From the NCBI RefSeq assembly GCF_029872155.1, contig NZ_JARXLA010000008.1:374501-438500 (forward strand): a stretch of 64,000 nt of DNA, given 5' to 3'. This stretch comes from Hyphomicrobium sp. D-2 (lineage in GTDB: Bacteria > Pseudomonadota > Alphaproteobacteria > Rhizobiales > Hyphomicrobiaceae). Positions 1-64,000 of this stretch are shown here, one piece after another (position 1 is the stretch's first letter; each line of letters begins with the position of its first letter). Below the pieces are notes generated by a model that saw only the letters and a list, made by a program, of their open reading frames with translations, made no database searches and was not told the origin of the DNA. Made by a program: the position numbers and the translations under genes.

Positions 1-5
1 CGCGA

Positions 6-1268
6 TTAGGTATTCATCGACGAGAAGAACTCGCCGTTGGTCTTGGTCGACTTCAGCTTGTCGATAAGGAATTCGATGCCGTCCATCGTGCCCATCGGAT
101 TGAGGATACGGCGCAGCACGTAGACCTTCTTGAGCTGATCCTTCGGAACCAGCAGGTCTTCCTTGCGCGTGCCGGAGCGGGCAACGTCGATGGCCGGGAA
201 CACGCGCTTGTCCGAAACCTTGCGGTCCAGGATGATTTCCGAGTTACCGGTGCCCTTGAACTCTTCGAAGATCACTTCGTCCATGCGCGAGCCGGTATCG
301 ACCAGCGCGGTGGCGATGATCGTCAGCGAACCGCCTTCTTCGATATTGCGGGCCGCACCGAAGAAGCGCTTCGGGCGCTGCAGCGCGTTGGAATCAACGC
401 CGCCGGTCAGCACCTTGCCGGAGGACGGAACAACCGTGTTGTAGGCGCGGCCGAGACGGGTGATCGAGTCCAGCAGAATGACCACGTCACGCTTGTGCTC
501 GACGAGACGCTTGGCCTTCTCGATCACCATTTCCGAAACCTGCACGTGGCGGGACGGCGGCTCGTCGAAGGTCGACGAAATCACTTCGCCCTTCACCGAA
601 CGCTGCATGTCCGTCACTTCCTCCGGGCGCTCGTCGATGAGCAGCACGATGAGGTAGCACTCGGGGTGATTATGCGTAATCGAGTGGGCAATGTTCTGCA
701 GCAGCACCGTTTTACCGGTACGCGGCGGGGCGACGATCAGGGCGCGCTGGCCTTTGCCGAGCGGCGCCACGATATCGATCACTCGCGGCGACAGATCCCT
801 TACGGTCGGATCTTCAGTTTCCAGCTTCAGCCACTGGGTGGGATATAGTGGCGTGAGGTTGTCGAAGTGGATCTTGTGCTTGGTCGCTTCCGGCTCTTCG
901 AAGTTGATCTTATTGACCTTCAGCAGCGCGAAGTAGCGCTCGCCATCCTTCGGAGACCGGATCTGGCCCTCGACCGTATCGCCCGTGCGCAGCGCAAAGC
1001 GTCGGATCTGTGAGGGCGACACATATATATCGTCAGGCCCCGGCAGATAGTTCGCCTCGGGCGAACGCAGGAAGCCGAAACCGTCCTGAAGAACTTCAAC
1101 CACACCGGTGCCGGTGATTTCGATATCTTTGGCCGCGAGCTGCTTAAGGGTCGCAAACATCAGCTCCTGCTTGCGCAGGGTCGACGCATTTTCAACGCCG
1201 TTTTCTTCGGCAAAGCTCAGCAGCTCGGTCGGAGACTTGAGCTTCAGGTCTTCGAGCTTCATTTCCAT
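6..1268 (-). CDS. rho: Transcription termination factor Rho
   Basis: Hexameric RNA-dependent ATPase that terminates transcripts. The 420-residue product has the usual length. It has an N-terminal Rho domain, a cold-shock-like RNA-binding domain with the RNP1-type motif GFGFLRS at about 63-69, a Walker A motif APPRTGKT at about 180-187, a Walker B strand VVILLDS at about 262-268 followed by RLGRAYN, and the conserved Q/R-loop region [18 protein letters not shown] from about 287. A second ATG at codon 3 (MKLEDL) could be the true start. It lies on the minus strand behind hemE and hemJ and reads away from the presumed replication origin. The family assignment is certain from the motifs. Confidence 0.98.
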
Positions 1269-1507
1269 TTGGTATGGCTCCGGGGGCCACGGCTGTTGGG
1301 GCGGGAATTGATCAATGAGAAGGTTAGCCGGGCCGGAAAACTGGGGAATTTATTAGATTGTGGCCAGCGCCACTGGCGGTCGGCCATGCCCTTGGATGAG
1401 CATTGGCGACCAACTCATAAGCCTGAGCGGCCCCGAGTCGATGCGGATTTCATGCAAGTTATATCAGAGAGAAAAGCAAGAGAAAAGCGTCTGTGACAAG
1501 ATTTCGG

Positions 1508-1927
1508 TCAGAACGGTTTCAGAACCACCAGCAGAACGATCGCTATAAGGAAGAGCGTCGGCACCTCGTTGGCAATCCGGTAGAAGCGCGCCGGATGGGT
1601 ATTATTGTCGGCCGCGAACTCCCGCCGCCAGCGGCTTAACGCCCCCTGATATCCCGAAAGCAGAAACACCAGCAGCAGCTTTATGTGCAGCCAGGGCTCG
1701 GCGAAAGCCCCCATAGTATATGCTAGCAAGGGGCCCGTGATCCACACCACCAGCATCGCCGGGGTCATGATGGCGGTCAGCAGCCGATATTCCATCACCT
1801 TGAAGGTTTCAGAAAGCTGCGAGCCGACCGGCGCATCGGCATGATAAACGAACAACCTCGGCAGATAGAAAAGCCCCGCGAACCAGGCGATCACAGCCAT
1901 GATGTGCAGGGCTTTCAGCCACAGCAT
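1508..1927 (-). CDS. hemJ: Protoporphyrinogen IX oxidase HemJ
   Basis: Small integral membrane protein that oxidises protoporphyrinogen IX to protoporphyrin IX in heme synthesis. The 139-residue product has about four hydrophobic helices (roughly 5-24, 50-70, 80-98 and 120-137). His8 in the first helix and Lys83 in WLHIKLLLV match the conserved His and Lys of the HemJ (UPF0093) family. It starts 2 bp after the hemE stop, so the two are almost certainly co-transcribed, which fits consecutive heme-pathway roles. No HemY or HemG is in the window. The 239 bp between its end and rho show nothing recognisable beyond presumed promoter space. Confidence 0.9.
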   Translation of the reverse strand: MLWLKALHIMAVIAWFAGLFYLPRLFVYHADAPVGSQLSETFKVMEYRLLTAIMTPAMLVVWITGPLLAYTMGAFAEPWLHIKLLLVFLLSGYQGALSRWRREFAADNNTHPARFYRIANEVPTLFLIAIVLLVVLKPF

Positions 1928-1929
1928 CG

Positions 1930-2997
1930 TCAGGTGCCCCCGCGAACCAGCTCAACCAGCCGCGCCACATGCTCAGGCGGCGTCTGCGGAACAATCCCGT
2001 GGCCGAGGTTGAAAATCGCCGGCACGTCGCGCAACGCCTCAAGGGTTTCCGCGATCCGGTCCTCCAGCGCCTGGCCACCGCTGACCAGCAGCAACGGGTC
2101 GAGATTGCCCTGCACCGTCACACCGGCAAACTCCGCCAGGGCCCGCATCTGGCCCAGCGGCATTGCCGTATCGCATCCCAAACCGTCAACTTTCGTAGCC
2201 AAAACATAATCTTCCGCGTTCAGGCCCCCCCCGCGCGGAAACCCGATGATCGGCACGTCCGGATGCCGACGCTTCAGCTCTGAAACGATTCTCACCGTCG
2301 GCGCTACCACCCACGCCTGGAATTCCCCATCCGGGAGATTTCCTGCCCAACTATCGAATATCTGCAGCGCATCGGCGCCGGCCTTCACCTGGCCGTCGAG
2401 GTATTCGATCGACGTTTCGACCACGATGTCGATCAGCCGGGTGAACGCTTCCCGATCGCGATAGGCAAACATCCGCGCCGCCGCCTGATCCGACGAGCCG
2501 CGACCGCCGACCATGTACGTCGCCACCGTCCACGGCGCGCCGCAGAAGCCGATCAGCGCCACCTCGGCTGGCAGATCCTGCCGCAACCGCGCAACCGTTT
2601 CGTACACGCGGCCGAACTTTTCGCCCGTTCCCGCAAGATTGAGCTGCCCAAGGCCCGCATCATCCGTAATCGGATCAAGGCACGGCCCCTCGCCTTCGAG
2701 AAACCGCACCTGCTGACCCAGCGCATCGGGAACTACCAGGATATCCGAAAACAGGATCGCAGCATCGAAGCCGTAGCGGCGGATCGGCTGCAATGTCACT
2801 TCGGTCGCCAGCGCCGGATTGTAGCAGAGATTCAAAAATCCACCGGCGGTGGTGCGAACCTCCCGATACTCCGGCAGGTAGCGTCCTGCCTGACGCATCA
2901 GCCAGATGGGCGGTGGCCAGACGGCTTCGCCTGCGAGAGCTCTCAGCAGCTTGCGGTTGGCCTTGATGGAGGTGTCGGGGTGTGCGGGTGCACTCAT
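1930..2997 (-). CDS. hemE: Uroporphyrinogen decarboxylase
   Basis: Cytosolic enzyme that decarboxylates the four acetate side chains of uroporphyrinogen III to give coproporphyrinogen III. The 355-residue length is normal. The signature WLMRQAGRYLPEYR lies at about 32-45, the catalytic-site strand ILFSDILVVPDALG with Asp85 follows, and GFCGAPWTVATYMVGG is at about 150-165. The gene is first of a hemE-hemJ unit, transcribed away from ppsR. In Caulobacter and Rickettsia hemE flanks the chromosomal replication origin, and the same arrangement is seen here, so its promoter probably overlaps the origin region. Confidence 0.98.
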   Translation of the reverse strand: MSAPAHPDTSIKANRKLLRALAGEAVWPPPIWLMRQAGRYLPEYREVRTTAGGFLNLCYNPALATEVTLQPIRRYGFDAAILFSDILVVPDALGQQVRFLEGEGPCLDPITDDAGLGQLNLAGTGEKFGRVYETVARLRQDLPAEVALIGFCGAPWTVATYMVGGRGSSDQAAARMFAYRDREAFTRLIDIVVETSIEYLDGQVKAGADALQIFDSWAGNLPDGEFQAWVVAPTVRIVSELKRRHPDVPIIGFPRGGGLNAEDYVLATKVDGLGCDTAMPLGQMRALAEFAGVTVQGNLDPLLLVSGGQALEDRIAETLEALRDVPAIFNLGHGIVPQTPPEHVARLVELVRGGT

Positions 2998-3060
2998 CTC
3001 TACTTAAACCAATCTAGAATCTGAGACTCTTATTTTTATTCTTCTTACCTCAGGGGGTTT

Positions 3061-3094
3061 CGAGGATTAGCCTGTTGTCCTAGCCTAATCCTCG
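3061..3094. repeat. 10-bp perfect inverted repeat in the origin region
   Basis: Arms CGAGGATTAG (3061-3070) and CTAATCCTCG (3085-3094) are exact reverse complements around a 14-nt centre that itself contains a partial TAGG/CCTA symmetry. There is no T-run, so it is not a typical terminator. It sits about 65 bp upstream of the hemE start and could be a protein-binding site or structural element of the origin or hemE promoter. Confidence 0.6.
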
Positions 3095-3397
3095 GCTCGC
3101 GCACAGGGGCGCAGCCTCACCGCTCTATCTGGTGTCTCGTCGGATGGCAAAGCCACTAGGACCGCTGAATGCTTCTCAAAACAATGGCATGGCGGCTGAC
3201 AGGGATCTGCAAGTGGCGCGTCCTACCTGTTGAGAGATGCTGGACGAGACGCCAAGAAAGTTTCAATCCTCAGGGAGAGACAGCTATCACGTCCAGCAAT
3301 CCCGGTTCCGGCTGTTGTGAGCCATATCGTGGATGAGTGGGTTAGGCCGAGGTAGGATCGCCATCGGTTGTATCAGCTCACTGGATAACACGGCACC

Positions 3398-3406
3398 TTA
3401 TCAACA
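3398..3406 (+). promoter_or_regulatory. DnaA-box-like site
   Basis: TTATCAACA differs from the consensus TTATCCACA at one position. It lies 26 bp upstream of the chosen ppsR start, inside the hemE-ppsR divergence. A single near-consensus 9-mer can arise by chance, so its value comes from its location and the neighbouring weaker boxes. Confidence 0.45.
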
Positions 3407-3431
3407 ATCCGTCCCGCGGAACGCCAAGGTC

Positions 3432-4292
3432 ATGACGGCCAGTTTGCCGAGCTTCTTTCATCTGCATCTCGTGTCGGATTCCACCGGCGAGACGCTGACG
3501 ACGATCGCCAAGGCGGTCTCGGTGCAGTACGCGCTGGTGCGCCCGATCGAGCACGTGCATCCACTGGTGCGCACCCCGCGTCAGTTGAAACGGGTGCTGC
3601 AGGAAATCGAGCAGACGCCGGGCATCGTGCTCTACACGATCACCAACCGCGAGCTGTCCGAGGAACTGGAACGCCGCTGCGTCGAGCTGAAAATTCCCTG
3701 CCTTGCCGTGCTGCATCCCATCATGCAGGTGCTGGAAAGTTATCTCGGCGCACCGCGCACGCCGACAGTTGCCGGCCAGCATGTTCTCGATGCCGATTAT
3801 TTCCGCCGCATCGATGCACTCAACTTCACCACGGCGCATGACGATGGGCATCTGCCTGAAAACATGAACGACGCCGACATCGTTGTGCTCGGCATCTCGC
3901 GCACATCCAAAACGCCCACCAGCATTTATCTCGCCCAGCGCGGTTACAAGACCACCAACCTGCCGCTGGTGCCTTCGATCCCGCTGCCGGAACGGCTGAT
4001 GAAACCGCACTCCGCGTTCGTCGTGTGTCTGGTTGCCAGCCCCGATCGCATTGCCGAAGTGCGCCGCCAGCGTGCAATCATGATGGGCGATCGCAACCTT
4101 GGCGAATATGTCGATCGCGACCGCATCACCGCAGAGATTGCCTATTCACGCCGGATCTGCGCGCAACAGGGTTGGCCCATCATTGATGTGACGCGCCGCT
4201 CGGTTGAAGAATCGGCGGCGCAGATCCTGCGGCTGCTGCACGATCGTCAAACCCCTAAGAAAGCAGAGACAAAAGATGCCAGCGACGGCTAA
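3432..4292 (+). CDS. ppsR: Pyruvate, phosphate dikinase regulatory protein (DUF299/PPSR family)
   Basis: Bifunctional serine/threonine kinase and phosphorylase of the DUF299 family, which switches pyruvate phosphate dikinase or PEP synthetase on and off. The start was set at 3432 because family members begin just before the FHLHLVSDSTGET motif (here residues 9-21); an upstream in-frame start at 3333 would add 33 unrelated residues inside the origin region. The P-loop GISRTSKT is at 154-161, followed by PTSIYLAQRGYKTTNLPLVP. The length is 286 residues. This is the homologue of Caulobacter CC_0001 and Rickettsia RP001. It overlaps maf by 17 bp, so translation is probably coupled. The target dikinase is not in the window. 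Confidence 0.93.
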   Translation: MTASLPSFFHLHLVSDSTGETLTTIAKAVSVQYALVRPIEHVHPLVRTPRQLKRVLQEIEQTPGIVLYTITNRELSEELERRCVELKIPCLAVLHPIMQVLESYLGAPRTPTVAGQHVLDADYFRRIDALNFTTAHDDGHLPENMNDADIVVLGISRTSKTPTSIYLAQRGYKTTNLPLVPSIPLPERLMKPHSAFVVCLVASPDRIAEVRRQRAIMMGDRNLGEYVDRDRITAEIAYSRRICAQQGWPIIDVTRRSVEESAAQILRLLHDRQTPKKAETKDASDG

Positions 4293-4896
4293 CGCCCATC
4301 AGATCGTACTTGCATCCGGCAGCCGCGCCCGGCGTGAAATGCTGGCGGCCGCCGGTGTCCCGTTCACGGTGCTGCCGGCCGATGTCGATGAGCCCGCAAT
4401 TCGCGACCGGCTTTTCCGCGAAAACCCTTCCATCACGCCGCAACACATCGCCGAGGTGCTGGCGACCGCGAAGGCCGAGGAAGTCAGCGCCCGTTGCCCC
4501 GGCGCTTTTGTCATCGGTGCCGATCAGGTGTTGGCGCTGGGCGTTGAGCTGCTGAGCAAGGCGCCGAACATGGATCTAGCGCGCGAAACACTGAAGCGCC
4601 TGCGCGGCCGTTCGCACGTTTTGCATTCGGCCGTCGTGTTTGCCGAAAACGGCAAGGTCACCTCGCGCCATGTCGGCGCGGCCCGGCTTACGATGCGCAA
4701 TTTCTCCGACCCGTTCCTTGAGGACTATCTGCTGCGCGCCGGCGAGAAAGTCACGCAGTCGGTCGGCGGTTATGAGCTCGAAGGCCAGGGCGTTCAGCTC
4801 TTTGAGCGTATCGACGGCGACTACTTCACAATTCTGGGTCTGCCGCTGCTTGAGGTTCTGGCCGAATTGCGCGGCCGCGGGAAACTTGAAGCATGA
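4276..4896 (+). CDS. maf: Maf-like nucleoside triphosphate pyrophosphatase
   Basis: Maf proteins hydrolyse non-canonical or selected nucleoside triphosphates (dTTP/UTP or m7GTP, depending on subfamily) to the monophosphate plus pyrophosphate. The N-terminal motif LASGSRARREML (about 12-23) and the acidic-site motif GADQVLALG with Asp83 are present, and the length of 206 residues is typical. The ATG at 4276 gives the standard N-terminus and overlaps the end of ppsR; a longer form from 4204 would add an Arg-rich leader and is unlikely. The stop overlaps the aroE start (ATGA at 4893-4896). The subfamily and so the exact substrate cannot be set with confidence from reading alone. Confidence 0.92.
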   Translation: MPATANAHQIVLASGSRARREMLAAAGVPFTVLPADVDEPAIRDRLFRENPSITPQHIAEVLATAKAEEVSARCPGAFVIGADQVLALGVELLSKAPNMDLARETLKRLRGRSHVLHSAVVFAENGKVTSRHVGAARLTMRNFSDPFLEDYLLRAGEKVTQSVGGYELEGQGVQLFERIDGDYFTILGLPLLEVLAELRGRGKLEA

Positions 4897-5720
4897 AGCG
4901 CGCCTGTGTCATCGGATGGCCGATTGAACATTCGCGATCGCCGCTGATCCACGGCTATTGGCTTGCCCAGCACGGCATCGACGGCAGCTATACCAAGGTT
5001 GCCGTTGCGCCCGACGATGTCGCGCAGTTTCTGCGCACCTTGCCGGAGCAGGGTTTCGTCGGCTGCAACGTCACGGTACCACATAAGGAAATCGCGTTTT
5101 CCATCGCTGAAGAGGCTGAGGAAGCCGCGCGCGTCGTCGGTGCCGCTAACACGCTGTGGCTGGAGGGCGATCGGCTGTTCGCCACCAACACCGACACCTA
5201 TGGCTACATGACCTACCTGTCCCATGTGGTGCCGGACTGGCTTGCCCATGATGGTCCGGTTTGCATTCTGGGTGCGGGTGGCGCCGCGCGCGCCATCGTT
5301 TACGGCTTCCTTGAAACCGGCGTTGAGGAAGTTCGGGTCTTCAACCGCACGCGTGAGCGCGCTGAAGCCATTGCCGATCAGTTCGGCCCGCGGGTGAAAG
5401 TGTTCGACTGGGACAATCGCAGCGATGCATCGCGCGATGCCTGTGTGCTGGTGAACACCACCGCCGTTGGTCTCAAGGGCAACGGATCGCTTGGCATCGA
5501 CTTCGCGGGCTTCAATCCCGATTGCGTGGTCAGCGACATTGTCTATGTGCCGCTGGAAACGCAGCTCATTGCCGATGCAAAAAGCGCTGGCTTGCGCACC
5601 GTGGATGGCCTGGGGATGTTGTTGCATCAGGCTGTGCCTGGATTTGAGCGTTGGTTCGGTGTACGCCCACAGGTAACCCCCGAGCTCCGCCAGCGCATCA
5701 TTGCCGACATCGAGGGCTGA
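4893..5720 (+). CDS. aroE: Shikimate dehydrogenase
   Basis: NADPH-dependent reduction of 3-dehydroshikimate to shikimate in aromatic amino acid synthesis. Shikimate-binding serines lie in EHSRSPLIHGYW (Ser14 and Ser16). The catalytic lysine is Lys65 in CNVTVPHKE, the catalytic aspartate Asp101 in NTDTYGY, and the Rossmann loop GAGGAARA is at about 127-134, followed by the NADP-type NRTRERA motif. The 275-residue product has the usual length. It overlaps maf by 4 bp and is followed by coaE after 2 bp, so this is a tightly packed operon. Confidence 0.97.
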   Translation: MKRACVIGWPIEHSRSPLIHGYWLAQHGIDGSYTKVAVAPDDVAQFLRTLPEQGFVGCNVTVPHKEIAFSIAEEAEEAARVVGAANTLWLEGDRLFATNTDTYGYMTYLSHVVPDWLAHDGPVCILGAGGAARAIVYGFLETGVEEVRVFNRTRERAEAIADQFGPRVKVFDWDNRSDASRDACVLVNTTAVGLKGNGSLGIDFAGFNPDCVVSDIVYVPLETQLIADAKSAGLRTVDGLGMLLHQAVPGFERWFGVRPQVTPELRQRIIADIEG

Positions 5721-5722
5721 AA

Positions 5723-6340
5723 ATGCTGATCGTTGGGCTCACTGGCTCAATCGGTATGGGAAAATCCACCGCCGCTGCACATCTGCGGGCGCGTGGTCTG
5801 CCGGTGTTTGATGCCGACGCGGAAGTGCATCGCCTCTATGCCGGAGGAAAGGCTGTTGAACAGATCGAACGCGCCTTTCCGGGCACGACCACACAGCAAG
5901 GCGTCGATCGCCAGCGTTTGAGCGCGGCCCTGCTCGCACATCCCCAGCGCATTCGCGAGCTGGAGGCGATCGTGCACCCGCTCGTCCGCGAGGCCGAGCG
6001 TTCATTTCTGAATGCCGAAGCCCGTCGCGGCACGCCGATCGCTGTTCTGGAAATCCCGCTGCTGTTTGAATCCGGCGCTGACCGGATGGTGGACGCCGTT
6101 GTCGTGTTATCCGCTCCGGCCGAGGTGCAGCGTGAGCGCGTGCTGAAACGCGGAGTGTCGCCGGAAAAGCTGGATGCGCTGCTCGCCCGCCAGATGCCCG
6201 ATGCAGAAAAGCGTCAGCGCGCCGATTTTGTCGTGGACACCGGCGTCAGTGTTGAAGAAAGCCGGGCGACTTTGGATACAATCCTCGAAGCATTGCGCGC
6301 TCGGCACGGCGCTGCATTCAACCGCTTCTGGTCTGCCTGA
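5723..6340 (+). CDS. coaE: Dephospho-CoA kinase
   Basis: Final step of coenzyme A synthesis: phosphorylation of the 3'-hydroxyl of dephospho-CoA. The protein (205 residues) opens with the strand MLIVGLTGSI and the P-loop GSIGMGKST at 8-16, followed by GLPVFDAD and later EIPLLFES, all typical of CoaE. The start at 5723 places the P-loop at the normal distance from the N-terminus; a longer in-frame reading from 5651 overlaps aroE and adds unrelated sequence. It is co-transcribed with aroE. The first CoA enzyme, coaA, is at 25.2 kb. Confidence 0.96.
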   Translation: MLIVGLTGSIGMGKSTAAAHLRARGLPVFDADAEVHRLYAGGKAVEQIERAFPGTTTQQGVDRQRLSAALLAHPQRIRELEAIVHPLVREAERSFLNAEARRGTPIAVLEIPLLFESGADRMVDAVVVLSAPAEVQRERVLKRGVSPEKLDALLARQMPDAEKRQRADFVVDTGVSVEESRATLDTILEALRARHGAAFNRFWSA

Positions 6341-6376
6341 CCTTCACTTGATCTCTCAGCACCGATTGGATCGTCC

Positions 6377-7099
6377 ATGCGCGAAATCATCATGGATACG
6401 GAAACGACCGGATTCGATCCGCGCAAGGGCGACAAGCTGATTGAAATCGGCTGCATCGAGCTGGTCAATCGCATCCCGTCGGGGCGCGAATATCACTGCT
6501 TCATCAATCCGGAGCGCGATGTTCCGGCCGACGCGCAGGCGGTGCACGGCATCTCCACCGAGTTTCTGCTCGACAAGCCGGTGTTTCCGCTGGTGGCGCA
6601 GAGCTTTCTGGATTTCATCGCCGGCGATCCGCTCATCATTCACAATGCGCAGTTCGATATCGGCTTTCTGAACTTCGAACTTGGGCTGCACGGCTTTCCG
6701 CTGATCGCGCAGGATCGGGTGACGTGTACGTTGCAGCTGGCGCGTCGGCGTCATCCGGCAGGGCCCAATACGCTCGACGCACTATGTAAGCGCTACGGCA
6801 TCGACAATTCGAAGCGCACCAAGCACGGCGCTCTGGTCGACTCGTTGCTGCTGGCAGAAGTTTACATTGAGTTGCTGGGCGTTCGGCAGGCGACGTTCGT
6901 CGATTTCGCTGCCGATGGTTCAGGTGCCGCTGGTGGTGAGGCCGCAACATTCAGCGGTCAACGCAAAGCTGCGCAACGGCCGGCTCCGCTGGCTCCCCGG
7001 CTTGATGCGGCAATGGTCGAAGCCCATCTCGAATTTGTGAAGTCTATGGGCGAGAAGGCGCTGTGGCGCCGCTATCTTGCAGTGTCGGAAGACGCTTGA
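6377..7099 (+). CDS. dnaQ: DNA polymerase III epsilon subunit
   Basis: 3'-5' proofreading exonuclease of the replicative polymerase. DEDDh-type motifs are all visible: ExoI MDTETTGF with Asp7 and Glu9, ExoII HNAQFDIGFLN with Asp94, and ExoIII HGALVDSLLLA with His150 and Asp155. The length of 240 residues is normal; the poorly conserved C-terminal part after about 170 would carry the alpha-subunit-binding region. It ends the forward operon and faces secB across a bidirectional terminator. The placement near the origin is conserved in alphaproteobacteria. Confidence 0.96.
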   Translation: MREIIMDTETTGFDPRKGDKLIEIGCIELVNRIPSGREYHCFINPERDVPADAQAVHGISTEFLLDKPVFPLVAQSFLDFIAGDPLIIHNAQFDIGFLNFELGLHGFPLIAQDRVTCTLQLARRRHPAGPNTLDALCKRYGIDNSKRTKHGALVDSLLLAEVYIELLGVRQATFVDFAADGSGAAGGEAATFSGQRKAAQRPAPLAPRLDAAMVEAHLEFVKSMGEKALWRRYLAVSEDA

Positions 7100-7183
7100 T
7101 CGCGGATCGGGCAGCCAACGTATTGCCCCGACTGCCCAACAAATTCGCCGGCAATCTCCGGCCATTCAGAACCCGGCCAATAA

Positions 7184-7213
7184 AAAAGCTCCGGCGTTGC
7201 GGCCGGAGCTTTT
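7184..7213. terminator. Bidirectional terminator between dnaQ and secB
   Basis: The arms AAAAGCTCCGGC and GCCGGAGCTTTT form a perfect stem around a 6-nt loop, with A-rich and T-rich flanks on both sides, so it can serve both convergent transcripts. Confidence 0.85.
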
Positions 7214-7266
7214 GCATATCTGAAATAGCTGTCCGCCGAATACTTCGGCCTCAGCTTAGCGCCGTC

Positions 7267-7782
7267 TCAGTTCTTGACCTGAGACTCGCCCTCGCCAGAC
7301 TTGGCGTGCTTTTCCTTCTGGCGGGCCATGTAGAGCTGCGTGAAGTCGAACGGATCGAGCAGCAGCGGCGGGAAGCCGCCTTCGCGCGTCAGGTCGGCAG
7401 CCAGACGGCGCACGAACGGGAACAGGATCGACGGGCAGTTCACCAGCAGGAATGGCTCAAGCGCCGATTCCGGAATGTTCTCGATGCGGAACAGGCCGGC
7501 ATAAACGAGCTGCAGCTGATAGATCTTGCCGTGCTTGTTGGTCGCCTGCGCATCGAAATCGATCGCGCTCTCGTACATGTTCGGGCCGACGTTCTTTGCG
7601 CCGACATTGATCATGAGCTGCAGATTGGGCTGATCGCCCGGGTCCTGCATCAGCTTTTCAATGTTCGGATTCTCGAACGAGAGATCCTTAATGTACTGGG
7701 CAGCAACGCTAACCTTCACGGGTTGGGGCTGCAGATTGATGCCCTCGTCGGGCTTGCCGTTGCCGTTTGTCGAGTTCGCCAT
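7267..7782 (-). CDS. secB: Protein-export chaperone SecB
   Basis: Tetrameric cytosolic chaperone that keeps preproteins unfolded and delivers them to SecA. The body from PVKVSVAAQYIKDLSFENPN to the conserved LPP-type segment GGFPPLLLDPFDFTQLY matches SecB. The ATG at 7782 gives 171 residues; an in-frame TTG three codons upstream is less likely. It stands alone on the minus strand, convergent with dnaQ, in the conserved dnaQ-secB-fxsA order of alphaproteobacteria. Confidence 0.96.
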   Translation of the reverse strand: MANSTNGNGKPDEGINLQPQPVKVSVAAQYIKDLSFENPNIEKLMQDPGDQPNLQLMINVGAKNVGPNMYESAIDFDAQATNKHGKIYQLQLVYAGLFRIENIPESALEPFLLVNCPSILFPFVRRLAADLTREGGFPPLLLDPFDFTQLYMARQKEKHAKSGEGESQVKN

Positions 7783-7886
7783 TGCTTTCAATTCCGTGCC
7801 GGGGTTGCGCCTAATTGGCCGCGTGTGAGTGGCGGCTAGCTAACACGCTGGCCCCGTCGCGACAACGCTGTAAGCTCATCATCGGG

Positions 7887-8429
7887 TTAACGTGACCGAT
7901 CTTCGTCATCGTCCAGGCGGGTGAAAGTCCCCTCAATGATGACCGGTTCGCCGGGCTTTTGGGCCTCCGGCTGGGGTTCTGCCTGTGCGCGCCCCGGCGA
8001 GCGCCATCGGCGGCGCCGGTCTTTGTTGCCATCTGCGGCGTTGTCGTTGTGATTCGGCGCTGGGGCGGCCATCCCGGGCAAGACCGATCCCAACAGCAAG
8101 CGCCGCAGCGGTGGCACCAGCAGCGCCAGACCCAGCGCGTCCGTCAGAAAGCCGGGCACGATCAGCAGGCTGCCGGCAAAGATGATGGCGTAGCTTTCCG
8201 CCATCGATGAAACGCCAAGGCGGCCGTTGTTCACCGAATCGAACATGCGCAGCAGCATGGAGCTGCCCTGCCAGCGAATAATGAGAATTCCGGCAAAAGC
8301 CGCCAATATCAGCAGGCCCACAGTGGCCAGAAAGCCGATTTGCTGGCCGACTAGGATCATCAGCGTGATCTCGATGACCGGCAGCGCCAGCAGGGCTAGG
8401 ATCGCCATAAGTTGCAGCGGCGACATCAT
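7887..8429 (-). CDS. fxsA: FxsA family cytoplasmic membrane protein
   Basis: FxsA proteins are small inner-membrane proteins. In E. coli FxsA overproduction relieves F-plasmid exclusion of phage T7, but the cellular role is unclear. Visible here are three hydrophobic segments (about 5-24, 28-50 and 78-100), the family-typical PVIEITLMILVGQQIG near the start and SLLIVPGFLTDALGLALLVPP in the third segment, then a polar Arg/Glu-rich tail of about 65 residues. The start at 8429 was chosen because upstream codons back to 8501 lack similarity and crowd the promoter region shared with the divergent Tim44-domain gene. Confidence 0.88.
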   Translation of the reverse strand: MMSPLQLMAILALLALPVIEITLMILVGQQIGFLATVGLLILAAFAGILIIRWQGSSMLLRMFDSVNNGRLGVSSMAESYAIIFAGSLLIVPGFLTDALGLALLVPPLRRLLLGSVLPGMAAPAPNHNDNAADGNKDRRRRWRSPGRAQAEPQPEAQKPGEPVIIEGTFTRLDDDEDRSR

Positions 8430-8684
8430 TGCCGGCTTTTCCTTTCCCGCTAGCAGGTTGTTGAGCATGCCAGCACCATCCCGCGCGCAAATGTGGTGCA
8501 TCGGCGCAATCGGGTTGGCATTGCCATTTTTGTGCCTTACCTTGAAGAAAGGACTACCTTAACCCCTGATGGCGGATCGGATCAGAGGCCCATCTTTCCC
8601 CGGATTTGGGCTTCCATTAAGACGCGATCATATATTGCTGTCGTATCCAGTCACGCTGTTGATTGCCAGGAAGGCAGCCGTTCT

Positions 8685-9416
8685 ATGACCGATCTGTTCA
8701 CCCTCATCTCGCTCATCGTCGCGGTCGTCGTGGTGTTGAAGCTGAGAAGCGTTCTGGGACGCCGTACGGGTGACGAGGAAGCCCGCATCGAGCGCCGCAC
8801 AGCAGCCCGTCAGGGCGCCGCCGGTGCGCCGGGCGACAACGTCGTCGCTCTGCCCCGTCGCGATGCCGATACTTCGGGCGCCACCATCGCGCCTGAAATC
8901 AACCAGGCCGACGTTGAAGAGCGCATCAAGACCATGCCGGGCGTTGAAGCCGCCGCCCGTTCCGGTCTGGTGGAAATTTCTCGCCTTGACCCGCAGTTCG
9001 AACCGGAAACGTTCCTGCGCGGCGCAAAGCAAGCCTACGAGATGATCGTCACGGCATTTGCCGAGGGCAATCGCAAGCTGCTCAATGATCTGCTGAGCCG
9101 CGAAGTCTATGATGGCTTCGAAGGCGCCATCGCCGAGCGCGAGGGGCGCGGCGAGCAGGTCGACCAGAGCTTCGTCGGCATCAACTCGGCAAACATCTCC
9201 GAAGCTGAATTGAAGGGCGGGATTGCTTCCGTCACCGTTCGCTTCGTCAGCGAATTGATTTCGGCCACCCGCGATAAGGCCGGGGCAATCATCAACGGTG
9301 ACCCGCAGCGCATCAAGGAAGTCACTGATATCTGGACCTTCAGCCGTGATATCTCGACCGCGAAGGCGCGCGCCAATCCAAACTGGCGCCTGATCGCAAC
9401 GCAGTCACCCGCCTGA
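8685..9416 (+). CDS. Tim44-like domain inner-membrane protein (TimA type)
   Basis: A single N-terminal membrane segment (about residues 2-20, LFTLISLIVAVVVVLKL), a charged linker, and a C-terminal Tim44-like domain (about 85-243), including FLRGAKQAYEMIVTAFAEGN, LLNDLLSREVYDGFE and RFVSELISATRDKAG, identify this family. In Caulobacter the homologue TimA is an inner-membrane protein related to mitochondrial Tim44. The ATG at 8685 follows an AGGAAGG ribosome-binding site; an open frame extends upstream to 8493 but lacks similarity. It is divergent from fxsA and upstream of mltA, as in many Rhizobiales. It probably acts in membrane protein handling, but this is inferred from the domain. Confidence 0.88.
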   Translation: MTDLFTLISLIVAVVVVLKLRSVLGRRTGDEEARIERRTAARQGAAGAPGDNVVALPRRDADTSGATIAPEINQADVEERIKTMPGVEAAARSGLVEISRLDPQFEPETFLRGAKQAYEMIVTAFAEGNRKLLNDLLSREVYDGFEGAIAEREGRGEQVDQSFVGINSANISEAELKGGIASVTVRFVSELISATRDKAGAIINGDPQRIKEVTDIWTFSRDISTAKARANPNWRLIATQSPA

Positions 9417-9562
9417 TAGGAATTATGGGCCGCCCTCGATCATCTCGATGGCGGCCCATTCTGAATTTTAGCGTTGCGGCTCTGGTGCAACGCGGGGGAG
9501 AGGCAAGGGGTGGCGTCGGCAATTGGTCCGGCGCTGCTGTTTTTTGGGGGCCATACGCGACC

Positions 9563-10930
9563 ATGTCCGGTGATCGCGCATCCGGCTTTTTCCGTGTCGT
9601 TCGCACGCCATGGCCTATGCTGGCTGCCACCTGCGCAGTCGCGCTAGTTGGCGGCATTCTCGCATCAACGACCGCAGCGATAGCGCAGACCGCCATGGCC
9701 AAAGACGCCAGCCCACCAGCCAAGAAAAGCGCCAGCGGCAAGAGCAAGAAAGCCGCCCGCAACTCGGTACCCGAAGCCAAGCTGGAGGCCGCTTCCTTTG
9801 CTGACCTCATCGGCTGGGAAACCGACGATCACCTCAAAGCTTTCAAGACGTTCGTGAAATCCTGCGACGATGCCATCCGCATGGCCGAAAGGCCGACAAC
9901 CCGCGCGATAGCTCAATGCCGCGTTCCGGGCAGTGTGCTGGCCTCCGCCTGCCGGCTGGCGCAATCGGCGGACGTCTCGACCAAGGCGGCGGCCAAAGCC
10001 TTCTTTGAAGCCAATTTCGCGCCGCACCGCGTCGTCCATACCAAGAACGAAGGCCTGCTCACCGGCTATTATGAACCGGTCATGCAGGGCTCGCGCACCC
10101 GCCAGGGCAAGTTTCAAACGCCGGTCTATAAGCGCCCCACCGACCTGATGAATGTGGTCGATGAGGCCGACCGCGCTTCGCAGCAGGATGGTCTCACCCA
10201 CGTCCGCCGCACGTCGTCAGGCACCTCCGCCTATCCCACCCGGGCCCAGATCGAGCAGGGCGCGCTGGATGGCAAGGGTCTGGAGCTGCTGTATCTGGAA
10301 GACGCCGTCGAAGCCTTCTTCATGCACATTCAGGGCTCAGGCCGTGTCGAGCTCACCGATGGTACTACGGTGCGGATCAACTACGACGGCAAGAACGGGC
10401 ACCCCTATTCATCCATCGGCCGCTACCTGATCGAAAACGAGATTCTGCCCGCCAATCGCATGTCCATGCAGGCGCTGGGCAAATGGCTGCGCGAAGACAA
10501 GGAACGCGGCCAGAAGGTCATGTGGCAGAACCAGTCGTATGTGTTTTTCCGCGAACTGGCTGACGGCGAAGGGCCGATGGGTGCCATGCAGGTGGAGCTG
10601 ACTCCGGGCCGCAGCTTGGCGGTTGACCCTGCCTACCATGCGCTCGGTACGCCGATTTATCTTTCCGTGCCGGGCCTTAAGGGTGCAAAAAAGGATGATG
10701 GCTTCCATCGATTGATGGTTGCACAGGATGTTGGTTCTGCCATTAAAGGGGCGGAGCGAGGCGACATCTATTTCGGTTCTGGCACGGCTGCCGGCAAACT
10801 GGCTGGCACCACGCGGCACGCCGGAAACTTCTATGTATTGCTACCCGTAGCTGCCGAAGCGGTGGCCGGACAGGGTTTGAGGTTCGGCGAGCACCTGCAA
10901 TGGCAGACGACAGTGAAAAGCGCCCGCTGA
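9563..10930 (+). CDS. mltA: Membrane-bound lytic murein transglycosylase A
   Basis: Periplasmic enzyme that cleaves peptidoglycan glycan strands to 1,6-anhydromuramyl products. From the ATG at 9563 the protein has a signal segment (about 18-42, ending TTAAIAQ). It lacks an obvious lipobox, so it is probably soluble or signal-anchored. The MltA domain includes EGLLTGYYEPVMQGSR and VYKRPTDL, then AFFMHIQGSGRVEL. The C-terminal 3D domain contains VAQDVGSAIKGAERGDIYFGSG, whose Asp residues include the expected catalytic Asp. The length is 455 residues. The reading frame is open back to 9425, but that part is not signal-peptide-like. It overlaps the Smr-domain gene by 31 bp. Confidence 0.93.
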   Translation: MSGDRASGFFRVVRTPWPMLAATCAVALVGGILASTTAAIAQTAMAKDASPPAKKSASGKSKKAARNSVPEAKLEAASFADLIGWETDDHLKAFKTFVKSCDDAIRMAERPTTRAIAQCRVPGSVLASACRLAQSADVSTKAAAKAFFEANFAPHRVVHTKNEGLLTGYYEPVMQGSRTRQGKFQTPVYKRPTDLMNVVDEADRASQQDGLTHVRRTSSGTSAYPTRAQIEQGALDGKGLELLYLEDAVEAFFMHIQGSGRVELTDGTTVRINYDGKNGHPYSSIGRYLIENEILPANRMSMQALGKWLREDKERGQKVMWQNQSYVFFRELADGEGPMGAMQVELTPGRSLAVDPAYHALGTPIYLSVPGLKGAKKDDGFHRLMVAQDVGSAIKGAERGDIYFGSGTAAGKLAGTTRHAGNFYVLLPVAAEAVAGQGLRFGEHLQWQTTVKSAR

Positions 10931-11589
10931 AAAAATCCCCGTGGGGCAAGAAAAATCCCGCGCGTCTGACAACGGAAGAGCGCGCACTGTGGGAGTACAC
11001 GGCGCAAAGCATCAATCCCATCAAGGGCAAGAAGCAGCGCTTTCACCCCGCCGTCCCTGAAGACGAGCCGCCGGAAAAAGATGCGGCTCCAGCGCCAGCC
11101 AAAAAAGCGCCGCCCGGCAAGATGGTCCGCGTCGCCAAGCCGACCATACCTTCACCACCTCACACCCTGATCAAGCGTCCGCCAGCGTTGCCCGCACCGG
11201 GGCCATCACCGCTGGAACTGGAGCGCCGCAAGGCACGCAAGCTTTCCTCCGGCCGTATCGAAATCGAAGGCCGCATCGATCTGCACGGCATGCGTCAGGC
11301 CGAGGCGCACAGTGCACTGTTGCGCTTCCTGCATCGCGCCTATGGCGACGGCAAGCGCTGGGTGCTCGTTATCACGGGCAAGGGCGCGCCGGTGAAAACC
11401 GCCTATGACGAGCGCTTCGACGGTGACGGCGATTTGCGCGGTGTGCTGCGCCGGAATGTTCCCCGTTGGCTGGCCGAGCCCGATGTCTCGCCGCTCATAA
11501 TCGGTTTCACAACCGCTGCTATCCGGCACGGTGGCGAGGGCGCGCTTTATGTCCATCTGCGCCGCCGCCCCGGCATGCCGGATATCTAG
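10900..11589 (+). CDS. Smr/MutS2 C-terminal domain protein
   Basis: A 229-residue protein with a basic, Pro/Ala-rich N-terminal half (no recognisable fold up to about 115) and a C-terminal Smr domain. The motif IDLHGMRQAEA is at about 126-136, VLVITGKGAPV at about 155-165, and RRNVPRWLAEP then follow. Smr domains act as nucleases or RNA/DNA-binding modules in MutS2 and stand-alone proteins; the target here is unknown. It overlaps the end of mltA by 31 bp, so the two are probably co-expressed. Confidence 0.9.
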   Translation: MADDSEKRPLKKSPWGKKNPARLTTEERALWEYTAQSINPIKGKKQRFHPAVPEDEPPEKDAAPAPAKKAPPGKMVRVAKPTIPSPPHTLIKRPPALPAPGPSPLELERRKARKLSSGRIEIEGRIDLHGMRQAEAHSALLRFLHRAYGDGKRWVLVITGKGAPVKTAYDERFDGDGDLRGVLRRNVPRWLAEPDVSPLIIGFTTAAIRHGGEGALYVHLRRRPGMPDI

Positions 11590-11790
11590 AGCCTTCAGCG
11601 TTTCTTGAATCTCGGGACAGCTCTTGGTGTTTGTTTTGTCGTGCTTCCTGTCGGAAAACGGGTGCTTTCTGGAGACACCGCAATAAAACAACGGGCAGCT
11701 CTACCGTTGTGAAACTACCCGTCGCAAATTTCAAAAACAGCACAGCATTCTGCGCGGCCAATTGCCGAACACGTCAGCCAGATGCTGCGC

Positions 11791-12291
11791 TTAGCTGCCG
11801 GGGCAGGTTGCCGCCAGCTTGTCCAGCGCTGCCGTGATGCCCATCAGCGAATAGGTGTCGGTGGTGTTGGTGCCGCGCGCCGAGGTTGCCTTCACCAGTG
11901 CGTTCGAACCCTTCTTCATGGTTTCCACCAGTCGCTGTTCTTCGGCGGCGTCGGAAACGAACCCGCGCTCACCTTTGACGAACAGCTTGAAGGTGTCCGA
12001 CCCGACCGTCACCGACATATCCTTATCGGTGTTGACCGGATAACCCACTTTCACGCTCGGTTCGGTTTTCACACCGTCCTTGGGCCAGGCCGAAATGTAG
12101 AAGAATATCGGACCGCGATTGGCGCCCAGTGGTTCAACTGCCTGCGGCTGCGATGCGATGAAGCAAACTTCCTTCGCTGCGTCGGCATAAACGCTCCAGG
12201 CGCCCTGCTTTTCGACGAGGTCGACATTTTGTGCGGCGGCGGTGCCGACAAACGCAAAAATTGCGATGGCCGATGCGATAGTTGTGCGCAT
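11791..12291 (-). CDS. IalB-like (invasion-associated locus B) secreted protein
   Basis: A 166-residue protein with a clear signal peptide (about 1-21, ending TAAAQ) and the IalB-type pattern WSVYADAAKEVCFIASQPQ with Cys43 and a terminal LAATCPGS with Cys163, which could form a disulfide in the periplasm. The family is common in Rhizobiales. It is named after a Bartonella invasion locus, but most members are periplasmic proteins of unknown role, so the name should not be read as virulence. It is a single minus-strand gene. The 200 bp between it and the Smr gene contain a weak 7-bp hairpin (ACAACGG/CCGTTGT) without a T-run. Confidence 0.88.
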   Translation of the reverse strand: MRTTIASAIAIFAFVGTAAAQNVDLVEKQGAWSVYADAAKEVCFIASQPQAVEPLGANRGPIFFYISAWPKDGVKTEPSVKVGYPVNTDKDMSVTVGSDTFKLFVKGERGFVSDAAEEQRLVETMKKGSNALVKATSARGTNTTDTYSLMGITAALDKLAATCPGS

Positions 12292-12420
12292 TGGGTCCCT
12301 TCCTCAAAAGTCGAAGCGCTTATTATAAGGTCAGCATATGCATCCTGCTGTCCGGCGTCATCCGCCTGTCCCCATCTTCTCCCGCTTCTCGACGTGAAGA
12401 TGGCCTCATTGCGCGATGTT

Positions 12421-12960
12421 TTATTGTGATGTTTCTCTTGGGCCACCCTCACGCACCGGTCGGTCGGCAAATTTCCCCAGCGTCCGCACGCGATCGTACA
12501 TGACGATTGCGCCCGCCATCGCAACATTGACGCAGAAACTGGTCGGTATGCGGATCACGTAATCGCATTTCTCCAGTAGCGGTTCCGAAAGCGAACCCTG
12601 CTCCGGACCCAGCACGTAAGCTGCCTTCATAGGATGGCGGAAGCTGGGTAAATCAATCGCTTTATCAAGCAGTTCAATACCGACGAGTTTGCAGCCCTGC
12701 GGTAGCGTCAGCTCTTCCAGGCCCGCCCAGTTGTAGTGCGGAAGATGCAGTTGGCTCTTGGAGGTGTCAGCAAATGCTTCCAGCGCCTTGTATGTCGCTC
12801 CCACCGTGAACGTGAAGCTGGCGCCAAACCCGTGCGCCGAGCGCATCAGGTTGCCAAGGTTGCGCGACTTCGACATTCGCTCCGCGCCGATAGCGAAATA
12901 GCCACGCGCCTTCGGTGGCCAGTTGGTATGCGACCAGCTTGGGGCCGGCTGATTGGTCAT
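12421..12960 (-). CDS. SpoU (TrmH) family RNA methyltransferase
   Basis: A 179-residue SPOUT methyltransferase. Motif 1 (MSKSRNLGNLMRSAHGFGA, about 29-47), motif 2 (AYVLGPEQGSLSEPLLEKCD) and motif 3 (IRIPTSFCVNVAMAGAIVMYD) are all visible and form the knotted SAM site. These enzymes methylate ribose 2'-O positions in tRNA or rRNA; the substrate cannot be told from this sequence. The ATG at 12960 gives a compact protein; the longer frame to 13062 runs into the divergent promoter. It is divergent from the quinone oxidoreductase gene. Confidence 0.92.
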   Translation of the reverse strand: MTNQPAPSWSHTNWPPKARGYFAIGAERMSKSRNLGNLMRSAHGFGASFTFTVGATYKALEAFADTSKSQLHLPHYNWAGLEELTLPQGCKLVGIELLDKAIDLPSFRHPMKAAYVLGPEQGSLSEPLLEKCDYVIRIPTSFCVNVAMAGAIVMYDRVRTLGKFADRPVREGGPRETSQ

Positions 12961-13072
12961 TGCTGATTTTCCCTTGTCGCCCGCTTGCGGTGCAACGCGG
13001 GGCGTGGTCGAAAAGGCGCGCAGGGTGCACGCGCCCGAGTATCGAAATTTCTGTTCTGCCAAGAGGTTTTAC

Positions 13073-14047
13073 ATGAAAGCGGCCCTTTGTAAGAGCCTCG
13101 ATGGCCCCGCCGGCGTCTCGGTGGAAGAAATTCCGACGCCACAGCCCGGTGCGGGCGAGGTGCTGGTCCGCGTGAAGGCCGCGGCGCTCAACTTCTTCGA
13201 CACGCTCATCACGCGCGGAAAATACCAGTTCAAGCCTGAGCTGCCGTTCTCTCCCGGAGGTGAAATCGCGGGCGTGGTCGAGGCGCTGGGCGAAGGCGTC
13301 AGCGGCGTTGCCCTTGGTGATCGCGTCGCCGCCTATGTCGGTTGGGGCGGCGCGCGCGAACAGGTCGTTGCGCAGGCCGATCAGCTTGTTGCCATCCCGG
13401 CAGTCGTTTCCGATGAGGGCGCTGCTGGCATCGCCGTCACCTATGGCACCGCGATGCATGGCCTCAAGGATCGCGGCCATCTGCAGGCGGGCGAAACCGT
13501 TGCGGTGCTTGGTGCTGCGGGCGGCGCCGGTCTGGCAGCAGTCGAAATCGCCAAACTGATGGGCGCCCGCGTCATCGCCGTGGCCTCGTCAGAGGAAAAG
13601 CTCGCCGTAGCCCGCGCGCACGGCGCCGACGATGCGGTCGACTATGCCGGCCGTGACCTGAAAGACGGTCTCAAGGCGCTGACCGGCGGCCGTGGCGTTG
13701 ACGTTGTCTACGATTGCGTCGGTGGCGACAGCGCCGAAGCCGCATTGCGCGCCATGGCCTGGCAGGGGCGCTTCCTCGTCATCGGCTTTGCGTCGGGCGA
13801 CATCCCCAAGATCCCGCTCAACCTGCTGCTGCTGAAGGGCTGCGATGCCATCGGCGTATTCTGGAGCGAAGCGGTGAAGCGCGATCCCGCCGGACACCGC
13901 GAGAACATGCGTCAGGTGTTGCAGTGGGTGGCCGAAGGCAAGCTCGCGCCACGCATCCACGGCACATTCCCGCTGGCGAGCATTCGCGATGCGCTGGGCG
14001 TCATCGATCGTCGTGAGGCGGTGGGCAAGGTCGTGCTCAAAACCTGA
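13073..14047 (+). CDS. NADPH:quinone oxidoreductase, MDR/zinc-independent family
   Basis: A 324-residue medium-chain dehydrogenase/reductase related to quinone oxidoreductase and crotonase-type reductases. The N-terminal GroES-like domain contains VKAAALNFFDTLITRGKYQ and PFSPGGEIAGVVEALGEGV. The Rossmann segment AVLGAAGGAGLAAVEIAK is at about 143-160, followed by VIAVASSEEKLAVARAHGADD. No catalytic-zinc ligands are visible. The ATG at 13073 follows AAGAGG and begins with the typical MKAALCKSLDGPAG. It uses NADPH to reduce quinones or conjugated carbonyls; the physiological substrate is unknown. Confidence 0.92.
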   Translation: MKAALCKSLDGPAGVSVEEIPTPQPGAGEVLVRVKAAALNFFDTLITRGKYQFKPELPFSPGGEIAGVVEALGEGVSGVALGDRVAAYVGWGGAREQVVAQADQLVAIPAVVSDEGAAGIAVTYGTAMHGLKDRGHLQAGETVAVLGAAGGAGLAAVEIAKLMGARVIAVASSEEKLAVARAHGADDAVDYAGRDLKDGLKALTGGRGVDVVYDCVGGDSAEAALRAMAWQGRFLVIGFASGDIPKIPLNLLLLKGCDAIGVFWSEAVKRDPAGHRENMRQVLQWVAEGKLAPRIHGTFPLASIRDALGVIDRREAVGKVVLKT

Positions 14048-14120
14048 TAAATAACATTAACATAACACAATAACAAACTGATTTATCGATAAAATATAGA
14101 ATCCAACTATATTGGATATG

Positions 14121-14168
14121 TTCCGGCTACCGTTCCGGCTACCGTTCCGGCTACCGTTCCGGCTACCG
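14121..14168. repeat. 12-bp tandem repeat, four perfect copies
   Basis: TTCCGGCTACCG is repeated four times without mismatch, followed by a broken fifth copy (TTCGGG). It sits 40 bp before the CCCCTG array. Identical copies imply recent slippage or unequal exchange. Confidence 0.95.
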
Positions 14169-14207
14169 TTCGGGATTGAAACCATCAGCGGAGCGAAGCA
14201 GTTTTTG

Positions 14208-14301
14208 CCTGCCCCTGCCCCTGCCCCTGCCCCTGCCCCTGCCCCTGCCCCTGCCCCTGCCCCTGCCCCTGCCCCTGCCCCTGCCCCTGCCCCTGCCCCT
14301 G
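14208..14301. repeat. CCCCTG hexanucleotide array, 15 perfect units
   Basis: CCTG followed by 15 uninterrupted CCCCTG units. The complementary strand is CAGGGG repeated, giving fifteen G4 runs separated by 2-nt loops, an ideal pattern for several adjacent G-quadruplexes, with i-motif potential on the plus strand. The perfect repetition means its length is probably variable between isolates or misassembled. It lies about 330 bp upstream of the DUF2865 gene. Confidence 0.95.
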
Positions 14302-14316
14302 GAAGGATTCCTACGT

Positions 14317-14505
14317 GCTCGGCGGCCGGCTCCCGGAACGGGAGTCGCCGAGCGCCATAAAAAGCTGACGTGGTTTCCGACCTGCGTCGGGATGACGGTG
14401 TGGGAGGCGAGCGGCGCAGCGCATCAATCAGCGCTGGCGGCCGGCTGTGCGGAGCACAGTCGCCAGCGCTACCTAAAACTCCCCGCAGGGGAGTCGCCGA
14501 GCGCC
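14317..14505 (+). repeat. Mosaic hairpin repeat, copy 1
   Basis: Hairpin A (14317-14353) has the outer stem GCTCGGCG/CGCCGAGC, a GCCGG versus T asymmetric bulge, and the inner stem CTCCCG/CGGGAG. A 76-bp spacer carries CCGACCTGCGTCGG. Hairpin B (14430-14470) has the outer stem AGCGCTGGCG/CGCCAGCGCT, the same bulge, and the inner stem CTGTGC/GCACAG. A third partial A-type hairpin (14479-14505) has the inner stem CTCCCC/GGGGAG. Related copies occur at 27.1, 29.6 and 34.9 kb. Confidence 0.9.
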
Positions 14506-14633
14506 AGAAGATAACCCTTTCCCCCTGCCCCGCATTAACCTCATGCAGCAGATCGGAACCGTCGTTCAGAAATTATTTGCCATATGGGGGCGATGCTGAC
14601 CGCTGAGTGTTTTTGGGTGGGGCGTTGCGTTCG

Positions 14634-15339
14634 ATGCGGGTTTTTCGTTTTGGGTTGATGGCGCTCATGGCGCTAACGGGCGCGGCTGCCGTCGGTGTGG
14701 CCCGCGCAGGCCGAAGGCTTCTTCTCCAAGCTGCTCGGCTGGGGGCAGCGTCAGGTCGAGCGCAACATCAATCCACCCACCTATAACTACGGCTACAGCG
14801 GCCAGGGCGATGGCTACGATCGCAGCTACGACCACTACAGCTACGGCGGCGGCAACTGGCCCACGGACAACGGGCGTTATCGCACCCTGTGCGTCCGCAC
14901 CTGCGACGGCTTCTATTTCCCCATCGGTGATGGCGTCGGCCGCGAGCGGCTGCATCAGGATGCGCGCGCGTGCGAATCCCGCTGCACCAGCGAAGCGCGT
15001 CTCTACTATTACCCCGTGCCGGGCGGCAGTCCCGAAACGATGGTTGACCTCGCCGGTCGTCCCTACGTGCAGGAGCGCAACGCGTTTCTCTATCGCAAGC
15101 AGCTCGTCTCCGGCTGCACGTGTAAAGCTGCACCCTGGTCGGCTGAATCGGCAGCGCGCCACCGCGCCTACAAGGACGACGACCGCATGATGGCGGATAT
15201 GCGCCGCAGCGAGCAGCGTTATGCCGGACCGCCCGCGGGCGGTGGCAGTGGCGGTGAAATCGAAGCCTATCTCATGCGGCAGGGGCCTGACCCGCATTCG
15301 CAGCAGTCGCCGTGGGATGGTGGCGTCAGCCGTTACTGA
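14634..15339 (+). pseudogene. DUF2865 secreted protein, frame broken at the signal peptide
   Basis: The ATG at 14634 begins a convincing signal peptide (MRVFRFGLMALMALTGAAAV), but the DUF2865 body is in the next frame, from about 14695 on: FFSKLLGWGQRQVERN, then Cys-rich RTLCVRTCDGFYFPI and ACESRCTSEARLYYYPVPGG and a terminal SGCTCKAAP segment. Removing one G at 14694-14695 would join the two as AAAVVWPAQA followed by EGFFSKLL, a good signal peptidase site. The downstream frame has an in-frame stop just upstream (14674), so it has no export signal of its own. It is either a recent frameshift or a sequencing error. The function of DUF2865 is unknown; the cysteines suggest disulfides in the periplasm. 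Confidence 0.75.
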
Positions 15340-15500
15340 GCGGCCGTCCTCCATTCAGGGAGGCCGCGCGGGCAGGCGCGTCGACACAGCCCATCACTTC
15401 TGAAGTTGCCGCAGGCAAAGCCAAGGCGGCAAAGGCCACGCGCTCCACAAGTCTTCATTTCAAGACTTAGCACTGCGCTACATCACTATGAATCATATGA

Positions 15501-15516
15501 TGTTTCACGTGTAACA
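15501..15516. promoter_or_regulatory. parS: parS centromere site (15/16)
   Basis: TGTTTCACGTGTAACA matches the parS consensus TGTTTCACGTGAAACA at 15 of 16 positions. It is non-coding and about 7.5 kb from parA, within the usual parS cluster distance. Confidence 0.82.
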
Positions 15517-15623
15517 GTTTCTTCAGTTCTGCTGCCGTCGCACCGGCCTCTTACCCGACCGCCCTGCCGAACCATTGCGCCACAGCTGTCCCTTCCCAAA
15601 CCACCCCGCTGCAATCCCAAAAC

Positions 15624-15653
15624 AAAAAGCCCCCGCCGTTGGGCAGGGGCTTT
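15624..15653 (-). terminator. Terminator downstream of the fatty acid hydroxylase gene
   Basis: On the minus strand AAAGCCCCTGCC pairs with GGCGGGGGCTTT (one mismatch) and is followed by TTT and further T-rich sequence. It lies about 60 bp past the reconstructed hydroxylase stop. Confidence 0.65.
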
Positions 15654-15713
15654 GAGTTGTAACAGCGTTATTTGTGGATCGGCCACCGACTCAGCGGACC
15701 CGCGCCCGCTGTT

Positions 15714-16689
15714 CTATTCCGCAGGGTTCACCAACCGGCGTGCTTCCTGCGCCGGTGTCTCCTGAGCCGCCTTCTTGTAGCGCTCCGGCTCACCCTGCCC
15801 CGGCTCGTAAACCAGCGGTAGCAGGAACTGCTCTATGTAGCTCTTCGGGAAGTTCGGAATCTCATCGACGACCAAGATCGCTGGCCTTGATCTCACGTGG
15901 CAGGTTTCCTCGTGGAACGTGCCCAGCATCCGGTCCCAGCACGTCCAGCAGCAGGCCGAAGTTGCAGTCGCCCTCGGTGCCCCAGTTCACCTGATGCAGG
16001 TGATGAATGCGGCCGATCGAGAAGTGCTTCTGAAGCGGGCCAAGCCGCGCGTCCACGTTCGAGTGTTGCACGATCAGCGTAATCGAAATCGCGAAGCCAA
16101 GTAGCACGGCCACCGGGATCGGCATGCCCATGATCACCAGCGGCATGCTGCCAACGATCATATCAAGCGCCTGGTGAGCAGGATGGCGCATCACGCCGTT
16201 AAAGCCGTACAGCCGCCCGACCCCGTGATGCACGGCATGCAGACGCCAGAGCACCGGAAAGCGATGGCTCAGGTAGTGCATGATCATGAACACGAAGTCG
16301 GAGATCAGGTAGGCCATCAGCAGCTGAGCCCACAGCGGCCATTGATTGGGCCAGATCTCGGCGTTGAACGGAAACAGCCAGACGATCAGCGGGATCAGCA
16401 GCACGCCGTTGATGCTCTGCATCTCATAAACAATGAGATGGATGAAGTTGGTCGGCACGTCGCCGTGGGCGTCGTGATCGTTCCACTCATCAAAGAACGG
16501 CGCGATCTTTTCTGAGGCGAAGGCAACCGCATAGGCAAGGCCAAGCAGCGGTGCGAGCCACAGATAGGCCCAGACGTTATCGCGGGCGATCACAAGTTCA
16601 GTAACAACCCAGTACGCGGCACCGATAAGGCCCAGCATCATGAAGGGCGCATAACCGTATCGGACGATAGCGCGGAGTGCTGACATCAT
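15714..16689 (-). pseudogene. Fatty acid hydroxylase/sterol desaturase superfamily membrane protein, C-terminus frameshifted
   Basis: Integral membrane di-iron oxygenase family. Four hydrophobic segments fill about 12-60 and 95-140, and the histidine clusters HYLSH (138-142), HAVHH (151-155) and RIHHLHQ (about 231-237) are intact, so the core reads well from 16689 down to about 15930. Beyond that the familiar ending alternates between frames: MLGTFHEE in one, REIKASDLG in another, then VDEIPNFPKSYIEQ to the stop at 15714. Three one-base shifts (+1, -1, +1) between 15880 and 15935 would restore one protein of about 320 residues. As written, the uninterrupted frame stops at 15862. The substrate is unknown. 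Confidence 0.75.
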
Positions 16690-16804
16690 TGTCTCCGGTC
16701 AACAGGCGAGGCAGAGCCTCTGGCATAACGGAGGTAACGGACACTGAACTAGCCGGGCCTCCATCGGTCACCGCCAATCAGGCGGCCTCCGGGCGGATTG
16801 TTCT

Positions 16805-18832
16805 TTACAGACTTCGCTGCTGTTTCAGCATCTTTGCAACTTCCATGGGCTCGGTCAGCGCAGGTGAACACTGCGGGCCAAGGCACACATAAGCCGTTGC
16901 TCTTGAGTTATTGGCACTCTTGTCGCGAAGGCCGGGCAAATCCGAGCCGTCTGCGTCGCCACAAAAAGCGTACTGCATTGCGCCGGGCAAAGAAATACTT
17001 CTGATGACCTCCATCAGTTCCACGCCACCTTGGAGATGCTGGCCCGCGACAACGACTTGCTGCGGGCTTATCAAATCGAATGTGCTCGCCAGTAGCCCTG
17101 TGTGTGCAACCACACTGCGCCCGATATCTCCTGCATATGTGGCCAGCAACGCCTCGGCGCGCGCGAAGTAGCGCTGTTCACCGCTTATGGTTGCCAAAGC
17201 AATAAGATTGGCCAGCATGATTGCATTGGCATTCGGTGTCGCATCATCGGTGCCGGGCTTCAGCCGAAGGATCACATCGCGCGTATCGTCGGCTGAGGTT
17301 GCATAGCCGCCCTGCTCGCTGAGCCAGTAATGGCGGTCCAGCACATCTGCCCACGCAGCGGCCTGATCGAAGTAGCGCCGCTCGCCGGTCACCTCAAACA
17401 GCCGCATCGCGCCCCAGATCATGTTGGCGTAGTCGGATGCGGTTGCCGGCGCTTTGGCGATGCCGGCGCGCCACGAGTGTTGCAACCGGCCATCGCGTTG
17501 CATGTGCGTCACGATGAAATCGAACGCCTTCTTGGCCATATCCAGCCAGAGTGGTTGATCGAACACGAACGACGCGCGGGCCAGCGCCGCGATCATCAGG
17601 CCGTTCCAATCGGCCAGAACCTTGTCATCCCAGCCGGGGCGCACGCGTCCATTGCGCACCGCCATCAGCTTCGCGCGCAGATCCGCCAGCCGCTGCTCGT
17701 CGGCGTCGCTGCGCAGCGCCATGCTGCCGAGCCGGTTGAGGATGTTGTGGCCTTCGAAATTTCCGTCGGCCGTCACGTCGTAGATTTCGGCAAAGAAGCG
17801 TCCGTCCTCATCGCCCAGCACATTCAGCACTTCATCCAGCGACCAGACGTAGAACTTGCCTTCCTCGCCTTCTGAATCCGCATCGAGCGATGCCGCCAAC
17901 CCGCCGCCCCCCGCGATCATCTCGCGCTCAAGCCACGCCACCGTTTCCGCCACGCGGGCGCGATACAGCGGCGATCCCGTCTCCCGATAGACTTCCGTCA
18001 TCAGGTCGATCAGCAGCGCGTTGTCGTACAGCATCTTCTCGAAGTGCGGCACCAGCCAGCGCTCATCGACGGAATAGCGCGCGAAGCCGCCGCCGAGGTG
18101 ATCGTAGATGCCGCCCTGACAGATGTTGTCGAGCGTCAGCACTACGGCGTTGCGCGCAGGCGCGTGGTCATAGCGAATGCCGCCGCGCCACAGCAGCCAG
18201 AAGATGCTCCACTGCGGAAACTTGGGCGCGCCCTGCAGACCGCCGCGCACCGAATCGACGGCGGGTACCAGGCGCTGGGTCAGATCCTTCAGCAGCCGAT
18301 CGTCGATCGCGGGAGCAGCGCTGGCCGGCTTCGGCTGACCCACGGCGGCGGTCAGCGCGCGCGCGTTCTCGGCCACCTTCTCCGGCTCGTTGCGGAATAC
18401 GTTTGCCACCTGACGCAGCACATCTACGAACGCCGGTCGGCCAAACCGCGCTGTGTTGGGGAAATACGTGCCGCCCCACACCGGCCGCGCACCGCTGTCG
18501 AGAAACATCGTTAGCGGCCAGCCGCCCTGCTCTCCCAGGGCGTGCAGCGCGCCCATATAGATGGCGTCGATGTCCGGGCGCTCTTCGCGGTCCACCTTGA
18601 TGTTGACGAACAGCTCGTTCATCACCGCGGCCGTCGCTTCATCCTCGAAGCTCTCGTGCGCCATCACATGGCACCAGTGGCAGGCGGCATAGCCCACCGA
18701 CAGCAGGATCGGCTTGCCGGTGCGGCGGGATTCCTCCAGCGCTTCCGGTCCCCACGCCCACCAGTGGACGGGGTTGTCCTTGTGCTGCAGGAGATAGGGG
18801 CTTGTTTCTTTGTTCAGGCGGTTTTCGCTCAT
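16805..18832 (-). CDS. Thioredoxin-domain (DUF255/YyaL, spermatogenesis-associated 20-like) protein
   Basis: A 675-residue protein of the YyaL family. The N-terminal thioredoxin-like domain has NRLNKETSPYLLQHKDNPVHW and the CHWCH motif (51-55) followed by VMAHESFED. The rest is an (alpha/alpha)6-barrel resembling glycosidase or epimerase folds, including FPQWSIFWLLWRGG, GIYDHLGGGFARYSVDERWLVPHFEKMLYDNA and RVRPGWDDKVLADWNGL. The family is widespread but its biochemical role is not established. The ATG at 18832 matches homologue starts better than the one at 18853. The GC-rich 115 bp to the hydroxylase gene holds nothing recognised. Confidence 0.9.
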   Translation of the reverse strand: MSENRLNKETSPYLLQHKDNPVHWWAWGPEALEESRRTGKPILLSVGYAACHWCHVMAHESFEDEATAAVMNELFVNIKVDREERPDIDAIYMGALHALGEQGGWPLTMFLDSGARPVWGGTYFPNTARFGRPAFVDVLRQVANVFRNEPEKVAENARALTAAVGQPKPASAAPAIDDRLLKDLTQRLVPAVDSVRGGLQGAPKFPQWSIFWLLWRGGIRYDHAPARNAVVLTLDNICQGGIYDHLGGGFARYSVDERWLVPHFEKMLYDNALLIDLMTEVYRETGSPLYRARVAETVAWLEREMIAGGGGLAASLDADSEGEEGKFYVWSLDEVLNVLGDEDGRFFAEIYDVTADGNFEGHNILNRLGSMALRSDADEQRLADLRAKLMAVRNGRVRPGWDDKVLADWNGLMIAALARASFVFDQPLWLDMAKKAFDFIVTHMQRDGRLQHSWRAGIAKAPATASDYANMIWGAMRLFEVTGERRYFDQAAAWADVLDRHYWLSEQGGYATSADDTRDVILRLKPGTDDATPNANAIMLANLIALATISGEQRYFARAEALLATYAGDIGRSVVAHTGLLASTFDLISPQQVVVAGQHLQGGVELMEVIRSISLPGAMQYAFCGDADGSDLPGLRDKSANNSRATAYVCLGPQCSPALTEPMEVAKMLKQQRSL

Positions 18833-18949
18833 GCGGCCCTCCTTAACCTTCAAGGGGTAGATGGGCGCTTAATCCGCCGATGCCATTCGATTCTAAGCCG
18901 GGATGGCCGCAACTGCACATCACGATGCCGCCAGCACCACGGGTTTTTC

Positions 18950-20302
18950 ATGCCTAAGGCCGACACCATCTTCGCACTCTCCAGCGCGCCCGGAAGGGCA
19001 GGCGTGGCGGTGGTGCGCATCAGTGGTCCTGCCGCTGGTGAGGTTGTCGATCGGATGGCACCACCGCGTGGTGACACCCGTCGCGCAGTACTGCGCCGCA
19101 TCCGTCACCATCAGAGCGGCGATGTCCTGGATGATGCGCTCGTGCTCTGGCTCCAGGGCCCCCGCACCGAGACCGGCGAAGACATGGCGGAGCTGCATTT
19201 GCACGGCAGCCCGGCCATCGTAAGCGCAGTTTTAGAGGCGCTGGGCCGCTTTCCCGGCTGCCGTATGGCCGAGGCAGGCGAGTTCACGATCCGCGCCTTC
19301 CGCAACGGCAAGATAGATCTGGCGCAGGTGGAGGGTCTGGCCGATCTAATCGCCGCCGACACCGAAGCACAGCGCAAACAGGCGCTGGCACAGGCGCAGG
19401 GTGCGCTTTCGAAGCTCTACGAGGGCTGGCGCGGCTTACTCATCGAGGCCAGCGCACTGGCCGAAGCCGCTATCGATTTCTCCGACGAAGCCGATGTCGC
19501 CGACGACGCCTTCGCCCGCGCCCGCACCATTGTTGCCGAAGTTCTGCCGGACATTCAGGCCCATCTGGATGACGGCCATCGCGGCGAAATTTTGCGCGAT
19601 GGCTTTCGCGTCGTGCTGGCGGGCGCGCCGAATGCGGGCAAATCCAGCCTTCTGAACGCCCTCGCGCGCCGCGACGCCGCCATCGTATCCGACGAAGCAG
19701 GCACCACCCGCGACGCCATCGAGGTGCGTCTGGACCTCGGCGGCCTGCCCGTCATCGTCACCGACACCGCCGGCATCCGAGAGGCTTCCGGCGCTATCGA
19801 GCGCGAAGGCATTCGCCGGTCGCTCGAGCATGTCCGGGAGGCCGATCTCGTCCTCTGGCTTGCCGATGCTCGCGAGCCGCTGCCCGCAATGCCTGCTGAA
19901 GTCGCCCACCGCGACCCGGCGCAAAGCCTCACCGTCGCGACCAAGATCGATCTACTGCCCGCCGCTTCTGCCGACGCGCCGCCTTTGCCTTTCGCCGCCG
20001 ATCTCGCGATTTCGGTCCGCACCGGCAATGGCCTCAACGCCCTCATCGAGCGCATTGCTGCCGTCGCCGGGCAGCGTATAGGCGACCAGACCACCCCGGC
20101 CCTCACCCGCGAGCGCCACCGCGAAAGCCTGAACCACTGCGCTCAGGCCCTCGCCAGCTTCCTCGCGGGCGACGCCGACCAGCACGAATTGCGCGCCGAA
20201 GACTTGCGAATGGCCGTTCAGGCGCTGGGCCGCATTACCGGCCGCGTCGACGTCGAAGACATTCTCGGCCAGATTTTTTCGCGATTCTGCATTGGCAAGT
20301 AG
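18950..20302 (+). CDS. mnmE: tRNA modification GTPase MnmE
   Basis: K+-stimulated GTPase that, with MnmG, installs the carboxymethylaminomethyl or aminomethyl group at wobble U34 of tRNAs. Counting from the ATG at 18950 (450 residues): the N-terminal folate-binding domain begins DTIFALSSAPGRAGVAVVRISG; the G1 loop GAPNAGKSS is at 225-233; GTTRDAIE is at 251-258; the G3 motif DTAGIRE is at 272-278; and the protein ends in the catalytic CIGK. The frame is open far upstream, but that stretch is antisense to the DUF255 gene. It starts the mnmE-mnmG-rsmG-parAB order typical of alphaproteobacteria. Confidence 0.96.
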   Translation: MPKADTIFALSSAPGRAGVAVVRISGPAAGEVVDRMAPPRGDTRRAVLRRIRHHQSGDVLDDALVLWLQGPRTETGEDMAELHLHGSPAIVSAVLEALGRFPGCRMAEAGEFTIRAFRNGKIDLAQVEGLADLIAADTEAQRKQALAQAQGALSKLYEGWRGLLIEASALAEAAIDFSDEADVADDAFARARTIVAEVLPDIQAHLDDGHRGEILRDGFRVVLAGAPNAGKSSLLNALARRDAAIVSDEAGTTRDAIEVRLDLGGLPVIVTDTAGIREASGAIEREGIRRSLEHVREADLVLWLADAREPLPAMPAEVAHRDPAQSLTVATKIDLLPAASADAPPLPFAADLAISVRTGNGLNALIERIAAVAGQRIGDQTTPALTRERHRESLNHCAQALASFLAGDADQHELRAEDLRMAVQALGRITGRVDVEDILGQIFSRFCIGK

Positions 20303-20308
20303 TTGCGT

Positions 20309-20324
20309 TGTTTCACGTGAAACG
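20309..20324. promoter_or_regulatory. parS: parS centromere site (15/16)
   Basis: TGTTTCACGTGAAACG has one mismatch to the 16-bp consensus, at the last base. It is located 7 bp after the mnmE stop in the mnmE-mnmG intergenic gap. Confidence 0.92.
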
Positions 20325-20474
20325 ATTCGTTTACCATTCCGGTGCCAGCTCGGCGGGCGTTCCGCCCCTTTGACGATTCGCGCCGTCTGTGGCTTTTTCC
20401 GCTGTGCCGCCTGATCCAGAGCTGCGAATAGGTCGCCAGCCTCCGATCATCGGCCGAATATCAGGTTCAAAGCG

Positions 20475-22352
20475 ATGACTGACGCCAGATTCGACGTGAT
20501 CGTGGTGGGCGGAGGCCATGCCGGTTGCGAAGCCGCGGCCGCCGCAGCGCGCATGGGCGCGCGCACCGCGCTCGTCACCCACCGGTTCGACACTATCGGC
20601 GAAATGTCCTGCAATCCGGCCATCGGTGGGCTCGGTAAAGGCCACCTGGTGCGTGAGATCGATGCGCTGGACGGGCTGATGGGCCGGGTCGCGGATCAGG
20701 CCGGAATTCAGTTCCGCCTTCTGAACCGCTCCAAAGGCCCCGCCGTTCAGGGCCCGCGCACGCAGGCGGACCGCAAAATCTACCGCCAGGCCATGCAGAC
20801 GGCCATCCGCGAGACCGCAAATCTTGAGGTGATCGAAGGTGGCGTCGAGGATCTGATCGTCACCAATGGCCGTGTTTGCGGTGTCGTAACCCGCGATGGC
20901 CGCTCGCTGGCCGCTGGCGCTGTGGTTCTAACCACCGGCACGTTCCTCAACGGTCTGATCCACCTTGGCGAGGAGCAATATCCCGCTGGCCGCGCCGGAG
21001 AAGCCCCCGCGCTCAAGCTTTCCGAGCGTCTATATGGCTTGGGCCTGCAACTCGGTCGCCTCAAAACCGGTACTCCGGCTCGTCTTTCCAAGGCTTCCAT
21101 CGACTGGGATAGCCTGGAACAGCAGGCCGCGGACGACCCGCCGGTGCCGTTTTCCTTCCTGACCGAACGCATCACCACCCCGCAGGTGACTTGCGCCATC
21201 ACCCGCACCACTGAGGCCACCCACGCCATTATCCGCGCCAATCTTGAGCGCTCGGCGATGTATGGCGGCCGGATTTCGTCCACTGGACCGCGCTATTGCC
21301 CGTCCATCGAGGATAAGGTGGTCCGCTTTGCCAGCCGCGATAACCACCAGATCTTCCTGGAGCCGGAGGGGCTGGACGACGACACCGTCTATCCCAACGG
21401 CATTTCGTCCTCGCTGCCGGCCGATGTGCAGGACGCCTTCATCCGCACCATGCCGGGGCTGGCCAATGTCGTCATCAAGCGCCCCGGCTACGCGATCGAA
21501 TACGATTACGTCGATCCCCGCGAGCTGAGCCCCGCGCTTCACGTGAAACGGCTGCCGGGCCTGTTTCTGGCCGGTCAGATCAACGGTACCACCGGATATG
21601 AGGAAGCGGGCGCGCAAGGCCTGCTGGCCGGCATAAACGCTGCGCTGCTGGCCGGTGGCGGCGACCCTGAATTCGGCGTTTCCCGCGCCGATGGCTATCT
21701 CGGCGTCATGGTCGATGACCTCGTCACCCGTGGCGTCACTGAGCCCTATCGTATGTTCACTTCCCGCGCCGAATACCGGCTGCGGCTGCGCGCCGACAAT
21801 GCCGATCAGCGTCTGACGCCCCTTGGCGGCGCAATCGGTTGTGTTGGCGAAACAAGACGAATCGCCTTTGAGGCCAAATCCGTCGCCTTGGCTGACGCAA
21901 CCCAGCTTTTGCGGGAATTGTCGCTCACGCCCAATGAAGCCGGTCGCCACGGCCTTGACGTTAACCGTGATGGCCGCCGCCGCTCAGCCTTTGATCTGCT
22001 GGCCCTGCCGGATGTCGATATTCAGCGCCTTGCCGCCATCTGGCCGCAGATAGGCGAGATCGCGCCCGCCATCGCCGAGCAGGTTTACGTCGATGCCCGC
22101 TACGCGTCCTATGTGAACCGTCAGGAGCAGGATGTCGCCGCCCTGCGCCGTGACGAGGCCCTCGCGATCCCTGAAGGCTTCGATTTCGCTGCCCTGCCAG
22201 GCCTTTCCGCCGAGGTGCGCCAGAAGTTGGAGCGTAATCGCCCCGCCACCATCGCCCAGGCGGCCCGCATTGACGGCATCACCCCCGCCGCGCTTCTGCT
22301 GCTGCTGGCACAGATCAAAGCCCAGGCCGCCAAAACCCGGAAATCTGCCTGA
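20475..22352 (+). CDS. mnmG: tRNA uridine-5-carboxymethylaminomethyl modification enzyme MnmG (GidA)
   Basis: FAD-dependent partner of MnmE. The 625-residue length is typical. The dinucleotide-binding motif [12 protein letters not shown] is at about 10-21, followed by [23 protein letters not shown], the second signature [15 protein letters not shown], and the C-terminal helical tRNA/MnmE-binding domain with [11 protein letters not shown] and the GIT-type helix [15 protein letters not shown]. The ATG at 20475 follows a 172-bp gap containing parS. It overlaps the rsmG start by one base. Confidence 0.97.
21535..21550. promoter_or_regulatory. parS: Weak parS-like palindrome inside mnmG
   Basis: CGCTTCACGTGAAACG matches the consensus at 13 of 16 positions; the TCACGTGA core is intact. 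It is within coding sequence, encoding part of ALHVKRLPG, so it may be fortuitous. Confidence 0.45.
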
Positions 22353-23021
22353 TGGGCGAACACTCGCGATCAGAATCAGTGGCCGGTCCGCAGGATTTCG
22401 CCCGCCTTTTCGACGTTTCACGTGAAACGATTGATAAACTTCTGACCTACGAGGCCCTGCTCCGGCAGTGGCAACGGACCATTAACCTTGTCGCCCCCAG
22501 CACGTTGGATCAGGTCTGGTCGCGCCATTTCGCCGATTCCGCCCAGCTTTTCCGCTTCGCGCCGGAAAACGCCACCAATTGGCTGGATCTTGGCTCCGGC
22601 GCCGGCTTCCCCGGCATGGTTTTGGCCATAATGCTGGCCAAACGGCCTGGCGCGCAGGTCACCATGGTCGAAAGTGATACCCGAAAGGCAGCATTCCTCC
22701 GCGAAGTGGGCCGTCGCTGCAGCGCAGCTGTGGACATCCGCGCGGAGCGAATCGAGAAAGCCGCGACTTCAATCTAAGCTTGGAGGCGTCGACGTTATCA
22801 CTGCGCGCGCGCTGGCACCCTTGCCGCGCTTGCTGGAACTTGCCGCACCTGCATTCTCAGCCCACACGGTGGCGCTGTTTTTGAAGGGTCGCGAAGCTGA
22901 GGCCGAAGTAGCGGCAGCAAGAAGGCGGTGGACGTTTGACGCGACGCTGGAGCCAAGCTTGACCGATGCTGGCGGGAGAATAGTCGCGATAAAGGCGTTG
23001 GAGGTCGAAAGAGAGGAGTAG
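22352..23021 (+). pseudogene. rsmG: 16S rRNA (guanine527-N7)-methyltransferase RsmG, frameshifted
   Basis: RsmG (GidB) methylates G527 of 16S rRNA. The first part reads from the ATG at 22352 with DLGSGAGFPGMVLAI (SAM motif I) and ends at a TAA at 22775. The remainder continues in the next frame as KLGGVDVITARALAPLPRLLELAAPAF and VALFLKGREAEAEV, ending at 23021. One inserted base between about 22765 and 22775 explains the break; joined, the product is about 222 residues, close to normal. Both parts are well conserved, so a recent mutation or base-calling error is likely. Loss of rsmG in other bacteria gives low-level streptomycin resistance, so the difference matters. Confidence 0.85.
22414..22429. 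promoter_or_regulatory. parS: parS centromere site inside rsmG (14/16, perfect palindrome)
   Basis: CGTTTCACGTGAAACG is a perfect 16-bp palindrome that differs from the consensus only at the two outermost bases. It encodes part of DVSRETID of RsmG. It lies about 600 bp upstream of parA. Confidence 0.88.
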
Positions 23022-23851
23022 TGGCGATGGGCGCGACGCGACCAGGTGAGCCCCGCACATTGGCGGTAGCCAATCAGAAGGGCGGCGTCGGCAAGACGAC
23101 CACGGCAATCAATCTCGGCACGGCGCTGGCCTCAATCGGCGAGCGCGTTCTCATTATAGATCTTGATCCGCAGGGCAACGCTTCCACCGGGCTTGGCATC
23201 GATGTCGATAGCCGGCCCCGGACGGCGTTTGATGTGCTTACCGGCGGGCTGGGGCTGGTCGAGTGTGCGCTGGCGACAGCGGTGCCCGGCCTTTATGTGG
23301 TTCCCGCAAACTCCGATCTCGTGGGCGTCGAAAGCACGCTGACCGACGCCAACCGGCCCTACAAGTTGCGTGACGCTGTAGCGGCGCTCGGCGCCCGTCA
23401 GCGCAATCTGCCGCCGGATCAGCAGTTCAAATACATCCTCATCGACTGTCCGCCGTCGCTCAACCTGTTGACGCTTAACGCGCTTTCGGCGGCAAATGCG
23501 GTTTTGGTGCCAGTACAATGCGAGTTCTTCGCGCTGGAAGGTATCTCCCAGCTCAAGGAATCGATCGACCAGATCCGCGCCACGCTCAACCCGTCGCTCG
23601 AAATCCAGGGCGTGGTGCTGACGATGCACGACGCGCGCACCACGCTGTCACGTGAAGTGGCGGACAACGTCCGGGCGTTCTTCGGTCCCAAGGTCTACGA
23701 GACCATCATTCCGCGCAACACGCGGGTGGCCGAGGCGCCGTCGCACGGCAAGCCGATCCTGCTCTACGACTTCGATTGCGCGGGCAGCCAGGCTTACATC
23801 CGGCTTGCCACCGAGATCATCGAGCGCGAAGGCCGTAACAAGGCCGCTTAA
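23021..23851 (+). CDS. parA: Chromosome partitioning ATPase ParA
   Basis: Walker-type ATPase that moves ParB-parS complexes and so segregates the replicated origin. The deviant Walker A motif QKGGVGKTTTAINLG starts at about 19, DLDPQGNASTGLG follows, and the DCPPSLNLLTLNAL segment is present. The length of 276 residues is typical for chromosomal ParA without an N-terminal HTH. The GTG at 23021 overlaps the last base of rsmG; an ATG at 23027 is an equally possible start. It is followed by parB after 21 bp. Confidence 0.97.
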   Translation: MAMGATRPGEPRTLAVANQKGGVGKTTTAINLGTALASIGERVLIIDLDPQGNASTGLGIDVDSRPRTAFDVLTGGLGLVECALATAVPGLYVVPANSDLVGVESTLTDANRPYKLRDAVAALGARQRNLPPDQQFKYILIDCPPSLNLLTLNALSAANAVLVPVQCEFFALEGISQLKESIDQIRATLNPSLEIQGVVLTMHDARTTLSREVADNVRAFFGPKVYETIIPRNTRVAEAPSHGKPILLYDFDCAGSQAYIRLATEIIEREGRNKAA

Positions 23852-23872
23852 CCTAACCGCCTAAGAGGGATC

Positions 23873-24748
23873 ATGAACGCCCCCCTTCCCAGCCGCCTCG
23901 GACGCGGATTAGCAGCTCTGATGAAGGAGCCGACGCCCGGCAGCGCGCCGCTTCCGCCCGAAGGGCAGCAGCGCATGGTGCCGACTGTCGATGTGCGCTC
24001 AAGCAAGCTCAACCCGCGCAAGGAGTTCCGTGAGGAAGATCTTGCCGAGCTGACGGAATCGATCAAAGCCAAGGGTCTGGTGCAGCCGATCATCGTCCGC
24101 ATGGCCGACGGCGGTGGCTATGAGATCGTTGCCGGTGAGCGCCGTTGGCGCGCGGCACAGAAGGCTGGCCTGCATACGGTTCCGGTGATCGTTCGCGATC
24201 TTACCGATCAGGAAGTTCTCGAACTCGCGATCATTGAGAACGTCCAGCGCGCGGACTTGAACGCGATCGAGGAAGCCGCTGGTTATCGCGAGCTGATCGA
24301 GCGCTTCGCCTACAGTCAGGAGAAGCTGTCCGAGATCATCGGCAAGTCGCGCAGCCACGTTGCCAACACGCTGCGCTTGCTGAAGCTGCCGGATGGCGTC
24401 CAGACCATGGTACAGGATGGCCGCCTCACGGCTGGGCATGCCCGCGCTCTGATTGGCCGCGACGACGCTGAAGGTCTGGCGCAGCGCATCGTTGAGCAGA
24501 ACCTCAACGTGCGCGAGGTCGAGGCGCTGGTGCAGGGAGGCGGTGAAGTCGTGCCTGCCGGTGGCGCGGTTCCGCGCGTTGCCCGTGAAAAAGACCCCGA
24601 CACCAAGGCTTTCGAGCGCGATCTTTCAAACGCCCTCGGTCTCAAGGTTGAGATCAAGCGTGGCTCGGGCGAAAGCGGCAACCTCATCATCAAGTTCGGT
24701 AATTTCGACCAGCTCGACTATATCCGGCAGCGCCTTGGCGGCGCTTGA
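23873..24748 (+). CDS. parB: Chromosome partitioning CTPase ParB
   Basis: ParB binds parS, loads as a CTP-dependent sliding clamp and spreads on flanking DNA. The 291-residue protein opens with the ParA-stimulating segment LPSRLGRGLAAL (about 5-16). The CTP-binding boxes are seen as GERRWRAA (88-95) and ENVQRADLNAIEEA (122-135), the helix-turn-helix KLSEIIGKSRSHVANTLRLL is at about 151-170, and the C-terminal dimerisation domain ends YIRQRLGGA. It is the last gene of the mnmE-parB block, before a strong terminator. Likely targets are the parS sites at 15.5, 20.3 and 22.4 kb. Confidence 0.97.
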   Translation: MNAPLPSRLGRGLAALMKEPTPGSAPLPPEGQQRMVPTVDVRSSKLNPRKEFREEDLAELTESIKAKGLVQPIIVRMADGGGYEIVAGERRWRAAQKAGLHTVPVIVRDLTDQEVLELAIIENVQRADLNAIEEAAGYRELIERFAYSQEKLSEIIGKSRSHVANTLRLLKLPDGVQTMVQDGRLTAGHARALIGRDDAEGLAQRIVEQNLNVREVEALVQGGGEVVPAGGAVPRVAREKDPDTKAFERDLSNALGLKVEIKRGSGESGNLIIKFGNFDQLDYIRQRLGGA

Positions 24749-24779
24749 GGGGTTAGCTGGAGCCGACAGGCTTTGACAA

Positions 24780-24813
24780 AAGGGCGCGAACCACTTGACG
24801 TGGCCGCGCCCTT
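24780..24813 (+). terminator. Terminator after parB
   Basis: The perfect arms AAGGGCGCG and CGCGCCCTT, with an extra CCAC/GTGG pairing in the loop, begin 32 bp past the parB stop. The T-tract is short (CTTGTTG). Confidence 0.7.
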
Positions 24814-24863
24814 GTTGCATTTCGCCGACAGGATAACCCATTGCGTCCGTTGAGGATTGCCCC

Positions 24864-25196
24864 ATGAGCGGCTCAATGAGCGATGTGCTGCAGCAACTTG
24901 CAGCAACGATCAGCGCCCGCCGCTCTGCGGATTCGGGCAGTTCCTACACGCGCCAGCTTCTGGACGCGGGGCCGCAGCGGTGCGCCAAAAAGCTTGGCGA
25001 GGAAGCGGTTGAGGTCGTCATTGCGGCCACGTCGGAATCCGACGATGCGCTGAAAGGCGAAGCCGCCGACCTGCTCTATCATCTGCTGGTTCTGCTGGAA
25101 TCCCGCAACGTCGCCATCGCCGACGTGCTTGCCGTTCTGGCCAACCGTCAGGGCATTTCTGGCCTCCAGGAGAAGGCGGGACGAGCAAGCAGCTGA
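24864..25196 (+). CDS. hisE: Phosphoribosyl-ATP pyrophosphatase
   Basis: Second step of histidine synthesis: phosphoribosyl-ATP to phosphoribosyl-AMP. This is a 110-residue all-helical NTP-pyrophosphohydrolase fold of the MazG superfamily, with the metal-site motifs [14 protein letters not shown] (about 42-55) and [15 protein letters not shown] (about 64-78), which contain the paired acidic residues. It is a stand-alone HisE, not fused to HisI. The hisE-coaA pairing is usual in Rhizobiales, where the rest of hisBHAF often precedes it; here the preceding genes are parAB instead. The coaA start follows after about 40 bp. Confidence 0.94.
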
Positions 25197-25237
25197 GCGC
25201 TCGCATCAGTCGCTTGCGCGCGTGCCGAACCCAGCCC

Positions 25238-26194
25238 ATGCACAACGCCGGCAAAATCGAATTCTCACCCTACCGCGTGTTCAACCGCGAGGAGTGGGCG
25301 CGCCTGCGTGCCGATACGCCGATGACGCTGAAGGAGAGCGAGCTGGAGCAGCTCTCCGGTCTGATCGAAGAGCTGTCCGTCGAAGAGGTCGAGCAGATCT
25401 ATCTGCCGCTGTCGCGCCTGCTGAACCTTTACGTCGCCGCCTCACAGCAGCTCGATGCCGTCTCATCCAAGTTTTTGGGTCGCACCACCGACGGCAAAGC
25501 GCCGTTCATCATCGGTGTCAGTGGATCGGTTGCGGTCGGCAAAAGCACCACCGCGCGCGTGCTGAAGGCGTTGCTGGCCCGCTGGCCGGATCATCGCCGC
25601 GTCGAGCAGATCACCACCGACGGTTTTCTGCTGCCCAACGCCGAGCTGGAGCGGCGCGGCCTGATGGACCGCAAGGGCTTCCCGGAGAGCTTCGATAGCG
25701 CGCGCCTTCTGAACTTCCTCGCCAGCGTGAAAGCGGGCGTGAGGTACGTCGAGGCTCCGGTCTATTCGCACTTCCATTATGACATCCTGCCCGATCAGAA
25801 GGTCGTCATCGAAAGCCCGGACATTCTGATCGTCGAGGGGCTGAATGTTCTGCAGCCCGCACGCCTGCCACGCGGCGGCGAGGCCATTCCGTTCGTCTCG
25901 GATTTCTTCGATTTCTCGATCTATATCGATGCCGATCCGGCGATAATCGGCGAATGGTATGCCGCACGTTTCATGCGTCTGCGCAGCACGGCTTTCCGCG
26001 ATCCCGGTGCCTATTTCCATAAGTACGCCAGCCTTACGCCGGAAGCCGCACTTGAGCGCGCCAATCAGATCTGGCGCAGCATCAATCTGAAGAACCTGGA
26101 AGAAAACATTCTGCCCACGCGCCAGCGCGCGCGTCTCATTCTGCGCAAAGCGGCCGATCATCACGTCGAGTCGGTGGCGCTGCGCAAGCTGTGA
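25238..26194 (+). CDS. coaA: Type I pantothenate kinase
   Basis: First committed step of CoA synthesis: ATP-dependent phosphorylation of pantothenate. From the ATG at 25238 the protein has 318 residues. It begins [16 protein letters not shown], the P-loop GSVAVGKST is at 96-104, and [28 protein letters not shown] and [13 protein letters not shown] follow, all typical of CoaA. It is probably feedback-inhibited by CoA, as is known for the type I family. It is co-transcribed with hisE. Confidence 0.96.
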
Positions 26195-26285
26195 CGCAAC
26201 GCTGTTGTCGCCTGCTGTAGTTGACGCCGCGTCCGGCTCAGACAATCACCACATCGCTGACCATGCCGCGCATCCGATACCCCAT

Positions 26286-26314
26286 AAAAAAGGACCGCCT
26301 GGGGAGACGGTCCT
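26286..26314 (-). terminator. Minus-strand terminator after a hypothetical gene
   Basis: AGGACCG and CGGTCCT form a 7-bp stem. On the minus strand it is followed by six T residues, and it begins 41 bp past the stop of the hypothetical gene at 26356. Confidence 0.7.
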
Positions 26315-26355
26315 AAAGGTAACGCTCTATTCGCTCTAGGTGCAGGGAATGCCGC

Positions 26356-26883
26356 TCAATGCTGATGCGGCGGTTGCGGTTCTCGCAGCGTCGATGCCGC
26401 GATGTTCGAAGCCCAGGAGGCGCTGAAAGCGGGCTGGGTATTTTGAACCGCCTGTTGTTGCGGACGAAGTGGGCTCAACACTGTCCGCAGCTCTATCGCC
26501 ATTTGAAATGCTCTGGGTCCGGTCACCTGGCCAGATGCACGGCCAAAGGTGTGGTGCGTTGCTGACAGCGGCGGCCGCAGCAACCCCGGAGCAGCTCGGG
26601 TGGCGATAGTCTCATCGGGCAGCGTGCTCAACGCCGCCTGAAGCTTGTTGCGCAGGATTTCAAACCGGCGCGCGCGACGATGCAGGGCTGCACGGGAAAT
26701 CGTGCGCCGGCATGCATCGAGGAATGTTCTGTTGTCAGGGATGATCCGGTGCAGAGGGATCGGCTGGGACGCTGCCTGCCCGTCGCGGGCGTTGCGCTGG
26801 CCCCTGTTCCACGTGTCCGCTGCTGGCAAGCTGCCCGCCGTGCGCGTGAAACACTTCTGCATTGTCAGCTTGCAATCGGTCAT
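26356..26883 (-). CDS. Hypothetical protein
   Basis: I do not recognise this 175-residue product. It is polar and Ala/Arg/Gln/Pro-rich, has no signal peptide or membrane segment, and ends in a His-containing tail (PQPPHQH). A helical stretch around 65-95 (ISRAALHRRARRFEILRNKLQ) looks protein-like. Support for a real gene comes from the uninterrupted frame and from a T-tailed hairpin just downstream on the same strand. An internal ATG at codon 8 is an alternative start. The competing plus-strand frames are short. A non-coding or small-RNA transcript ending at the same hairpin is also possible. Confidence 0.4.
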   Translation of the reverse strand: MTDCKLTMQKCFTRTAGSLPAADTWNRGQRNARDGQAASQPIPLHRIIPDNRTFLDACRRTISRAALHRRARRFEILRNKLQAALSTLPDETIATRAAPGLLRPPLSATHHTFGRASGQVTGPRAFQMAIELRTVLSPLRPQQQAVQNTQPAFSASWASNIAASTLREPQPPHQH

Positions 26884-27054
26884 ATCGATTTTGATCGACC
26901 CATATCGCCCGGAACAGATCTCTTTTGCGATAATGCTGGAAAGTCAGAGGATTGCCAGAGCCAATGAAACCAGTCTGGAAAGATTGAGGCGCAATCGGCT
27001 GCAATTGTGGCGCAAATGCCAACACGCATTGTATGTCGCGCCGTCCTTTTAGGT

Positions 27055-27210
27055 AGCGCTGGCGACCGTGCTCCGCCCAGCCGGCCGCCAGCGCTGATTG
27101 GTGCGTGCTGCCCCGCTCGCCTCCCGCACCGTCATCCCGACGCAGGTCGGGATCCACGCCACTTCTTATAGCGCTCGGCGACTCCCGTTCCGGGAGCCGG
27201 CCGCCGAGCG
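27055..27210 (-). repeat. Mosaic hairpin repeat, copy 2 (inverted)
   Basis: Hairpin B (27055-27095, outer stem AGCGCTGGCG/CGCCAGCGCT) and hairpin A (27171-27210, outer stem CGCTCGGCG/CGCCGAGCG, inner stem CTCCCG/CGGGAG) are separated by a 75-bp spacer holding GTCATCCCGACGCAGGTCGG. The order and strand are reversed relative to copy 1, and the GGCCG-versus-A bulge is preserved in both hairpins. Confidence 0.9.
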
Positions 27211-27249
27211 AAAACGAAAGCGGCGCCCATCGTTATGATGGACGCCGCT
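27211..27249 (-). terminator. Terminator of the adenosine kinase-like gene
   Basis: On the minus strand AGCGGCG-CCATC pairs with GATGG-CGCCGCT across one mismatch, followed by TTTCGTTTTCG. It lies about 75 bp past the kinase stop and abuts mosaic repeat copy 2. Confidence 0.65.
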
Positions 27250-27325
27250 GATTGTCATGTTGGTCGGGTGGGATCGCCCCTTGCGGGCATCGGGCCAATG
27301 CGGGCCCCCCTGCTCTCAGTCATCC

Positions 27326-28327
27326 TCAGTCGGCGATCAGCCCTTCCTGCTTGGCGATCACGGAAAGCGCGCGCTCCGGCCGGGCGCCGATATGGCTGAT
27401 CACTTCCGATGCCGCGAGGCTGCCCAGACGTCCGCAGTCCGATAGCTTCAGCCCGCGCGTGTAGCCATAGAGGAAGCCCGCCGCGTAGAGGTCGCCGGCG
27501 CCGGTGGCATCCACCACCTTCTCAACCTTCATCGGCCGCACTTCCACGGTGTCAGAGCCGGTCACGATCAGCGAACCCGCTTCCGAGCGCGTCAGCACCG
27601 CGATCTCGCATTCGCCGCGTACCGCAGCCACTGCTTCATCGAAGCTGTTCACTTCGTAAAGCGCGGTGATCTCGGTCTCGTTGGCGAACAGGATATCGAT
27701 GCCGTCCTTCACCAGACGGCGGAAGTCGGCGCGATGGCGATCGACGCAGAAGGCGTCCGACAGCGACAGCGCGGTCTTGCGGCCTGCCTTCGCGGCAATT
27801 TCCGCAGCCTTGTAAAAAGCTTCCTTCGCCTCGGGCTTATCGAACAGATAGCCTTCAAGGTAGGTCACCTTCGAAGCCTCGATCAGCGCTGGATCGACTT
27901 CGGCGGCGCTTAGCTCAGTGCTGGCGCCCAGGAAGGTGTTCATCGTGCGCTCGCCATCCGGTGTCACCAGGATGAGGCACACGGCCGTGGGCAGACCGCT
28001 GACCGCAGGCCCGGTCTCGAAGGCAACGCCAGCGGAGCGGACATCATGCCAGAACACCTTGCCGAACTGATCATCTGCAACTCGGCCGATGAACGCCGCG
28101 CGACCGCCAAACGAGGCCAGGCCCGCAACCGTGTTTGCCGCCGAGCCACCGGAGCGTTCAATCGACGGTCCCATCAGCGCATAGAGTCGATCGGCTTCAT
28201 GGGCATCGATGAGCCGCATGAAACCCTTGGTCAGATCCTGCTTTGACAGAAAATCGTCGTCACAGCGTCCGATGATGTCGACAATAGCATTGCCGATGCC
28301 GACAACGTCGTAGCGTGTCTCTTGCAT
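27326..28327 (-). CDS. PfkB-family adenosine kinase-like sugar/nucleoside kinase
   Basis: A 333-residue ribokinase-fold enzyme. The N-terminal strand is YDVVGIGNAIVDIIG (about 5-19), SGGSAANTVAGLASFGG holds the substrate-lid region, and the catalytic anion-hole motif DATGAGDLYAAGFLYG lies at about 283-298. The closest family by pattern is the alphaproteobacterial adenosine kinase group, which phosphorylates adenosine to AMP, but other nucleosides or sugars cannot be excluded. The ATG at 28327 gives the family-typical start; the frame is open to 28396. It is downstream of holA on the same strand, after an 84-bp gap. Confidence 0.88.
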   Translation of the reverse strand: MQETRYDVVGIGNAIVDIIGRCDDDFLSKQDLTKGFMRLIDAHEADRLYALMGPSIERSGGSAANTVAGLASFGGRAAFIGRVADDQFGKVFWHDVRSAGVAFETGPAVSGLPTAVCLILVTPDGERTMNTFLGASTELSAAEVDPALIEASKVTYLEGYLFDKPEAKEAFYKAAEIAAKAGRKTALSLSDAFCVDRHRADFRRLVKDGIDILFANETEITALYEVNSFDEAVAAVRGECEIAVLTRSEAGSLIVTGSDTVEVRPMKVEKVVDATGAGDLYAAGFLYGYTRGLKLSDCGRLGSLAASEVISHIGARPERALSVIAKQEGLIAD

Positions 28328-28411
28328 GCGTCCCCCAAGTGTCTGGATCGGGCGCACTATAGGGCCGTGGCCGCGTCCGACAAGCCGTAGCGGCAACTTG
28401 ACCGAAAAAGT

Positions 28412-29464
28412 TTAGTGACGATGGGCAGTTAAGGGTCGCGTCGGCGCTCCGGGACGCGCCGTGGCGGCGAGAAACAGCAGCAGTTCCTCTGCTATCGCCT
28501 CTTCCAGCGACGAGGAAAGCCGCGCCGACCTGGCCGTCTTGGCGGTGCGCGCGAGTGCTGCGGTCAGCCGTTCGGAGTTCCACAACCGGCATTGCAGTCC
28601 AAGCGCGCCCTTCTGCTTGAAATGCACCGGCGGACGCTGCTGGCGAATGGCGTCGTCGAAGCTGGCGCCGGCATCAATCTGCGTGCGAATGCGATGTAGC
28701 CGCTGCAGATGGCGTTGCACGGCCAGAATGATCATCTGCGCGCTTTCGCCCGCCGCCATCGCCCGCGAAAACTCCGCCATGGCGGTTGCGGCGTCGCCGG
28801 AAACAGCGGCGTTCAGCGTGCGGTCGATCGCCATTTCCGAGGCATCGCCCACCACCGCTTCGATATCGGCGGCCTCGATTTCCCCCCGGCCCGCAGCATA
28901 AAGCGCCAGCTTCTCTATTTCGCCACGGGAAAGTGCGCGGTCCGCACCCATGCGGGCCAGCAGCATTTCGCGCGCGTCCGAGGTGATGGCAAGGCCGTGC
29001 GCCTTCAGCGTTTCGCGGATCAGGCCCTCCAGATCCGCCGCTTCGTCGCCATAGCAGGCAACAGCAGCCGCATGGGGCGATTTCTCGAACAGCGCACGCA
29101 TCGCGTCGGTGGGCTTCAGGTTGCCTGCTTCCACGATGAGATTGGCAGCCAGTGCGCCTTCGGCCAGCAACGGCTGCAGGCTTGCCGCGTTGATGCGCCG
29201 GCCCGCAGTGGCCCGCACAACCTTGGAGCCGCCAAACATCGGAATGGTTTGCAGCTCAACAATCAGACGGTCGGGATCGTTGTCGAGATCGGCGTCGTCC
29301 AGCCGGATGATTTCGCCCTGATCGCGCTTAGCAAATAGCTTTGCAAGCTGTGCCGCGCGCTCGGAAACAAGCCCGGCGTCCGTGCCATAGAACAGCACGG
29401 CCGGAACTTTAGGCCCTGGCGGATTGAGGAAGGACTGAGCTTGATGGGCCTTGATGGCGACCAT
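28412..29464 (-). CDS. holA: DNA polymerase III delta subunit
   Basis: Clamp-loader subunit that opens the beta clamp. About 350 residues. The start AVLFYGTDAGLVSERAAQLAKLF, the middle NLIVEAGNLKPTDAMRALFEKS and the helical C-terminal segment AQMIILAVQRHLQRLHRIR fit HolA; the AAA+ domain is degenerate, as expected for delta. Starts at 29470 (GTG) or 29464 (ATG) are both possible. In Rhizobiales leuS-lptE-holA form one unit. Here lptE and holA are 359 bp apart because mosaic repeat copy 3 sits between them. Confidence 0.9.
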   Translation of the reverse strand: MVAIKAHQAQSFLNPPGPKVPAVLFYGTDAGLVSERAAQLAKLFAKRDQGEIIRLDDADLDNDPDRLIVELQTIPMFGGSKVVRATAGRRINAASLQPLLAEGALAANLIVEAGNLKPTDAMRALFEKSPHAAAVACYGDEAADLEGLIRETLKAHGLAITSDAREMLLARMGADRALSRGEIEKLALYAAGRGEIEAADIEAVVGDASEMAIDRTLNAAVSGDAATAMAEFSRAMAAGESAQMIILAVQRHLQRLHRIRTQIDAGASFDDAIRQQRPPVHFKQKGALGLQCRLWNSERLTAALARTAKTARSARLSSSLEEAIAEELLLFLAATARPGAPTRPLTAHRH

Positions 29465-29823
29465 GGGCACCGCACTAACGATTTGCGTCCGACGAAGTAC
29501 GTCAGAACTTCAAAGGCCTTCTAGCGCATTTCAGTGTTTGATTGAACGCATCGTCAGCTGCCGAGCCATCTTGTCGGCGACGGATTCTTACGCGCTCGGC
29601 GGCCGGCTCTCCGCAGGAGAGTCGCCGAGCGCCAACTAAAGCCGGCGTGGTTCCCGATCTACGTCGGGATGACGGCGCAGGAGGTACCGCGGTGCACCAC
29701 GCACCAATCAGCGCTGGCGGCCGGCTGTGCGGAGCGCAGTCGCCAGCGTAACAAATAATCACGGCCGGCTCTCCGCAGGAGAGTCGCCGAGCGCCACTAC
29801 AACCAGCGCCACTAAAACTTCAA
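29465..29823. other. 359-bp gap between holA and lptE occupied by a mosaic repeat
   Basis: Apart from about 110 bp next to holA with no recognised signal, the gap consists of mosaic hairpin repeat copy 3. It separates two genes that are normally adjacent in a leuS-lptE-holA operon. Confidence 0.8.
29592..29795 (+). repeat. Mosaic hairpin repeat, copy 3
   Basis: Hairpin A (29592-29632) has the outer stem GCGCTCGGCG/CGCCGAGCGC and the inner stem CTCTCC/GGAGAG. A 77-bp spacer carries CCCGATCTACGTCGGGATGACG. Hairpin B (29710-29748) has the inner stem CTGTGC/GCGCAG. A partial third A-type hairpin lies at 29764-29795. The order is the same as in copy 1. Confidence 0.9.
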
Positions 29824-30363
29824 TCAGGCGTTGCCGGACAGGAAGGCCGCGACGCGGCCCTTAAGCTCGTCACCGACGGTCTTGGCGGCGCGATTTTCAG
29901 CATCGACGCGTGCGCGGGTGTTGGCGAATACGCTCTCGAAGCGCTGGAATGCAGCACGGCCGAAGCTCTGTCCCTGCAGTGCCACCGAATTGTCGGCGAG
30001 ACGGACAAGGCGGAACGTCGTGTTGAGATTGTAGACGCTGCCTGAGGAGTTGCCGTCCACCTGCACCAGCGTGGGCGTGATCGATTCCTGGATCACGACT
30101 TCAAGCCGATAAACCGGCTGGGCCTGATGACCACCGCCGGTCGACTGATAGATCAGCTCGTTGCGCAGGCGCTGACCAACGCGCCCCGGAATGGGCGCGA
30201 TCTCAAGTTCAGCAAGTCTCTCGTTGACTTCCGGGCCGCCGGTGATGGCGCTGGAAGCGTACATCGGACGGAATCCGGTATCGCCGCAGGCTGTCAGCAG
30301 CATGGATGCCGCAGCACACGCCAACGCAACCCGGATCATCCCTCGGTGGCTAGCGGCCCACAT
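29824..30363 (-). CDS. lptE: LPS-assembly lipoprotein LptE
   Basis: Outer-membrane lipoprotein that plugs the LptD translocon. The 179-residue protein has a lipoprotein signal peptide with lipobox MLLTAC (Cys26), then GFRPMY, the typical LptE start of the mature region, and a beta-rich body with QRLRNELIYQ, YRLEVVIQES and FRLVRLADNSVALQGQSFG. The ATG at 30363 is preceded by AGGGG at good spacing; a second ATG at 30339 is also possible. It follows leuS by 43 bp on the same strand, the conserved arrangement. Confidence 0.9.
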   Translation of the reverse strand: MWAASHRGMIRVALACAAASMLLTACGDTGFRPMYASSAITGGPEVNERLAELEIAPIPGRVGQRLRNELIYQSTGGGHQAQPVYRLEVVIQESITPTLVQVDGNSSGSVYNLNTTFRLVRLADNSVALQGQSFGRAAFQRFESVFANTRARVDAENRAAKTVGDELKGRVAAFLSGNA

Positions 30364-30406
30364 CGCCCGCCCCTCGCGCTACGGCGTCAGTCGACAAAAT
30401 TAGGCA

Positions 30407-33031
30407 TCAGCCGACGACATTTACAATTTTCTGCGGCACAACGATGACCTTCTTGACCGGACGGCCTTCGAGCGCGCGCTGCACCGTCTCCAACTGGAGA
30501 GCCGCAGCCTCGATCTCAGCCTTGTCGGCCGTTCTGGCAATCGCAAGTTCGTCCCGCCGCTTGCCATTCACCTGTACGGCAATGACGATCGTATCGTCAA
30601 CGAGCAACGCCGGGTCGGCCTCGGGCCACGCCTTATTGGCCAGCAGTGTGTTGTATCCAAGTCGCGCCCAGCTTTCTTCCGCCAGATGCGGCATCATCGG
30701 GCCGATCATCTGCACCATAAATTCCAGTGCCTCGCGCTGCGCCCAGGCCATGTCGGCGCCGGTCTTTGTCAGCGCAGAGCCGAGAACGTTCGCGAATTCA
30801 TAGATTTGAGCGACGGCCACGTTGAAGCGCAGGCCTTCGATGGAGCTGGCAACCTGCGTCAGCGCCTTGTGGCTCGCCCGGCGCAGCGCCACTGCGTCAG
30901 CACCCATTTCAGACGGTTGCGGCGCACCCTTTTCCGCAACCTTCTCGGCACCCTGATCGACCAGGCGCCAGATGCGCTGCACGAACCGGCGTGCGCCATC
31001 GACGCCCACATCGGTGTAGGTGACATCGCGTTCCGGTGGGCTGTCCGATAGCACGAACCAGCGCGCAACGTCGGCGCCATAACGGGTGACGAACTCGTCG
31101 AGGTCGATGGTGTTCTTACGCGACTTCGACATCTTCTCGATCGGGCCGATCGTAACCGGCTCGCCGGTCGCGATCTCGACCGCCTTGCGGGCGGAACCCT
31201 CGCCATCGATCCGCACCTGGCCGGGCTGCAGCCAGCCGCCGTGGCGAGACTTGTAGGTCTCGTGCGTGACCATGCCCTGCGTGAACAGCGCGGCGAACGG
31301 CTCGCGGGTGTTGTCCGCCAGCTTCAGATGGCCGGTGTCGCACAGCGCGCGGGTGAAGAAGCGCGAATACAGCAGATGCAGGATCGCATGCTCGATACCG
31401 CCGATGTACTGATCAACCGACATCCAGTAGGCCGCCGCGTCCTTGTCGACCGGCGTTTTCGCGTGCGGAGCGGTGAAGCGCACGAAATACCACGATGAAT
31501 CGACAAACGTGTCCATCGTGTCGGTTTCGCGCCGCGCCTTGCCACCGCACGAGGGGCAGGTCGTGTGCTTCCAGGTCGGGTGGCGGTCCAGTGGATTGCC
31601 CGGCTTGTCGAAGGTTGCATCCTTCGGCAGCTCCACCGGCAGATCCTTGTCCGGCACCGGAACGATGCCGCAGGTCTCGCAATGGACGACCGGGATCGGA
31701 CAGCCCCAATAGCGCTGACGCGAAACACCCCAGTCGCGCAGACGGTAGTTCACCTTGCGCGTGCCCGTGGCCTTGCCTGCCAGCTTGGCCTGCTCCAGCC
31801 GCTTGGCAACTTCGGCAAACGCCTCTTCGGTCGTCATGCCGTCGAGGAACGATGAATTGATCATCGTGCCGTCTTCGTCATAGGCCTTGTCGGTGATCTC
31901 GAACCTCGCCGCGTCCTTGCCCGGCGGCAGGATCACCGGCTTGAACGGCAGACCATATTTGCGAGCAAAATCAAGGTCGCGCTGGTCGCCGGAGGGGCAA
32001 CCGAAGATCGCGCCGGTGCCATAGTCCATCAGCACGAAGTTGGCGACGTAGACCGGCAGCGTCCAGCTGTCATCCAGCGGATGCACCGCGCGGATGCCGG
32101 TGTCGAAGCCCTGCTTCTCAGCCGTTTCGAGATCCGCGACGGAGGTGCCCATGCGGCGGCATTCCTCGCAGAACGCCTCAAGCTTCGGATTGTTAGCCGC
32201 TGCTGCCTTGGCCAGCGGATGGTCCGCCGATACCGCCAGGAACGAAGCGCCGAACAGCGTGTCGGGGCGCGTGGTGTAAACCTCAACCTCGCCGTGGTTC
32301 TCAGGCGCCGTCGCCCCATCCAGCGCAAACCGCACCAGCATGCCTTCCGAACGGCCGATCCAGTTCGCCTGCATCAGGCGCACCTTCTCCGGCCATTTGT
32401 CGAGCGCGTTCAGCGCATCGAGCAGTTCGTCGGCGTAGGCGGTGATCTTGAAGAACCACTGCGTTAGCTCGCGCTGCTCCACCAGCGCGCCGGAGCGCCA
32501 GCCGCGGCCATCGATCACCTGCTCGTTGGCCAGCACGGTGTGATCCACCGGATCCCAGTTGACCTTCGAGGACTTGCGATACGCCAGCCCCTTCTTGAGC
32601 ATGTCCAGGAACAGCTTCTGCTGATGCTGGTAGTAATCCGGCGAGCAGGTCGCGATCTCGCGTGACCAGTCCAGCGAAAAGCCCATCGACTTCAGCTGCC
32701 GGCGCATGGTGGCGATGTTCTCGTAGGTCCACTCAGCCGGATGCACCTTGCGTTCCATGGCGGCGTTTTCGGCCGGCATGCCGAATGCGTCCCAGCCCAT
32801 GGGGTGCAGCACATTGAAGCCCTTCGCGCGCTTGTAGCGTGCGAACACGTCGCCCATGGTGTACTTGCGCGAGTGGCCAACATGGATGCGCCCCGAAGGA
32901 TACGGGAACATCTCAAGCACGTAGCACTTGGGCAGGCCTTCCTTTTCGGAGGCGCGGAAGATGCCTTCCTTGTCCCAGGCTTCCTGCCAGTGTTTCTCAC
33001 GCGCGGGCGCGTCGTAGCTCTGATTGGCCAT
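30407..33031 (-). CDS. leuS: Leucyl-tRNA synthetase
   Basis: Class I synthetase charging tRNA-Leu. The 874-residue length is typical. The HIGH-type motif HVGH is at 50-53 inside [14 protein letters not shown]. The editing domain includes the CP1 region [14 protein letters not shown], the zinc-ribbon-like CETCGIVP and [11 protein letters not shown] are present, [10 protein letters not shown] and the KMSKS loop [15 protein letters not shown] follow, and the C-terminal anticodon-binding domain ends [15 protein letters not shown]. It is divergent from yggS with 79 bp between. Confidence 0.98.
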
Positions 33032-33110
33032 ACGGCATCAAACTTTCAGGATTTAGCAGCTTTGAGCGGCGTAATGAGCCTTAAAGCATCATTGGGGTCA
33101 AGGCGGTCGG

Positions 33111-33800
33111 ATGACACCTGAGGCTGAAATACAAAAAGGACCGGTCGCAAGACTGGCGGAAATCGAGGCGGAAATCGCCGCCGCGGCTGAGGAAGCGGGC
33201 CGAAAGCCTGCGGATGTGCAGCTTATAGCGGTGTCGAAAACGTTCGACGGTCCGGAAATCAAACCGGTTCTGGAGGCCGGTCAGCGCCGCTTCGGCGAAA
33301 ACCGGGTGCAGGAGGCGGCTGGCAAATGGCCCGCGCTGCGGCAGCAGTTCCCCGATGTGGAGCTGCATCTCATCGGTCCGCTGCAATCTAATAAAACCCG
33401 TGAGGCGGTCGAGCTGTTCGATGCGATCCATTCCATCGATCGGCCCAAGATCGCGCGCGCCATCGCCGAGGAAATGACGAAGCAGGGCCGCAAGTTGAAG
33501 CTGTTTGTGCAGGTGAATACGGGCGAGGAAGCCCAGAAGGCCGGCGTTCCCGCCTCGCGAGCTGCCCGCACTGCTGGCGCTGTGCCGGGACGAGCTGGAG
33601 CTCACCATCGACGGCCTGATGTGCATTCCTCCCGTAGATGAGGAACCGGCCATCCACTTTGCTTTCCTCGCCAAGCTTGCGGTCGAGAATGGCGTCGCGG
33701 AGCTCTCCATGGGCATGAGCGACGACTTCGCTACTGCGGTCGCGTTCGGAGCCACCCAATGTGCGTGTCGGCAGCGCCATTTTCGGCGGGCGCAGCTGAA
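33111..33800 (+). pseudogene. yggS: PLP homeostasis protein YggS, with three single-base insertions
   Basis: The YggS/PLPBP family binds pyridoxal phosphate and buffers PLP. The first part contains VQLIAVSKTFDG (PLP-lysine segment), FGENRVQEA, ELHLIGPLQSNK and FVQVNTGEEAQKAG. It then drifts out of frame near 33550. The next frame gives RELPALLALCRDELELTIDG, LMCIPPVDEE and SMGMSDDFATAVAFGAT, a further shift at about 33758 gives HVRVGSAIF, and a TTTTT run at 33780-33784 hides the last shift before GGRS and the stop at 33798. Three +1 insertions sum to +3, so the natural stop is in the original frame. That pattern suggests sequence errors in an intact 229-residue gene. Confidence 0.85.
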
Positions 33801-33957
33801 GCTCGCGGCACGGCCGAATCGGGCGGCGCGCCATCCGCAGCGTGCCGCCATCACGACTTCCAGAGTTTTCCATAGCGATTTCAGCGCACGCGCCGCGGTC
33901 ATGCATATCCAATGCTAGGCTGCTGCAACCTGATTCGCATGAAGCCGGAGGCCGATG

Positions 33958-34869
33958 ATGACCGCAGCCGCAGCCCGCGCAGAGGCTCGCGCCAATACCG
34001 CCGCCGCCAACGCCGCAGCGGCGGATGCAGCGGCTGACGCCCGCGCGGAAGTCGTGACGAAAGTGCCCGGCGTCTCTGAGGCAACAGCCGCTAGGGCGAC
34101 GCGCAACGGTTACTATCATTTCATGGTCGATGTCTGGATCACCGAACTTCAATGCGATCGAGTTCGGCGTCTACAAGCACACGCGCAATCGCGCCAAGTC
34201 GCGCCAGTTCACCACTGACATGGGGACATCTTCGCCGAGGTGACCAGAAGGCGGTGGAGCGCACCGGCCTGATCGGCTATCGCGAAGAAACCTGGAAGAA
34301 AGCTCAGACCAAAGACAAGCGTCTCGTGTTCGAAGATGTTCACCGATACGCTGAACTGGCGCGCAACGATGGATCTGATGCTCGGGCGATCGATGCAGCA
34401 GACGATCGCGGCGCGTGGAACGCCGGTGATGGTCTATGCCATCAACACCGATCGCGACGATTTCGTTGTTTATCTGGAGCGGTCAGCTAACAAGTGGCCG
34501 TTCATGCCCGAGCACTTCGGCTTCTTTATTCCGGGGCCTGATGGTCAGCCGGTGTTCTATCGCTTGAAGCGTCACTTCATCAACCTGGGCGGCGATTACA
34601 CGCTTTACGACGAGCACGACAACAAGGTCGGCATGGTCGACGGCAAGGTGTTTTCAATCGGCGGCAAATGGAAGTGCAAGGTGCGCATCGAGCATGCCGA
34701 TCGCCGTCTTTTGACAGTGCTGCAGATGTTCGCTGCGATGCAGGTTTTCAATGGCGAAAGCCGCCGTTACCTGCGCCGTCTGTGGCGCATGGTGCGCCGT
34801 GGCAAGACCGCCATCGTGCTCGATCCGCAGGAGCTGGATCTCTACAAGAACCCTCGCCGCCTGCGTTAG
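33958..34869 (+). pseudogene. Unknown protein with net-zero frameshifts (possible LURP-one/tubby-like fold)
   Basis: A start at 33958 follows GGAGG. The reading moves between frames but stays protein-like: an Ala-rich helix (about 1-35), then GYYHFMVDVWIT, NFNAIEFGVYKHTRNRAKSR, GDIFAEVT, KAVERTGLIGYREETWKKAQ and, from 34336 to 34869, an intact 178-residue part with TPVMVYAINTDRDDFVVYL, YTLYDEHDNKVGMVDGKVFS and WKCKVRIEHADRRLL. The shifts (+1 near 34144, -1 near 34223, -1 near 34246, +1 near 34338) sum to zero. The DEHDNKVGMVDGKVFS pattern resembles tubby-like/LURP-one domains, but I am not sure; the function is unknown. Confidence 0.6.
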
Positions 34870-36421
34870 CGCCTTTTTGTTGCGCTCGGCGACTGCCCTC
34901 CGGACAGCCGGCCGCCGAGCGCGCAACGTCATCCCGACGCAGGTCGGAATCCACACCAGCTTCCGCATGCGCTAGCCGCATTGATTTCACGCATATATCG
35001 TGGCGCGATGTGATGCGTGCATCAGGCGCGCGCCGCTTTTGCTTTGATACGCGGCGTGGTTTGGCCGTTGTCGCTTTCTTCTTCGGAGCGGCCTTTTTCT
35101 TCGCTTTGGTTGCCGGCGCGGGCTTCGATCTGGCCGTTGTAGCTTCCGGCTCCGCCCCAGTCGCATCCGCCAGCCCGTGCAACAGCGCGCGGGCCCGCCC
35201 CTCGATCGCCTCTGAAACCTGCGTCATCAGCGGATGCGCACCCGCTGGCATTGCTTCGACTTCGGCCGCTGCATTGCGCGTTTCGGCCAGCGCGCCCTTC
35301 GCCAGTGCTTCAACGCGCGCCAGCAGGCGCGGCGCGTTCAGACCAACATCGGCTGCAAACCGCTGCCAGTGACGGCGCTTCAAATGTTCGCCGCGATTTT
35401 TGCCGGCGATCTTCTGGGCCATGTTACGCGTTACGTGATCCCACGCCAGCGCGCACGTGACGTCGTAAATCGGCGCCAGTTTGAAACCGCGGCCGGAGAT
35501 CATCATCGAATAGTTCTTGGCGTGCGCGTCGGTGTTGCACGACAGCACGTTGAAAATCACGTAGTCGAGCAGGTTGATGATATCCGGCGCTTGCATCGCA
35601 TTACGAGTCGTTGCGAACATTTCAGCCAGCGTCGGGCCGGGGATGCCGGTCTGGTTCGATTCATATTTTGCTGACGGCGGTTTGCCGAGCGCCTGGCAAA
35701 AATCCTCTTGATGCAGCCGCCGCCAGTGGCCCTGCTGCTCCACGCGGTCATAGCGCTTCACCAGCAGATAGGTGCGCCGCCCCGCTGCTCCGGTGGTTAT
35801 CTCCGGTGCGTTGAGGCCAAGACGCTTCGCCAGCGCAAGGCACAGCGCTTCGTTCTGAACGCCGCCGTAGAGCCGCTCTGCGTCCGGCTTCATGATCCAG
35901 GTTGAAGGCGCGCCGTTGATCGGTATGCAGATGCGGCCTTCGGCATCGATGGCAACGCCGATCTTGGTCTGCACGCCGGCGAGCGACATGGAGACGCCGT
36001 CTTCACCCACGAGGAATGGCTTCGATGGCAGCTCGTCGAGGATTTTCTCAAGCTCGCGTTCGCTTCCAATCGGCTTCCAACCGTGTGTGCTGCGCGTGCC
36101 GGGTTGTCCGATGGAAAGTGCGCCTGCGGTGTCGCGTCCAAGCTCGGCCAGAATCCCGATCACGTCTTCAGGTGCAGCGCCGAGTTGCAGACCGATCGCG
36201 CGCAGTTGCGATGATTCAGGCAACAGATTGGCAGCCCACGGCAGAAAGCGCCGTGGCGGCACGGGACGCGGCGTCGACGGCATCAGCAGCGACACCGGAA
36301 AGGCGCCGCGCGTGGTCAGCCATTCCGGCGCGTAACTGAAGCTCGGCCCGTCCGCATGCACCGAGATGGTGCCGACGACGCGGCTCTCATAGTAGACGTT
36401 GAGTTCATGCACGCTTGCCAT
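34748..36421 (-). CDS. hipA: HipA-like serine/threonine kinase toxin, with abnormal extended C-terminus
   Basis: Toxin of a type II HipBA pair; HipA kinases phosphorylate a translation target (glutamyl-tRNA synthetase in E. coli). From the ATG at 36421 (557 residues): the N-terminal HipA_N domain has FPVSLLMPSTPRPVPPRRFLPWAANLLPE, the Gly-rich loop SLAGVQTKIG is at 146-155, the ATP-site STWIMKPD follows, the catalytic NTDAHAKN is at 296-303 and the metal-binding YDV at about 319-321. The kinase domain ends near 420. A Lys/Ala-rich tail follows, and from about 490 the frame runs through mosaic repeat copy 4 and antisense to the neighbouring gene. It starts 2 bp after hipB. Confidence 0.9.
   Translation of the reverse strand: MASVHELNVYYESRVVGTISVHADGPSFSYAPEWLTTRGAFPVSLLMPSTPRPVPPRRFLPWAANLLPESSQLRAIGLQLGAAPEDVIGILAELGRDTAGALSIGQPGTRSTHGWKPIGSERELEKILDELPSKPFLVGEDGVSMSLAGVQTKIGVAIDAEGRICIPINGAPSTWIMKPDAERLYGGVQNEALCLALAKRLGLNAPEITTGAAGRRTYLLVKRYDRVEQQGHWRRLHQEDFCQALGKPPSAKYESNQTGIPGPTLAEMFATTRNAMQAPDIINLLDYVIFNVLSCNTDAHAKNYSMMISGRGFKLAPIYDVTCALAWDHVTRNMAQKIAGKNRGEHLKRRHWQRFAADVGLNAPRLLARVEALAKGALAETRNAAAEVEAMPAGAHPLMTQVSEAIEGRARALLHGLADATGAEPEATTARSKPAPATKAKKKAAPKKKATTAKPRRVSKQKRRAPDARITSRHDICVKSMRLAHAEAGVDSDLRRDDVARSAAGCPEGSRRAQQKGANAGGEGSCRDPAPADRARWRSCHGAPCATDGAGNGGFRH
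34882..34960 (-). repeat. Mosaic hairpin repeat, copy 4 (partial: hairpin A plus spacer)
   Basis: Hairpin A (34882-34922) has the outer stem GCGCTCGGCG/CGCCGAGCGC, the A versus GGCCG bulge, and on the opposite strand the inner stem CTGTCC/GGGCAG with one G-U pair. It is followed by CGTCATCCCGACGCAGGTCGG. Hairpin B is missing. The element lies inside the 3' end of the long hipA reading frame. Confidence 0.88.
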
Positions 36422-36423
36422 CC

Positions 36424-36879
36424 TCAAGGCTCCGGCAGGTCGTCAATGTCGTCAGGCAGGAACGGCGTTTCGTCATCCGCAATCACGCTCATCAGGTCGA
36501 AGGGGCGTAGGCCCACGGCGGCAGCAACAACGAGCGAGCGGCCGAGCTGGCACGAAGCCTTGCCTGCCTCCAGTTCAAGGATGAAGCGTCGGCCGACGCC
36601 GGTCGCCAAGGCCAGATCGTCCTGACGCATCCGCAGTGCCTCGCGCCGTTCGCGCACCATGGCGCCGAAACGCCGGGCCTGTTCGCCCGCAGCATTTTCG
36701 ATCTCGGAGCGGGGCGTTAAATCGGCAGCGGGTTCGTGCGGCTGATAGGACCGCTGCGGTGCTTCATGGAGAGCTGGCGCCGACACAACAGCGGCAGCGG
36801 GCGGCGCCGAGGTCCCTGTAGCCGAAGCCGGTGGCCGTCGGCGCGACGACCGCGCTGAGTTTGTTGTTCGGGCCATGGC
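36424..36879 (-). CDS. hipB: HipB-like antitoxin, XRE-type helix-turn-helix
   Basis: The C-terminal half is a Cro/C1-type HTH: RFGAMVRERREALRMRQDDLALATGVGRRFILELEAGKASCQLGRSLVVAAAVGLR (about 70-125), typical of HipB, which neutralises HipA and represses the operon. The first 65 or so residues are low-complexity, Ala/Pro/Ser/Arg-rich and unusual for HipB. The ATG at 36879 was chosen because AAGGA lies 8 bp upstream and because starts further up would place operator O1 in the coding region. It ends 2 bp before hipA. Four palindromic operators lie immediately upstream. Confidence 0.85.
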   Translation of the reverse strand, partial: AMARTTNSARSSRRRPPASATGTSAPPAAAVVSAPALHEAPQRSYQPHEPAADLTPRSEIENAAGEQARRFGAMVRERREALRMRQDDLALATGVGRRFILELEAGKASCQLGRSLVVAAAVGLRPFDLMSVIADDETPFLPDDIDDLPEP

Positions 36880-37186
36880 GGTCATCCTTGATGCAAATGT
36901 TCCCGATCGGGAAGTTATTGCGGGAATCACGCGTTACATCACGTGCACGTTCCCGAACGGGAACATACGGTCTGATCTGCCCCATTTCAGGCACCAATAT
37001 TCCCGATCGGGAACACGAGGGGCGGAGATGGCTGATCTCAGGTGCAAAGTACCCGATCGGTAACATTCGCGTCGTCTAACGCCTGAGTAGCCAAAATGTG
37101 CGTGCTCGGGAACATGGCGCATAAACGGCCATAAACGATGCGTTGACGGTCCGGAAACACGCCTGCCGATTTAGGTCAGCGCTGGA
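36880..37186. other. 307-bp hipBA promoter/operator region
   Basis: The gap between hipB and the downstream end of the metallopeptidase gene at 37187. It is filled by the operator array (36900-37112). The remaining 75 bp next to the metallopeptidase end show nothing recognisable, not even a terminator. Confidence 0.75.
36900..37112. promoter_or_regulatory. Array of four palindromic operators at exact 50-bp spacing, plus a half-site
   Basis: O1 36900-36913 TTCCCGATCGGGAA (perfect palindrome), O2 36950-36963 TTCCCGAACGGGAA, O3 37000-37013 TTCCCGATCGGGAA, O4 37050-37063 TACCCGATCGGTAA. The starts are 50 bp apart each time. A degenerate right half, CTCGGGAA, ends at 37112, about 49-50 bp further. 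The array is directly upstream of hipB. E. coli HipB is known to bind four operators of a different sequence, so autoregulation by the HipBA complex is the natural inference. Confidence 0.85.
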
Positions 37187-37708
37187 TCAGCGAATGCCGA
37201 ATTCGGAGAAGCACTGGCGCATGTATTCGCAGCGGTGCGAGCCGGAAAAATGCATGGCGTCGCCCTTGGCCGGCGAGATGAACGAGCAGATTTCCTCAAC
37301 GCCGCCGGGCGACAGCCAACCCTGACGGCGGCCGCGCTGAACGGCGAAGCAATCGGCGGTTTCCTCGTCCGGCCCGCGGAACTGATGGCCGCATTCGTGC
37401 GAGTAGATCCACAGCTTCACCGGCGTTGAAACGCGCGCCAGCAGCCGCATGTTCATGATGAGAAAGCCGGGATATGCGGCGCCGTAATCGTCGAGATTGT
37501 TGTCGATCACGGTTGGTCTGCGTCCGCAGTAGAGCTTAATGCCATCCAGCACGAATTCGCCATACGGAACGATGGTCGCCTGCCCGCCCGTGTGCGCGAC
37601 GTATTCTTCAGGCGTCGGCGTGCGCGGATCGGCGAAGGCCAGCGACGGTATCATCGCGAGCGCAGCTAAACCCAAAGCCAGACGGCGCAAGCCGTGGCGG
37701 ATCAACAT
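37187..37708 (-). CDS. Secreted zinc-metallopeptidase-like protein (HECGH motif)
   Basis: A 173-residue protein from the ATG at 37708, with a signal peptide (about 1-26, ending PSLAFA). The motif SHECGHQF (103-110) is the HExxH zinc motif, and the PDEETADCFAV segment a few residues on could supply the third ligand (Glu115/116 or Asp119), as in minimal zincins. Several cysteines (Cys61, Cys106, Cys120 and later ones) suggest a periplasmic, disulfide-bonded protein. I do not know the family by name. The frame is open to 37918, but that part lacks a signal peptide. It is next to another small HExxH protein. Confidence 0.75.
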   Translation of the reverse strand: MLIRHGLRRLALGLAALAMIPSLAFADPRTPTPEEYVAHTGGQATIVPYGEFVLDGIKLYCGRRPTVIDNNLDDYGAAYPGFLIMNMRLLARVSTPVKLWIYSHECGHQFRGPDEETADCFAVQRGRRQGWLSPGGVEEICSFISPAKGDAMHFSGSHRCEYMRQCFSEFGIR

Positions 37709-37929
37709 CGGCAAACTCGTTAATGTTCCAGCCTCGAATATGCTCAACATGGCGGTGTTTAGTCGGCGACACAAGTGCGCGCGTGAGCACCGCTTAATGT
37801 GGCTGCGGATCAGCTCGCGACAATCAGCGCGAGTGATCGACCATGAATACACTTGGGCGTGCGTGCAGTCGGACATAACGGACGCATGTCGGCAGCCGCA
37901 TCGTCTTCGCTGTGGCATTCACAATTGAG

Positions 37930-38349
37930 TTACGAGCCGCCGGCCGCGGCTTCGATGCGGGCCATGTCGTCATCGGAAAAACCGAAGTGATGGCCAACTT
38001 CATGCACCAGAACGTGCGTTATGAGATCGCCTAGCGTCTCACCGGATTCGGCCCACTCGTCGAGCAGAGGGCGACGGTAGAGAAACACCATGTCCGGCTG
38101 CGATGGCACGTCCAGCACGCTTTTCCGGTCGAGGCTGACGCCGTGATAAAGCCCCAGCAACCCTAGCGAATCTTCGATCTCTAAGGCGTCGAGCACCTCG
38201 TCGGTAGGATAGTCTTCGATGCGAATGATGAGATCGCCAGCGCGTGAGCGGAAGGCATCCGGCAGGCGATCCCATGCGAGGGCCGCCATCTCTTCGAACT
38301 CCGCCAGCCCCGGTGCAACTGCGTATCGCCAATCCATCCCGAACGTCAT
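37930..38349 (-). CDS. Metallopeptidase family protein (DUF1025, minimal zincin)
   Basis: A 139-residue cytosolic protein with HEVGHHFGFSDDDM at 116-129, the DUF1025 signature in which the HExxH and the downstream Asp form a minimal zincin-type site. The N-terminal half (FEEMAALAWDRLPDAFRSRAGDLIIRIEDYP) and LGLYHGVSL are also typical. Substrates are unknown; the family is widespread in alphaproteobacteria. Its start overlaps the end of the methyltransferase gene by 4 bp, so the two are translationally coupled. Confidence 0.9.
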   Translation of the reverse strand: MTFGMDWRYAVAPGLAEFEEMAALAWDRLPDAFRSRAGDLIIRIEDYPTDEVLDALEIEDSLGLLGLYHGVSLDRKSVLDVPSQPDMVFLYRRPLLDEWAESGETLGDLITHVLVHEVGHHFGFSDDDMARIEAAAGGS

Positions 38350-39173
38350 GCCGGTTCAGGCTTGCGAGCGACGATGATAGCCTCCTGCAGTGTGAACAGG
38401 CGCTCGTCGTTTTCTGTTCTGGGGCGCAGAAAATCTATCAGTAGATTGTTTTCGAGCATGGTCTCTAGTTCGTCGACCGTATCGACATCGCAGCGCATGC
38501 GCTTGATCCACGGCTCGAATACGATGTCCTGATCCAGCACCTCAAAGAGCGGCTGCTCAAAGCCGGTTTCATTCAGTACAGACAACCATTCGTTGAGACC
38601 AAAGCAACGGACGTGGCTTGGATCGCGCAGCTTTTCATAGGCGTTATAGATCTCCGCCATCTCGGCAATCTGCTCCGCGGTTCTATCGGGCAGTAGGCGG
38701 GCATCGGGGCCGACGTTGTCAGCGATTGCAAGCGCTCCACCGGGTTTCAGCACCCGCCAAGCCTCACGAACGAACTGCGGGATGTCGTCGAAATGGTGAG
38801 CCGCTAGCCGACAGGTGACAAGGTCAAAGGCGTCATCATCGAACGGGAGCGTTGCGGCGTCGGCCTTGGTGGTGGCGACATTCAGCAGAGCGCGTGCGGC
38901 TGCCAGCTTGCGCGTCTCGGCCAGCATCTCGTCGGTGATATCCGAAGCAAACACCTGCGCCACAAGTGGGGCAAACGCCAGCGCAGTGTGGCCGGCCCCG
39001 GTCGCGACGTCCAAAGCCTTCCAGTTCGGCATCGGAGAGGTGAGAGCAACCAGACGCGCCAGACCTGCTCCGCTGGCATGAACGGAGGAAGTGGCGTAGC
39101 TGGCGGCGGAGGCCCCAAATTGGGTTTCAACGAGCGATTTCGTCATGCGCGATCCCGGTTCCACCGGTTTCAC
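38346..39173 (-). CDS. Class I SAM-dependent methyltransferase (UbiE-like)
   Basis: A 275-residue protein with SAM motif I LDVATGAGHTALAFAP, motif II-like VFASDITDEMLAETRKLA, the acidic motif LPFDDDAFDLVTCRLAAHHFDD, and post-motif REAWRVLKPGGALAIADNV, the general pattern of UbiE/COQ5-type and related methyltransferases. The substrate is unknown. Possible starts are 39173 or 39146 (MTKSLVETQFG). It is followed by the DUF1025 gene with a 4-bp overlap and preceded by a LysR-type gene reading in the same direction after 13 bp. Confidence 0.88.
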   Translation of the reverse strand: MKPVEPGSRMTKSLVETQFGASAASYATSSVHASGAGLARLVALTSPMPNWKALDVATGAGHTALAFAPLVAQVFASDITDEMLAETRKLAAARALLNVATTKADAATLPFDDDAFDLVTCRLAAHHFDDIPQFVREAWRVLKPGGALAIADNVGPDARLLPDRTAEQIAEMAEIYNAYEKLRDPSHVRCFGLNEWLSVLNETGFEQPLFEVLDQDIVFEPWIKRMRCDVDTVDELETMLENNLLIDFLRPRTENDERLFTLQEAIIVARKPEPA

Positions 39174-39185
39174 CTAGCATCGCAG

Positions 39186-40112
39186 TCAGGGGGGCGTCGA
39201 CCCATCATTGCCATCATTCTGTGCTGCGGCGGTGACGATCTGGCGCCGGTTGCCGTACCTGCTCTCGAATTCCTGCCGTACAAACGCTGCAAATTCATTG
39301 GCAACCGGCAGACGTCCGCTTCGGCGCACATGCATGTTGATGCAGAATGGTGGTAACGGCGGCAACCCTTCGCCGGTTTCATACACCGCCAATCCGGGTG
39401 GCACTGTCGATAGCAGCATCGGTGCAATGGCGACGTCCGCGAACAGCGTGGCCTTGATTGCATCGAGCACGGTAGCTTCGCACACGGGGCGCCAGTCGCG
39501 TCCGACTGTGGCCAGCGCAGCGACGGCCGAAGCGCGGAATGCGCAACTTGGGCTGCCGAACGAAACCGGCAACGGCGTGCGAAAGCGAGCCTGCCCGCCC
39601 GGCGCGCCGATCCATACCAGCGGATCGCATAGCAGCAGCTCGGCTTCCGGCGGTACATCGGGTTCGGTGGAAAGCGCGATGTCGAGCTCGCCGTCCTTCA
39701 GTGAAGCCAGCAAGTCGGCGGTGATGCCGGCAATGAGCGTGACGCGAACGCGTGGCCAGGCGCGATCGAAGCGGCGCAGAACCGGCGGGATGTTGGGCTC
39801 GACGACATCGTGGGGCACGCCAACCCGCACTTCACCCTCATAGTGAGGCTTGCTCATCATGCCCCACAGCGTGTCGTTCATGGTCAGCATCGCTTGCGCG
39901 CTGGAGAGCAGGCGTTCGCCGGCCGCGCTGGTGCGCAAAGTCCGGTTCGAACGGTCGAACAGCTCCACTCCAAACAGCTCTTCAAGCCGCTTGATCTGCT
40001 GGCTGACGGCCGCCTGGGTGAGATTCACAAGGTTCGCGGCGCGGGTCACGCTTCTGGTTTCAACCACCGCAACGAAGGCGCGTAGCAACCCGACATCGAT
40101 ATTCCGCGACAT
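39186..40112 (-). CDS. LysR-family transcriptional regulator
   Basis: About 308 residues. The N-terminal winged HTH is clear: LLRAFVAVVETRSVTRAANLVNLTQAAVSQQIKRLEELFGVELFDRS, then RTLRTSAAGERLL. The effector domain begins GEVRVGVPHDVVEPNIPPVLRRF and contains GELDIALSTEPDVPPEAELL. The co-inducer is unknown. The ATG at 40112 has GAGG at proper spacing. It is divergent from the DUF1127 gene, with a palindrome between them, so it probably regulates that gene and itself. Confidence 0.9.
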   Translation of the reverse strand: MSRNIDVGLLRAFVAVVETRSVTRAANLVNLTQAAVSQQIKRLEELFGVELFDRSNRTLRTSAAGERLLSSAQAMLTMNDTLWGMMSKPHYEGEVRVGVPHDVVEPNIPPVLRRFDRAWPRVRVTLIAGITADLLASLKDGELDIALSTEPDVPPEAELLLCDPLVWIGAPGGQARFRTPLPVSFGSPSCAFRASAVAALATVGRDWRPVCEATVLDAIKATLFADVAIAPMLLSTVPPGLAVYETGEGLPPLPPFCINMHVRRSGRLPVANEFAAFVRQEFESRYGNRRQIVTAAAQNDGNDGSTPP

Positions 40113-40146
40113 GGCCGACCTCATAAAGGATCGTGATGTCGTCCAT

Positions 40147-40169
40147 CATAAACATTCGTTTTGTTTATG
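40147..40169. promoter_or_regulatory. Inverted repeat, candidate LysR-type operator
   Basis: CATAAAC and GTTTATG are perfect 7-bp arms around a 9-bp AT-rich centre in the 119-bp gap between the divergent LysR and DUF1127 genes. The size and the T/A symmetry fit a LysR-type binding site. Confidence 0.65.
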
Positions 40170-40231
40170 GAAGGTCAATGCCTACATTCGAAGGCAGATG
40201 CACTTGGCTCTTTTTGGGAGGAGAGTGACAA

Positions 40232-40501
40232 ATGGCTGAAAAAGGAGAGGAAGCACTGAGCAGAAACGCAGCCGGCCCTCGAACCGTACCGCGCCGGACG
40301 GCCTCGGGCTTTGCCAAGCTGCTTGCGTTTATCGAACGGGCCAATCGGGTGGCCCGGGAGCGCAAAGCTTTGATGCGCCTCGACGATAACGCCCTGAAAG
40401 ACTTTGGCGCATCGCGAGCCGATGCATGGCACGAGGGCGAAAAACCCTGGTGGGATCTCCCCCGCAACGGAGCGAGATCGCGAGGCGGCTTAGTCGAATA
40501 A
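40232..40501 (+). CDS. DUF1127 (YjiS-like) small protein
   Basis: An 89-residue protein with the DUF1127 core LAFIERANRVARERKALMRLDDNALKDFGASRADAWHE (about 30-68). Short DUF1127 proteins, typical of alphaproteobacteria, have been linked to RNA handling and to phosphate or carbon homeostasis in Rhodobacter and Agrobacterium. This one has about 25 extra N-terminal residues and a basic tail. It is preceded by GGGAGGAGAG, divergent from a LysR gene that probably controls it, and followed by two hairpins before leuC. Confidence 0.88.
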   Translation: MAEKGEEALSRNAAGPRTVPRRTASGFAKLLAFIERANRVARERKALMRLDDNALKDFGASRADAWHEGEKPWWDLPRNGARSRGGLVE

Positions 40502-40567
40502 CGGGCGCCGGAGCCTGACTAAAGGAGCGGGTCGGGCTCCGGAACATAACAGGCCAGTGTGCAGTCG

Positions 40568-40606
40568 ATGGCTTCGGACCACCTCACGGTCCGAAGCCAT
40601 TTTTTA
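40568..40606. terminator. Strong terminator after the DUF1127 gene
   Basis: A perfect 13-bp stem ATGGCTTCGGACC/GGTCCGAAGCCAT with a 7-nt loop, followed by TTTTTATT. A second hairpin upstream, at about 40508-40543, has CCGGAGCC/GGGCTCCGG arms with one G-U pair. They separate the plus-strand DUF1127 gene from the convergent leuC. Confidence 0.9.
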
Positions 40607-40641
40607 TTGCGCGCGCCGCTTCGTCTAGGGCGCGGACGGGA

Positions 40642-42048
40642 TCACGCCTTCCAGTCGCGCACGTCTACGAAGTGGCCTTCAATGGCTGCTGCAGCGGCCA
40701 TTGTGGGCGAAAGCAGATGGGTGCGTTCAAGGCGGCCCTGACGGCCCTCGAAGTTGCGGTTTGAGGTGGACGCGCAGCGCTGGCCCGGCTTGAGCTGATC
40801 GGGGTTCATGCCCAGGCACATGGAGCAACCCGGCTCGCGCCATTCAAATCCGGCATCCAGGAAGATCTTGTCCAGCCCCTCGGCTTCAGCCTGTGCTTTC
40901 ACCAGACCGGAACCGGGCACGATCATCGCATAGGCGAGACGCTCGGAGATTTTCTTGCCCTCGACAATGCGGGCAACCGCGCGCAGGTCTTCGATGCGGC
41001 CGTTGGTGCACGAGCCGATCCACACCACGTCGAGCGGGATGTCGGTCATGCGGGTGCCCGGTGTCAGGCCCATATAGTCCAGCGCGCGCTGCATGGAAGC
41101 ACGCTTGTTTTCGTTATCGACCTTGGCTGGATCGGGAACGAGACCGGCAACCGAGATCACATCTTCCGGGCTGGTGCCCCAGGTAACGATGGGCGGCAGC
41201 TTGTTGGCGTCGAGCTTGATCTCGGCGTCGAAATACGCGCCCTCATCGGAGTGCAGCGTTTCCCAGTAGCGCAGCGCCATGTCCCAGGCAGCGCCTTTCG
41301 GAGCTTTCGGGCGGCCCTTGATGAACTCGTAGGTCGTCTGGTCCGGCGCGATCATGCCCGCGCGAGCACCGCCCTCAATCGACATATTGCAGATCGTCAT
41401 GCGGCCTTCCATCGACAGCGAGCGCACGGCTTCGCCCGCATACTCGATGACGTGGCCAGTGCCGCCCGCGGTGCCGATCTCACCGATGATGGCGAGGATG
41501 ATGTCCTTGGCGGTAACGCCAGCCGGCAGTTTGCCGTCGACGGAAACGCGCATGTTCTTGGCCTTGCGCTGGATCAGCGTCTGGGTGGCCAGAACATGTT
41601 CGACCTCGGACGTGCCGATGCCGTGCGCCAGCGCGCCAAATGCGCCGTGCGTGGAGGTGTGGCTGTCACCGCAAACAATGGTGGTGCCCGGCAGCGTGAA
41701 GCCCTGCTCCGGTCCGACCACGTGCACGATGCCCTGACGCACATCGAGCTCGTTGTAGTACTCGATGCCGAAGTCACGCGCGTTGGAAGCCAGCGTTTCA
41801 ACCTGAATGCGGCTGTCTTCGTCGTCGATGCCCTTCGAACGGTCGGACGTCGGCACGTTGTGATCCACAACCGCCAGCGTCTTCTCCGGAGCGTGCACCT
41901 TGCGGCCGGACATGCGCAGGCCTTCGAATGCCTGCGGGCTCGTCACCTCGTGAACAAGGTGGCGGTCGATATAAAGGAGGCACGTGCCGTCATCCTGGCG
42001 CTCGACCACGTGATCGTCGAAGATCTTGTCGTAGAGTGTCTTTGCCAT
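40642..42048 (-). CDS. leuC: 3-isopropylmalate dehydratase large subunit
   Basis: Aconitase-family [4Fe-4S] enzyme converting 2-isopropylmalate to 3-isopropylmalate in leucine synthesis, with LeuD as partner. From the ATG at 42048 it has 468 residues, begins [13 protein letters not shown], has [25 protein letters not shown] and [32 protein letters not shown], and the cluster ligands appear in IGSCTNGR and [11 protein letters not shown]. The frame is open to 42150, but the added residues are not LeuC-like. leuD is not in the window; leuB is at 55.6 kb, so the leucine genes are scattered. Confidence 0.97.
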
Positions 42049-42384
42049 GCCAACTTCCGTCGCGTTTGTGGGGCCTCTAGAGCCAATCAGCGCCAGCAAA
42101 GCAGCCGGCGCGGCGCCAAAATCCACCGCATTGCTTTGCCCTTCCACCATGCGGATGAGCCGAGCAAAAGGTGGATGGGTGCTTCTTAGCCGCCGATATC
42201 CAAGAAACTGTCCCGTTTAGATAGCTTCTAGCCTTGGAGACTGCAATCGCCTCCTCGTCGCGGCTTTCGTAGAATTCCAGCCAGCTAGAGTGCTTCCGGA
42301 AAAGTGGGAACCGGTTTTCCGACAAGAAGCACGACAAACAGACAGCTAGAGCCGCTCCGCGATTCAACGAAACGCTGAAAGGCT
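42049..42384. other. 336-bp intergenic region with a palindrome
   Basis: Between the leuC start and the downstream end of the lsrB-like gene. It contains the leuC promoter space and the 43-bp palindrome at 42290-42332. A 96-residue open frame across it is made up largely of repeat sequence and is not credible. Confidence 0.75.
42290..42332. repeat. Rhizobiales-type intergenic palindrome
   Basis: Outer arms GTGCTT/AAGCAC and inner arms CGGAAAA/TTTTCCG surround GTGGGAACCGG. From general knowledge, CGGAAAAGTGGGAACCGGTT is a motif seen repeatedly between genes in Rhizobiales genomes; I could not search to confirm it. It appears only once here. Confidence 0.7.
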
Positions 42385-43275
42385 TTAGCCACGCGACTGT
42401 CGCGCCTGCCCGACAAGGAAGTCTCGCAGCACCTGCACCTTTTTGGAGGCTTTCAGTTCTTCGGGGTAAACAAACAGGATCGGCAGGGTTGGGGGCTCAA
42501 TCTCGGTGAGGACCGGCACCAGATCGCCCCCCTCCTCAGACATGTAATCCGGGATCATGCCGACGCCGAGCCCGGCTCGAATGGCTTCGCGCAGAGCCAC
42601 GACGCTGTTGGCGCGGAAGGCGGGCTCGCGCGGCTCGCGGCTGCCACGCCCGGCGGTTTCGATCCACGAGATGGCGGCCAGATGCTGCGCCGGCTGGCCG
42701 CTGTATGAGACGATGTCGTGCTCGTCCAGCTCTTCCAGGGTTTTCGGCGCGCCGAAGCGCTGTACGTATTGCGCCGATGCAAACGCCCGCACCCGGCTGG
42801 TGAACAGCATGCGGCGGATGAGGTCCGATTGCGGCGGTTCACGCGTCCAGATGGCGACGTCGGCGGCCCGCATGCCGATGTCGACCTGGTCGTCGTTTAG
42901 ATGCAACTCGATGCGGATCTCGGGATAATGATCGCGGAATTCACGCAGCCGCTGCGTCAGCCAGATGGTGCCGAAACCGACCGGGGCCGTGATGCGCAGC
43001 TCGCCCGAAGGCTTGGACGTCGTGTCCGACAGCAGCGTCTCGGCCGTGTGCAGCCGGTTGATTACGTCGGAAGTTGTCTGGTGCAGCAGTTCGCCCTGCT
43101 CCGTCAGTACAAGTCCGCGCGCATGGCGATGGAACAGCGTCACCTTAAGGTCGCGCTCCAGCGCCGACACCTGGCGGCTAACGGCTGACTGGCTCATGTG
43201 CAACGCTTCGCCAGCGTGCGTGAAGCTGCCAGCCTCGGCCGCGGCGTGGAAAATCCTGAGCTTGTCCCAATCCAT
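42385..43275 (-). CDS. lsrB: LysR-family regulator, LsrB-like, lacking cysteines
   Basis: A 296-residue LysR protein whose N-terminus MDWDKLRIFHAAAEAGSFTHAG and the block FHRHARGLVLTEQGELL closely match the LsrB regulator of Rhizobium relatives, which lies near trxB and controls oxidative stress, glutathione and envelope genes. The effector domain starts GELRITAPVGFGTIWLTQRL. No cysteine is present anywhere in the protein, although some characterised LsrB proteins sense oxidants through cysteines. The symbol rests on sequence pattern and on the trxB neighbourhood, so it is likely but not proven. Confidence 0.82.
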   Translation of the reverse strand: MDWDKLRIFHAAAEAGSFTHAGEALHMSQSAVSRQVSALERDLKVTLFHRHARGLVLTEQGELLHQTTSDVINRLHTAETLLSDTTSKPSGELRITAPVGFGTIWLTQRLREFRDHYPEIRIELHLNDDQVDIGMRAADVAIWTREPPQSDLIRRMLFTSRVRAFASAQYVQRFGAPKTLEELDEHDIVSYSGQPAQHLAAISWIETAGRGSREPREPAFRANSVVALREAIRAGLGVGMIPDYMSEEGGDLVPVLTEIEPPTLPILFVYPEELKASKKVQVLRDFLVGQARQSRG

Positions 43276-43470
43276 TTCGACAGGGCCCCGTTGTGCCGCC
43301 TGAATTGGCGCTGAATCTATCGCGACAGGTCACACCGAAAAGGTAATGTGACGCGCTGCGCATCGTGGTGCGGCGCAACTTAGACGACTACTCACGTGAA
43401 GGGTAGGGTGACGGCCAATCACCGCCTATATATGGCTCGGACCGATAAAAAAGCATGTTGGAGGATGACG

Positions 43471-44337
43471 ATGAGATCAGGCGCACCAGCGTTGGCTGCT
43501 TTGGCGGCAACGGCCATTTTCGCGGCGGCGCAGGCCGAACCGACGTTGCTGTGGGAGACCAAGGGTTTCTCGACGCCGGAATCCGTGCTGGCCGTGCCCG
43601 CGGAAGGCTTCGCCTACGTCAGCAACGTGGCCGGCAATCCGCTGGACAAGGACGGCAACGGCTTCATCTCCAAGGTGTCGCTTGCGGACGGAAAAATCAT
43701 TGCGCGCAAATGGGCTGAAGGGCTGAACGCGCCGAAAGGCATGGCGCTGTCGAATGGCAAGCTGTTCGTTTCGGACGTCGACAAGCTGGTTGAGATCGAT
43801 CCGGCTACCGGCAAGATCACGGCTTCGCATGAAGTCGCCGACCCAGGCTTCCTCAATGACGTTGCCGCCGATGCCAAGGGCAATGTCTACATGACGGACA
43901 GCAATACCAGCAGCATCTGGCGCCTTGCGGACGGCAAGCTTGAGAAGTGGGTTGATGGCGCCGAGCTGAAATATCCCAACGGCGTTTTCGTCGAGGGTGA
44001 CAGCATCATCGTTGCGCCGTGGGGGCCTCCTGGCACCACCGGCAAGCCCGCCGAACCGGCTGGGCTGCTGAAGCTTTCGATCGCCGACAAGAAGATTGAA
44101 GCGCTGGGTGACGGCACACCGGTGGGCAACCTCGACGGCATCGAAGCGGACGGCGACGACTACCTCGTTTCGGATTGGGTTGCTGGCAAGGTGTTCCGCA
44201 TCGCGAAGTCCGGCAAGGCCGAGCTGCTGCTCGATCTGGGTCAGGGCGCGGCGGACATCGGTTATGATCCTGCCAGCAAAACGCTGCTGGTGCCAATGAT
44301 GAAGGACGATCTGGTCCGCGCCTACAAGGTGCAGTGA
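43471..44337 (+). CDS. Secreted SMP-30/NHL-type beta-propeller protein
   Basis: From the ATG at 43471 (GGAGG lies 4 bp upstream) a signal peptide of about 22 residues precedes a six-bladed propeller body: FSTPESVLAVPAEGFAYVSNV, APKGMALSNGKLFVSDVDKLVEIDPATGK, GFLNDVAADAKGNVYMTDSNTSSIWRLADGK and NLDGIEADGDDYLVSDWVAGKVFRI. These repeats resemble SMP-30/gluconolactonase and NHL proteins. A lactonase or sugar-binding role in the periplasm is possible, but no active-site metal ligands can be called with confidence. A second start at 43465 is equally in frame. It is divergent from the lsrB-like gene. Confidence 0.82.
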   Translation: MRSGAPALAALAATAIFAAAQAEPTLLWETKGFSTPESVLAVPAEGFAYVSNVAGNPLDKDGNGFISKVSLADGKIIARKWAEGLNAPKGMALSNGKLFVSDVDKLVEIDPATGKITASHEVADPGFLNDVAADAKGNVYMTDSNTSSIWRLADGKLEKWVDGAELKYPNGVFVEGDSIIVAPWGPPGTTGKPAEPAGLLKLSIADKKIEALGDGTPVGNLDGIEADGDDYLVSDWVAGKVFRIAKSGKAELLLDLGQGAADIGYDPASKTLLVPMMKDDLVRAYKVQ

Positions 44338-44403
44338 ACTGATTGTCGAAGGTTGGGCATGCGCAATTTGCGTGTGCCCGCCGCTCTCTAGCTTTAGAAA
44401 CGC

Positions 44404-44442
44404 AAAACGCGGCTCGCCTTTATCTGGTGAGCCGCGTTTTTT
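44404..44442. terminator. Bidirectional terminator between the propeller gene and trxB
   Basis: AAACGCGGCTCGCC pairs with GGTGAGCCGCGTTT around a 7-nt loop (one G-U pair), followed by TTTT on the plus strand and preceded by A residues for the minus strand. Confidence 0.85.
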
Positions 44443-44473
44443 GTTCGTCTTCGGTTTTAGCGCGGACACAACT

Positions 44474-45445
44474 TCACGCGACCGCCTCTGAAGCAGCTTC
44501 GATTTCCAGCGTCGCCAGATAGCGCTCCGTTTCAAGCGCAGCCATGCAGCCCATGGCGGCGGCGGTGACGGCCTGCCGGTAAACCTCGTCCTTGACGTCA
44601 CCGGCCGCATAGACGCCCGGAATGCTGGTGGCGGTGGAATCCGGCCGGGTGATGATGTAGCCCGAGCGCGTCAGCTCCAACTGGCCCTTGAACAGTTCCG
44701 TCGCTGGAGCGTGACCAATGGCAATGAACACGCCATCGGCGGGGCGCTCGGTGATTTTGCCGGTGTGCACATTCTTCAATTTCACGCCGGTGACCGACTT
44801 TGGATCGAGCGTGCCGGTGATCTCTTCCAGCTCATGATCCCAGACAACTTCGATCTTGGGATTTTTCGCCAGCCGTTCCTGCAGGATCTTCTCGGCGCGG
44901 AAGTGATCGCGACGATGCACCACCGTCACGCGCTTGGCGAAGTTGGTGAGGAAGATGGCTTCTTCGACCGCGGTATTACCACCGCCGACCACCACCACTT
45001 CCTTGTCGCGATAGAAGAAGCCATCGCACGTGGCGCAGGCCGAAACGCCATAGCCCTGGAACGTCTGCTCGGATTCAATGCCAAGCCAGCGCGCCTGTGC
45101 ACCGGTGCAGATGATGAGCACGTCGCAGGTGTAGTTCTCGCCGGAATCGCCTTCGAGGAAGTATGGACGCACGTTCAGATCAACCTTGACGATCTGGTCC
45201 ATGACAATTTCGGTGCCGACATGCTCCGCCTGCGCGCGCATCTGCTCCATCAGCCAGGGACCCTGGATGACATCGGCGAAGCCGGGATAATTCTCGACGT
45301 CTGTCGTGATGGTGAGCTGGCCGCCCGGCTGCGAGCCTTCGATAAGCAGCGGCTTCAGCATGGCGCGGGAAGCGTAGATCGCGGCCGTGTAGCCCGCTGG
45401 TCCCGAACCTAGGATCAGCACTTTTGAATGCCTGGCGTTGGCCAT
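44474..45445 (-). CDS. trxB: Thioredoxin reductase
   Basis: NADPH- and FAD-dependent reductase of thioredoxin. About 323 residues. The FAD motif LILGSGPAGYTAAIYASRA is at about 9-27, the redox-active CATC follows in SACATCDGFFYRD, the NADPH motif VVVGGGNTAVEEAIFL is present, and the C-terminal FAD motif GVYAAGDVKDEVYRQAVTAAAMGCMAAL is intact. AGGAGGG favours the ATG at 45445 over the one at 45448. The nearby lsrB-like regulator is usually linked to trxB in Rhizobiales; here the propeller gene lies between them. Confidence 0.96.
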   Translation of the reverse strand: MANARHSKVLILGSGPAGYTAAIYASRAMLKPLLIEGSQPGGQLTITTDVENYPGFADVIQGPWLMEQMRAQAEHVGTEIVMDQIVKVDLNVRPYFLEGDSGENYTCDVLIICTGAQARWLGIESEQTFQGYGVSACATCDGFFYRDKEVVVVGGGNTAVEEAIFLTNFAKRVTVVHRRDHFRAEKILQERLAKNPKIEVVWDHELEEITGTLDPKSVTGVKLKNVHTGKITERPADGVFIAIGHAPATELFKGQLELTRSGYIITRPDSTATSIPGVYAAGDVKDEVYRQAVTAAAMGCMAALETERYLATLEIEAASEAVA

Positions 45446-45677
45446 CATACCCTCCTGCGCCCGGAGCGTTCTGCCGGGGTCCGTTTAGATTGGGCTGGAG
45501 ATAGCCCCCTGCAAGGCGGGAGGTCAATGTGTTCCGGGCGCATCGCTCGGTCGCTATAATGCGCTGTTGCAACACGTATAAGCCGTTCCGGGCAAAGTTC
45601 GTTTCGCAGCTGTGTTGTCGGCCCGTGCTCAGCTGCGATAGCTTCGCGCCGGGAAGCTGGCCGGCTAAGGTGGGATT

Positions 45678-46775
45678 ATGCGTGCGATTTGGGGACGAGT
45701 GACGGGCGCGGTGTTTGGCGCGTTCGATAAGGCATGGACCAGCATCTGCTGGCCGCTGATCGGGTTTCTCAACCTGATCTTCCGCCCCGATCCTCAATCC
45801 GGCGATGTTTCCAGTTGGAAAGTGCTGCTGTGGCTGATTGCGAATGCCGCCGTGCTGAGTGCCGCCGTACTCGACCTTGGTGACAGGCCGCTGTTCTGGA
45901 CGCTCATTTTCTTCCTCGGCGTCCACATCCTCATCATCATGTCCAGCCTGCGCATCATGCACGAAGAGCGTCGCGTGATGGAAGGTTCGCTCGCCGCCGA
46001 CAAAATGACGTTCTCGGCGCTCGATGCGGTCAACAACGTGTCGATCCTCGCTTCATCGACCGCGTTTTACATCTTCGGCCTGGCGGCCCTTATACAGACT
46101 GTCGAGCGCGCGGGCCTGGCGCAAATCCTACGCAGCCGTCCGACGCTGCCGAATGAATACAGCGAATATCTCGCCTGCATCCTCAACGAGATCCCGATCG
46201 TCAACACGCTGTTGAACGCGTGGGCGAACCTCGCCAAGTTCTCCGACAATCTCAGCGCGCAGATCGTCTACAACGGGATGACGGGAAATGCGGTGCGCGT
46301 GTTCATCGTCGTCACGCTGTCCATCATCGTCATTCGCGCGTTTCTGTTGCGCTTCCAGCAGTGGAGCCATGAGGTTTCGATGGCCCATGCGCTGGAAAAC
46401 GGCACCGTCAGCCCGGATGCGGTGAAGACGCGGCTCGTGCGCGTGCCGACGACGCTCAACAGCCATCTGATGAAAGCAGCGCTGACACATCCCGATACGG
46501 CGGTGCGTCGGCGGGCTCTCTCCGCCATGGCCCGGCTTGAGGTGCCGAACTTCGCGCGCGATTTCATCGACAAGCTTGGCAATCACATCGAACGCGATCT
46601 GGGGCTGGCGCACATCCGCGAAACACTGGCGTCGATGAACACAAGCGCGCGAGAGAGCATGGCGGGTGAGCTCACCGCTTCGATCGAAAAGCAGATGTCG
46701 ACCATCAAGGACGCGATCGACATGCAGACGCGGCAGCGGCTGGAGGAATTGCGTTCCATGCTGCGTCGGGCGTGA
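45678..46775 (+). CDS. Multi-pass membrane protein of unknown function
   Basis: I do not recognise this 365-residue protein. It has about four membrane segments (around 48-66, 70-90, 120-145 and 205-225), with a polar loop between the third and fourth (LRSRPTLPNEYSEYLACILNEIPIVNTLL). The C-terminal 140 residues are cytosolic and helical: LMKAALTHPDTAVRRRALSAMARLEV resembles a HEAT-like repeat and the last 70 residues are charged and coiled-coil-like (SMNTSARESMAGELTASIEKQMSTIKDAIDMQ...). It stands as a single gene between trxB (divergent) and the symporter. There is no transporter or enzyme signature. Confidence 0.75.
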   Translation: MRAIWGRVTGAVFGAFDKAWTSICWPLIGFLNLIFRPDPQSGDVSSWKVLLWLIANAAVLSAAVLDLGDRPLFWTLIFFLGVHILIIMSSLRIMHEERRVMEGSLAADKMTFSALDAVNNVSILASSTAFYIFGLAALIQTVERAGLAQILRSRPTLPNEYSEYLACILNEIPIVNTLLNAWANLAKFSDNLSAQIVYNGMTGNAVRVFIVVTLSIIVIRAFLLRFQQWSHEVSMAHALENGTVSPDAVKTRLVRVPTTLNSHLMKAALTHPDTAVRRRALSAMARLEVPNFARDFIDKLGNHIERDLGLAHIRETLASMNTSARESMAGELTASIEKQMSTIKDAIDMQTRQRLEELRSMLRRA

Positions 46776-46870
46776 TGACGATCCGTTTCGGGTGTCGCCG
46801 ACGGTGCCCCGATGCGAAACGAAATGAGTAAATCAATTTTGCGAATACAGTGATTTTCAGGGGGTGATGG

Positions 46871-48265
46871 ATGGGCAGTCAGGCGGATGGAAGCAACGGG
46901 CCACCGCTTGAGGCGCATTCAACCCGGCAACCTGCCCCGGATATTGAAACCGCCGGTGATGGTGTTGCGGCTGCGCCAACCGGCCTCGCCGACACGGCAC
47001 GGCGGCTCAAGGCCATCTTTGTCGGTTCGGCTGGCAATCTGGTCGAATGGTTCGATTTCTATGCCTATTCGGCATTCGCGCTCTATTTCGCCAAGTCATT
47101 CTTTCCGGATGAAAGCCAGACGGCGCAGCTGCTGAACGCCGCCGCGATTTTCGCCGTCGGCTTCCTTATGCGGCCGGTTGGCGGCTGGTTGTTCGGTCAT
47201 GTGGCTGACAGGCACGGGCGGCGATTGGCGCTGACCGTGTCGGTGATGATGATGTGCTTCGGCTCGCTCATCATTGCCATCACGCCGACCTATGCGACCA
47301 TCGGCGTTGCCGCGCCGATCATACTGCTGTTGGCGCGCTTGATTCAGGGCCTCAGCCTCGGCGGCGAATACGGTACCAGCGCAACCTATCTTTCCGAGAT
47401 GGCGCATCCGGATCATCGCGGCTTCTATTCCAGCTTTCAGTATGTGACCCTGATTGGCGGCCAGTTGCTGGCGATGCTGGTGCTACTGACGCTGCAGAAT
47501 CTGGTGCTGACGCCGGAGCAGCTTGAAGCGTGGGGCTGGCGTATTCCGTTCGCCATTGGCGCGCTGCTGGCAGTGGTGGTGTATTTCATGCGCCGCGATA
47601 TGCACGAGAGCGATGCCTACCTTGCGGCCCGCGCTGCCGGGGTGAAGGAAAGTCCGCTGCGGGGTCTGATGCAGCACCCGCGTGAGGTGGCAATTGTTGT
47701 CGGCCTGACGCTGGGCGGCACGGTCGCGTTCTATACGTACACGACGTATATGCAGAAGTTCCTGGTCAACTCGGTCGGGCTTTCGAAAGATACCTCAACC
47801 ATCATCGCGGCTTCGACGCTGTTCCTCTATATGTGCCTGCAGCCGGTGGTGGGAGCGATTTCCGACATCGTTGGGCGGCGGGCGGTGCTGCTGACCTTCG
47901 GTGTGCTGGGCACCCTGCTGACCGTGCCCATCCTGACCGCGCTGGAAAACACCCACAGCGCCTGGACCGCGTTTTTCCTCATCATGGCCGCGCTCGTCAT
48001 CGTTAGCGGCTATACGGCAATTAACGCCGTGGTTAAGGCGGAGTTATTTCCGACCCGGGTGCGCGCGATGGGCGTTGGCCTGCCCTATGCGATCACGGTC
48101 GCGCTGTTCGGCGGCACGGCGGAATATGTGGCGCTCTATTTGAAGAGCATAGGCCATGAATCGGCGTTTTACTGGTACGTTTCGGCCTGTATCGGAGTGT
48201 CGCTGCTGGTCTATGCGGGCATGCGCGATACCCGGCGCCATTCCGCCATGGACCGGCACATTTGA
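46871..48265 (+). CDS. Metabolite:H+ symporter of the MFS (KgtP/ProP-like)
   Basis: A 464-residue transporter with about 12 membrane segments after a 45-residue polar N-terminus. Family signatures are NLVEWFDFYAYSAFALYFAKSFFP, PVGGWLFGHVADRHGRRLAL (the MFS loop 2-3 motif) and RLIQGLSLGGEYGTSATYLSEMA, typical of the metabolite:H+ symporter (MHS) family that carries alpha-ketoglutarate, citrate, shikimate, proline or betaine. The substrate cannot be told from the sequence. It is downstream of the unknown membrane protein on the same strand but separated by 95 bp, so a shared transcript is uncertain. Confidence 0.9.
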   Translation: MGSQADGSNGPPLEAHSTRQPAPDIETAGDGVAAAPTGLADTARRLKAIFVGSAGNLVEWFDFYAYSAFALYFAKSFFPDESQTAQLLNAAAIFAVGFLMRPVGGWLFGHVADRHGRRLALTVSVMMMCFGSLIIAITPTYATIGVAAPIILLLARLIQGLSLGGEYGTSATYLSEMAHPDHRGFYSSFQYVTLIGGQLLAMLVLLTLQNLVLTPEQLEAWGWRIPFAIGALLAVVVYFMRRDMHESDAYLAARAAGVKESPLRGLMQHPREVAIVVGLTLGGTVAFYTYTTYMQKFLVNSVGLSKDTSTIIAASTLFLYMCLQPVVGAISDIVGRRAVLLTFGVLGTLLTVPILTALENTHSAWTAFFLIMAALVIVSGYTAINAVVKAELFPTRVRAMGVGLPYAITVALFGGTAEYVALYLKSIGHESAFYWYVSACIGVSLLVYAGMRDTRRHSAMDRHI

Positions 48266-48465
48266 TGTCGCCGCTTGGCGAATGTCGCTGAGGTGCGGCG
48301 GCCGATGATCATGGCTGACTGCCAAGTTGTCGCGCGTTTTGGCCAATAATGACGCCTATTGGGCCATGATATCTGCCTGAGAATTAGGCGTGACTACTAC
48401 GTCTCTGGCGGTGGAACCCGCGATATGCTAGTTGGCGCGCACCTATTGCAGCGCAAAAAGCCCAG

Positions 48466-50292
48466 ATGAACCTTAGAAACATTGCGATTATCGCCCACGT
48501 TGACCACGGCAAGACGACGCTCGTGGATGAACTATTGAAGCAGTCCGGCTCTTTTCGTGAGGGCCAGCGCGTTTCCGAGCGCGCGATGGACTCAGGAGAC
48601 ATTGAGCGCGAACGCGGCATCACCATTCTCGCCAAGTGCACCTCCGTGATCTGGAAAGATGTACGGATCAACATCGTCGACACGCCAGGCCACGCCGATT
48701 TCGGCGGCGAGGTTGAGCGCATCATGAACATGGTCGACGGCGTTGTGGTGCTGGTGGATGCTTCCGAAGGCCCGCTGCCGCAGACCAAGTTCGTGGTCTC
48801 GAAGGCGCTGAAGCGCGGTCTGCGCCCCATCGTGGCGATCAACAAGATCGACCGCCCGGATGAGCGCCATCAGGACGTGCTGAACGAGGTGTTCGACCTG
48901 TTCGCCAATCTGGACGCTACGGACGAGCAGCTCGACTTCCCGGTTCTTTATGGCTCGGGCCGTAATGGCTGGATGGCGCTGGATCCTTCGGGTCCGCAGG
49001 AAAACATGGCGCCGATGTTCGATCTGGTGGTGTCGCATGTGCCGCCGCCGACGGTCGACACAGGTCCGGTACGTGTACTGGCCACCACGCTGGATGCCGA
49101 TCCGTTCCTTGGCCGTATTCTCACCGGCCGCATTACGTCGGGCGTGCTGAAGACCGGCATGCCGCTGAAGGCTCTGAACCACGAAGGCAAGCTGGTTGAG
49201 AACTTCCGCGTGCAGAAGGTGCTGGCTTTCCGCGGTCTGGAGCGCGTGCCCGTCGATCAGGCGGAAGCAGGCGAGATCGTCTCCATCGCTGGCATGACCG
49301 ATGCGACCGTGGCCGACACGCTGTGCGATCCTTCGGTGCAGGAGCCGCTGGCGGCGCAGCCGGTCGATCCGCCGACGCTGTCGATGACCTTCCGCATCAA
49401 TGACGGTCCGTTTGCCGGTCAGGAAGGCGACAAGGTCCAGAGCCGCGTCATCCATGATCGCTTGCGCAAGGAAGCCGAGACCAACATCGCCATCAAGGTC
49501 ACGCAGTCGGACGACAAGGATTCGTTCGATGTTGCTGGCCGCGGTGAATTGCAGCTCGGCATTCTGATCGAGAACATGCGCCGCGAGGGCTTCGAGCTCA
49601 CCGTGTCGCGGCCTAAGGTCGTGATGAAGACCGATGAAGAGACCGGCGCGCGTCTTGAGCCGATCGAAGAAGTCATCGTTGACGTCGATGAAGAGTTCAC
49701 CGGCGTCGTGGTGCAGAAGCTGTCGGAGCGCAAGGGCGAACTGCTGGAAATGCGCCCGTCCGGTGCTGGCCGTCAGCGCATGGTGTTCCTGGTGCCGACG
49801 CGTGGTTTGATCGGCTATCAGAACGAGCTGCTGTCCGATACGCGCGGCACGGCGGTGATGAACAAGCTGTTCCATAGCTATGCGCCGCATAAGGGCGACA
49901 TTTCTGGACGCCGCACCGGCGTGCTGATCTCCAACGCCAATGGTGAAGCAGCGGCCTATGCGATCTTCAACCTGCAGGATCGTGGCCCGTTCCTCATCGG
50001 CGCCCAGACACGCGTTTACGAGGGCATGATCGTGGGTGAGCACACCCGCGATAACGACCTCGAAGTGAACGTGGTCAAGGGCAAGAAGCTCACCAACATG
50101 CGCGCGTCCGGCAAGGACGAGAACGTGCTGTTGACGACGCCGATGAAGCTGCCGCTTGAGCGCGCGCTCAGCTACATCAACGACGACGAGCTTGTTGAGG
50201 TGACGCCGCAGAACATTCGTCTGCGCAAGCGCTGGCTTGACCCCAACGAGCGCAAGAAGATGGACCGCGCGCGCGATAAGGACGTCGCCTAA
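48466..50292 (+). CDS. typA: Ribosome-associated GTPase TypA (BipA)
   Basis: Translational GTPase that acts at the ribosome in stress and low-temperature conditions. The 608-residue length is standard. G1 is [10 protein letters not shown] (about 10-19), [14 protein letters not shown] is switch I/G2, [14 protein letters not shown] is G3, NKIDRPDE is G4, and the EF-G-like C-terminal domains contain [18 protein letters not shown] and [15 protein letters not shown]. The 200-bp upstream gap shows no recognised regulator. It is followed by a terminator. Confidence 0.97.
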
Positions 50293-50393
50293 TTGAGAGC
50301 GCGTACCCGCATCGCTGCAACGCTTCCTGCGTAAAACCCTTCTTTGGGCAACTCGGGGCAGCGCAGCGGCGCAGTTTTGGGTAAGAATCACTG

Positions 50394-50430
50394 CGCCGGC
50401 CGTTTTCCAGCGGCCGGCGTTAGTGTTTTT
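50394..50430 (+). terminator. Terminator after typA
   Basis: CGCCGGCCG and CGGCCGGCG form a perfect 9-bp stem around an 8-nt loop, followed by TTAGTGTTTTT. It lies about 100 bp after the typA stop. Confidence 0.8.
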
Positions 50431-50478
50431 AAAGGCGCTTAGGCAACCCGGCGCCAAGCCCCAACGCAGCGAGATGAA

Positions 50479-51747
50479 GTGACCAGCAACCCACTGACGC
50501 GCCCGAACGAGACGACCACACTGGCTCCGATCAATTGGCCGGCAGGTGTAACGCCCCCGCCGGAATTCTTGAACGCGCTGGAGTTCGTTCGCTCCGATAC
50601 CGGGCACTTGTTCGTCACCGGGCGCGCGGGCACCGGCAAATCCACACTGCTGCGGGCCCTGCGCGATCATCTGGTTGATGAGCACATCGTGCTGGCGCCA
50701 ACGGGCCTTGCAGCGGTCAACGTCGGCGGCCAGACGATCCATTCGTTTTTCGGTTTTCCGCCTCGCCTCATTCGCTCCGATGACATCAAGCGCAGCCGAA
50801 ATGGCCGCCTAATGCGCAAGCTGAAGGTCATCATCATCGATGAGGTGTCGATGGTGCGCTCCGATCTGATGTGGGCCATCGATATGTCGTTGCGCATTAA
50901 CCGGTCCAAGCCACGCGAGCCGTTCGGCGGCGTCCGGCTGATATTGTTCGGCGATTTGCATCAGCTTCCGCCGGTGGTGCAGGGCGATGTCGCGCAGCAC
51001 CTGCACAGCGAGTTCGGCGGGCCGTTTTTCTTTCAGGTGCCGTCGCTGAATGAAGGCGCTGGCATGAATGTGCTGGAACTGGATCAGGTGTTCCGCCAGA
51101 GCGATGAAACCTTCCTGACCGTGCTCAATCGCATTCGCGATGGTGAGGCAACCGAGGAAGACATGGCGGTTCTGAACGAGCGCGCGCACCCCATCCGCAC
51201 GCTGGGCGAAGGCGACCCCTATGTGATCCTGACGCCAACCAACGCTGCGGCGCAGCGGATCAACATGGCCTATCTCAACGCCTTGCCGGCGGCCGAGAGT
51301 GTCTATGAGGCTGGAATTACGGGCGAATACAACGACTCATCCCATCCCACCGATGCCAACCTGCTGCTGAAGGAGGGCGCTAAGGTCATTCTGCTGCGCA
51401 ACGATCCCGACAGGCGCTGGGTCAATGGCACGATCGCACGCGTCGCCAAGCTGGAAGACAAGCGCGTCTGGATCGAACTGGACGGCTCGGTTCATGAGGT
51501 TGAGCAGGTTGCGTGGGAAGCGCGCCGCTATGCCTATGACCAAGCATCCGAAAAGATCGTCGAGAACGTCACCGGCACGTTCCGCCAGTTCCCGTTGCGG
51601 CTGGCCTGGGCACTGACGATCCATAAATCCCAAGGCCTGACGCTGGATAAGGTTTACATCGACCTTGGGCGCGGAACATTCGCGCATGGACAGGCGTATG
51701 TTGCCCTATCGCGCTGCCGATCGCTGGAGGGGCTGGCGCTGGCCTGA
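50479..51747 (+). CDS. Pif1/RecD-like SF1B helicase, probably cut by a nonsense codon
   Basis: The 422-residue product has GHLFVTGRAGTGKSTLLRAL (Walker A, about 42-61), VKVIIIDEVSM-type Walker B (KVIIIDEVSM), GDLHQLPPVVQGD, the motif V/VI region LAWALTIHKSQGLTLDKVYIDLGRGTF and AYVALSRCRSLEGL, so all SF1B helicase motifs are present. The stop is TGA at 51745. In the same frame the next codons read PLRPSDIVFDDLAMGYRDRF to TAA at 51817, which looks like the natural ending of this family (usually RPLRP...). TGA in place of CGA would cut 24 residues. The GTG start at 50479 lacks a strong ribosome-binding site. Confidence 0.85.
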   Translation: MTSNPLTRPNETTTLAPINWPAGVTPPPEFLNALEFVRSDTGHLFVTGRAGTGKSTLLRALRDHLVDEHIVLAPTGLAAVNVGGQTIHSFFGFPPRLIRSDDIKRSRNGRLMRKLKVIIIDEVSMVRSDLMWAIDMSLRINRSKPREPFGGVRLILFGDLHQLPPVVQGDVAQHLHSEFGGPFFFQVPSLNEGAGMNVLELDQVFRQSDETFLTVLNRIRDGEATEEDMAVLNERAHPIRTLGEGDPYVILTPTNAAAQRINMAYLNALPAAESVYEAGITGEYNDSSHPTDANLLLKEGAKVILLRNDPDRRWVNGTIARVAKLEDKRVWIELDGSVHEVEQVAWEARRYAYDQASEKIVENVTGTFRQFPLRLAWALTIHKSQGLTLDKVYIDLGRGTFAHGQAYVALSRCRSLEGLALA

Positions 51748-52044
51748 CCGCTCCGCCCCTCTGACATCGTGTTCGACGATCTGGCGATGGGCTACCGCGA
51801 CCGATTTGCACGTCTTTAAGCGCGGGGGCAGCGCGCTGTCATATTTCGCAGTTGCGAGAAGAAGTTAAGCTGGGAGGCCAGTATTGGCTGCCATTTCCGC
51901 GTTGCAGCAAGATTGATGTTGCGGCGCACAATAACCTGGGGTAGTGTCTGTCTCGTCAGGCCCCGCTGGGGTCATGCAACTTATTTTAGCCCCCGCATGA
52001 GCGCCGCGTTGGTCGGTTGCTCCAACGAGATACGGAGTTTTCCA

Positions 52045-52500
52045 ATGAACGATCAGTTCGCCCGGCAAGCCCAGGACATGCTGGCGGCTGCCAAGGATGC
52101 CCGCATTCCCGAGAACGTAAAGGTTTTCGCGGAAGAGAGCGTTGCCAAGAGCCGCGATGCTTATGCCAAGCTCAGCGCCGCCACCCAGGACAACGTCAAG
52201 GCGGTCGAAGAGATCGTCCAGACCGCGCAGGCCGGCGCCAAGACCTTCAGCGAGAAGGTGATGCAGGCTGCCGCTGTTAATGTTGAAGCTGCCTTCGATG
52301 CGGCTGAGGCTATCGCCCGCGCCAAGACGCTGCCGGAAATTGCCCGTCTTCAGGCTGACTATCTGAAGCAGCAGTTTGCCGCCGCTTCTTCGCAGACGAA
52401 AGAGTTCTTCGAGCTGTCGAACAAAATCAGCCGTCAGACGCTTGAGAGCATGAATGCCGCCGCCACGAAGAGCTTCGAGCAGATCCGCAAGGTCGGCTGA
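52045..52500 (+). CDS. Phasin family protein
   Basis: A 151-residue all-helical protein with the phasin pattern: ARQAQDMLAAAKDARIPENVKVFAEESVAKSRDAYAKL, then Ala-rich amphipathic helices and DYLKQQFAAASSQTKEFFELSNKISRQTLE. Phasins coat polyhydroxyalkanoate granules, so the organism probably makes PHA, though no PHA synthase is in the window. The ATG at 52045 has GGAG about 9 bp upstream; the frame is open back to 51913 without family similarity. It is followed by a clear terminator. Confidence 0.9.
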   Translation: MNDQFARQAQDMLAAAKDARIPENVKVFAEESVAKSRDAYAKLSAATQDNVKAVEEIVQTAQAGAKTFSEKVMQAAAVNVEAAFDAAEAIARAKTLPEIARLQADYLKQQFAAASSQTKEFFELSNKISRQTLESMNAAATKSFEQIRKVG

Positions 52501-52546
52501 AGCTAGGTTTTCGCCAGGTTTTTGGTTGTGCGTCAGACATCGTATT

Positions 52547-52575
52547 AAGGCCGCGGAACAACTCGCGGCCTTTTT
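52547..52575 (+). terminator. Terminator after the phasin gene
   Basis: AAGGCCGCG and CGCGGCCTT form a perfect 9-bp stem around an 8-nt loop, followed by TTT. It starts about 47 bp after the phasin stop. Confidence 0.88.
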
Positions 52576-52664
52576 CGTGCCAGCCAGCCTCACTTTTGGC
52601 AAAACGCTCACCTAGCGTCGTGAATTGATGTAAGATCGCGTGGGTAAACAAAAAATAGTGCGTC

Positions 52665-53174
52665 ATGTTGGGTGAGAGTTCACACTGTACCATCCGTCCC
52701 GGGATGCCCTCGGACGCGAAAGCCCTGAGCGAGGTATTCAGCTCCAGCTGGACCAATGCCTACCTGGGCATCATCCCCCATTTCCATCTCGACGGTATGA
52801 TCCGTCGGCGTAATCCGGAGTGGTGGAGCGCTGCTATTCAGTCCGGAGCGCAGCTTCTGGTGTTGCAGGTCGCCAGCGTGATCGCGGGCTATGCGACCTT
52901 GGGGCCAGCGCGTGCCCGCAGCAATTTCGAAGGTGAAATTTTCGAGCTGTACCTGGCGCCGGAGTATCAGGGGCTGGGGTTTGGCGAGCGTCTGTTCGAA
53001 GCCTGCCGCCATGAACTCGATATCGGTAGCCTCAACGGGTTGATCGTCTGGGCACTGGCTGACAATGCGGCCGCCACCGATTTTTACTGGCGTCGCGGCG
53101 GCCGGCCGGTTGGCAACGCGTTCGAGCGCTACGGGCGGTCAAAGCTTAAAAAGATCGCCTTCGCCTGGGATTAG
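52665..53174 (+). CDS. GNAT family N-acetyltransferase
   Basis: A 169-residue GNAT-fold protein. IRPGMPSDAKALSEVFSSSWTNAYLGIIP is the N-terminal strand/helix, IAGYATLGPA the central strands, EIFELYLAPEYQGLGFGERLFEACRHEL the acetyl-CoA-binding motif A (Q/RxxGxG/A as QGLGFG), and LIVWALADNAAATDFYWRRGG motif B. The acceptor is unknown. It is a single gene between the phasin and dapB. Confidence 0.88.
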   Translation: MLGESSHCTIRPGMPSDAKALSEVFSSSWTNAYLGIIPHFHLDGMIRRRNPEWWSAAIQSGAQLLVLQVASVIAGYATLGPARARSNFEGEIFELYLAPEYQGLGFGERLFEACRHELDIGSLNGLIVWALADNAAATDFYWRRGGRPVGNAFERYGRSKLKKIAFAWD

Positions 53175-53342
53175 GCGCCGTCCGCCTGCCAGATTCGCCG
53201 TCTTTTGTTCGCCGCTAGGCGATCTTTTCCGGCCTAGCGGCAATCCACCCGAGGGGCAAACGTCCACGCAGCCTTCCTCATCCGGGTTTGTGTTGCTATA
53301 CCGCAGCGCATTCATAGCCGATTGAATGTCGAGGTTCCGATA

Positions 53343-54137
53343 ATGAAAGTCGCCGTTATGGGCGTTGCAGGACGCATGGGCCAGGAGCTTGTGCGTGCAG
53401 CGCACGCGGCTGGATGCACCATCGTCGCCGGCTTGGAGCGTGAAGGCTCGCCGGCAATCGGTGCTGATGTCGGCACGCTGGCGGGTCTGGAGCCGCTGGG
53501 CGTGGCCGTTTCCTCCGACGCGCTGGAGGGTATTGCCCGTTGTGAGGGCCTCCTCGATTTTACATCGCCCAAGTCCAGCGCCGAGTTTGCAGGTCTGGCC
53601 GCCAATGCCCGGGCCGTGCATGTGATCGGCACGACAGGTTTCACGGCCGAGGAAGAAGCGCAGATCGCAGCAGCGGCGCGCCATGCACCAATTATCAAGG
53701 CCGGCAACATGAGCCTTGGTGTAAATCTTCTGGTGGCCTTGACGCGACGTGTGGCCGAAGCGCTGGACGAGGACTTCGACATAGAAATCGTTGAGATGCA
53801 CCACCGTCACAAGGTTGACGCGCCCTCAGGCACCGCGCTGATGCTCGGTCAGGCAGCCGCAGACGGCCGCAACGTCGATTTGCAGGAAACTGCGGTGAAG
53901 TCCCGAGATGGACACACCGGCGCCCGCCGCCCGGGCGACATCGGCTTCGCTACGCTGCGTGGTGGCAGTGTGGTCGGCGAGCACAAGGTTATATTCGCCG
54001 GTGCGGGCGAGCGTATCGAACTCGGTCATATCGCGACTGACCGTTCGATCTTCGCGCGCGGCGCTGTGAAGGCGCTGCAGTGGGGCCGCGGTAAATCGCC
54101 GGGTCTTTATTCCATGTCGGATGTGTTGGGGCTGTGA
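53343..54137 (+). CDS. dapB: 4-hydroxy-tetrahydrodipicolinate reductase
   Basis: NAD(P)H-dependent reductase of the diaminopimelate/lysine pathway. From the ATG at 53343 it has 264 residues. The Rossmann motif [14 protein letters not shown] is at about 3-16 and [11 protein letters not shown] follows. The catalytic/substrate motif is [19 protein letters not shown] (His and Lys), and the C-terminus ends YSMSDVLGL. The frame is open 7 codons further upstream (53322). Its stop overlaps the GTG start of gpmA, so the two are coupled. asd (56.9 kb) and dapF (63 kb) are pathway partners. Confidence 0.96.
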
Positions 54138-54832
54138 TCGTGGAAGTCAGTGCTCCGGAAGCCGCCGCCGATCAACGCACGGGCACGCTGGTGCTGGTGC
54201 GCCATGGTGAGAGTGAGTGGAACCGGCGAAATCTGTTCACGGGCTGGTGCAATCCGGACCTGACGGAGAAGGGCCTGATCGAAGCCCTTGTGGCGGGCCG
54301 GTTGCTACGCGCCGAAGGGCTGAAGTTCGACGTTTGCTACACCAGCCGGCTGCGGCGCGCACAGCGCACGCTGGATCTCATCCTTTCCGAAATGGGCGAG
54401 ACCGATCTGCCGATCCATTTCGAGGAAGCCTTGAACGAGCGCCACTACGGCGACCTGTGCGGCTTGAACAAGGACGAAGCGAAAGAGCGCTGGGGCGAAG
54501 AGCAGGTGCGCATCTGGCGGCGCAGCTATGACATTCCACCGCCCGGCGGTGAGAGCCTGAAGGACACCGAAGACCGTGTGATGCCATATTATCAGGATCA
54601 CGTCTGGCCGGATCTGAAGTCAGGCAAATCGGTGCTGCTGGTCGCGCACGGCAATTCGTTGCGGGCGCTGATCATGAACCTTGAGTAACTCTCGGGCGAA
54701 GAGATCCTGCGCCGCGAGCTGGCAACAGCCGCGCCCATAGTCTACCGGCTTGGCGCCGATGGCGTGCCGCTGGAACGCAAGGATCTGCTGCCAACGCGCA
54801 GCATGGATGCCCATCCGGAAGACATCGTCTGA
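54134..54832 (+). pseudogene. gpmA: Cofactor-dependent phosphoglycerate mutase, interrupted by a nonsense codon
   Basis: The N-terminal part is intact: [29 protein letters not shown] with the phosphohistidine RHG motif, the second catalytic region [42 protein letters not shown], and [15 protein letters not shown] with the second His. At 54686 codon 185 is TAA, but the frame continues LSGEEILRRELATAAPIVYRL to a TGA at 54830, the usual GpmA ending. TAA for CAA explains it. The enzyme interconverts 3- and 2-phosphoglycerate; loss would be serious unless an independent GpmI exists elsewhere. Either a recent nonsense mutation or a base-calling error. Confidence 0.88.
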
Positions 54833-54841
54833 GGCGCGCCG

Positions 54842-55435
54842 ATGGCCCTGCAGGAAATAGCCGACGCCGTCGAGGACAGCGGCAAGAAGGGGCGCGATCG
54901 CTGGATCGCGGTTTACATCGGCGTGCTTGCAGTTCTGCTGGCCGTTGCCGGTGTTGGCTCAGGCAACGCGATGAAAGACGCGATGGCCCGTAATATCGAG
55001 GCATCGAATACTTGGGCGTTCTTCCAGGCCAAGAATATCCGTCGCCATGAGCTACGGTTGCAGGTGGCGGAATTCGAAGCGATGCTTGCAGTGCAGCCGG
55101 ATATGCCTGCCGCCGCCCGCTCGATGATTACAGAAAAGATCGCCACCTACCGTAAAGACGACCAGCATCTGACGACTGATCCAGAGCGCGGCGAAGGCCT
55201 CGACGAGCTGTTCGTCAAGGGCAAGCAGCTTGAAGCCGAGCGGGACGTGGCCATGCAGCGGGATCCGTTCTTCGATTATGGCCGCGCGCTGCTGCAGATT
55301 GCCATCGTGCTGGCTTCGGTGGCGATCATCGCCGGCGGCAGCTCGCTTTTGGTTCTCAGCGGTGTCATTGCCGTGCTGGGCGCGGCCGCAACGCTCAATG
55401 GTTTCCTGCTGTTCTGGGTGCCGGCGTTCCTCTGA
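54842..55435 (+). CDS. DUF4337 family membrane protein
   Basis: A 197-residue protein with one membrane segment near the N-terminus (about 22-42, IAVYIGVLAVLLAVAGVGSG) and two at the C-terminus (about 148-168 and 172-195). Between them is a charged helical region with ARNIEASNTWAFFQAKNIRRHELRLQ, the DUF4337 hallmark. The function is unknown. It starts 10 bp after the reconstructed gpmA stop and so probably belongs to the dapB-gpmA unit. Confidence 0.85.
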   Translation: MALQEIADAVEDSGKKGRDRWIAVYIGVLAVLLAVAGVGSGNAMKDAMARNIEASNTWAFFQAKNIRRHELRLQVAEFEAMLAVQPDMPAAARSMITEKIATYRKDDQHLTTDPERGEGLDELFVKGKQLEAERDVAMQRDPFFDYGRALLQIAIVLASVAIIAGGSSLLVLSGVIAVLGAAATLNGFLLFWVPAFL

Positions 55436-55578
55436 AGCTCCCGCTGACCAGCACCTTTCAAGGTCGGCGCTTAAAGCGCGTCGGGTCCCATCCGAACCCA
55501 TCGCCTCTTGCCGCTCCGGGGCCGAGGGGATAGCACTACGCCACTTTTCTTCCCACCTCTCGCGGGGCTCAATCTCCC

Positions 55579-56691
55579 ATGGCCACTTTCAATCTGCTGC
55601 TTCTTCCTGGTGACGGCATCGGCGTCGAGACGATGGTCGAAGTTGAACGCATCATCGACTTCTTCAATCGCTCCGGGCGCGCCACGTTCAATACACAATC
55701 CGATCTCGTTGGCGGCGCTGCCTATGACGCCCACGGCGTGGCGATCACCGACGCCGCCATGGACAAAGCGCAGAAGGCCGACGCTGTAATCTTCGGCTCG
55801 GTTGGTGGGCCGAAGTGGGCGGACGTGCCCTATGCGGTGCGTCCGGAGGCGGGGCTGCTGCGGTTGCGCAAGGATCTGGGCCTGTTCGCCAACCTGCGCC
55901 CCGCGATCTGCTATCCGGCTCTGGCCGATGCTTCGTCGCTGAAGCGCGAGCTGGTCGAAGGCCTCGACATCATGATCGTGCGCGAGCTGACCGGCGGCGT
56001 TTATTTCTGCGAGCCGAAGGAAATTGTCACGCTGGAGAACGGCGAGAAGCGCGCCATCGACACGCAGATCTATACGACCAGCGAGATCGAGCGCATTGCC
56101 AAGGCGGCTTTCGATCTGGCCCGCAAGCGCGGCAACAAGGTGCACTCAGCTGAGAAGCACAACGTGATGCGCACGGGCGTGCTGTGGAAGGAAGTGGTCA
56201 CCGAGGTGCACCGCTCGTATGCGCCGGACGTGCAGCTTGAGCACATTCTGGCCGACAACTGCGCCATGCAACTTGTGCGCAACCCGAAGCAATTCGACGT
56301 CATCGTGACGGACAACCTGTTCGGCGACGTACTGTCCGACGAAGCGGCGATGGCCACCGGCTCGCTCGGCATGCTGCCGTCGGCGTCGCTGGGTGCGGTT
56401 GATGCGACCACCGGCAAGCGCAAGGCGCTGTATGAGCCGGTGCACGGCTCAGCGCCGGACATCGCGGGCAAGGGGCTTGCGAACCCGATCGCCACCATCG
56501 CCTCGTTCGGCATGGCGCTGCGCTACTCGTGCGACATGGGCGCGGAGGCCGATCTTGTCGATCAGGCCATCGCGGGTGTGCTGGCGGCGGGCTATCGCAC
56601 CGGCGACATCATGCAGTCGGGCATGAAACAGGTCGGCACCGCGGAAATGGGCGGCGCCATCCTGGATGAGCTGAAGAAGCTCGCAGGTTAA
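55579..56691 (+). CDS. leuB: 3-isopropylmalate dehydrogenase
   Basis: NAD-dependent oxidative decarboxylation of 3-isopropylmalate in leucine synthesis. The 370-residue length is normal. [15 protein letters not shown] is at about 5-19, the substrate motif [11 protein letters not shown]-type appears as [16 protein letters not shown], Lys/Tyr active-site residues sit in [19 protein letters not shown], and the dehydrogenase signature [33 protein letters not shown] is complete. The upstream 140 bp (55436-55578) are non-coding. leuC is far away at 41 kb. Confidence 0.97.
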
Positions 56692-56945
56692 TCCGCCGAG
56701 GCTGACAGCTTAGCCGACGGACAAGATGGGCGGCGTGGAGCTGGTGCTCCGCGCCGCTTTTCTTTCGGCTTTGTGTGTCTCGCGGGGCATCAGAGCACGC
56801 AAGCTGATTAGCCCCCCGAAAGCCCTGCAACTACGCGGTTTAAGCGCGCTCCGACGGGAGTACCCCTTGCGCGCGAGGCCGTCCGCGCGTAAGTGACCCG
56901 CACACGCGGCATGTTCCGCGGGCTGCTTGAAAATCGGGTCAGAAA

Positions 56946-57974
56946 ATGGGTTACAAGGTCGCCGTAGTTGGCGCCACGGGCAACGTGGGCCGCGAAATGA
57001 TGAACGTACTCGCCGAGCGCGAGTTTCCGGCGGACGAAGTGTACGCCGTCGCCTCTCGCCGTTCGCTCGGCACCGAGGTATCGTTCGGCGATAAAACCCT
57101 GAAATGCCATGATATTGAGCAGTTCGACTTTTCGAAGGTCGACTTCTGTCTGATGTCGGCTGGCTCCAGCGTTGCGAAGGAATGGGGTCCGAAGATCGCG
57201 GCCACCGGCTGCATCGTCATCGATAACTCATCCTACTGGCGTTACGACCAGGACGTTCCGCTGATCGTGCCGGAGGTGAACGCAGACGCGGTTGCCGGCT
57301 ACACGAAGAAGAACATCATTGCCAATCCGAACTGCTCCACCGCTCAGCTCGTGGTGGCGCTGAAGCCGCTGCACGATGCAGCCACCATCAAGCGCGTTGT
57401 CGTCGCGACCTACCAGTCGGTTTCCGGCGCGGGCAAGGAGGCGATGGACGAGCTGTGGCAGCAGACCAAGGGCATGTATGTGCCGGGCGCTGAGGTCGAG
57501 GCCAAGAAGTTCACCAAGCAGATCGCCTTCAACTGCATTCCTCACATCGACGTCTTCATGGAGGACGGTTACACGAAGGAGGAATGGAAGATGCTGGCCG
57601 AGACGAAGAAGATTCTCGACCCGAAGATCAAGCTGACCGCCACCTGCGTGCGCGTGCCGGTCTTCGTCGGCCACTCCGAAGCCGTGACGATCGAGTTCGA
57701 AAAGCCGATCTCGGCTGAGGAAGCCCGCGCCATTCTGCGTGAGGCTCCGGGCATCATGGTGGTCGACAAGCGCGAGCCTGGCGGCTACGTGACGCCGGTT
57801 GAGGCAGCGGGTGAGTTTGCAACCTACGTGTCGCGCATCCGCGAGGACGCAACGGTTGAGAACGGCCTGCAGCTCTGGATCGTTTCGGACAACCTGCTGA
57901 AGGGCGCAGCACTCAACACGGTGCAGATCGCCGAGACGATCATCAACCGCCGTCTGCTGCCGAACGCGGCGTAA
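56946..57974 (+). CDS. asd: Aspartate-semialdehyde dehydrogenase
   Basis: Reduces aspartyl phosphate to aspartate semialdehyde for lysine, threonine and methionine synthesis. The 342 residues open with VAVVGATGNVGREMMNVL (NADP Rossmann), the catalytic cysteine is in NPNCSTAQLVVALKPLHDAA (about 130), and the conserved YQSVSGAGKEAMDEL, AFNCIPHIDVF and CVRVPVFVGHSEAVTIEFEKP follow. The 254-bp gap upstream after leuB shows no recognised riboswitch or terminator. A hairpin terminator follows. Confidence 0.97.
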   Translation: MGYKVAVVGATGNVGREMMNVLAEREFPADEVYAVASRRSLGTEVSFGDKTLKCHDIEQFDFSKVDFCLMSAGSSVAKEWGPKIAATGCIVIDNSSYWRYDQDVPLIVPEVNADAVAGYTKKNIIANPNCSTAQLVVALKPLHDAATIKRVVVATYQSVSGAGKEAMDELWQQTKGMYVPGAEVEAKKFTKQIAFNCIPHIDVFMEDGYTKEEWKMLAETKKILDPKIKLTATCVRVPVFVGHSEAVTIEFEKPISAEEARAILREAPGIMVVDKREPGGYVTPVEAAGEFATYVSRIREDATVENGLQLWIVSDNLLKGAALNTVQIAETIINRRLLPNAA

Positions 57975-58013
57975 GGCTGGCTCTCGATCTCTGATCGGGG
58001 ACCACAGAATTTG

Positions 58014-58046
58014 AAAGCTCGCTTCCAGTTGGAGGCGAGCTTTTTT
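58014..58046 (+). terminator. Terminator after asd
   Basis: AAAGCTCGC and GCGAGCTTT arms, with an inner TTCCA/TGGAG pairing, are followed by TTTT; 40 bp past the asd stop. Confidence 0.88.
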
Positions 58047-58171
58047 GTGTCTGGCGTGAAATGAGCGCCGGCAGTAAATGGCCGCGCAGTTTGCGCGTGT
58101 CCGAAAGCGCGCACTGCGGTGTGGCGATGCGCGTTGGGAGCTAGCGAAGGTTTGAGGCGGCCGCGTTCGGC

Positions 58172-58678
58172 CTACTTCTTCGCGCGGCGCTTAGTTGCTG
58201 TCGCAGGCTTGGCTGCCGGTTGCTGCTCTGCTTCTTCACCCGTTAGCGCTGCAACGATCTGGCTGAGATCCTGCAGGAAACGGTCGCGCTGGGCCGCGGG
58301 CAGCACGGCCAGTAGTTTGTCGTCAGCGCGTTTGGCCAAGGGATCGGTACCCTTGAGGGCTTTCCAGCCGGCGTCAGTCAGTTTCACAGCGTATGCCCGC
58401 GCATCTTCCCGCGTGCGACGGCGCTGTAACAGACCCTTCTTGAGCATGCGCCGGACAATGTCAGCGAGCGTCGACCGATCAACGCCAGTCTTCTCGACGA
58501 GAAGGGTCTGGCTAACGCCTTCATTCTGCGAGACCGCGACCAGCACAGCATACTGACGTGGCGTCAGATCGCTTTCGCCGATCTCTTCCTGGAATATGTC
58601 GCTAGCGCATTGACCGGCGCGATGTAGCAAATGAATAGGAGATCGCTCCAGCCGTACCACTGCCATGTCGTGCCCCAC
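58172..58678 (-). CDS. MarR-family transcriptional regulator
   Basis: A 168-residue winged-HTH protein: LTPRQYAVLVAVSQNEGVSQTLLVEKTGVDRSTLADIVRRMLKKGLLQRRRTREDARAYAVKLTDAGW covers the DNA-binding domain and wing with the D-x-R-x-x-x-V-x-LT pattern. The C-terminal 25 residues are basic and Ala-rich (AAKPATATKRRAKK), an unusual tail for MarR. The ligand and targets are unknown. The ATG at codon 5 (58666) is an alternative start. It is convergent with asd. Confidence 0.88.
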   Translation of the reverse strand: MGHDMAVVRLERSPIHLLHRAGQCASDIFQEEIGESDLTPRQYAVLVAVSQNEGVSQTLLVEKTGVDRSTLADIVRRMLKKGLLQRRRTREDARAYAVKLTDAGWKALKGTDPLAKRADDKLLAVLPAAQRDRFLQDLSQIVAALTGEEAEQQPAAKPATATKRRAKK

Positions 58679-58910
58679 CGAATTTTATGTGTTTGGCCAA
58701 AGCTGAGCACTTGTGACGTGGCCCCCATCAGGCAGCCACTTCACCCCCCTCGCTCACCTTTGCCTTTGAGGAATAGGTTGCGGTTCGAAAAGGAGAAAAT
58801 ACCAGAATGTCGCGCGCGTCCAGAGCAAAAGACGGTGGCGAGGTAAACATAAATCAAGAAGTCATCCGATGGCAGATAGTCATCATGCAGAATATCGGTT
58901 GGCGGCCGCA

Positions 58911-59507
58911 CTAATTCGATGGTGCTTCATGCGCCTTCAACAGGCCTAGTTGTGCGACCGCGAAGATCATTGTTAGCGGCATAATTGCGAACACTTTGAA
59001 GCTGACCCATGTGTCCGTGGAAACAGTGCGCCAGACAATTTCGTTGAGCAGCGCGAGGCATGTGAAGAAACACGCCCAGCGAAACGTCAGCTTGCGCCAG
59101 CCTTCTTCGGTGAGACGAAATACCTCGCCAAATACGATCTTGAGCAAGGAGTGGCCGGCAAGGAGGCCACCGAATAGCGCGGCCGCGAACAGCCCGTTGA
59201 CGATTGTGGGCTTCAGTTTGATGAAATGATCGTCCTGCAGCCAGACGGTGAGTCCGCCAAATACGAGGACGAAAGCGCCCGTAATAAGTGGCATCGGGGG
59301 GATGCGCCCGAAGAGAATGCGGGAAGCGATCAGTGAGATGACGGTGGCGCCCATGAACAGACCGGTGCCCCAGTAAATGCCGGCGCGAGCATTTACGAGG
59401 AAGAACACGGCCAGCGGGCCGACCTCAACAATCAGCTTCAGAAGCTGGCCGCGCAGATCAGGCGTTGGTTCGCCGGCCTCGGTCTTGGATGCTGCTTCAT
59501 CGGCCAT
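58911..59507 (-). CDS. Septation protein A/intermembrane YciB family, first tandem copy
   Basis: About 198 residues with five membrane segments. The family pattern is clear in LLKLIVEVGPLAVFFLVNARAGIYWGTGLFM, LQDDHFIKLKPTIVNGLFAAALFGGLLAG and LTEEGWRKLTFRWACFFTCLALLNEIVWRTVSTDTWVSFKVFAIMPLTMIFAVAQ. YciB (IspZ) is an inner-membrane protein linked to cell-division and envelope integrity. The ATG at 59507 gives the usual size. It lies downstream of a second, divergent paralogue and of ftsY, and is the last gene of that unit. Confidence 0.88.
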   Translation of the reverse strand: MADEAASKTEAGEPTPDLRGQLLKLIVEVGPLAVFFLVNARAGIYWGTGLFMGATVISLIASRILFGRIPPMPLITGAFVLVFGGLTVWLQDDHFIKLKPTIVNGLFAAALFGGLLAGHSLLKIVFGEVFRLTEEGWRKLTFRWACFFTCLALLNEIVWRTVSTDTWVSFKVFAIMPLTMIFAVAQLGLLKAHEAPSN

Positions 59508-59603
59508 GCCACCACCACTCCCTGGATCCGTTCGCTCGCCTATCAAGCGGCAAATTTATAGCTGTGCAATCGTACGTCAGTCGCCGCGTATTGCTCAGGA
59601 CGA

Positions 59604-60293
59604 TCAATTCCCGCTGGCTGCACGCTTGACGCCATTGTTCGATGGTTCAGCCTGAGCGGCAGCATCGGTGCCGAGGTGATCGTCAGGCAGCCGGAAGCGT
59701 TGCATCACGCGCGTCAGATACCATGCGTAAAGCCCCGACAGCGGCATGATGATCGCCACCTTGAAGGCGATCCAGATGCCAACGCCGTCCATCTGCAGCC
59801 CGAGAAAATTATAAACTTCGTGGTCATGGAACGACAGCCGCACCGCCTCGTTGGCGATAGCGGTGAACACAAAGAACCAGGCGAAGCTCCAGGTGAAGCG
59901 GTTCCAGCCTTCCTCTGTGTAATGGAATGTCTTCTCGAACACGTATTTGAAGAAATTCCGGTTGAGCCACAACCCACCGAACAGGAACACCGCGAACATC
60001 AGGTTGAAGATCGTCACCTTGATCTGCACCCACATGGCGTCGCCGGTAATGATCGTCAGCGCGCCAAACACCATCGTTACCGATGAGGCGATCAGGGGAA
60101 AGATCGGCAGCCGGCGCAGCACGATCAGCATCGCCGCGATGGCGACGACGGTTGAGATGATCAACGCCCACGTGCCGGCAGTGATGCCGTACATCGCGTT
60201 GACGACAAACATCAGGACCAGCGGGCCGAACTCGCTGAGGATGTTCACCGTCTGCTCGGCGTTGAAAGGCATCAGTCGCTTAAGCGCGCTCAT
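59604..60293 (-). CDS. YciB-family membrane protein, second tandem copy
   Basis: 229 residues with the same fold as its neighbour: LSEFGPLVLMFVVNAMYGITAGTWALI, VQIKVTIFNLMFAVFLFGGLWLN, YTEEGWNRFTWSFAWFFVFTAIANEAVRL. Compared with copy 1 it has an extra stretch (SFHDHEVYNFLGLQMDGVGI) before the last helix and a polar C-terminal tail of about 30 residues. It sits between copy 1 and ftsY. The two copies share only part of their sequence, so the duplication is old. Which one is the orthologue of IspZ from ftsY operons is open. Confidence 0.86.
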   Translation of the reverse strand: MSALKRLMPFNAEQTVNILSEFGPLVLMFVVNAMYGITAGTWALIISTVVAIAAMLIVLRRLPIFPLIASSVTMVFGALTIITGDAMWVQIKVTIFNLMFAVFLFGGLWLNRNFFKYVFEKTFHYTEEGWNRFTWSFAWFFVFTAIANEAVRLSFHDHEVYNFLGLQMDGVGIWIAFKVAIIMPLSGLYAWYLTRVMQRFRLPDDHLGTDAAAQAEPSNNGVKRAASGN

Positions 60294-60394
60294 GTAGCCA
60301 GCGTCATCCTTGTTGCTTGAGATTGTGGTGCGCCCAATTCCAGGCCAGTTATCTAGGTTGTGAGAGCCAGCGAAGCCAGTGCTCAGCCCAGGGT

Positions 60395-61600
60395 TTAATC
60401 GTTTCCTGCAATCGCTCGGGCGAATTCACCGGCATCGAAGGGTTGGAGATCGTTAACACCCTCTCCCACACCGATGGCGTGGACCGGCAGCGCATGCTTG
60501 GCGGAGATGGCGACCAGAATGCCGCCACGTGCGGTTCCGTCCAGCTTGGTCATGATAAGGCCCGTCACTTCTGCCCGTTGCCGGAAAACGTCCACCTGCG
60601 ACATGGCGTTTTGTCCCGTCGTGGCGTCCAGCACCAAGAGAACATCGTGCGGTGCACTATCGTCGAGCTTGCGGACGACGCGAACGACTTTGGACAATTC
60701 ATCCATAAGCCCTTCCTTGTTCTGGAGGCGGCCGGCGGTGTCGACCAGCAGAACGTCGACGCCCTCCTGCCCAGCCCGGGCCAGCGCGTCATAGACGAGC
60801 CCGGCAGCATCGGCACCGACGGCACCGGATATCACCGTGGTGCCTGTGCGTTCGCCCCAGACTTTGAGCTGGTCGATTGCTGCGGCGCGGAATGTGTCGG
60901 CGGCAGCCAGCATCACGGATTTGCCCTCAGCGCGGAACTTCGATGACAGCTTGCCGATGGTGGTGGTCTTGCCGGTGCCGTTCACGCCCACCATCAGCAC
61001 CACATGCGGCTTATGCGTGGCATCGATCACCAGCGGCTTTGCAACCGGGGTGAGAACCCGCGCAACTTCAGCCTGGAGCACGGAGCGCACATCATCAGCG
61101 CTGATGCCCTTTTCATAGCGGCCCTTGCGCAGGGTCTCGATGATGTTTTCAGCGGTGCCGACGCCAAGATCAGCCTCGATCAGCACGTCTTCCAGCTCTT
61201 CAAGCGTTGCCGCTTCCAGCTTCTTGCGCGTGAAGATGCCGGTGATGCCGTCGGAAAGCTTGGCCGACGTTTTGCCCAGGCCCTGCTTAAGGCGCGAGAA
61301 CCAACCGCCCTTCGCAGGAGCTTCGTCGATCTCAGCCTGCGGTTCGGATGGTGAGACGGCAGGCTGTAGAGGCTCCGCAGCTATCGGAGCGTCGACCGCG
61401 GATGCAGGAGCCGCAATTTCGCTAGCTGCCGTTTCTTCCAACGGCGCAGCGACCTGCTCAGCGCTCAGCGGCTGCTGCTCATGGGCCGCGTAAGTTTCCT
61501 GCTGGCGTGCGCTGTCTTCTGCCGCGTCCTGGGACGCAGCAGGCTCGTCGGAGCGCTTGCCCCACAGCCGACCAAATACGCCGCGTGTCTTGCCGCTCAC
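60395..61600 (-). CDS. ftsY: Signal recognition particle receptor FtsY
   Basis: GTPase receptor for SRP at the membrane. 401 residues: an acidic, Ala/Glu-rich N-terminal A domain of about 90 residues, then the N domain (GWFSRLKQGLGKTSAKLSDGI) and the G domain with P-loop GVNGTGKTTTIGKLS, DTFRAAAIDQL, DTAGRLQNKEGLMDEL and TKLDGTARGGILVAIS, ending GVGEGVNDLQPFDAGEFARAI. It overlaps the mtaB stop by 4 bp and is followed by the tandem yciB genes, the usual Rhizobiales order apart from the duplication. Confidence 0.96.
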   Translation of the reverse strand: MSGKTRGVFGRLWGKRSDEPAASQDAAEDSARQQETYAAHEQQPLSAEQVAAPLEETAASEIAAPASAVDAPIAAEPLQPAVSPSEPQAEIDEAPAKGGWFSRLKQGLGKTSAKLSDGITGIFTRKKLEAATLEELEDVLIEADLGVGTAENIIETLRKGRYEKGISADDVRSVLQAEVARVLTPVAKPLVIDATHKPHVVLMVGVNGTGKTTTIGKLSSKFRAEGKSVMLAAADTFRAAAIDQLKVWGERTGTTVISGAVGADAAGLVYDALARAGQEGVDVLLVDTAGRLQNKEGLMDELSKVVRVVRKLDDSAPHDVLLVLDATTGQNAMSQVDVFRQRAEVTGLIMTKLDGTARGGILVAISAKHALPVHAIGVGEGVNDLQPFDAGEFARAIAGND

Positions 61601-62853
61601 GCCATCACCTCGCCGGAAAGCCTTTGTCCATCGTTGCCGGTAACCCGGGCACGCACCAGCGTGCCGGCGTCCAGCGTTGGCGGCGTGCGCATCTCTGCGA
61701 ACTGGCGCGTGCGCCCGATGCCGCCATTTTCAACCAACAGTTCCACTTCCCTGCCCGCCTGACTATCGAGGAATTGCGACAGTGCTGCGCTGCCCTTGCG
61801 GCGCAGCCTCGCGGCGCGATCCTTCACCTCAGCACGTGCGACCTGGGGCATACGCGCCGCCGGGGTGCCATTGCGCGGCGAGAAGGGGAACACGTGCAGG
61901 TATGTCAGTCCGCAGTCGTCCACCACGCTCAGCGAGTTGGCGAACATGTCCTCGCTTTCGGTGGGAAAGCCCGCAATCAGATCAGCACCGAAAACGGTTT
62001 CCGGGCGCAGGCGGCGCACCTCGGTGCAGAATTTCACCGCGTCGGCGCGCGAATGGCGGCGCTTCATGCGCTTCAGGATCATGTCGTCGCCCGCCTGCAT
62101 GGAAAGGTGCAGGTGCGGCATCAGCCGTTCTTCTTCGGCGATGGCGCGTACTAGCTGCTCGTCGGCTTCGACCTGATCGATCGAGGACAGCCGCAGGCGG
62201 TCGAGCTCCGGCACAAGCTTCAGGATCTGGCGCACCAGCGCGCCGAGCGTGGGTTTGCCGGGAAGGTCGGCGCCGTAGGATGTGATGTCTACCCCGGTCA
62301 GTACAACTTCGCGACAGCCGCTCTCCACCAGCCTGCGGATACGGGGCACGATCTCACCTGCCGCGACCGAACGCGAAGGCCCACGCCCGAAAGGGATGAT
62401 GCAGAACGTGCAGCGATGATCGCAGCCGTTCTGAACCTGCACATAGGAGCGGGTGCGGGTGCCGAAGCCGTCGATCAGATGGCCCGCGGTTTCCCGCACG
62501 CTCATGATGTCGTCCACCTGTACGCGTTCGGTGGTGTCGGTTGAAAAGCCTGCGAATGTTTCCGGTTTAAGCTTTTCGGCATTGCCGATGACATGATCGA
62601 CTTCGTCGAGTTCGGCGAAGCGTTCCGGTTCCACCTGCGCGGCGCAGCCGGTGACGATGATGCGCGCCTGCGGATGTTCGCGGCGCAGCCGGCGGATGGT
62701 CTGCCGTGCCTGACGCACAGCCTCGCCCGTCACCGCGCATGTGTTGACGATGATCGCGTTGTCCAGATCAGCGGCGACGGCGTTGCGGCGCATAATCTCT
62801 GACTCATACGCGTTGAGCCGGCAGCCGAGCGTTATGATCAGGGGTTCGGCCAT
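61597..62853 (-). CDS. mtaB: tRNA (N6-threonylcarbamoyladenosine37-C2)-methylthiotransferase MtaB
   Basis: Radical-SAM methylthiotransferase that converts t6A37 to ms2t6A37. 418 residues. The N-terminal MTTase domain has LGCRLNAYESEIMRRNA and NTCAVTGEAVRQARQTIRRL and GCAAQVEPE, whose three Cys bind one cluster. The radical-SAM motif CDHRCTFCIIPFGRGPSRS (CxxxCxxC) is at about 140-158, and a TRAM domain ends the protein. It is the first gene of an mtaB-ftsY-yciB unit. Confidence 0.95.
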   Translation of the reverse strand: MAEPLIITLGCRLNAYESEIMRRNAVAADLDNAIIVNTCAVTGEAVRQARQTIRRLRREHPQARIIVTGCAAQVEPERFAELDEVDHVIGNAEKLKPETFAGFSTDTTERVQVDDIMSVRETAGHLIDGFGTRTRSYVQVQNGCDHRCTFCIIPFGRGPSRSVAAGEIVPRIRRLVESGCREVVLTGVDITSYGADLPGKPTLGALVRQILKLVPELDRLRLSSIDQVEADEQLVRAIAEEERLMPHLHLSMQAGDDMILKRMKRRHSRADAVKFCTEVRRLRPETVFGADLIAGFPTESEDMFANSLSVVDDCGLTYLHVFPFSPRNGTPAARMPQVARAEVKDRAARLRRKGSAALSQFLDSQAGREVELLVENGGIGRTRQFAEMRTPPTLDAGTLVRARVTGNDGQRLSGEVMA

Positions 62854-62989
62854 TACCTGGTCAGCAAGCCTCGAAAAACGGATAACGCGCGGGGCGGGGA
62901 AAGCCGATCCGCGCGTTCACAGCTTGGCGCCAACGGGATGTCCGGCCGGTTAATCGAAAATCGGTCATAACGGACAACTTTGACGTTCG

Positions 62990-63856
62990 CTAGGCGGGAT
63001 TTCGCGACAGGGTATCCGCCGCCAATGTGCCAGCAAACTCCTGTTCTGCGGGCCCGCTCATCAGAATGTGATCGTTGGGCGCCCATTCGATGACCAGCGT
63101 GCCGCCGGGCAGCTCGACGTTGACGCGCCGGTCGGTCAGATCCTTTCGCGCCGCACAGATGGCGGCGGCACATGCGGCGGTGCCGCAAGCGCGGGTAAGG
63201 CCGGCACCCCGCTCCCACGTACGCAGCTTGAGGCTGTTGCGCGAGGTGATCTGCGCCAGCGAGATGTTGGCTCGCTCCGGAAAGATCGGATGGTTTTCCA
63301 GCAGCGGCCCGAAGCGGCCGAGATCGTGGGCGTCAACGTCGTCGACCCAGAAGATCGCGTGCGGATTGCCGACATTGACAACCGACGGCGTGTGCAGCAC
63401 CGGCTCATCCACCGGGCCGATCTGTAGCTCGATGCCGGTTGTGTCGTGGAACGGCTCCGCCAGCGGGATATCCTCCCAGCCGAAACGGGGCTTGCCCATG
63501 TCGATGGTGATGTTGTCGGCGTCAGCGACCTTCGCTTTCAGCAGCCCGGCACGCGTTTCGACCGTGACCTCCGGGCGCCCAAGCTCCTCCGCGGCGACGA
63601 GCGCGATGCAGCGGGTGGCATTGCCACAGGCGCTGACCTCCGAGCCATCGGCGTTGAAGATGCGCATGAAGACATCGGCGGTCTTCGACGGCTCCATCAC
63701 GATCACTTGATCGCAACCCAGCTCGCCTTTGCGATCGCCTAAGGTCTGTGCCTGCGTTTGGCCAATGGTGATCGGCCGTGCCCGAGCATCGAGCACGACG
63801 AAATCATTTCCAAGGCCGTTCATTTTCCGAAAAGGGATGCTGGTAGCGTCCGTCAT
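62990..63856 (-). CDS. dapF: Diaminopimelate epimerase
   Basis: Interconverts LL- and meso-diaminopimelate with two catalytic cysteines. From the ATG at 63856 it has 288 residues and begins IPFRKMNGLGNDFVVLDARA. The first active-site Cys77 is in SACGNATRCIAL and the second in RACGTAACAAAICAAR; GNPHAIFWVDD and VNVELPGGTLVIEW are also typical. An extended frame to 63892 lacks similarity. It precedes mtaB by 136 bp on the same strand and completes the lysine/DAP set together with asd and dapB. Confidence 0.96.
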   Translation of the reverse strand: MTDATSIPFRKMNGLGNDFVVLDARARPITIGQTQAQTLGDRKGELGCDQVIVMEPSKTADVFMRIFNADGSEVSACGNATRCIALVAAEELGRPEVTVETRAGLLKAKVADADNITIDMGKPRFGWEDIPLAEPFHDTTGIELQIGPVDEPVLHTPSVVNVGNPHAIFWVDDVDAHDLGRFGPLLENHPIFPERANISLAQITSRNSLKLRTWERGAGLTRACGTAACAAAICAARKDLTDRRVNVELPGGTLVIEWAPNDHILMSGPAEQEFAGTLAADTLSRNPA

Positions 63857-63911
63857 GAGCGCATATATGGCCCGCAGGGACATTAAACACAATCGAGCGG
63901 AGAGAAGCCCG

Positions 63912-64000
63912 ATGATGCAGAAGACCCTACGCCGACTAGCCCTTGGATCCGCAATGCTGATAGGGGCCGGCGCTCCGGTCGTCTGGGCTGCTCAAACCGA
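63912..64000 (+). CDS. Partial secreted protein, cut by the window end
   Basis: ATG ATG at 63912-63917 (GGAGAG lies about 12 bp upstream) opens a signal peptide: MMQKTLRRLALGS, then AMLIGAGAPVVWAAQT, with basic n-region, hydrophobic core and a WAA-Q-type cleavage site. Only about 29 residues are in the window, so the mature protein is unknown. It is divergent from dapF with 55 bp between. Confidence 0.65.
   Translation, partial: MMQKTLRRLALGSAMLIGAGAPVVWAAQT

Follow-up and report, generated by a model that had tools for sequence, protein, structure and literature searches.

An untagged, bulged family of REP/RPE-like palindromic repeats in Hyphomicrobium and close kin

Introduction

The RIMEs of rhizobia are intergenic mosaics with two palindromes, and integron attC sites show structure-led recognition with variable stems. 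GTAG-type REP/BIME sequences with RAYT transposases are known from E. coli, Pseudomonas and Stenotrophomonas. Rickettsia palindromic elements (RPEs) and intragenic REPs are palindromic and, in the portion of PMC3733652 that deals with them, occupy intergenic positions as well as coding sequences, excision repair genes among them. RPE-4 and RPE-6 correspond to CGTC REPs.

In this study, we describe palindromic repeats of about 50 bp in Hyphomicrobium sp. D-2 that likely form a lineage-restricted, REP/RPE-like family, in which recognition and spread would act on the folded single strand. We regard this untagged, bulged family as new, and it is set apart from RPEs by description, not by sequence. 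On the one hand, compared by description, it resembles RPEs in comprising intergenic and intragenic palindromes, and UvrA and UvrB are among the proteins hit here. On the other hand, it probably differs in sequence, has a bulge, an A-rich tail, no CGTC tag and another host lineage, and is also inserted in the terminase and portal of gene transfer agents. With the GTAG REP/BIME sequences the hairpins share their short, high-copy form, clusters, a stem bulge (as in the E. coli type) and a location at convergent and tandem gene ends, but they have no GTAG column, and no RAYT association was found. The combination of high copy number, extragenic location and gene 3' ends that marks GTAG REPs was seen in three genomes and not in mixed sets. 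The likeness to RIMEs, as intergenic two-palindrome mosaics, is one of description rather than of sequence. With this family, the REP/RPE world gains an untagged, bulged family with no linked RAYT in another bacterial lineage.

Results and Discussion

Repeats in the window

The window is the whole stretch of 64,000 nucleotides that was analysed. It contains seven full hairpins, two truncated hairpins and, beside hairpins, four copies of a spacer repeat, D. Bit scores are those of a covariance model (CM).

14315..14365, + strand: hairpin A1 with 3' A-rich tail (CM 67.1 bits; sequence)
14377..14397, - strand: D repeat (CGTC-1-type REP) in the spacer (exact match to CGTCATCCCGACGCAGGTCGG)
14430..14480, + strand: hairpin B1 with tail (CM 65.6 bits)
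14479..14504, + strand: truncated hairpin A', lacking the 5' outer arm (sequence)
27045..27095, - strand: hairpin B2 with tail (CM 57.3 bits)
27130..27150, + strand: D repeat (exact match)
27161..27211, - strand: hairpin A2 with tail (CM 63.1 bits; alignment)
29592..29642, + strand: hairpin A3 with tail (CM 67.8 bits)
29654..29674, - strand: D repeat (match to CGTCATCCCGACGCAGGTCGG with 2 mismatches)
29710..29760, + strand: hairpin B3 with tail (CM 56.8 bits)
29762..29794, + strand: truncated hairpin A' (CM 32.4 bits over 29762-29786)
34872..34922, - strand: hairpin A4 with tail (CM 68.1 bits)
34927..34947, + strand: D repeat (exact match)

Up to an E value of 1, the CM returned 10 matches in the window. 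Seven are the full hairpins (E <= 1.7e-15). An eighth, with E 8.7e-8, is the truncated hairpin at 29762-29786; a ninth (5.5e-4) reads A2 on its opposite strand, and the last is weak (0.67). The sequence check and the CM thus bore out the hairpins and coordinates of the initial annotation. The layout of hairpin A, spacer and hairpin B that it had proposed for four copies is present at 14.3, 27.1 and 29.6 kb, and at 34.9 kb one A-type hairpin stands beside a spacer repeat; the spacer of the three complete copies, given as 75-77 bp, measures 74, 75 and 77 bp. Its list had missed the truncated third hairpins at ~14479-14504 and ~29762-29794 and omitted the inner stem of the 27.1-kb B hairpin (CTGGGC/GCACGG), which has one mismatch in the annotated register and folds better in another. 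In genome G039, one single hairpin occupies the site of the first truncated copy, and the counterpart of the second is full-length. A4 is flanked on one side by the stop of a + strand ORF and on the other by the 3' portion of an ORF for a HipA-like protein (Pfam HipA_C). As for the outer-stem words, GCGCTCGGCG with 1 mismatch allowed occurs at chance level (38 found vs 35.5 expected), and AGCGCTGGCG is above chance (32 found vs 18.6 expected; equalled in 0 of 100 shuffles).

The D repeat reads CGTC-ATCCCGAC-GCAG-GTCGGGAT-CCA, that is, a tag, an 8-bp stem starting with AT, a 4-nt loop and a CCA tail. These are the features of the CGTC-1 REP (dRS3-type) in the part of PMC3733652 used for the comparison, so the conserved spacer piece fits a separate, already described repeat. 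The A and B hairpins fall outside that description. D accompanies the A and B hairpins at recurrent spacings, and the hairpin family has grown in tandem and as mosaics together with this CGTC-1-type REP.

Architecture of the hairpin unit

The unit of about 50 bp folds as a hairpin of one strand. A variable 6-bp outer stem is followed inwards by GGCG/CGCC, a 4-nt GCCG bulge adjoining a G·U(T) pair and then by an inner stem, also variable, that is closed by a GNA loop; the A-rich tail forms the 3' end. The bulge is asymmetric, as annotated, and its size has to be corrected from GCCGG opposite one base: it is best read as four nucleotides, GCCG, together with a G.U/G.T pair, located on the GCCGG strand. 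When folded as DNA, that strand was better than its complement by ~3 kcal/mol in all three hairpins tested.

Copy number and distribution

The genome of Hyphomicrobium sp. D-2, which is close to H. sulfonivorans, holds 66 exact-core copies (0 for the reversed-pattern control), so that the complete structure is plainly more frequent than chance, and the CM gave 136 matches at E <= 0.001 among the 150 of 4921 candidates that were scored; the genome-wide search suggested by the initial annotation thus yielded many further copies. Within the bacterial family, 47 of 103 genomes match a loose pattern, for which the reversed control gave 6 matches in all. Outside it, in the same order, 2 of 376 genomes match, one of them with no pairing inner stem. 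A CM search was positive in 8 of 249 genomes, one of which lies outside the family. Accordingly, the hairpins are dispersed through Hyphomicrobium and close kin, where copies stand alone or form tandem groups with short spacing, and where clusters and mosaic units occur. The composite at 29.6 kb is present in genomes G000 and G039 and missing from four aligned congeners. Carriage by plasmids was rejected for the 14.3-kb site, which had no match among 72,556 plasmid records. In terms of copy number, clusters, mosaic units and, in three genomes, gene-end location, the annotated likeness to dispersed REP/BIME elements was upheld, and no named family emerged at Rfam gathering scores or in the literature searched.

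Covariation and the constant bulge

In 67 copies, 96.9% of cells are paired vs 74.0 when shuffled, and 245 cells carry double changes vs 83.6 (sd 6.1), neither value being reached in 500 shuffles; the rows were hand-picked from 134 candidates with <= 3 core mismatches (78 from the same genome, 56 from the sister genus g10), and the shuffles ignore the relatedness of copies. The covariation reported initially is therefore real and strong in a larger alignment. The selection for folding that was deduced from it is only partly supported, considering that template switching, a source of compensatory changes in the part of PMC8794818 concerned with it, predicts the same pattern. In orthologous pairs, double-sided change affected 22 base pairs and single-sided change 15 (23 hand-picked pairs, some with a hairpin in common; 4 of them, whose core length differed, do not enter the count), and a hairpin at locus L010 stands inverted relative to its counterpart at the same position in H. 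sulfonivorans. This excess of double-sided changes and the inversion are expected from template switching; covariation alone is thus no proof of selection, and switching between DNA templates probably helps to keep the stems paired. The family is good material for separating these two causes of covariation.

The stems turn over as blocks with pairing kept, as in the inner stem of A2, where the alignment shows an en bloc difference from the H. sulfonivorans orthologue, and the bulge is nearly constant. Core conservation among 212 aligned copies is imposed by the pattern used to find them, and we relied instead on a scan by geometry only. Of its 32 matches with at most five core mismatches, 30 have the GCCGG bulge, with outer stems that differ; the window and 80 kb of G039, neither blindly chosen, were part of that scan. 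We consider the near-constant unpaired bulge better evidence for constraint than the covariation. It bears on the reading that the repeats are selfish or neutral debris, paired solely by template switching at DNA hairpins, with neither selection nor present recognition. Such debris would account for the double-sided excess, the block replacements and the in-place inversion, whose mechanism is described in the same part of PMC8794818, yet copying from arm to arm should not protect an unpaired bulge. Exact cores also persist at 12 orthologous sites of genomes G045 and G060 despite a difference of ~10-19% in the aligned DNA, which is weak evidence as the loci were fetched by that core. We therefore hold pure debris to be rather unlikely.

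Mobilisation

The search for a transposase partner covered the Pfam Y1 family (PF01797), which is absent from the genome of Hyphomicrobium sp. D-2 and present in 14 of 102 genomes of the bacterial family, 4 of which carry the hairpin. In 19 Y1 loci from the bacterial family, taken with flanks of up to ~1.5 kb, no hairpin of the repeat family was present; two relaxed matches lacked the core. A RAYT sharing the hairpin ends, as the initial annotation had envisaged, was thus linked to the repeats neither in this genome nor at these loci. No GTAG tag appears in the flank columns of the 212 aligned copies or of the 66 copies of this genome, and from CGTC REPs, which have a CGTC-type tag, a stem of 8-9 bp and a CCA tail, A and B differ in their flank columns, the tail being A-rich, not CCA. 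In terms of MITE features, no autonomous element was identified. At five aligned polymorphic sites, the blocks that differ have an end within or next to a hairpin, and none of the sites is a clean empty one with a target duplication.

A classical REP family mobilised by a RAYT, with the transposase lost from the genome or unrecognised, would agree with the size, clusters and gene-end location of the hairpins, which fit REPs as outlined in part of PMC3733652, and with the E. coli REPs, whose imperfect hairpin, in the section of PMC8266576 on its recognition, likewise requires a bulge and is recognised in the form of single-stranded DNA. Considering that a GTAG column stands at neither end, that the genome has no Y1 gene and that none was found adjoining a hairpin, we give this origin about one chance in a handful. 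In the REP/RPE-like family that we favour, the folded single strand would itself be recognised and spread, probably by a trans-acting enzyme of single-stranded DNA, of HuH/Y1 or other type, which may no longer be linked to the repeats or may be of an unrecognised kind. Template switching and recombination between copies would then rearrange the repeats and help to keep the arms complementary.

Gene context

In three genomes, intergenic copies lie in 62 convergent, 30 tandem and 0 divergent spacers (n=92). This preference for gene 3' ends is not universal: by crude gene calls, 12 of 65 copies in a mixed locus set and 7 of 24 in a g10/g14 set are divergent. Some hairpins are also spanned by open frames, namely those of TerL, portal, class I tRNA synthetase, UvrA, ThiC and MazG, and UvrB likewise carries an insertion; TerL and portal are those of gene transfer agents, and the TerL proteins of loci L417 and L438 are shorter at the hairpin position. 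The loci behind the TerL comparison were all fetched for a hairpin in them or in a neighbour, and fractions among them are not rates. The frame is 0 in 33 of 46. Insertion is in frame inside conserved proteins, as in RPEs, and the proteins decorated by the hairpins include a packaging terminase, that of gene transfer agents.

The strong covariation, the lack of divergent spacers among the 92 copies and the sense orientation of 13 of 16 copies in tandem spacers of G045 and G060 (p 0.02) would suit an RNA element at mRNA 3' ends, a stabiliser or processing signal covarying through selected RNA structure. However, tandem copies of Hyphomicrobium sp. D-2 are 6 sense vs 8 antisense, orientation in G045 and G060 follows the chromosome strand, also in 29 convergent spacers, and one intragenic site has copies in both orientations. 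A2 lies just past a terminator-like hairpin (27219-27249), although a scan of 26880-29830 gave no more such sites than shuffles (3 vs 2.5). None of these sites is a full family hairpin, so intrinsic terminators were rejected; one (29760-29777) overlaps a truncated copy. A known RNA was rejected as well, the window having no Rfam match at gathering scores. Accordingly, we find an RNA element improbable, slightly more so than the two readings above. An effect of the palindromic repeats on mRNA ends is possible, and the evidence does not require a host function.

The principle of structure-led recognition with variable stems is shared with integron attC sites, but no cassette-like arrays were seen, copies being solitary or tandemly grouped at short spacing, and the attC core words are not at the aligned ends, which makes attC-like recombination sites highly implausible.

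Strand bias in the sister genus

In three chromosomes of the sister genus g10, one strand carries nearly every exact-core copy (42/0, 30/1 and 15/1), and the GC skew of the same chromosomes is offset chromosome-wide. Replichores were rejected as the cause of the strand bias in G045, where any half circle takes in at most 29 of the 42 copies, yet 0 are on the other strand. Gene direction was rejected as the cause of the skew: coding sequence is 49-52% on the + strand in the four g10 genomes sampled, and the offset stays. By eye, no link was seen in Hyphomicrobium sp. D-2 between hairpin orientation and local skew, and a search for a parS pattern, meant to place the origins, gave nothing in 10 genomes. 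In several g10 genomes the one-strand arrangement extends round the full circle, and that part of the GC skew which does not depend on gene direction is offset in the same sense. It is conceivable, though we would not expect it, that the circular g10 chromosome has one polarity throughout and that the hairpins, inserted on one strand by a single-strand DNA enzyme, record a process running in one direction. Candidates for such a process would be predominantly unidirectional replication or single-strand transfer. If upheld, the one-strand arrangement would not be explained by bidirectional replication, and it would make the direction of chromosome processing in these bacteria testable.

The hairpin repeat in the window

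The hairpins described by the initial annotation are borne out by the window sequence (G000:C8:374501-438500, where G000 is the genome of strain D-2). A covariance model built on 67 copies, of which the window supplied seven, found in the window seven full hairpins (E <= 1.7e-15) and one truncated hairpin (8.7e-8), and a second truncated hairpin was read from the sequence at 14479-14504. The layout proposed for four copies is common to three sites, which show hairpin A, short repeat D and hairpin B in this order, the spacers measuring 74, 75 and 77 bp, but the 34.9 kb site is a lone hairpin adjoining D. A truncated A is added at two of the three A-D-B sites. The following features lie beside the copies.

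14200-14302, tandem CCCCTG hexamer array adjoining the first copy, shorter in H. sulfonivorans
27219-27249 (-), terminator-like stem-loop with a T-rich tail, 3' of a PfkB-type gene, with copy A2 directly beyond
34748-36427 (-), HipA-like ORF whose frame passes through copy A4 and whose sequence extends over the 3' end of the ORF facing it

Five of the seven window hairpins folded into an outer stem of at most 10 bp and a 7-bp inner stem closed by a G.U pair, with a GCCG bulge of 4 nt and a loop of 3 nt; the other two had a different folding minimum. When three of the window hairpins were folded as DNA, the GCCGG strand reached -17.1, -19.3 and -19.1 kcal/mol and its complement -13.9, -16.3 and -16.1 kcal/mol, so that the hairpin has a preferred strand. 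GCCGG, the bulge with its following base, is present in 66 of the 67 copies and the wobble G.T in all 67, a constancy of the core that is partly forced, since the selection of these rows by hand admitted no more than three core mismatches. The same set showed a GAA, GGA or GCA loop in 59 copies and an A-rich 3' tail (columns 42-43 and 46-49).

Repeat D consists of a CGTC tag, an 8-bp stem starting with AT, a 4-nt loop and a CCA tail, and agrees with the CGTC-1 REP as described in the available part of PMC3733652. That part reports such REPs without association with a transposase gene and notes that bulged repeats were possibly overlooked. In the own-genome loci examined, D matched 23 times with at most four mismatches, two of these being both readings of one site. 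A hairpin starts 61-82 bp before D in 11 of the 23 matches and 47-61 bp after it in seven, and three have no hairpin within about 200 bp.

Copy number and taxonomic range

The whole-genome search for further copies found 66 exact cores in the own genome and none with the reversed pattern; the covariance model gave 136 matches there (150 of 4921 candidates scored). The loose pattern matched in 47 of 103 family genomes, against six matches overall for the reversed control. Across the order, 14 of 397 genomes matched, 12 of them among the 21 family genomes drawn; the two outside the family (of 376) were G140, which has a real hairpin, and G198, which lacks the pairing. With the covariance model and stricter filters, eight of 249 genomes matched, and G140 alone was outside the family. 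Of at least 98 matching genome_contigs stretches, the 80 listed came from Hyphomicrobium, Hyphomicrobiaceae, or MAGs whose names go no further than Hyphomicrobiales, Rhizobiales, Alphaproteobacteria or Proteobacteria. No repeat of this type was evident in the available parts of the open-licence literature on REPs, palindromes and skew in Hyphomicrobium, on mosaic elements and on gene transfer agents (GTAs).

Covariation and its causes

In the 67 copies, 96.9% of cells were paired against 74.0% in shuffles, and 245 cells carried double changes against 83.6 (sd 6.1). Two-sided changes occurred in 12 of 17 pairs (shuffles 9.9, with 5 of 500 equally high), and registers shifted by 1-3 columns were at most 49.3% paired. 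A scan for pairing geometry without any sequence anchor, covering 464 kb of own-genome DNA to which the window belongs, 1.0 Mb from three genomes of the sister genus g10 and 80 kb of G039 (H. sulfonivorans S1), gave 32 matches with at most five core mismatches. GCCGG was present in 30 of these, and the two without it are the most divergent (four and five mismatches). The outer stems and even the GGCG/CGCC pairs alter in concert among these matches. A wider geometry scan gave 256 matches with at most four core mismatches and one in the reversed control, most of the DNA having been pre-selected by the core.

The initial annotation took covariation as evidence of selection for folding. The shuffle tests uphold the covariation, but signs of template switching point to a possible cause other than selection. 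At orthologous sites (19 of 23 compared pairs countable, some sharing one hairpin), 22 base pairs were altered on both sides, 21 of them paired in both genomes, and 15 were altered on one side, four of them paired in both. Whole inner or outer stems differ by block replacement between 93%-identical genomes (27.1 kb site; locus L039), and at locus L010 the hairpin is inverted in place. The excess of double over single changes, the block replacement of stems and the in-place inversion together suggest template switching as well as exchange between copies; the available part of PMC8794818 names template switching as one source of compensatory changes. Accordingly, the covariation here has two possible causes, and the near-constant unpaired bulge is a stronger sign of recognition than the covariation.

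The sites themselves are changeable. The own genome and G039 are 93% identical across 9 kb, and 31 of 100 relaxed hairpin matches in own-genome loci could be placed between flanks in the G039 DNA examined. None of the 31 was identical. Three agreed in length, one of them by a chance match within a gene; the other 28 differed in length, in some cases owing to the end points of the flank alignment. At 14.3 kb, G039 has one hairpin whose 5' half resembles A and whose 3' half resembles truncated A. G000 and G039 both have the 29.6-kb composite; in the four congeners aligned (G033, G034, G036 and G038) it is absent from a short spacer. Spacings of 47-57 bp are frequent between tandem units, and in the genus g14 spacings of about 75-110 bp also occur.

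The transposase partner

The initial annotation proposed a search for a RAYT or other transposase sharing the element ends; the own genome has no Y1 (RAYT-type) transposase, and at 19 Y1 loci of the family the hairpin was absent from the flanks examined in all 19. Y1 was present in 14 of 102 family genomes, four of which also have hairpins (G049, G079, G095 and G096). Membership in the GTAG REP/RAYT class fails. A comparison with REPs in the way of working seems fair, because E. coli TnpA-REP recognises a single-stranded REP with a bulge and a GTAG tag, according to the available part of PMC8266576.

Placement between and inside genes

By crude gene calls, the 66 copies of G000 comprised 33 convergent, 14 tandem and 15 within ORFs, with four unresolved; G045 (33 copies) gave 13, 7 and 13, and G060 (31 copies) 16, 9 and 6. 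None was divergent in any of the three (0 of 92 intergenic copies; P ~1e-8 at a divergent share of 18% of spacer length, from G000 samples). Contrary sets exist, however, with 12 of 65 divergent in mixed genome_contigs loci and 7 of 24 in g10 and g14.

Among 198 distinct copies, 46 lay within ORFs of 150 aa or more, and 33 of these copies were in frame 0, and a Pfam family was found in 18 of 20 such ORFs scanned. The hairpin-bearing ORFs included:

class I tRNA synthetase (3), UvrA (3), UvrB, ThiC (2, orthologous), MazG (2)
peptidase M3, NAD synthase, acyl transferase, OB-fold protein, Uma2
mandelate racemase-type enzyme (2), hairpin ahead of the domains, perhaps by a start-site error

In class I tRNA synthetase, UvrA and MazG, hairpins occur in opposite orientations at the same position between genomes (loci L115, L157, L192; L113, L184, L191; L155, L195).

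GTA genes also carry the hairpin, in 11 of 15 terminase (TerL) and 11 of 17 portal ORFs, some ORFs being partial and all loci hairpin-linked. Hairpin-encoded peptides, for example APGGRLPAGESPGA, are in frame in both proteins (L428; L439, IMG/VR 2545824543_000002; L105, L139, L383, L436). In G045, five of 42 exact copies lay in an 18.4-kb GTA stretch picked out owing to its hairpins (0.19 expected, P 1.8e-6). Fewer were seen elsewhere: one of 31 copies in the G060 GTA (L344) and, among the own-genome loci examined, one exact copy directly after the capsid gene (L024).

Strand polarity and GC skew

The more complete g10 assemblies showed an excess of exact cores on one strand: G045 42/0, G060 30/1, G043 15/1, G042 32/4 (five contigs), G041 20/4, G040 25/9 and G044 16/7. 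Model matches in G043 were on the majority strand in 23 of 24 cases, and both halves of the circle carry copies in G045, G060 and G043. Several draft g10 genomes were mixed (for example G049 9/8, G051 8/7), contig orientation being undefined there. The own genome is without comparable polarity (41/25) and showed no tie to local skew, as judged by eye. At the 13 distinct sites listed as common to G045 and G060 (19 rows), relative orientation was kept at 12 and differed at one (TerL); since it is mostly kept, these two genomes are not independent. Against other genomes, 45 rows had the same orientation and 10 were flipped.

Gene-direction-free GC3 skew was +0.038 in G060, +0.085 in G043 and -0.065 in G045 (20 samples each), and +0.047 in G044 (10 samples). 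G033, from the genus of the window and with one exact copy, was without offset (-0.002, 10 samples). A parS pattern, sought in 10 genomes as a guide to replication origins, was found in none. One-directional replication is reported for chromids in the available part of PMC7858055. Most of the skew in G043 and G060 is in one arm, the other being about zero, and G045 and G044 are less regular. The hairpins are on the C-richer strand in all four g10 genomes sampled, on the following contigs (L202-L261, L355-L364):

G045:C3
G060:C1
G043:C1
G044:C1
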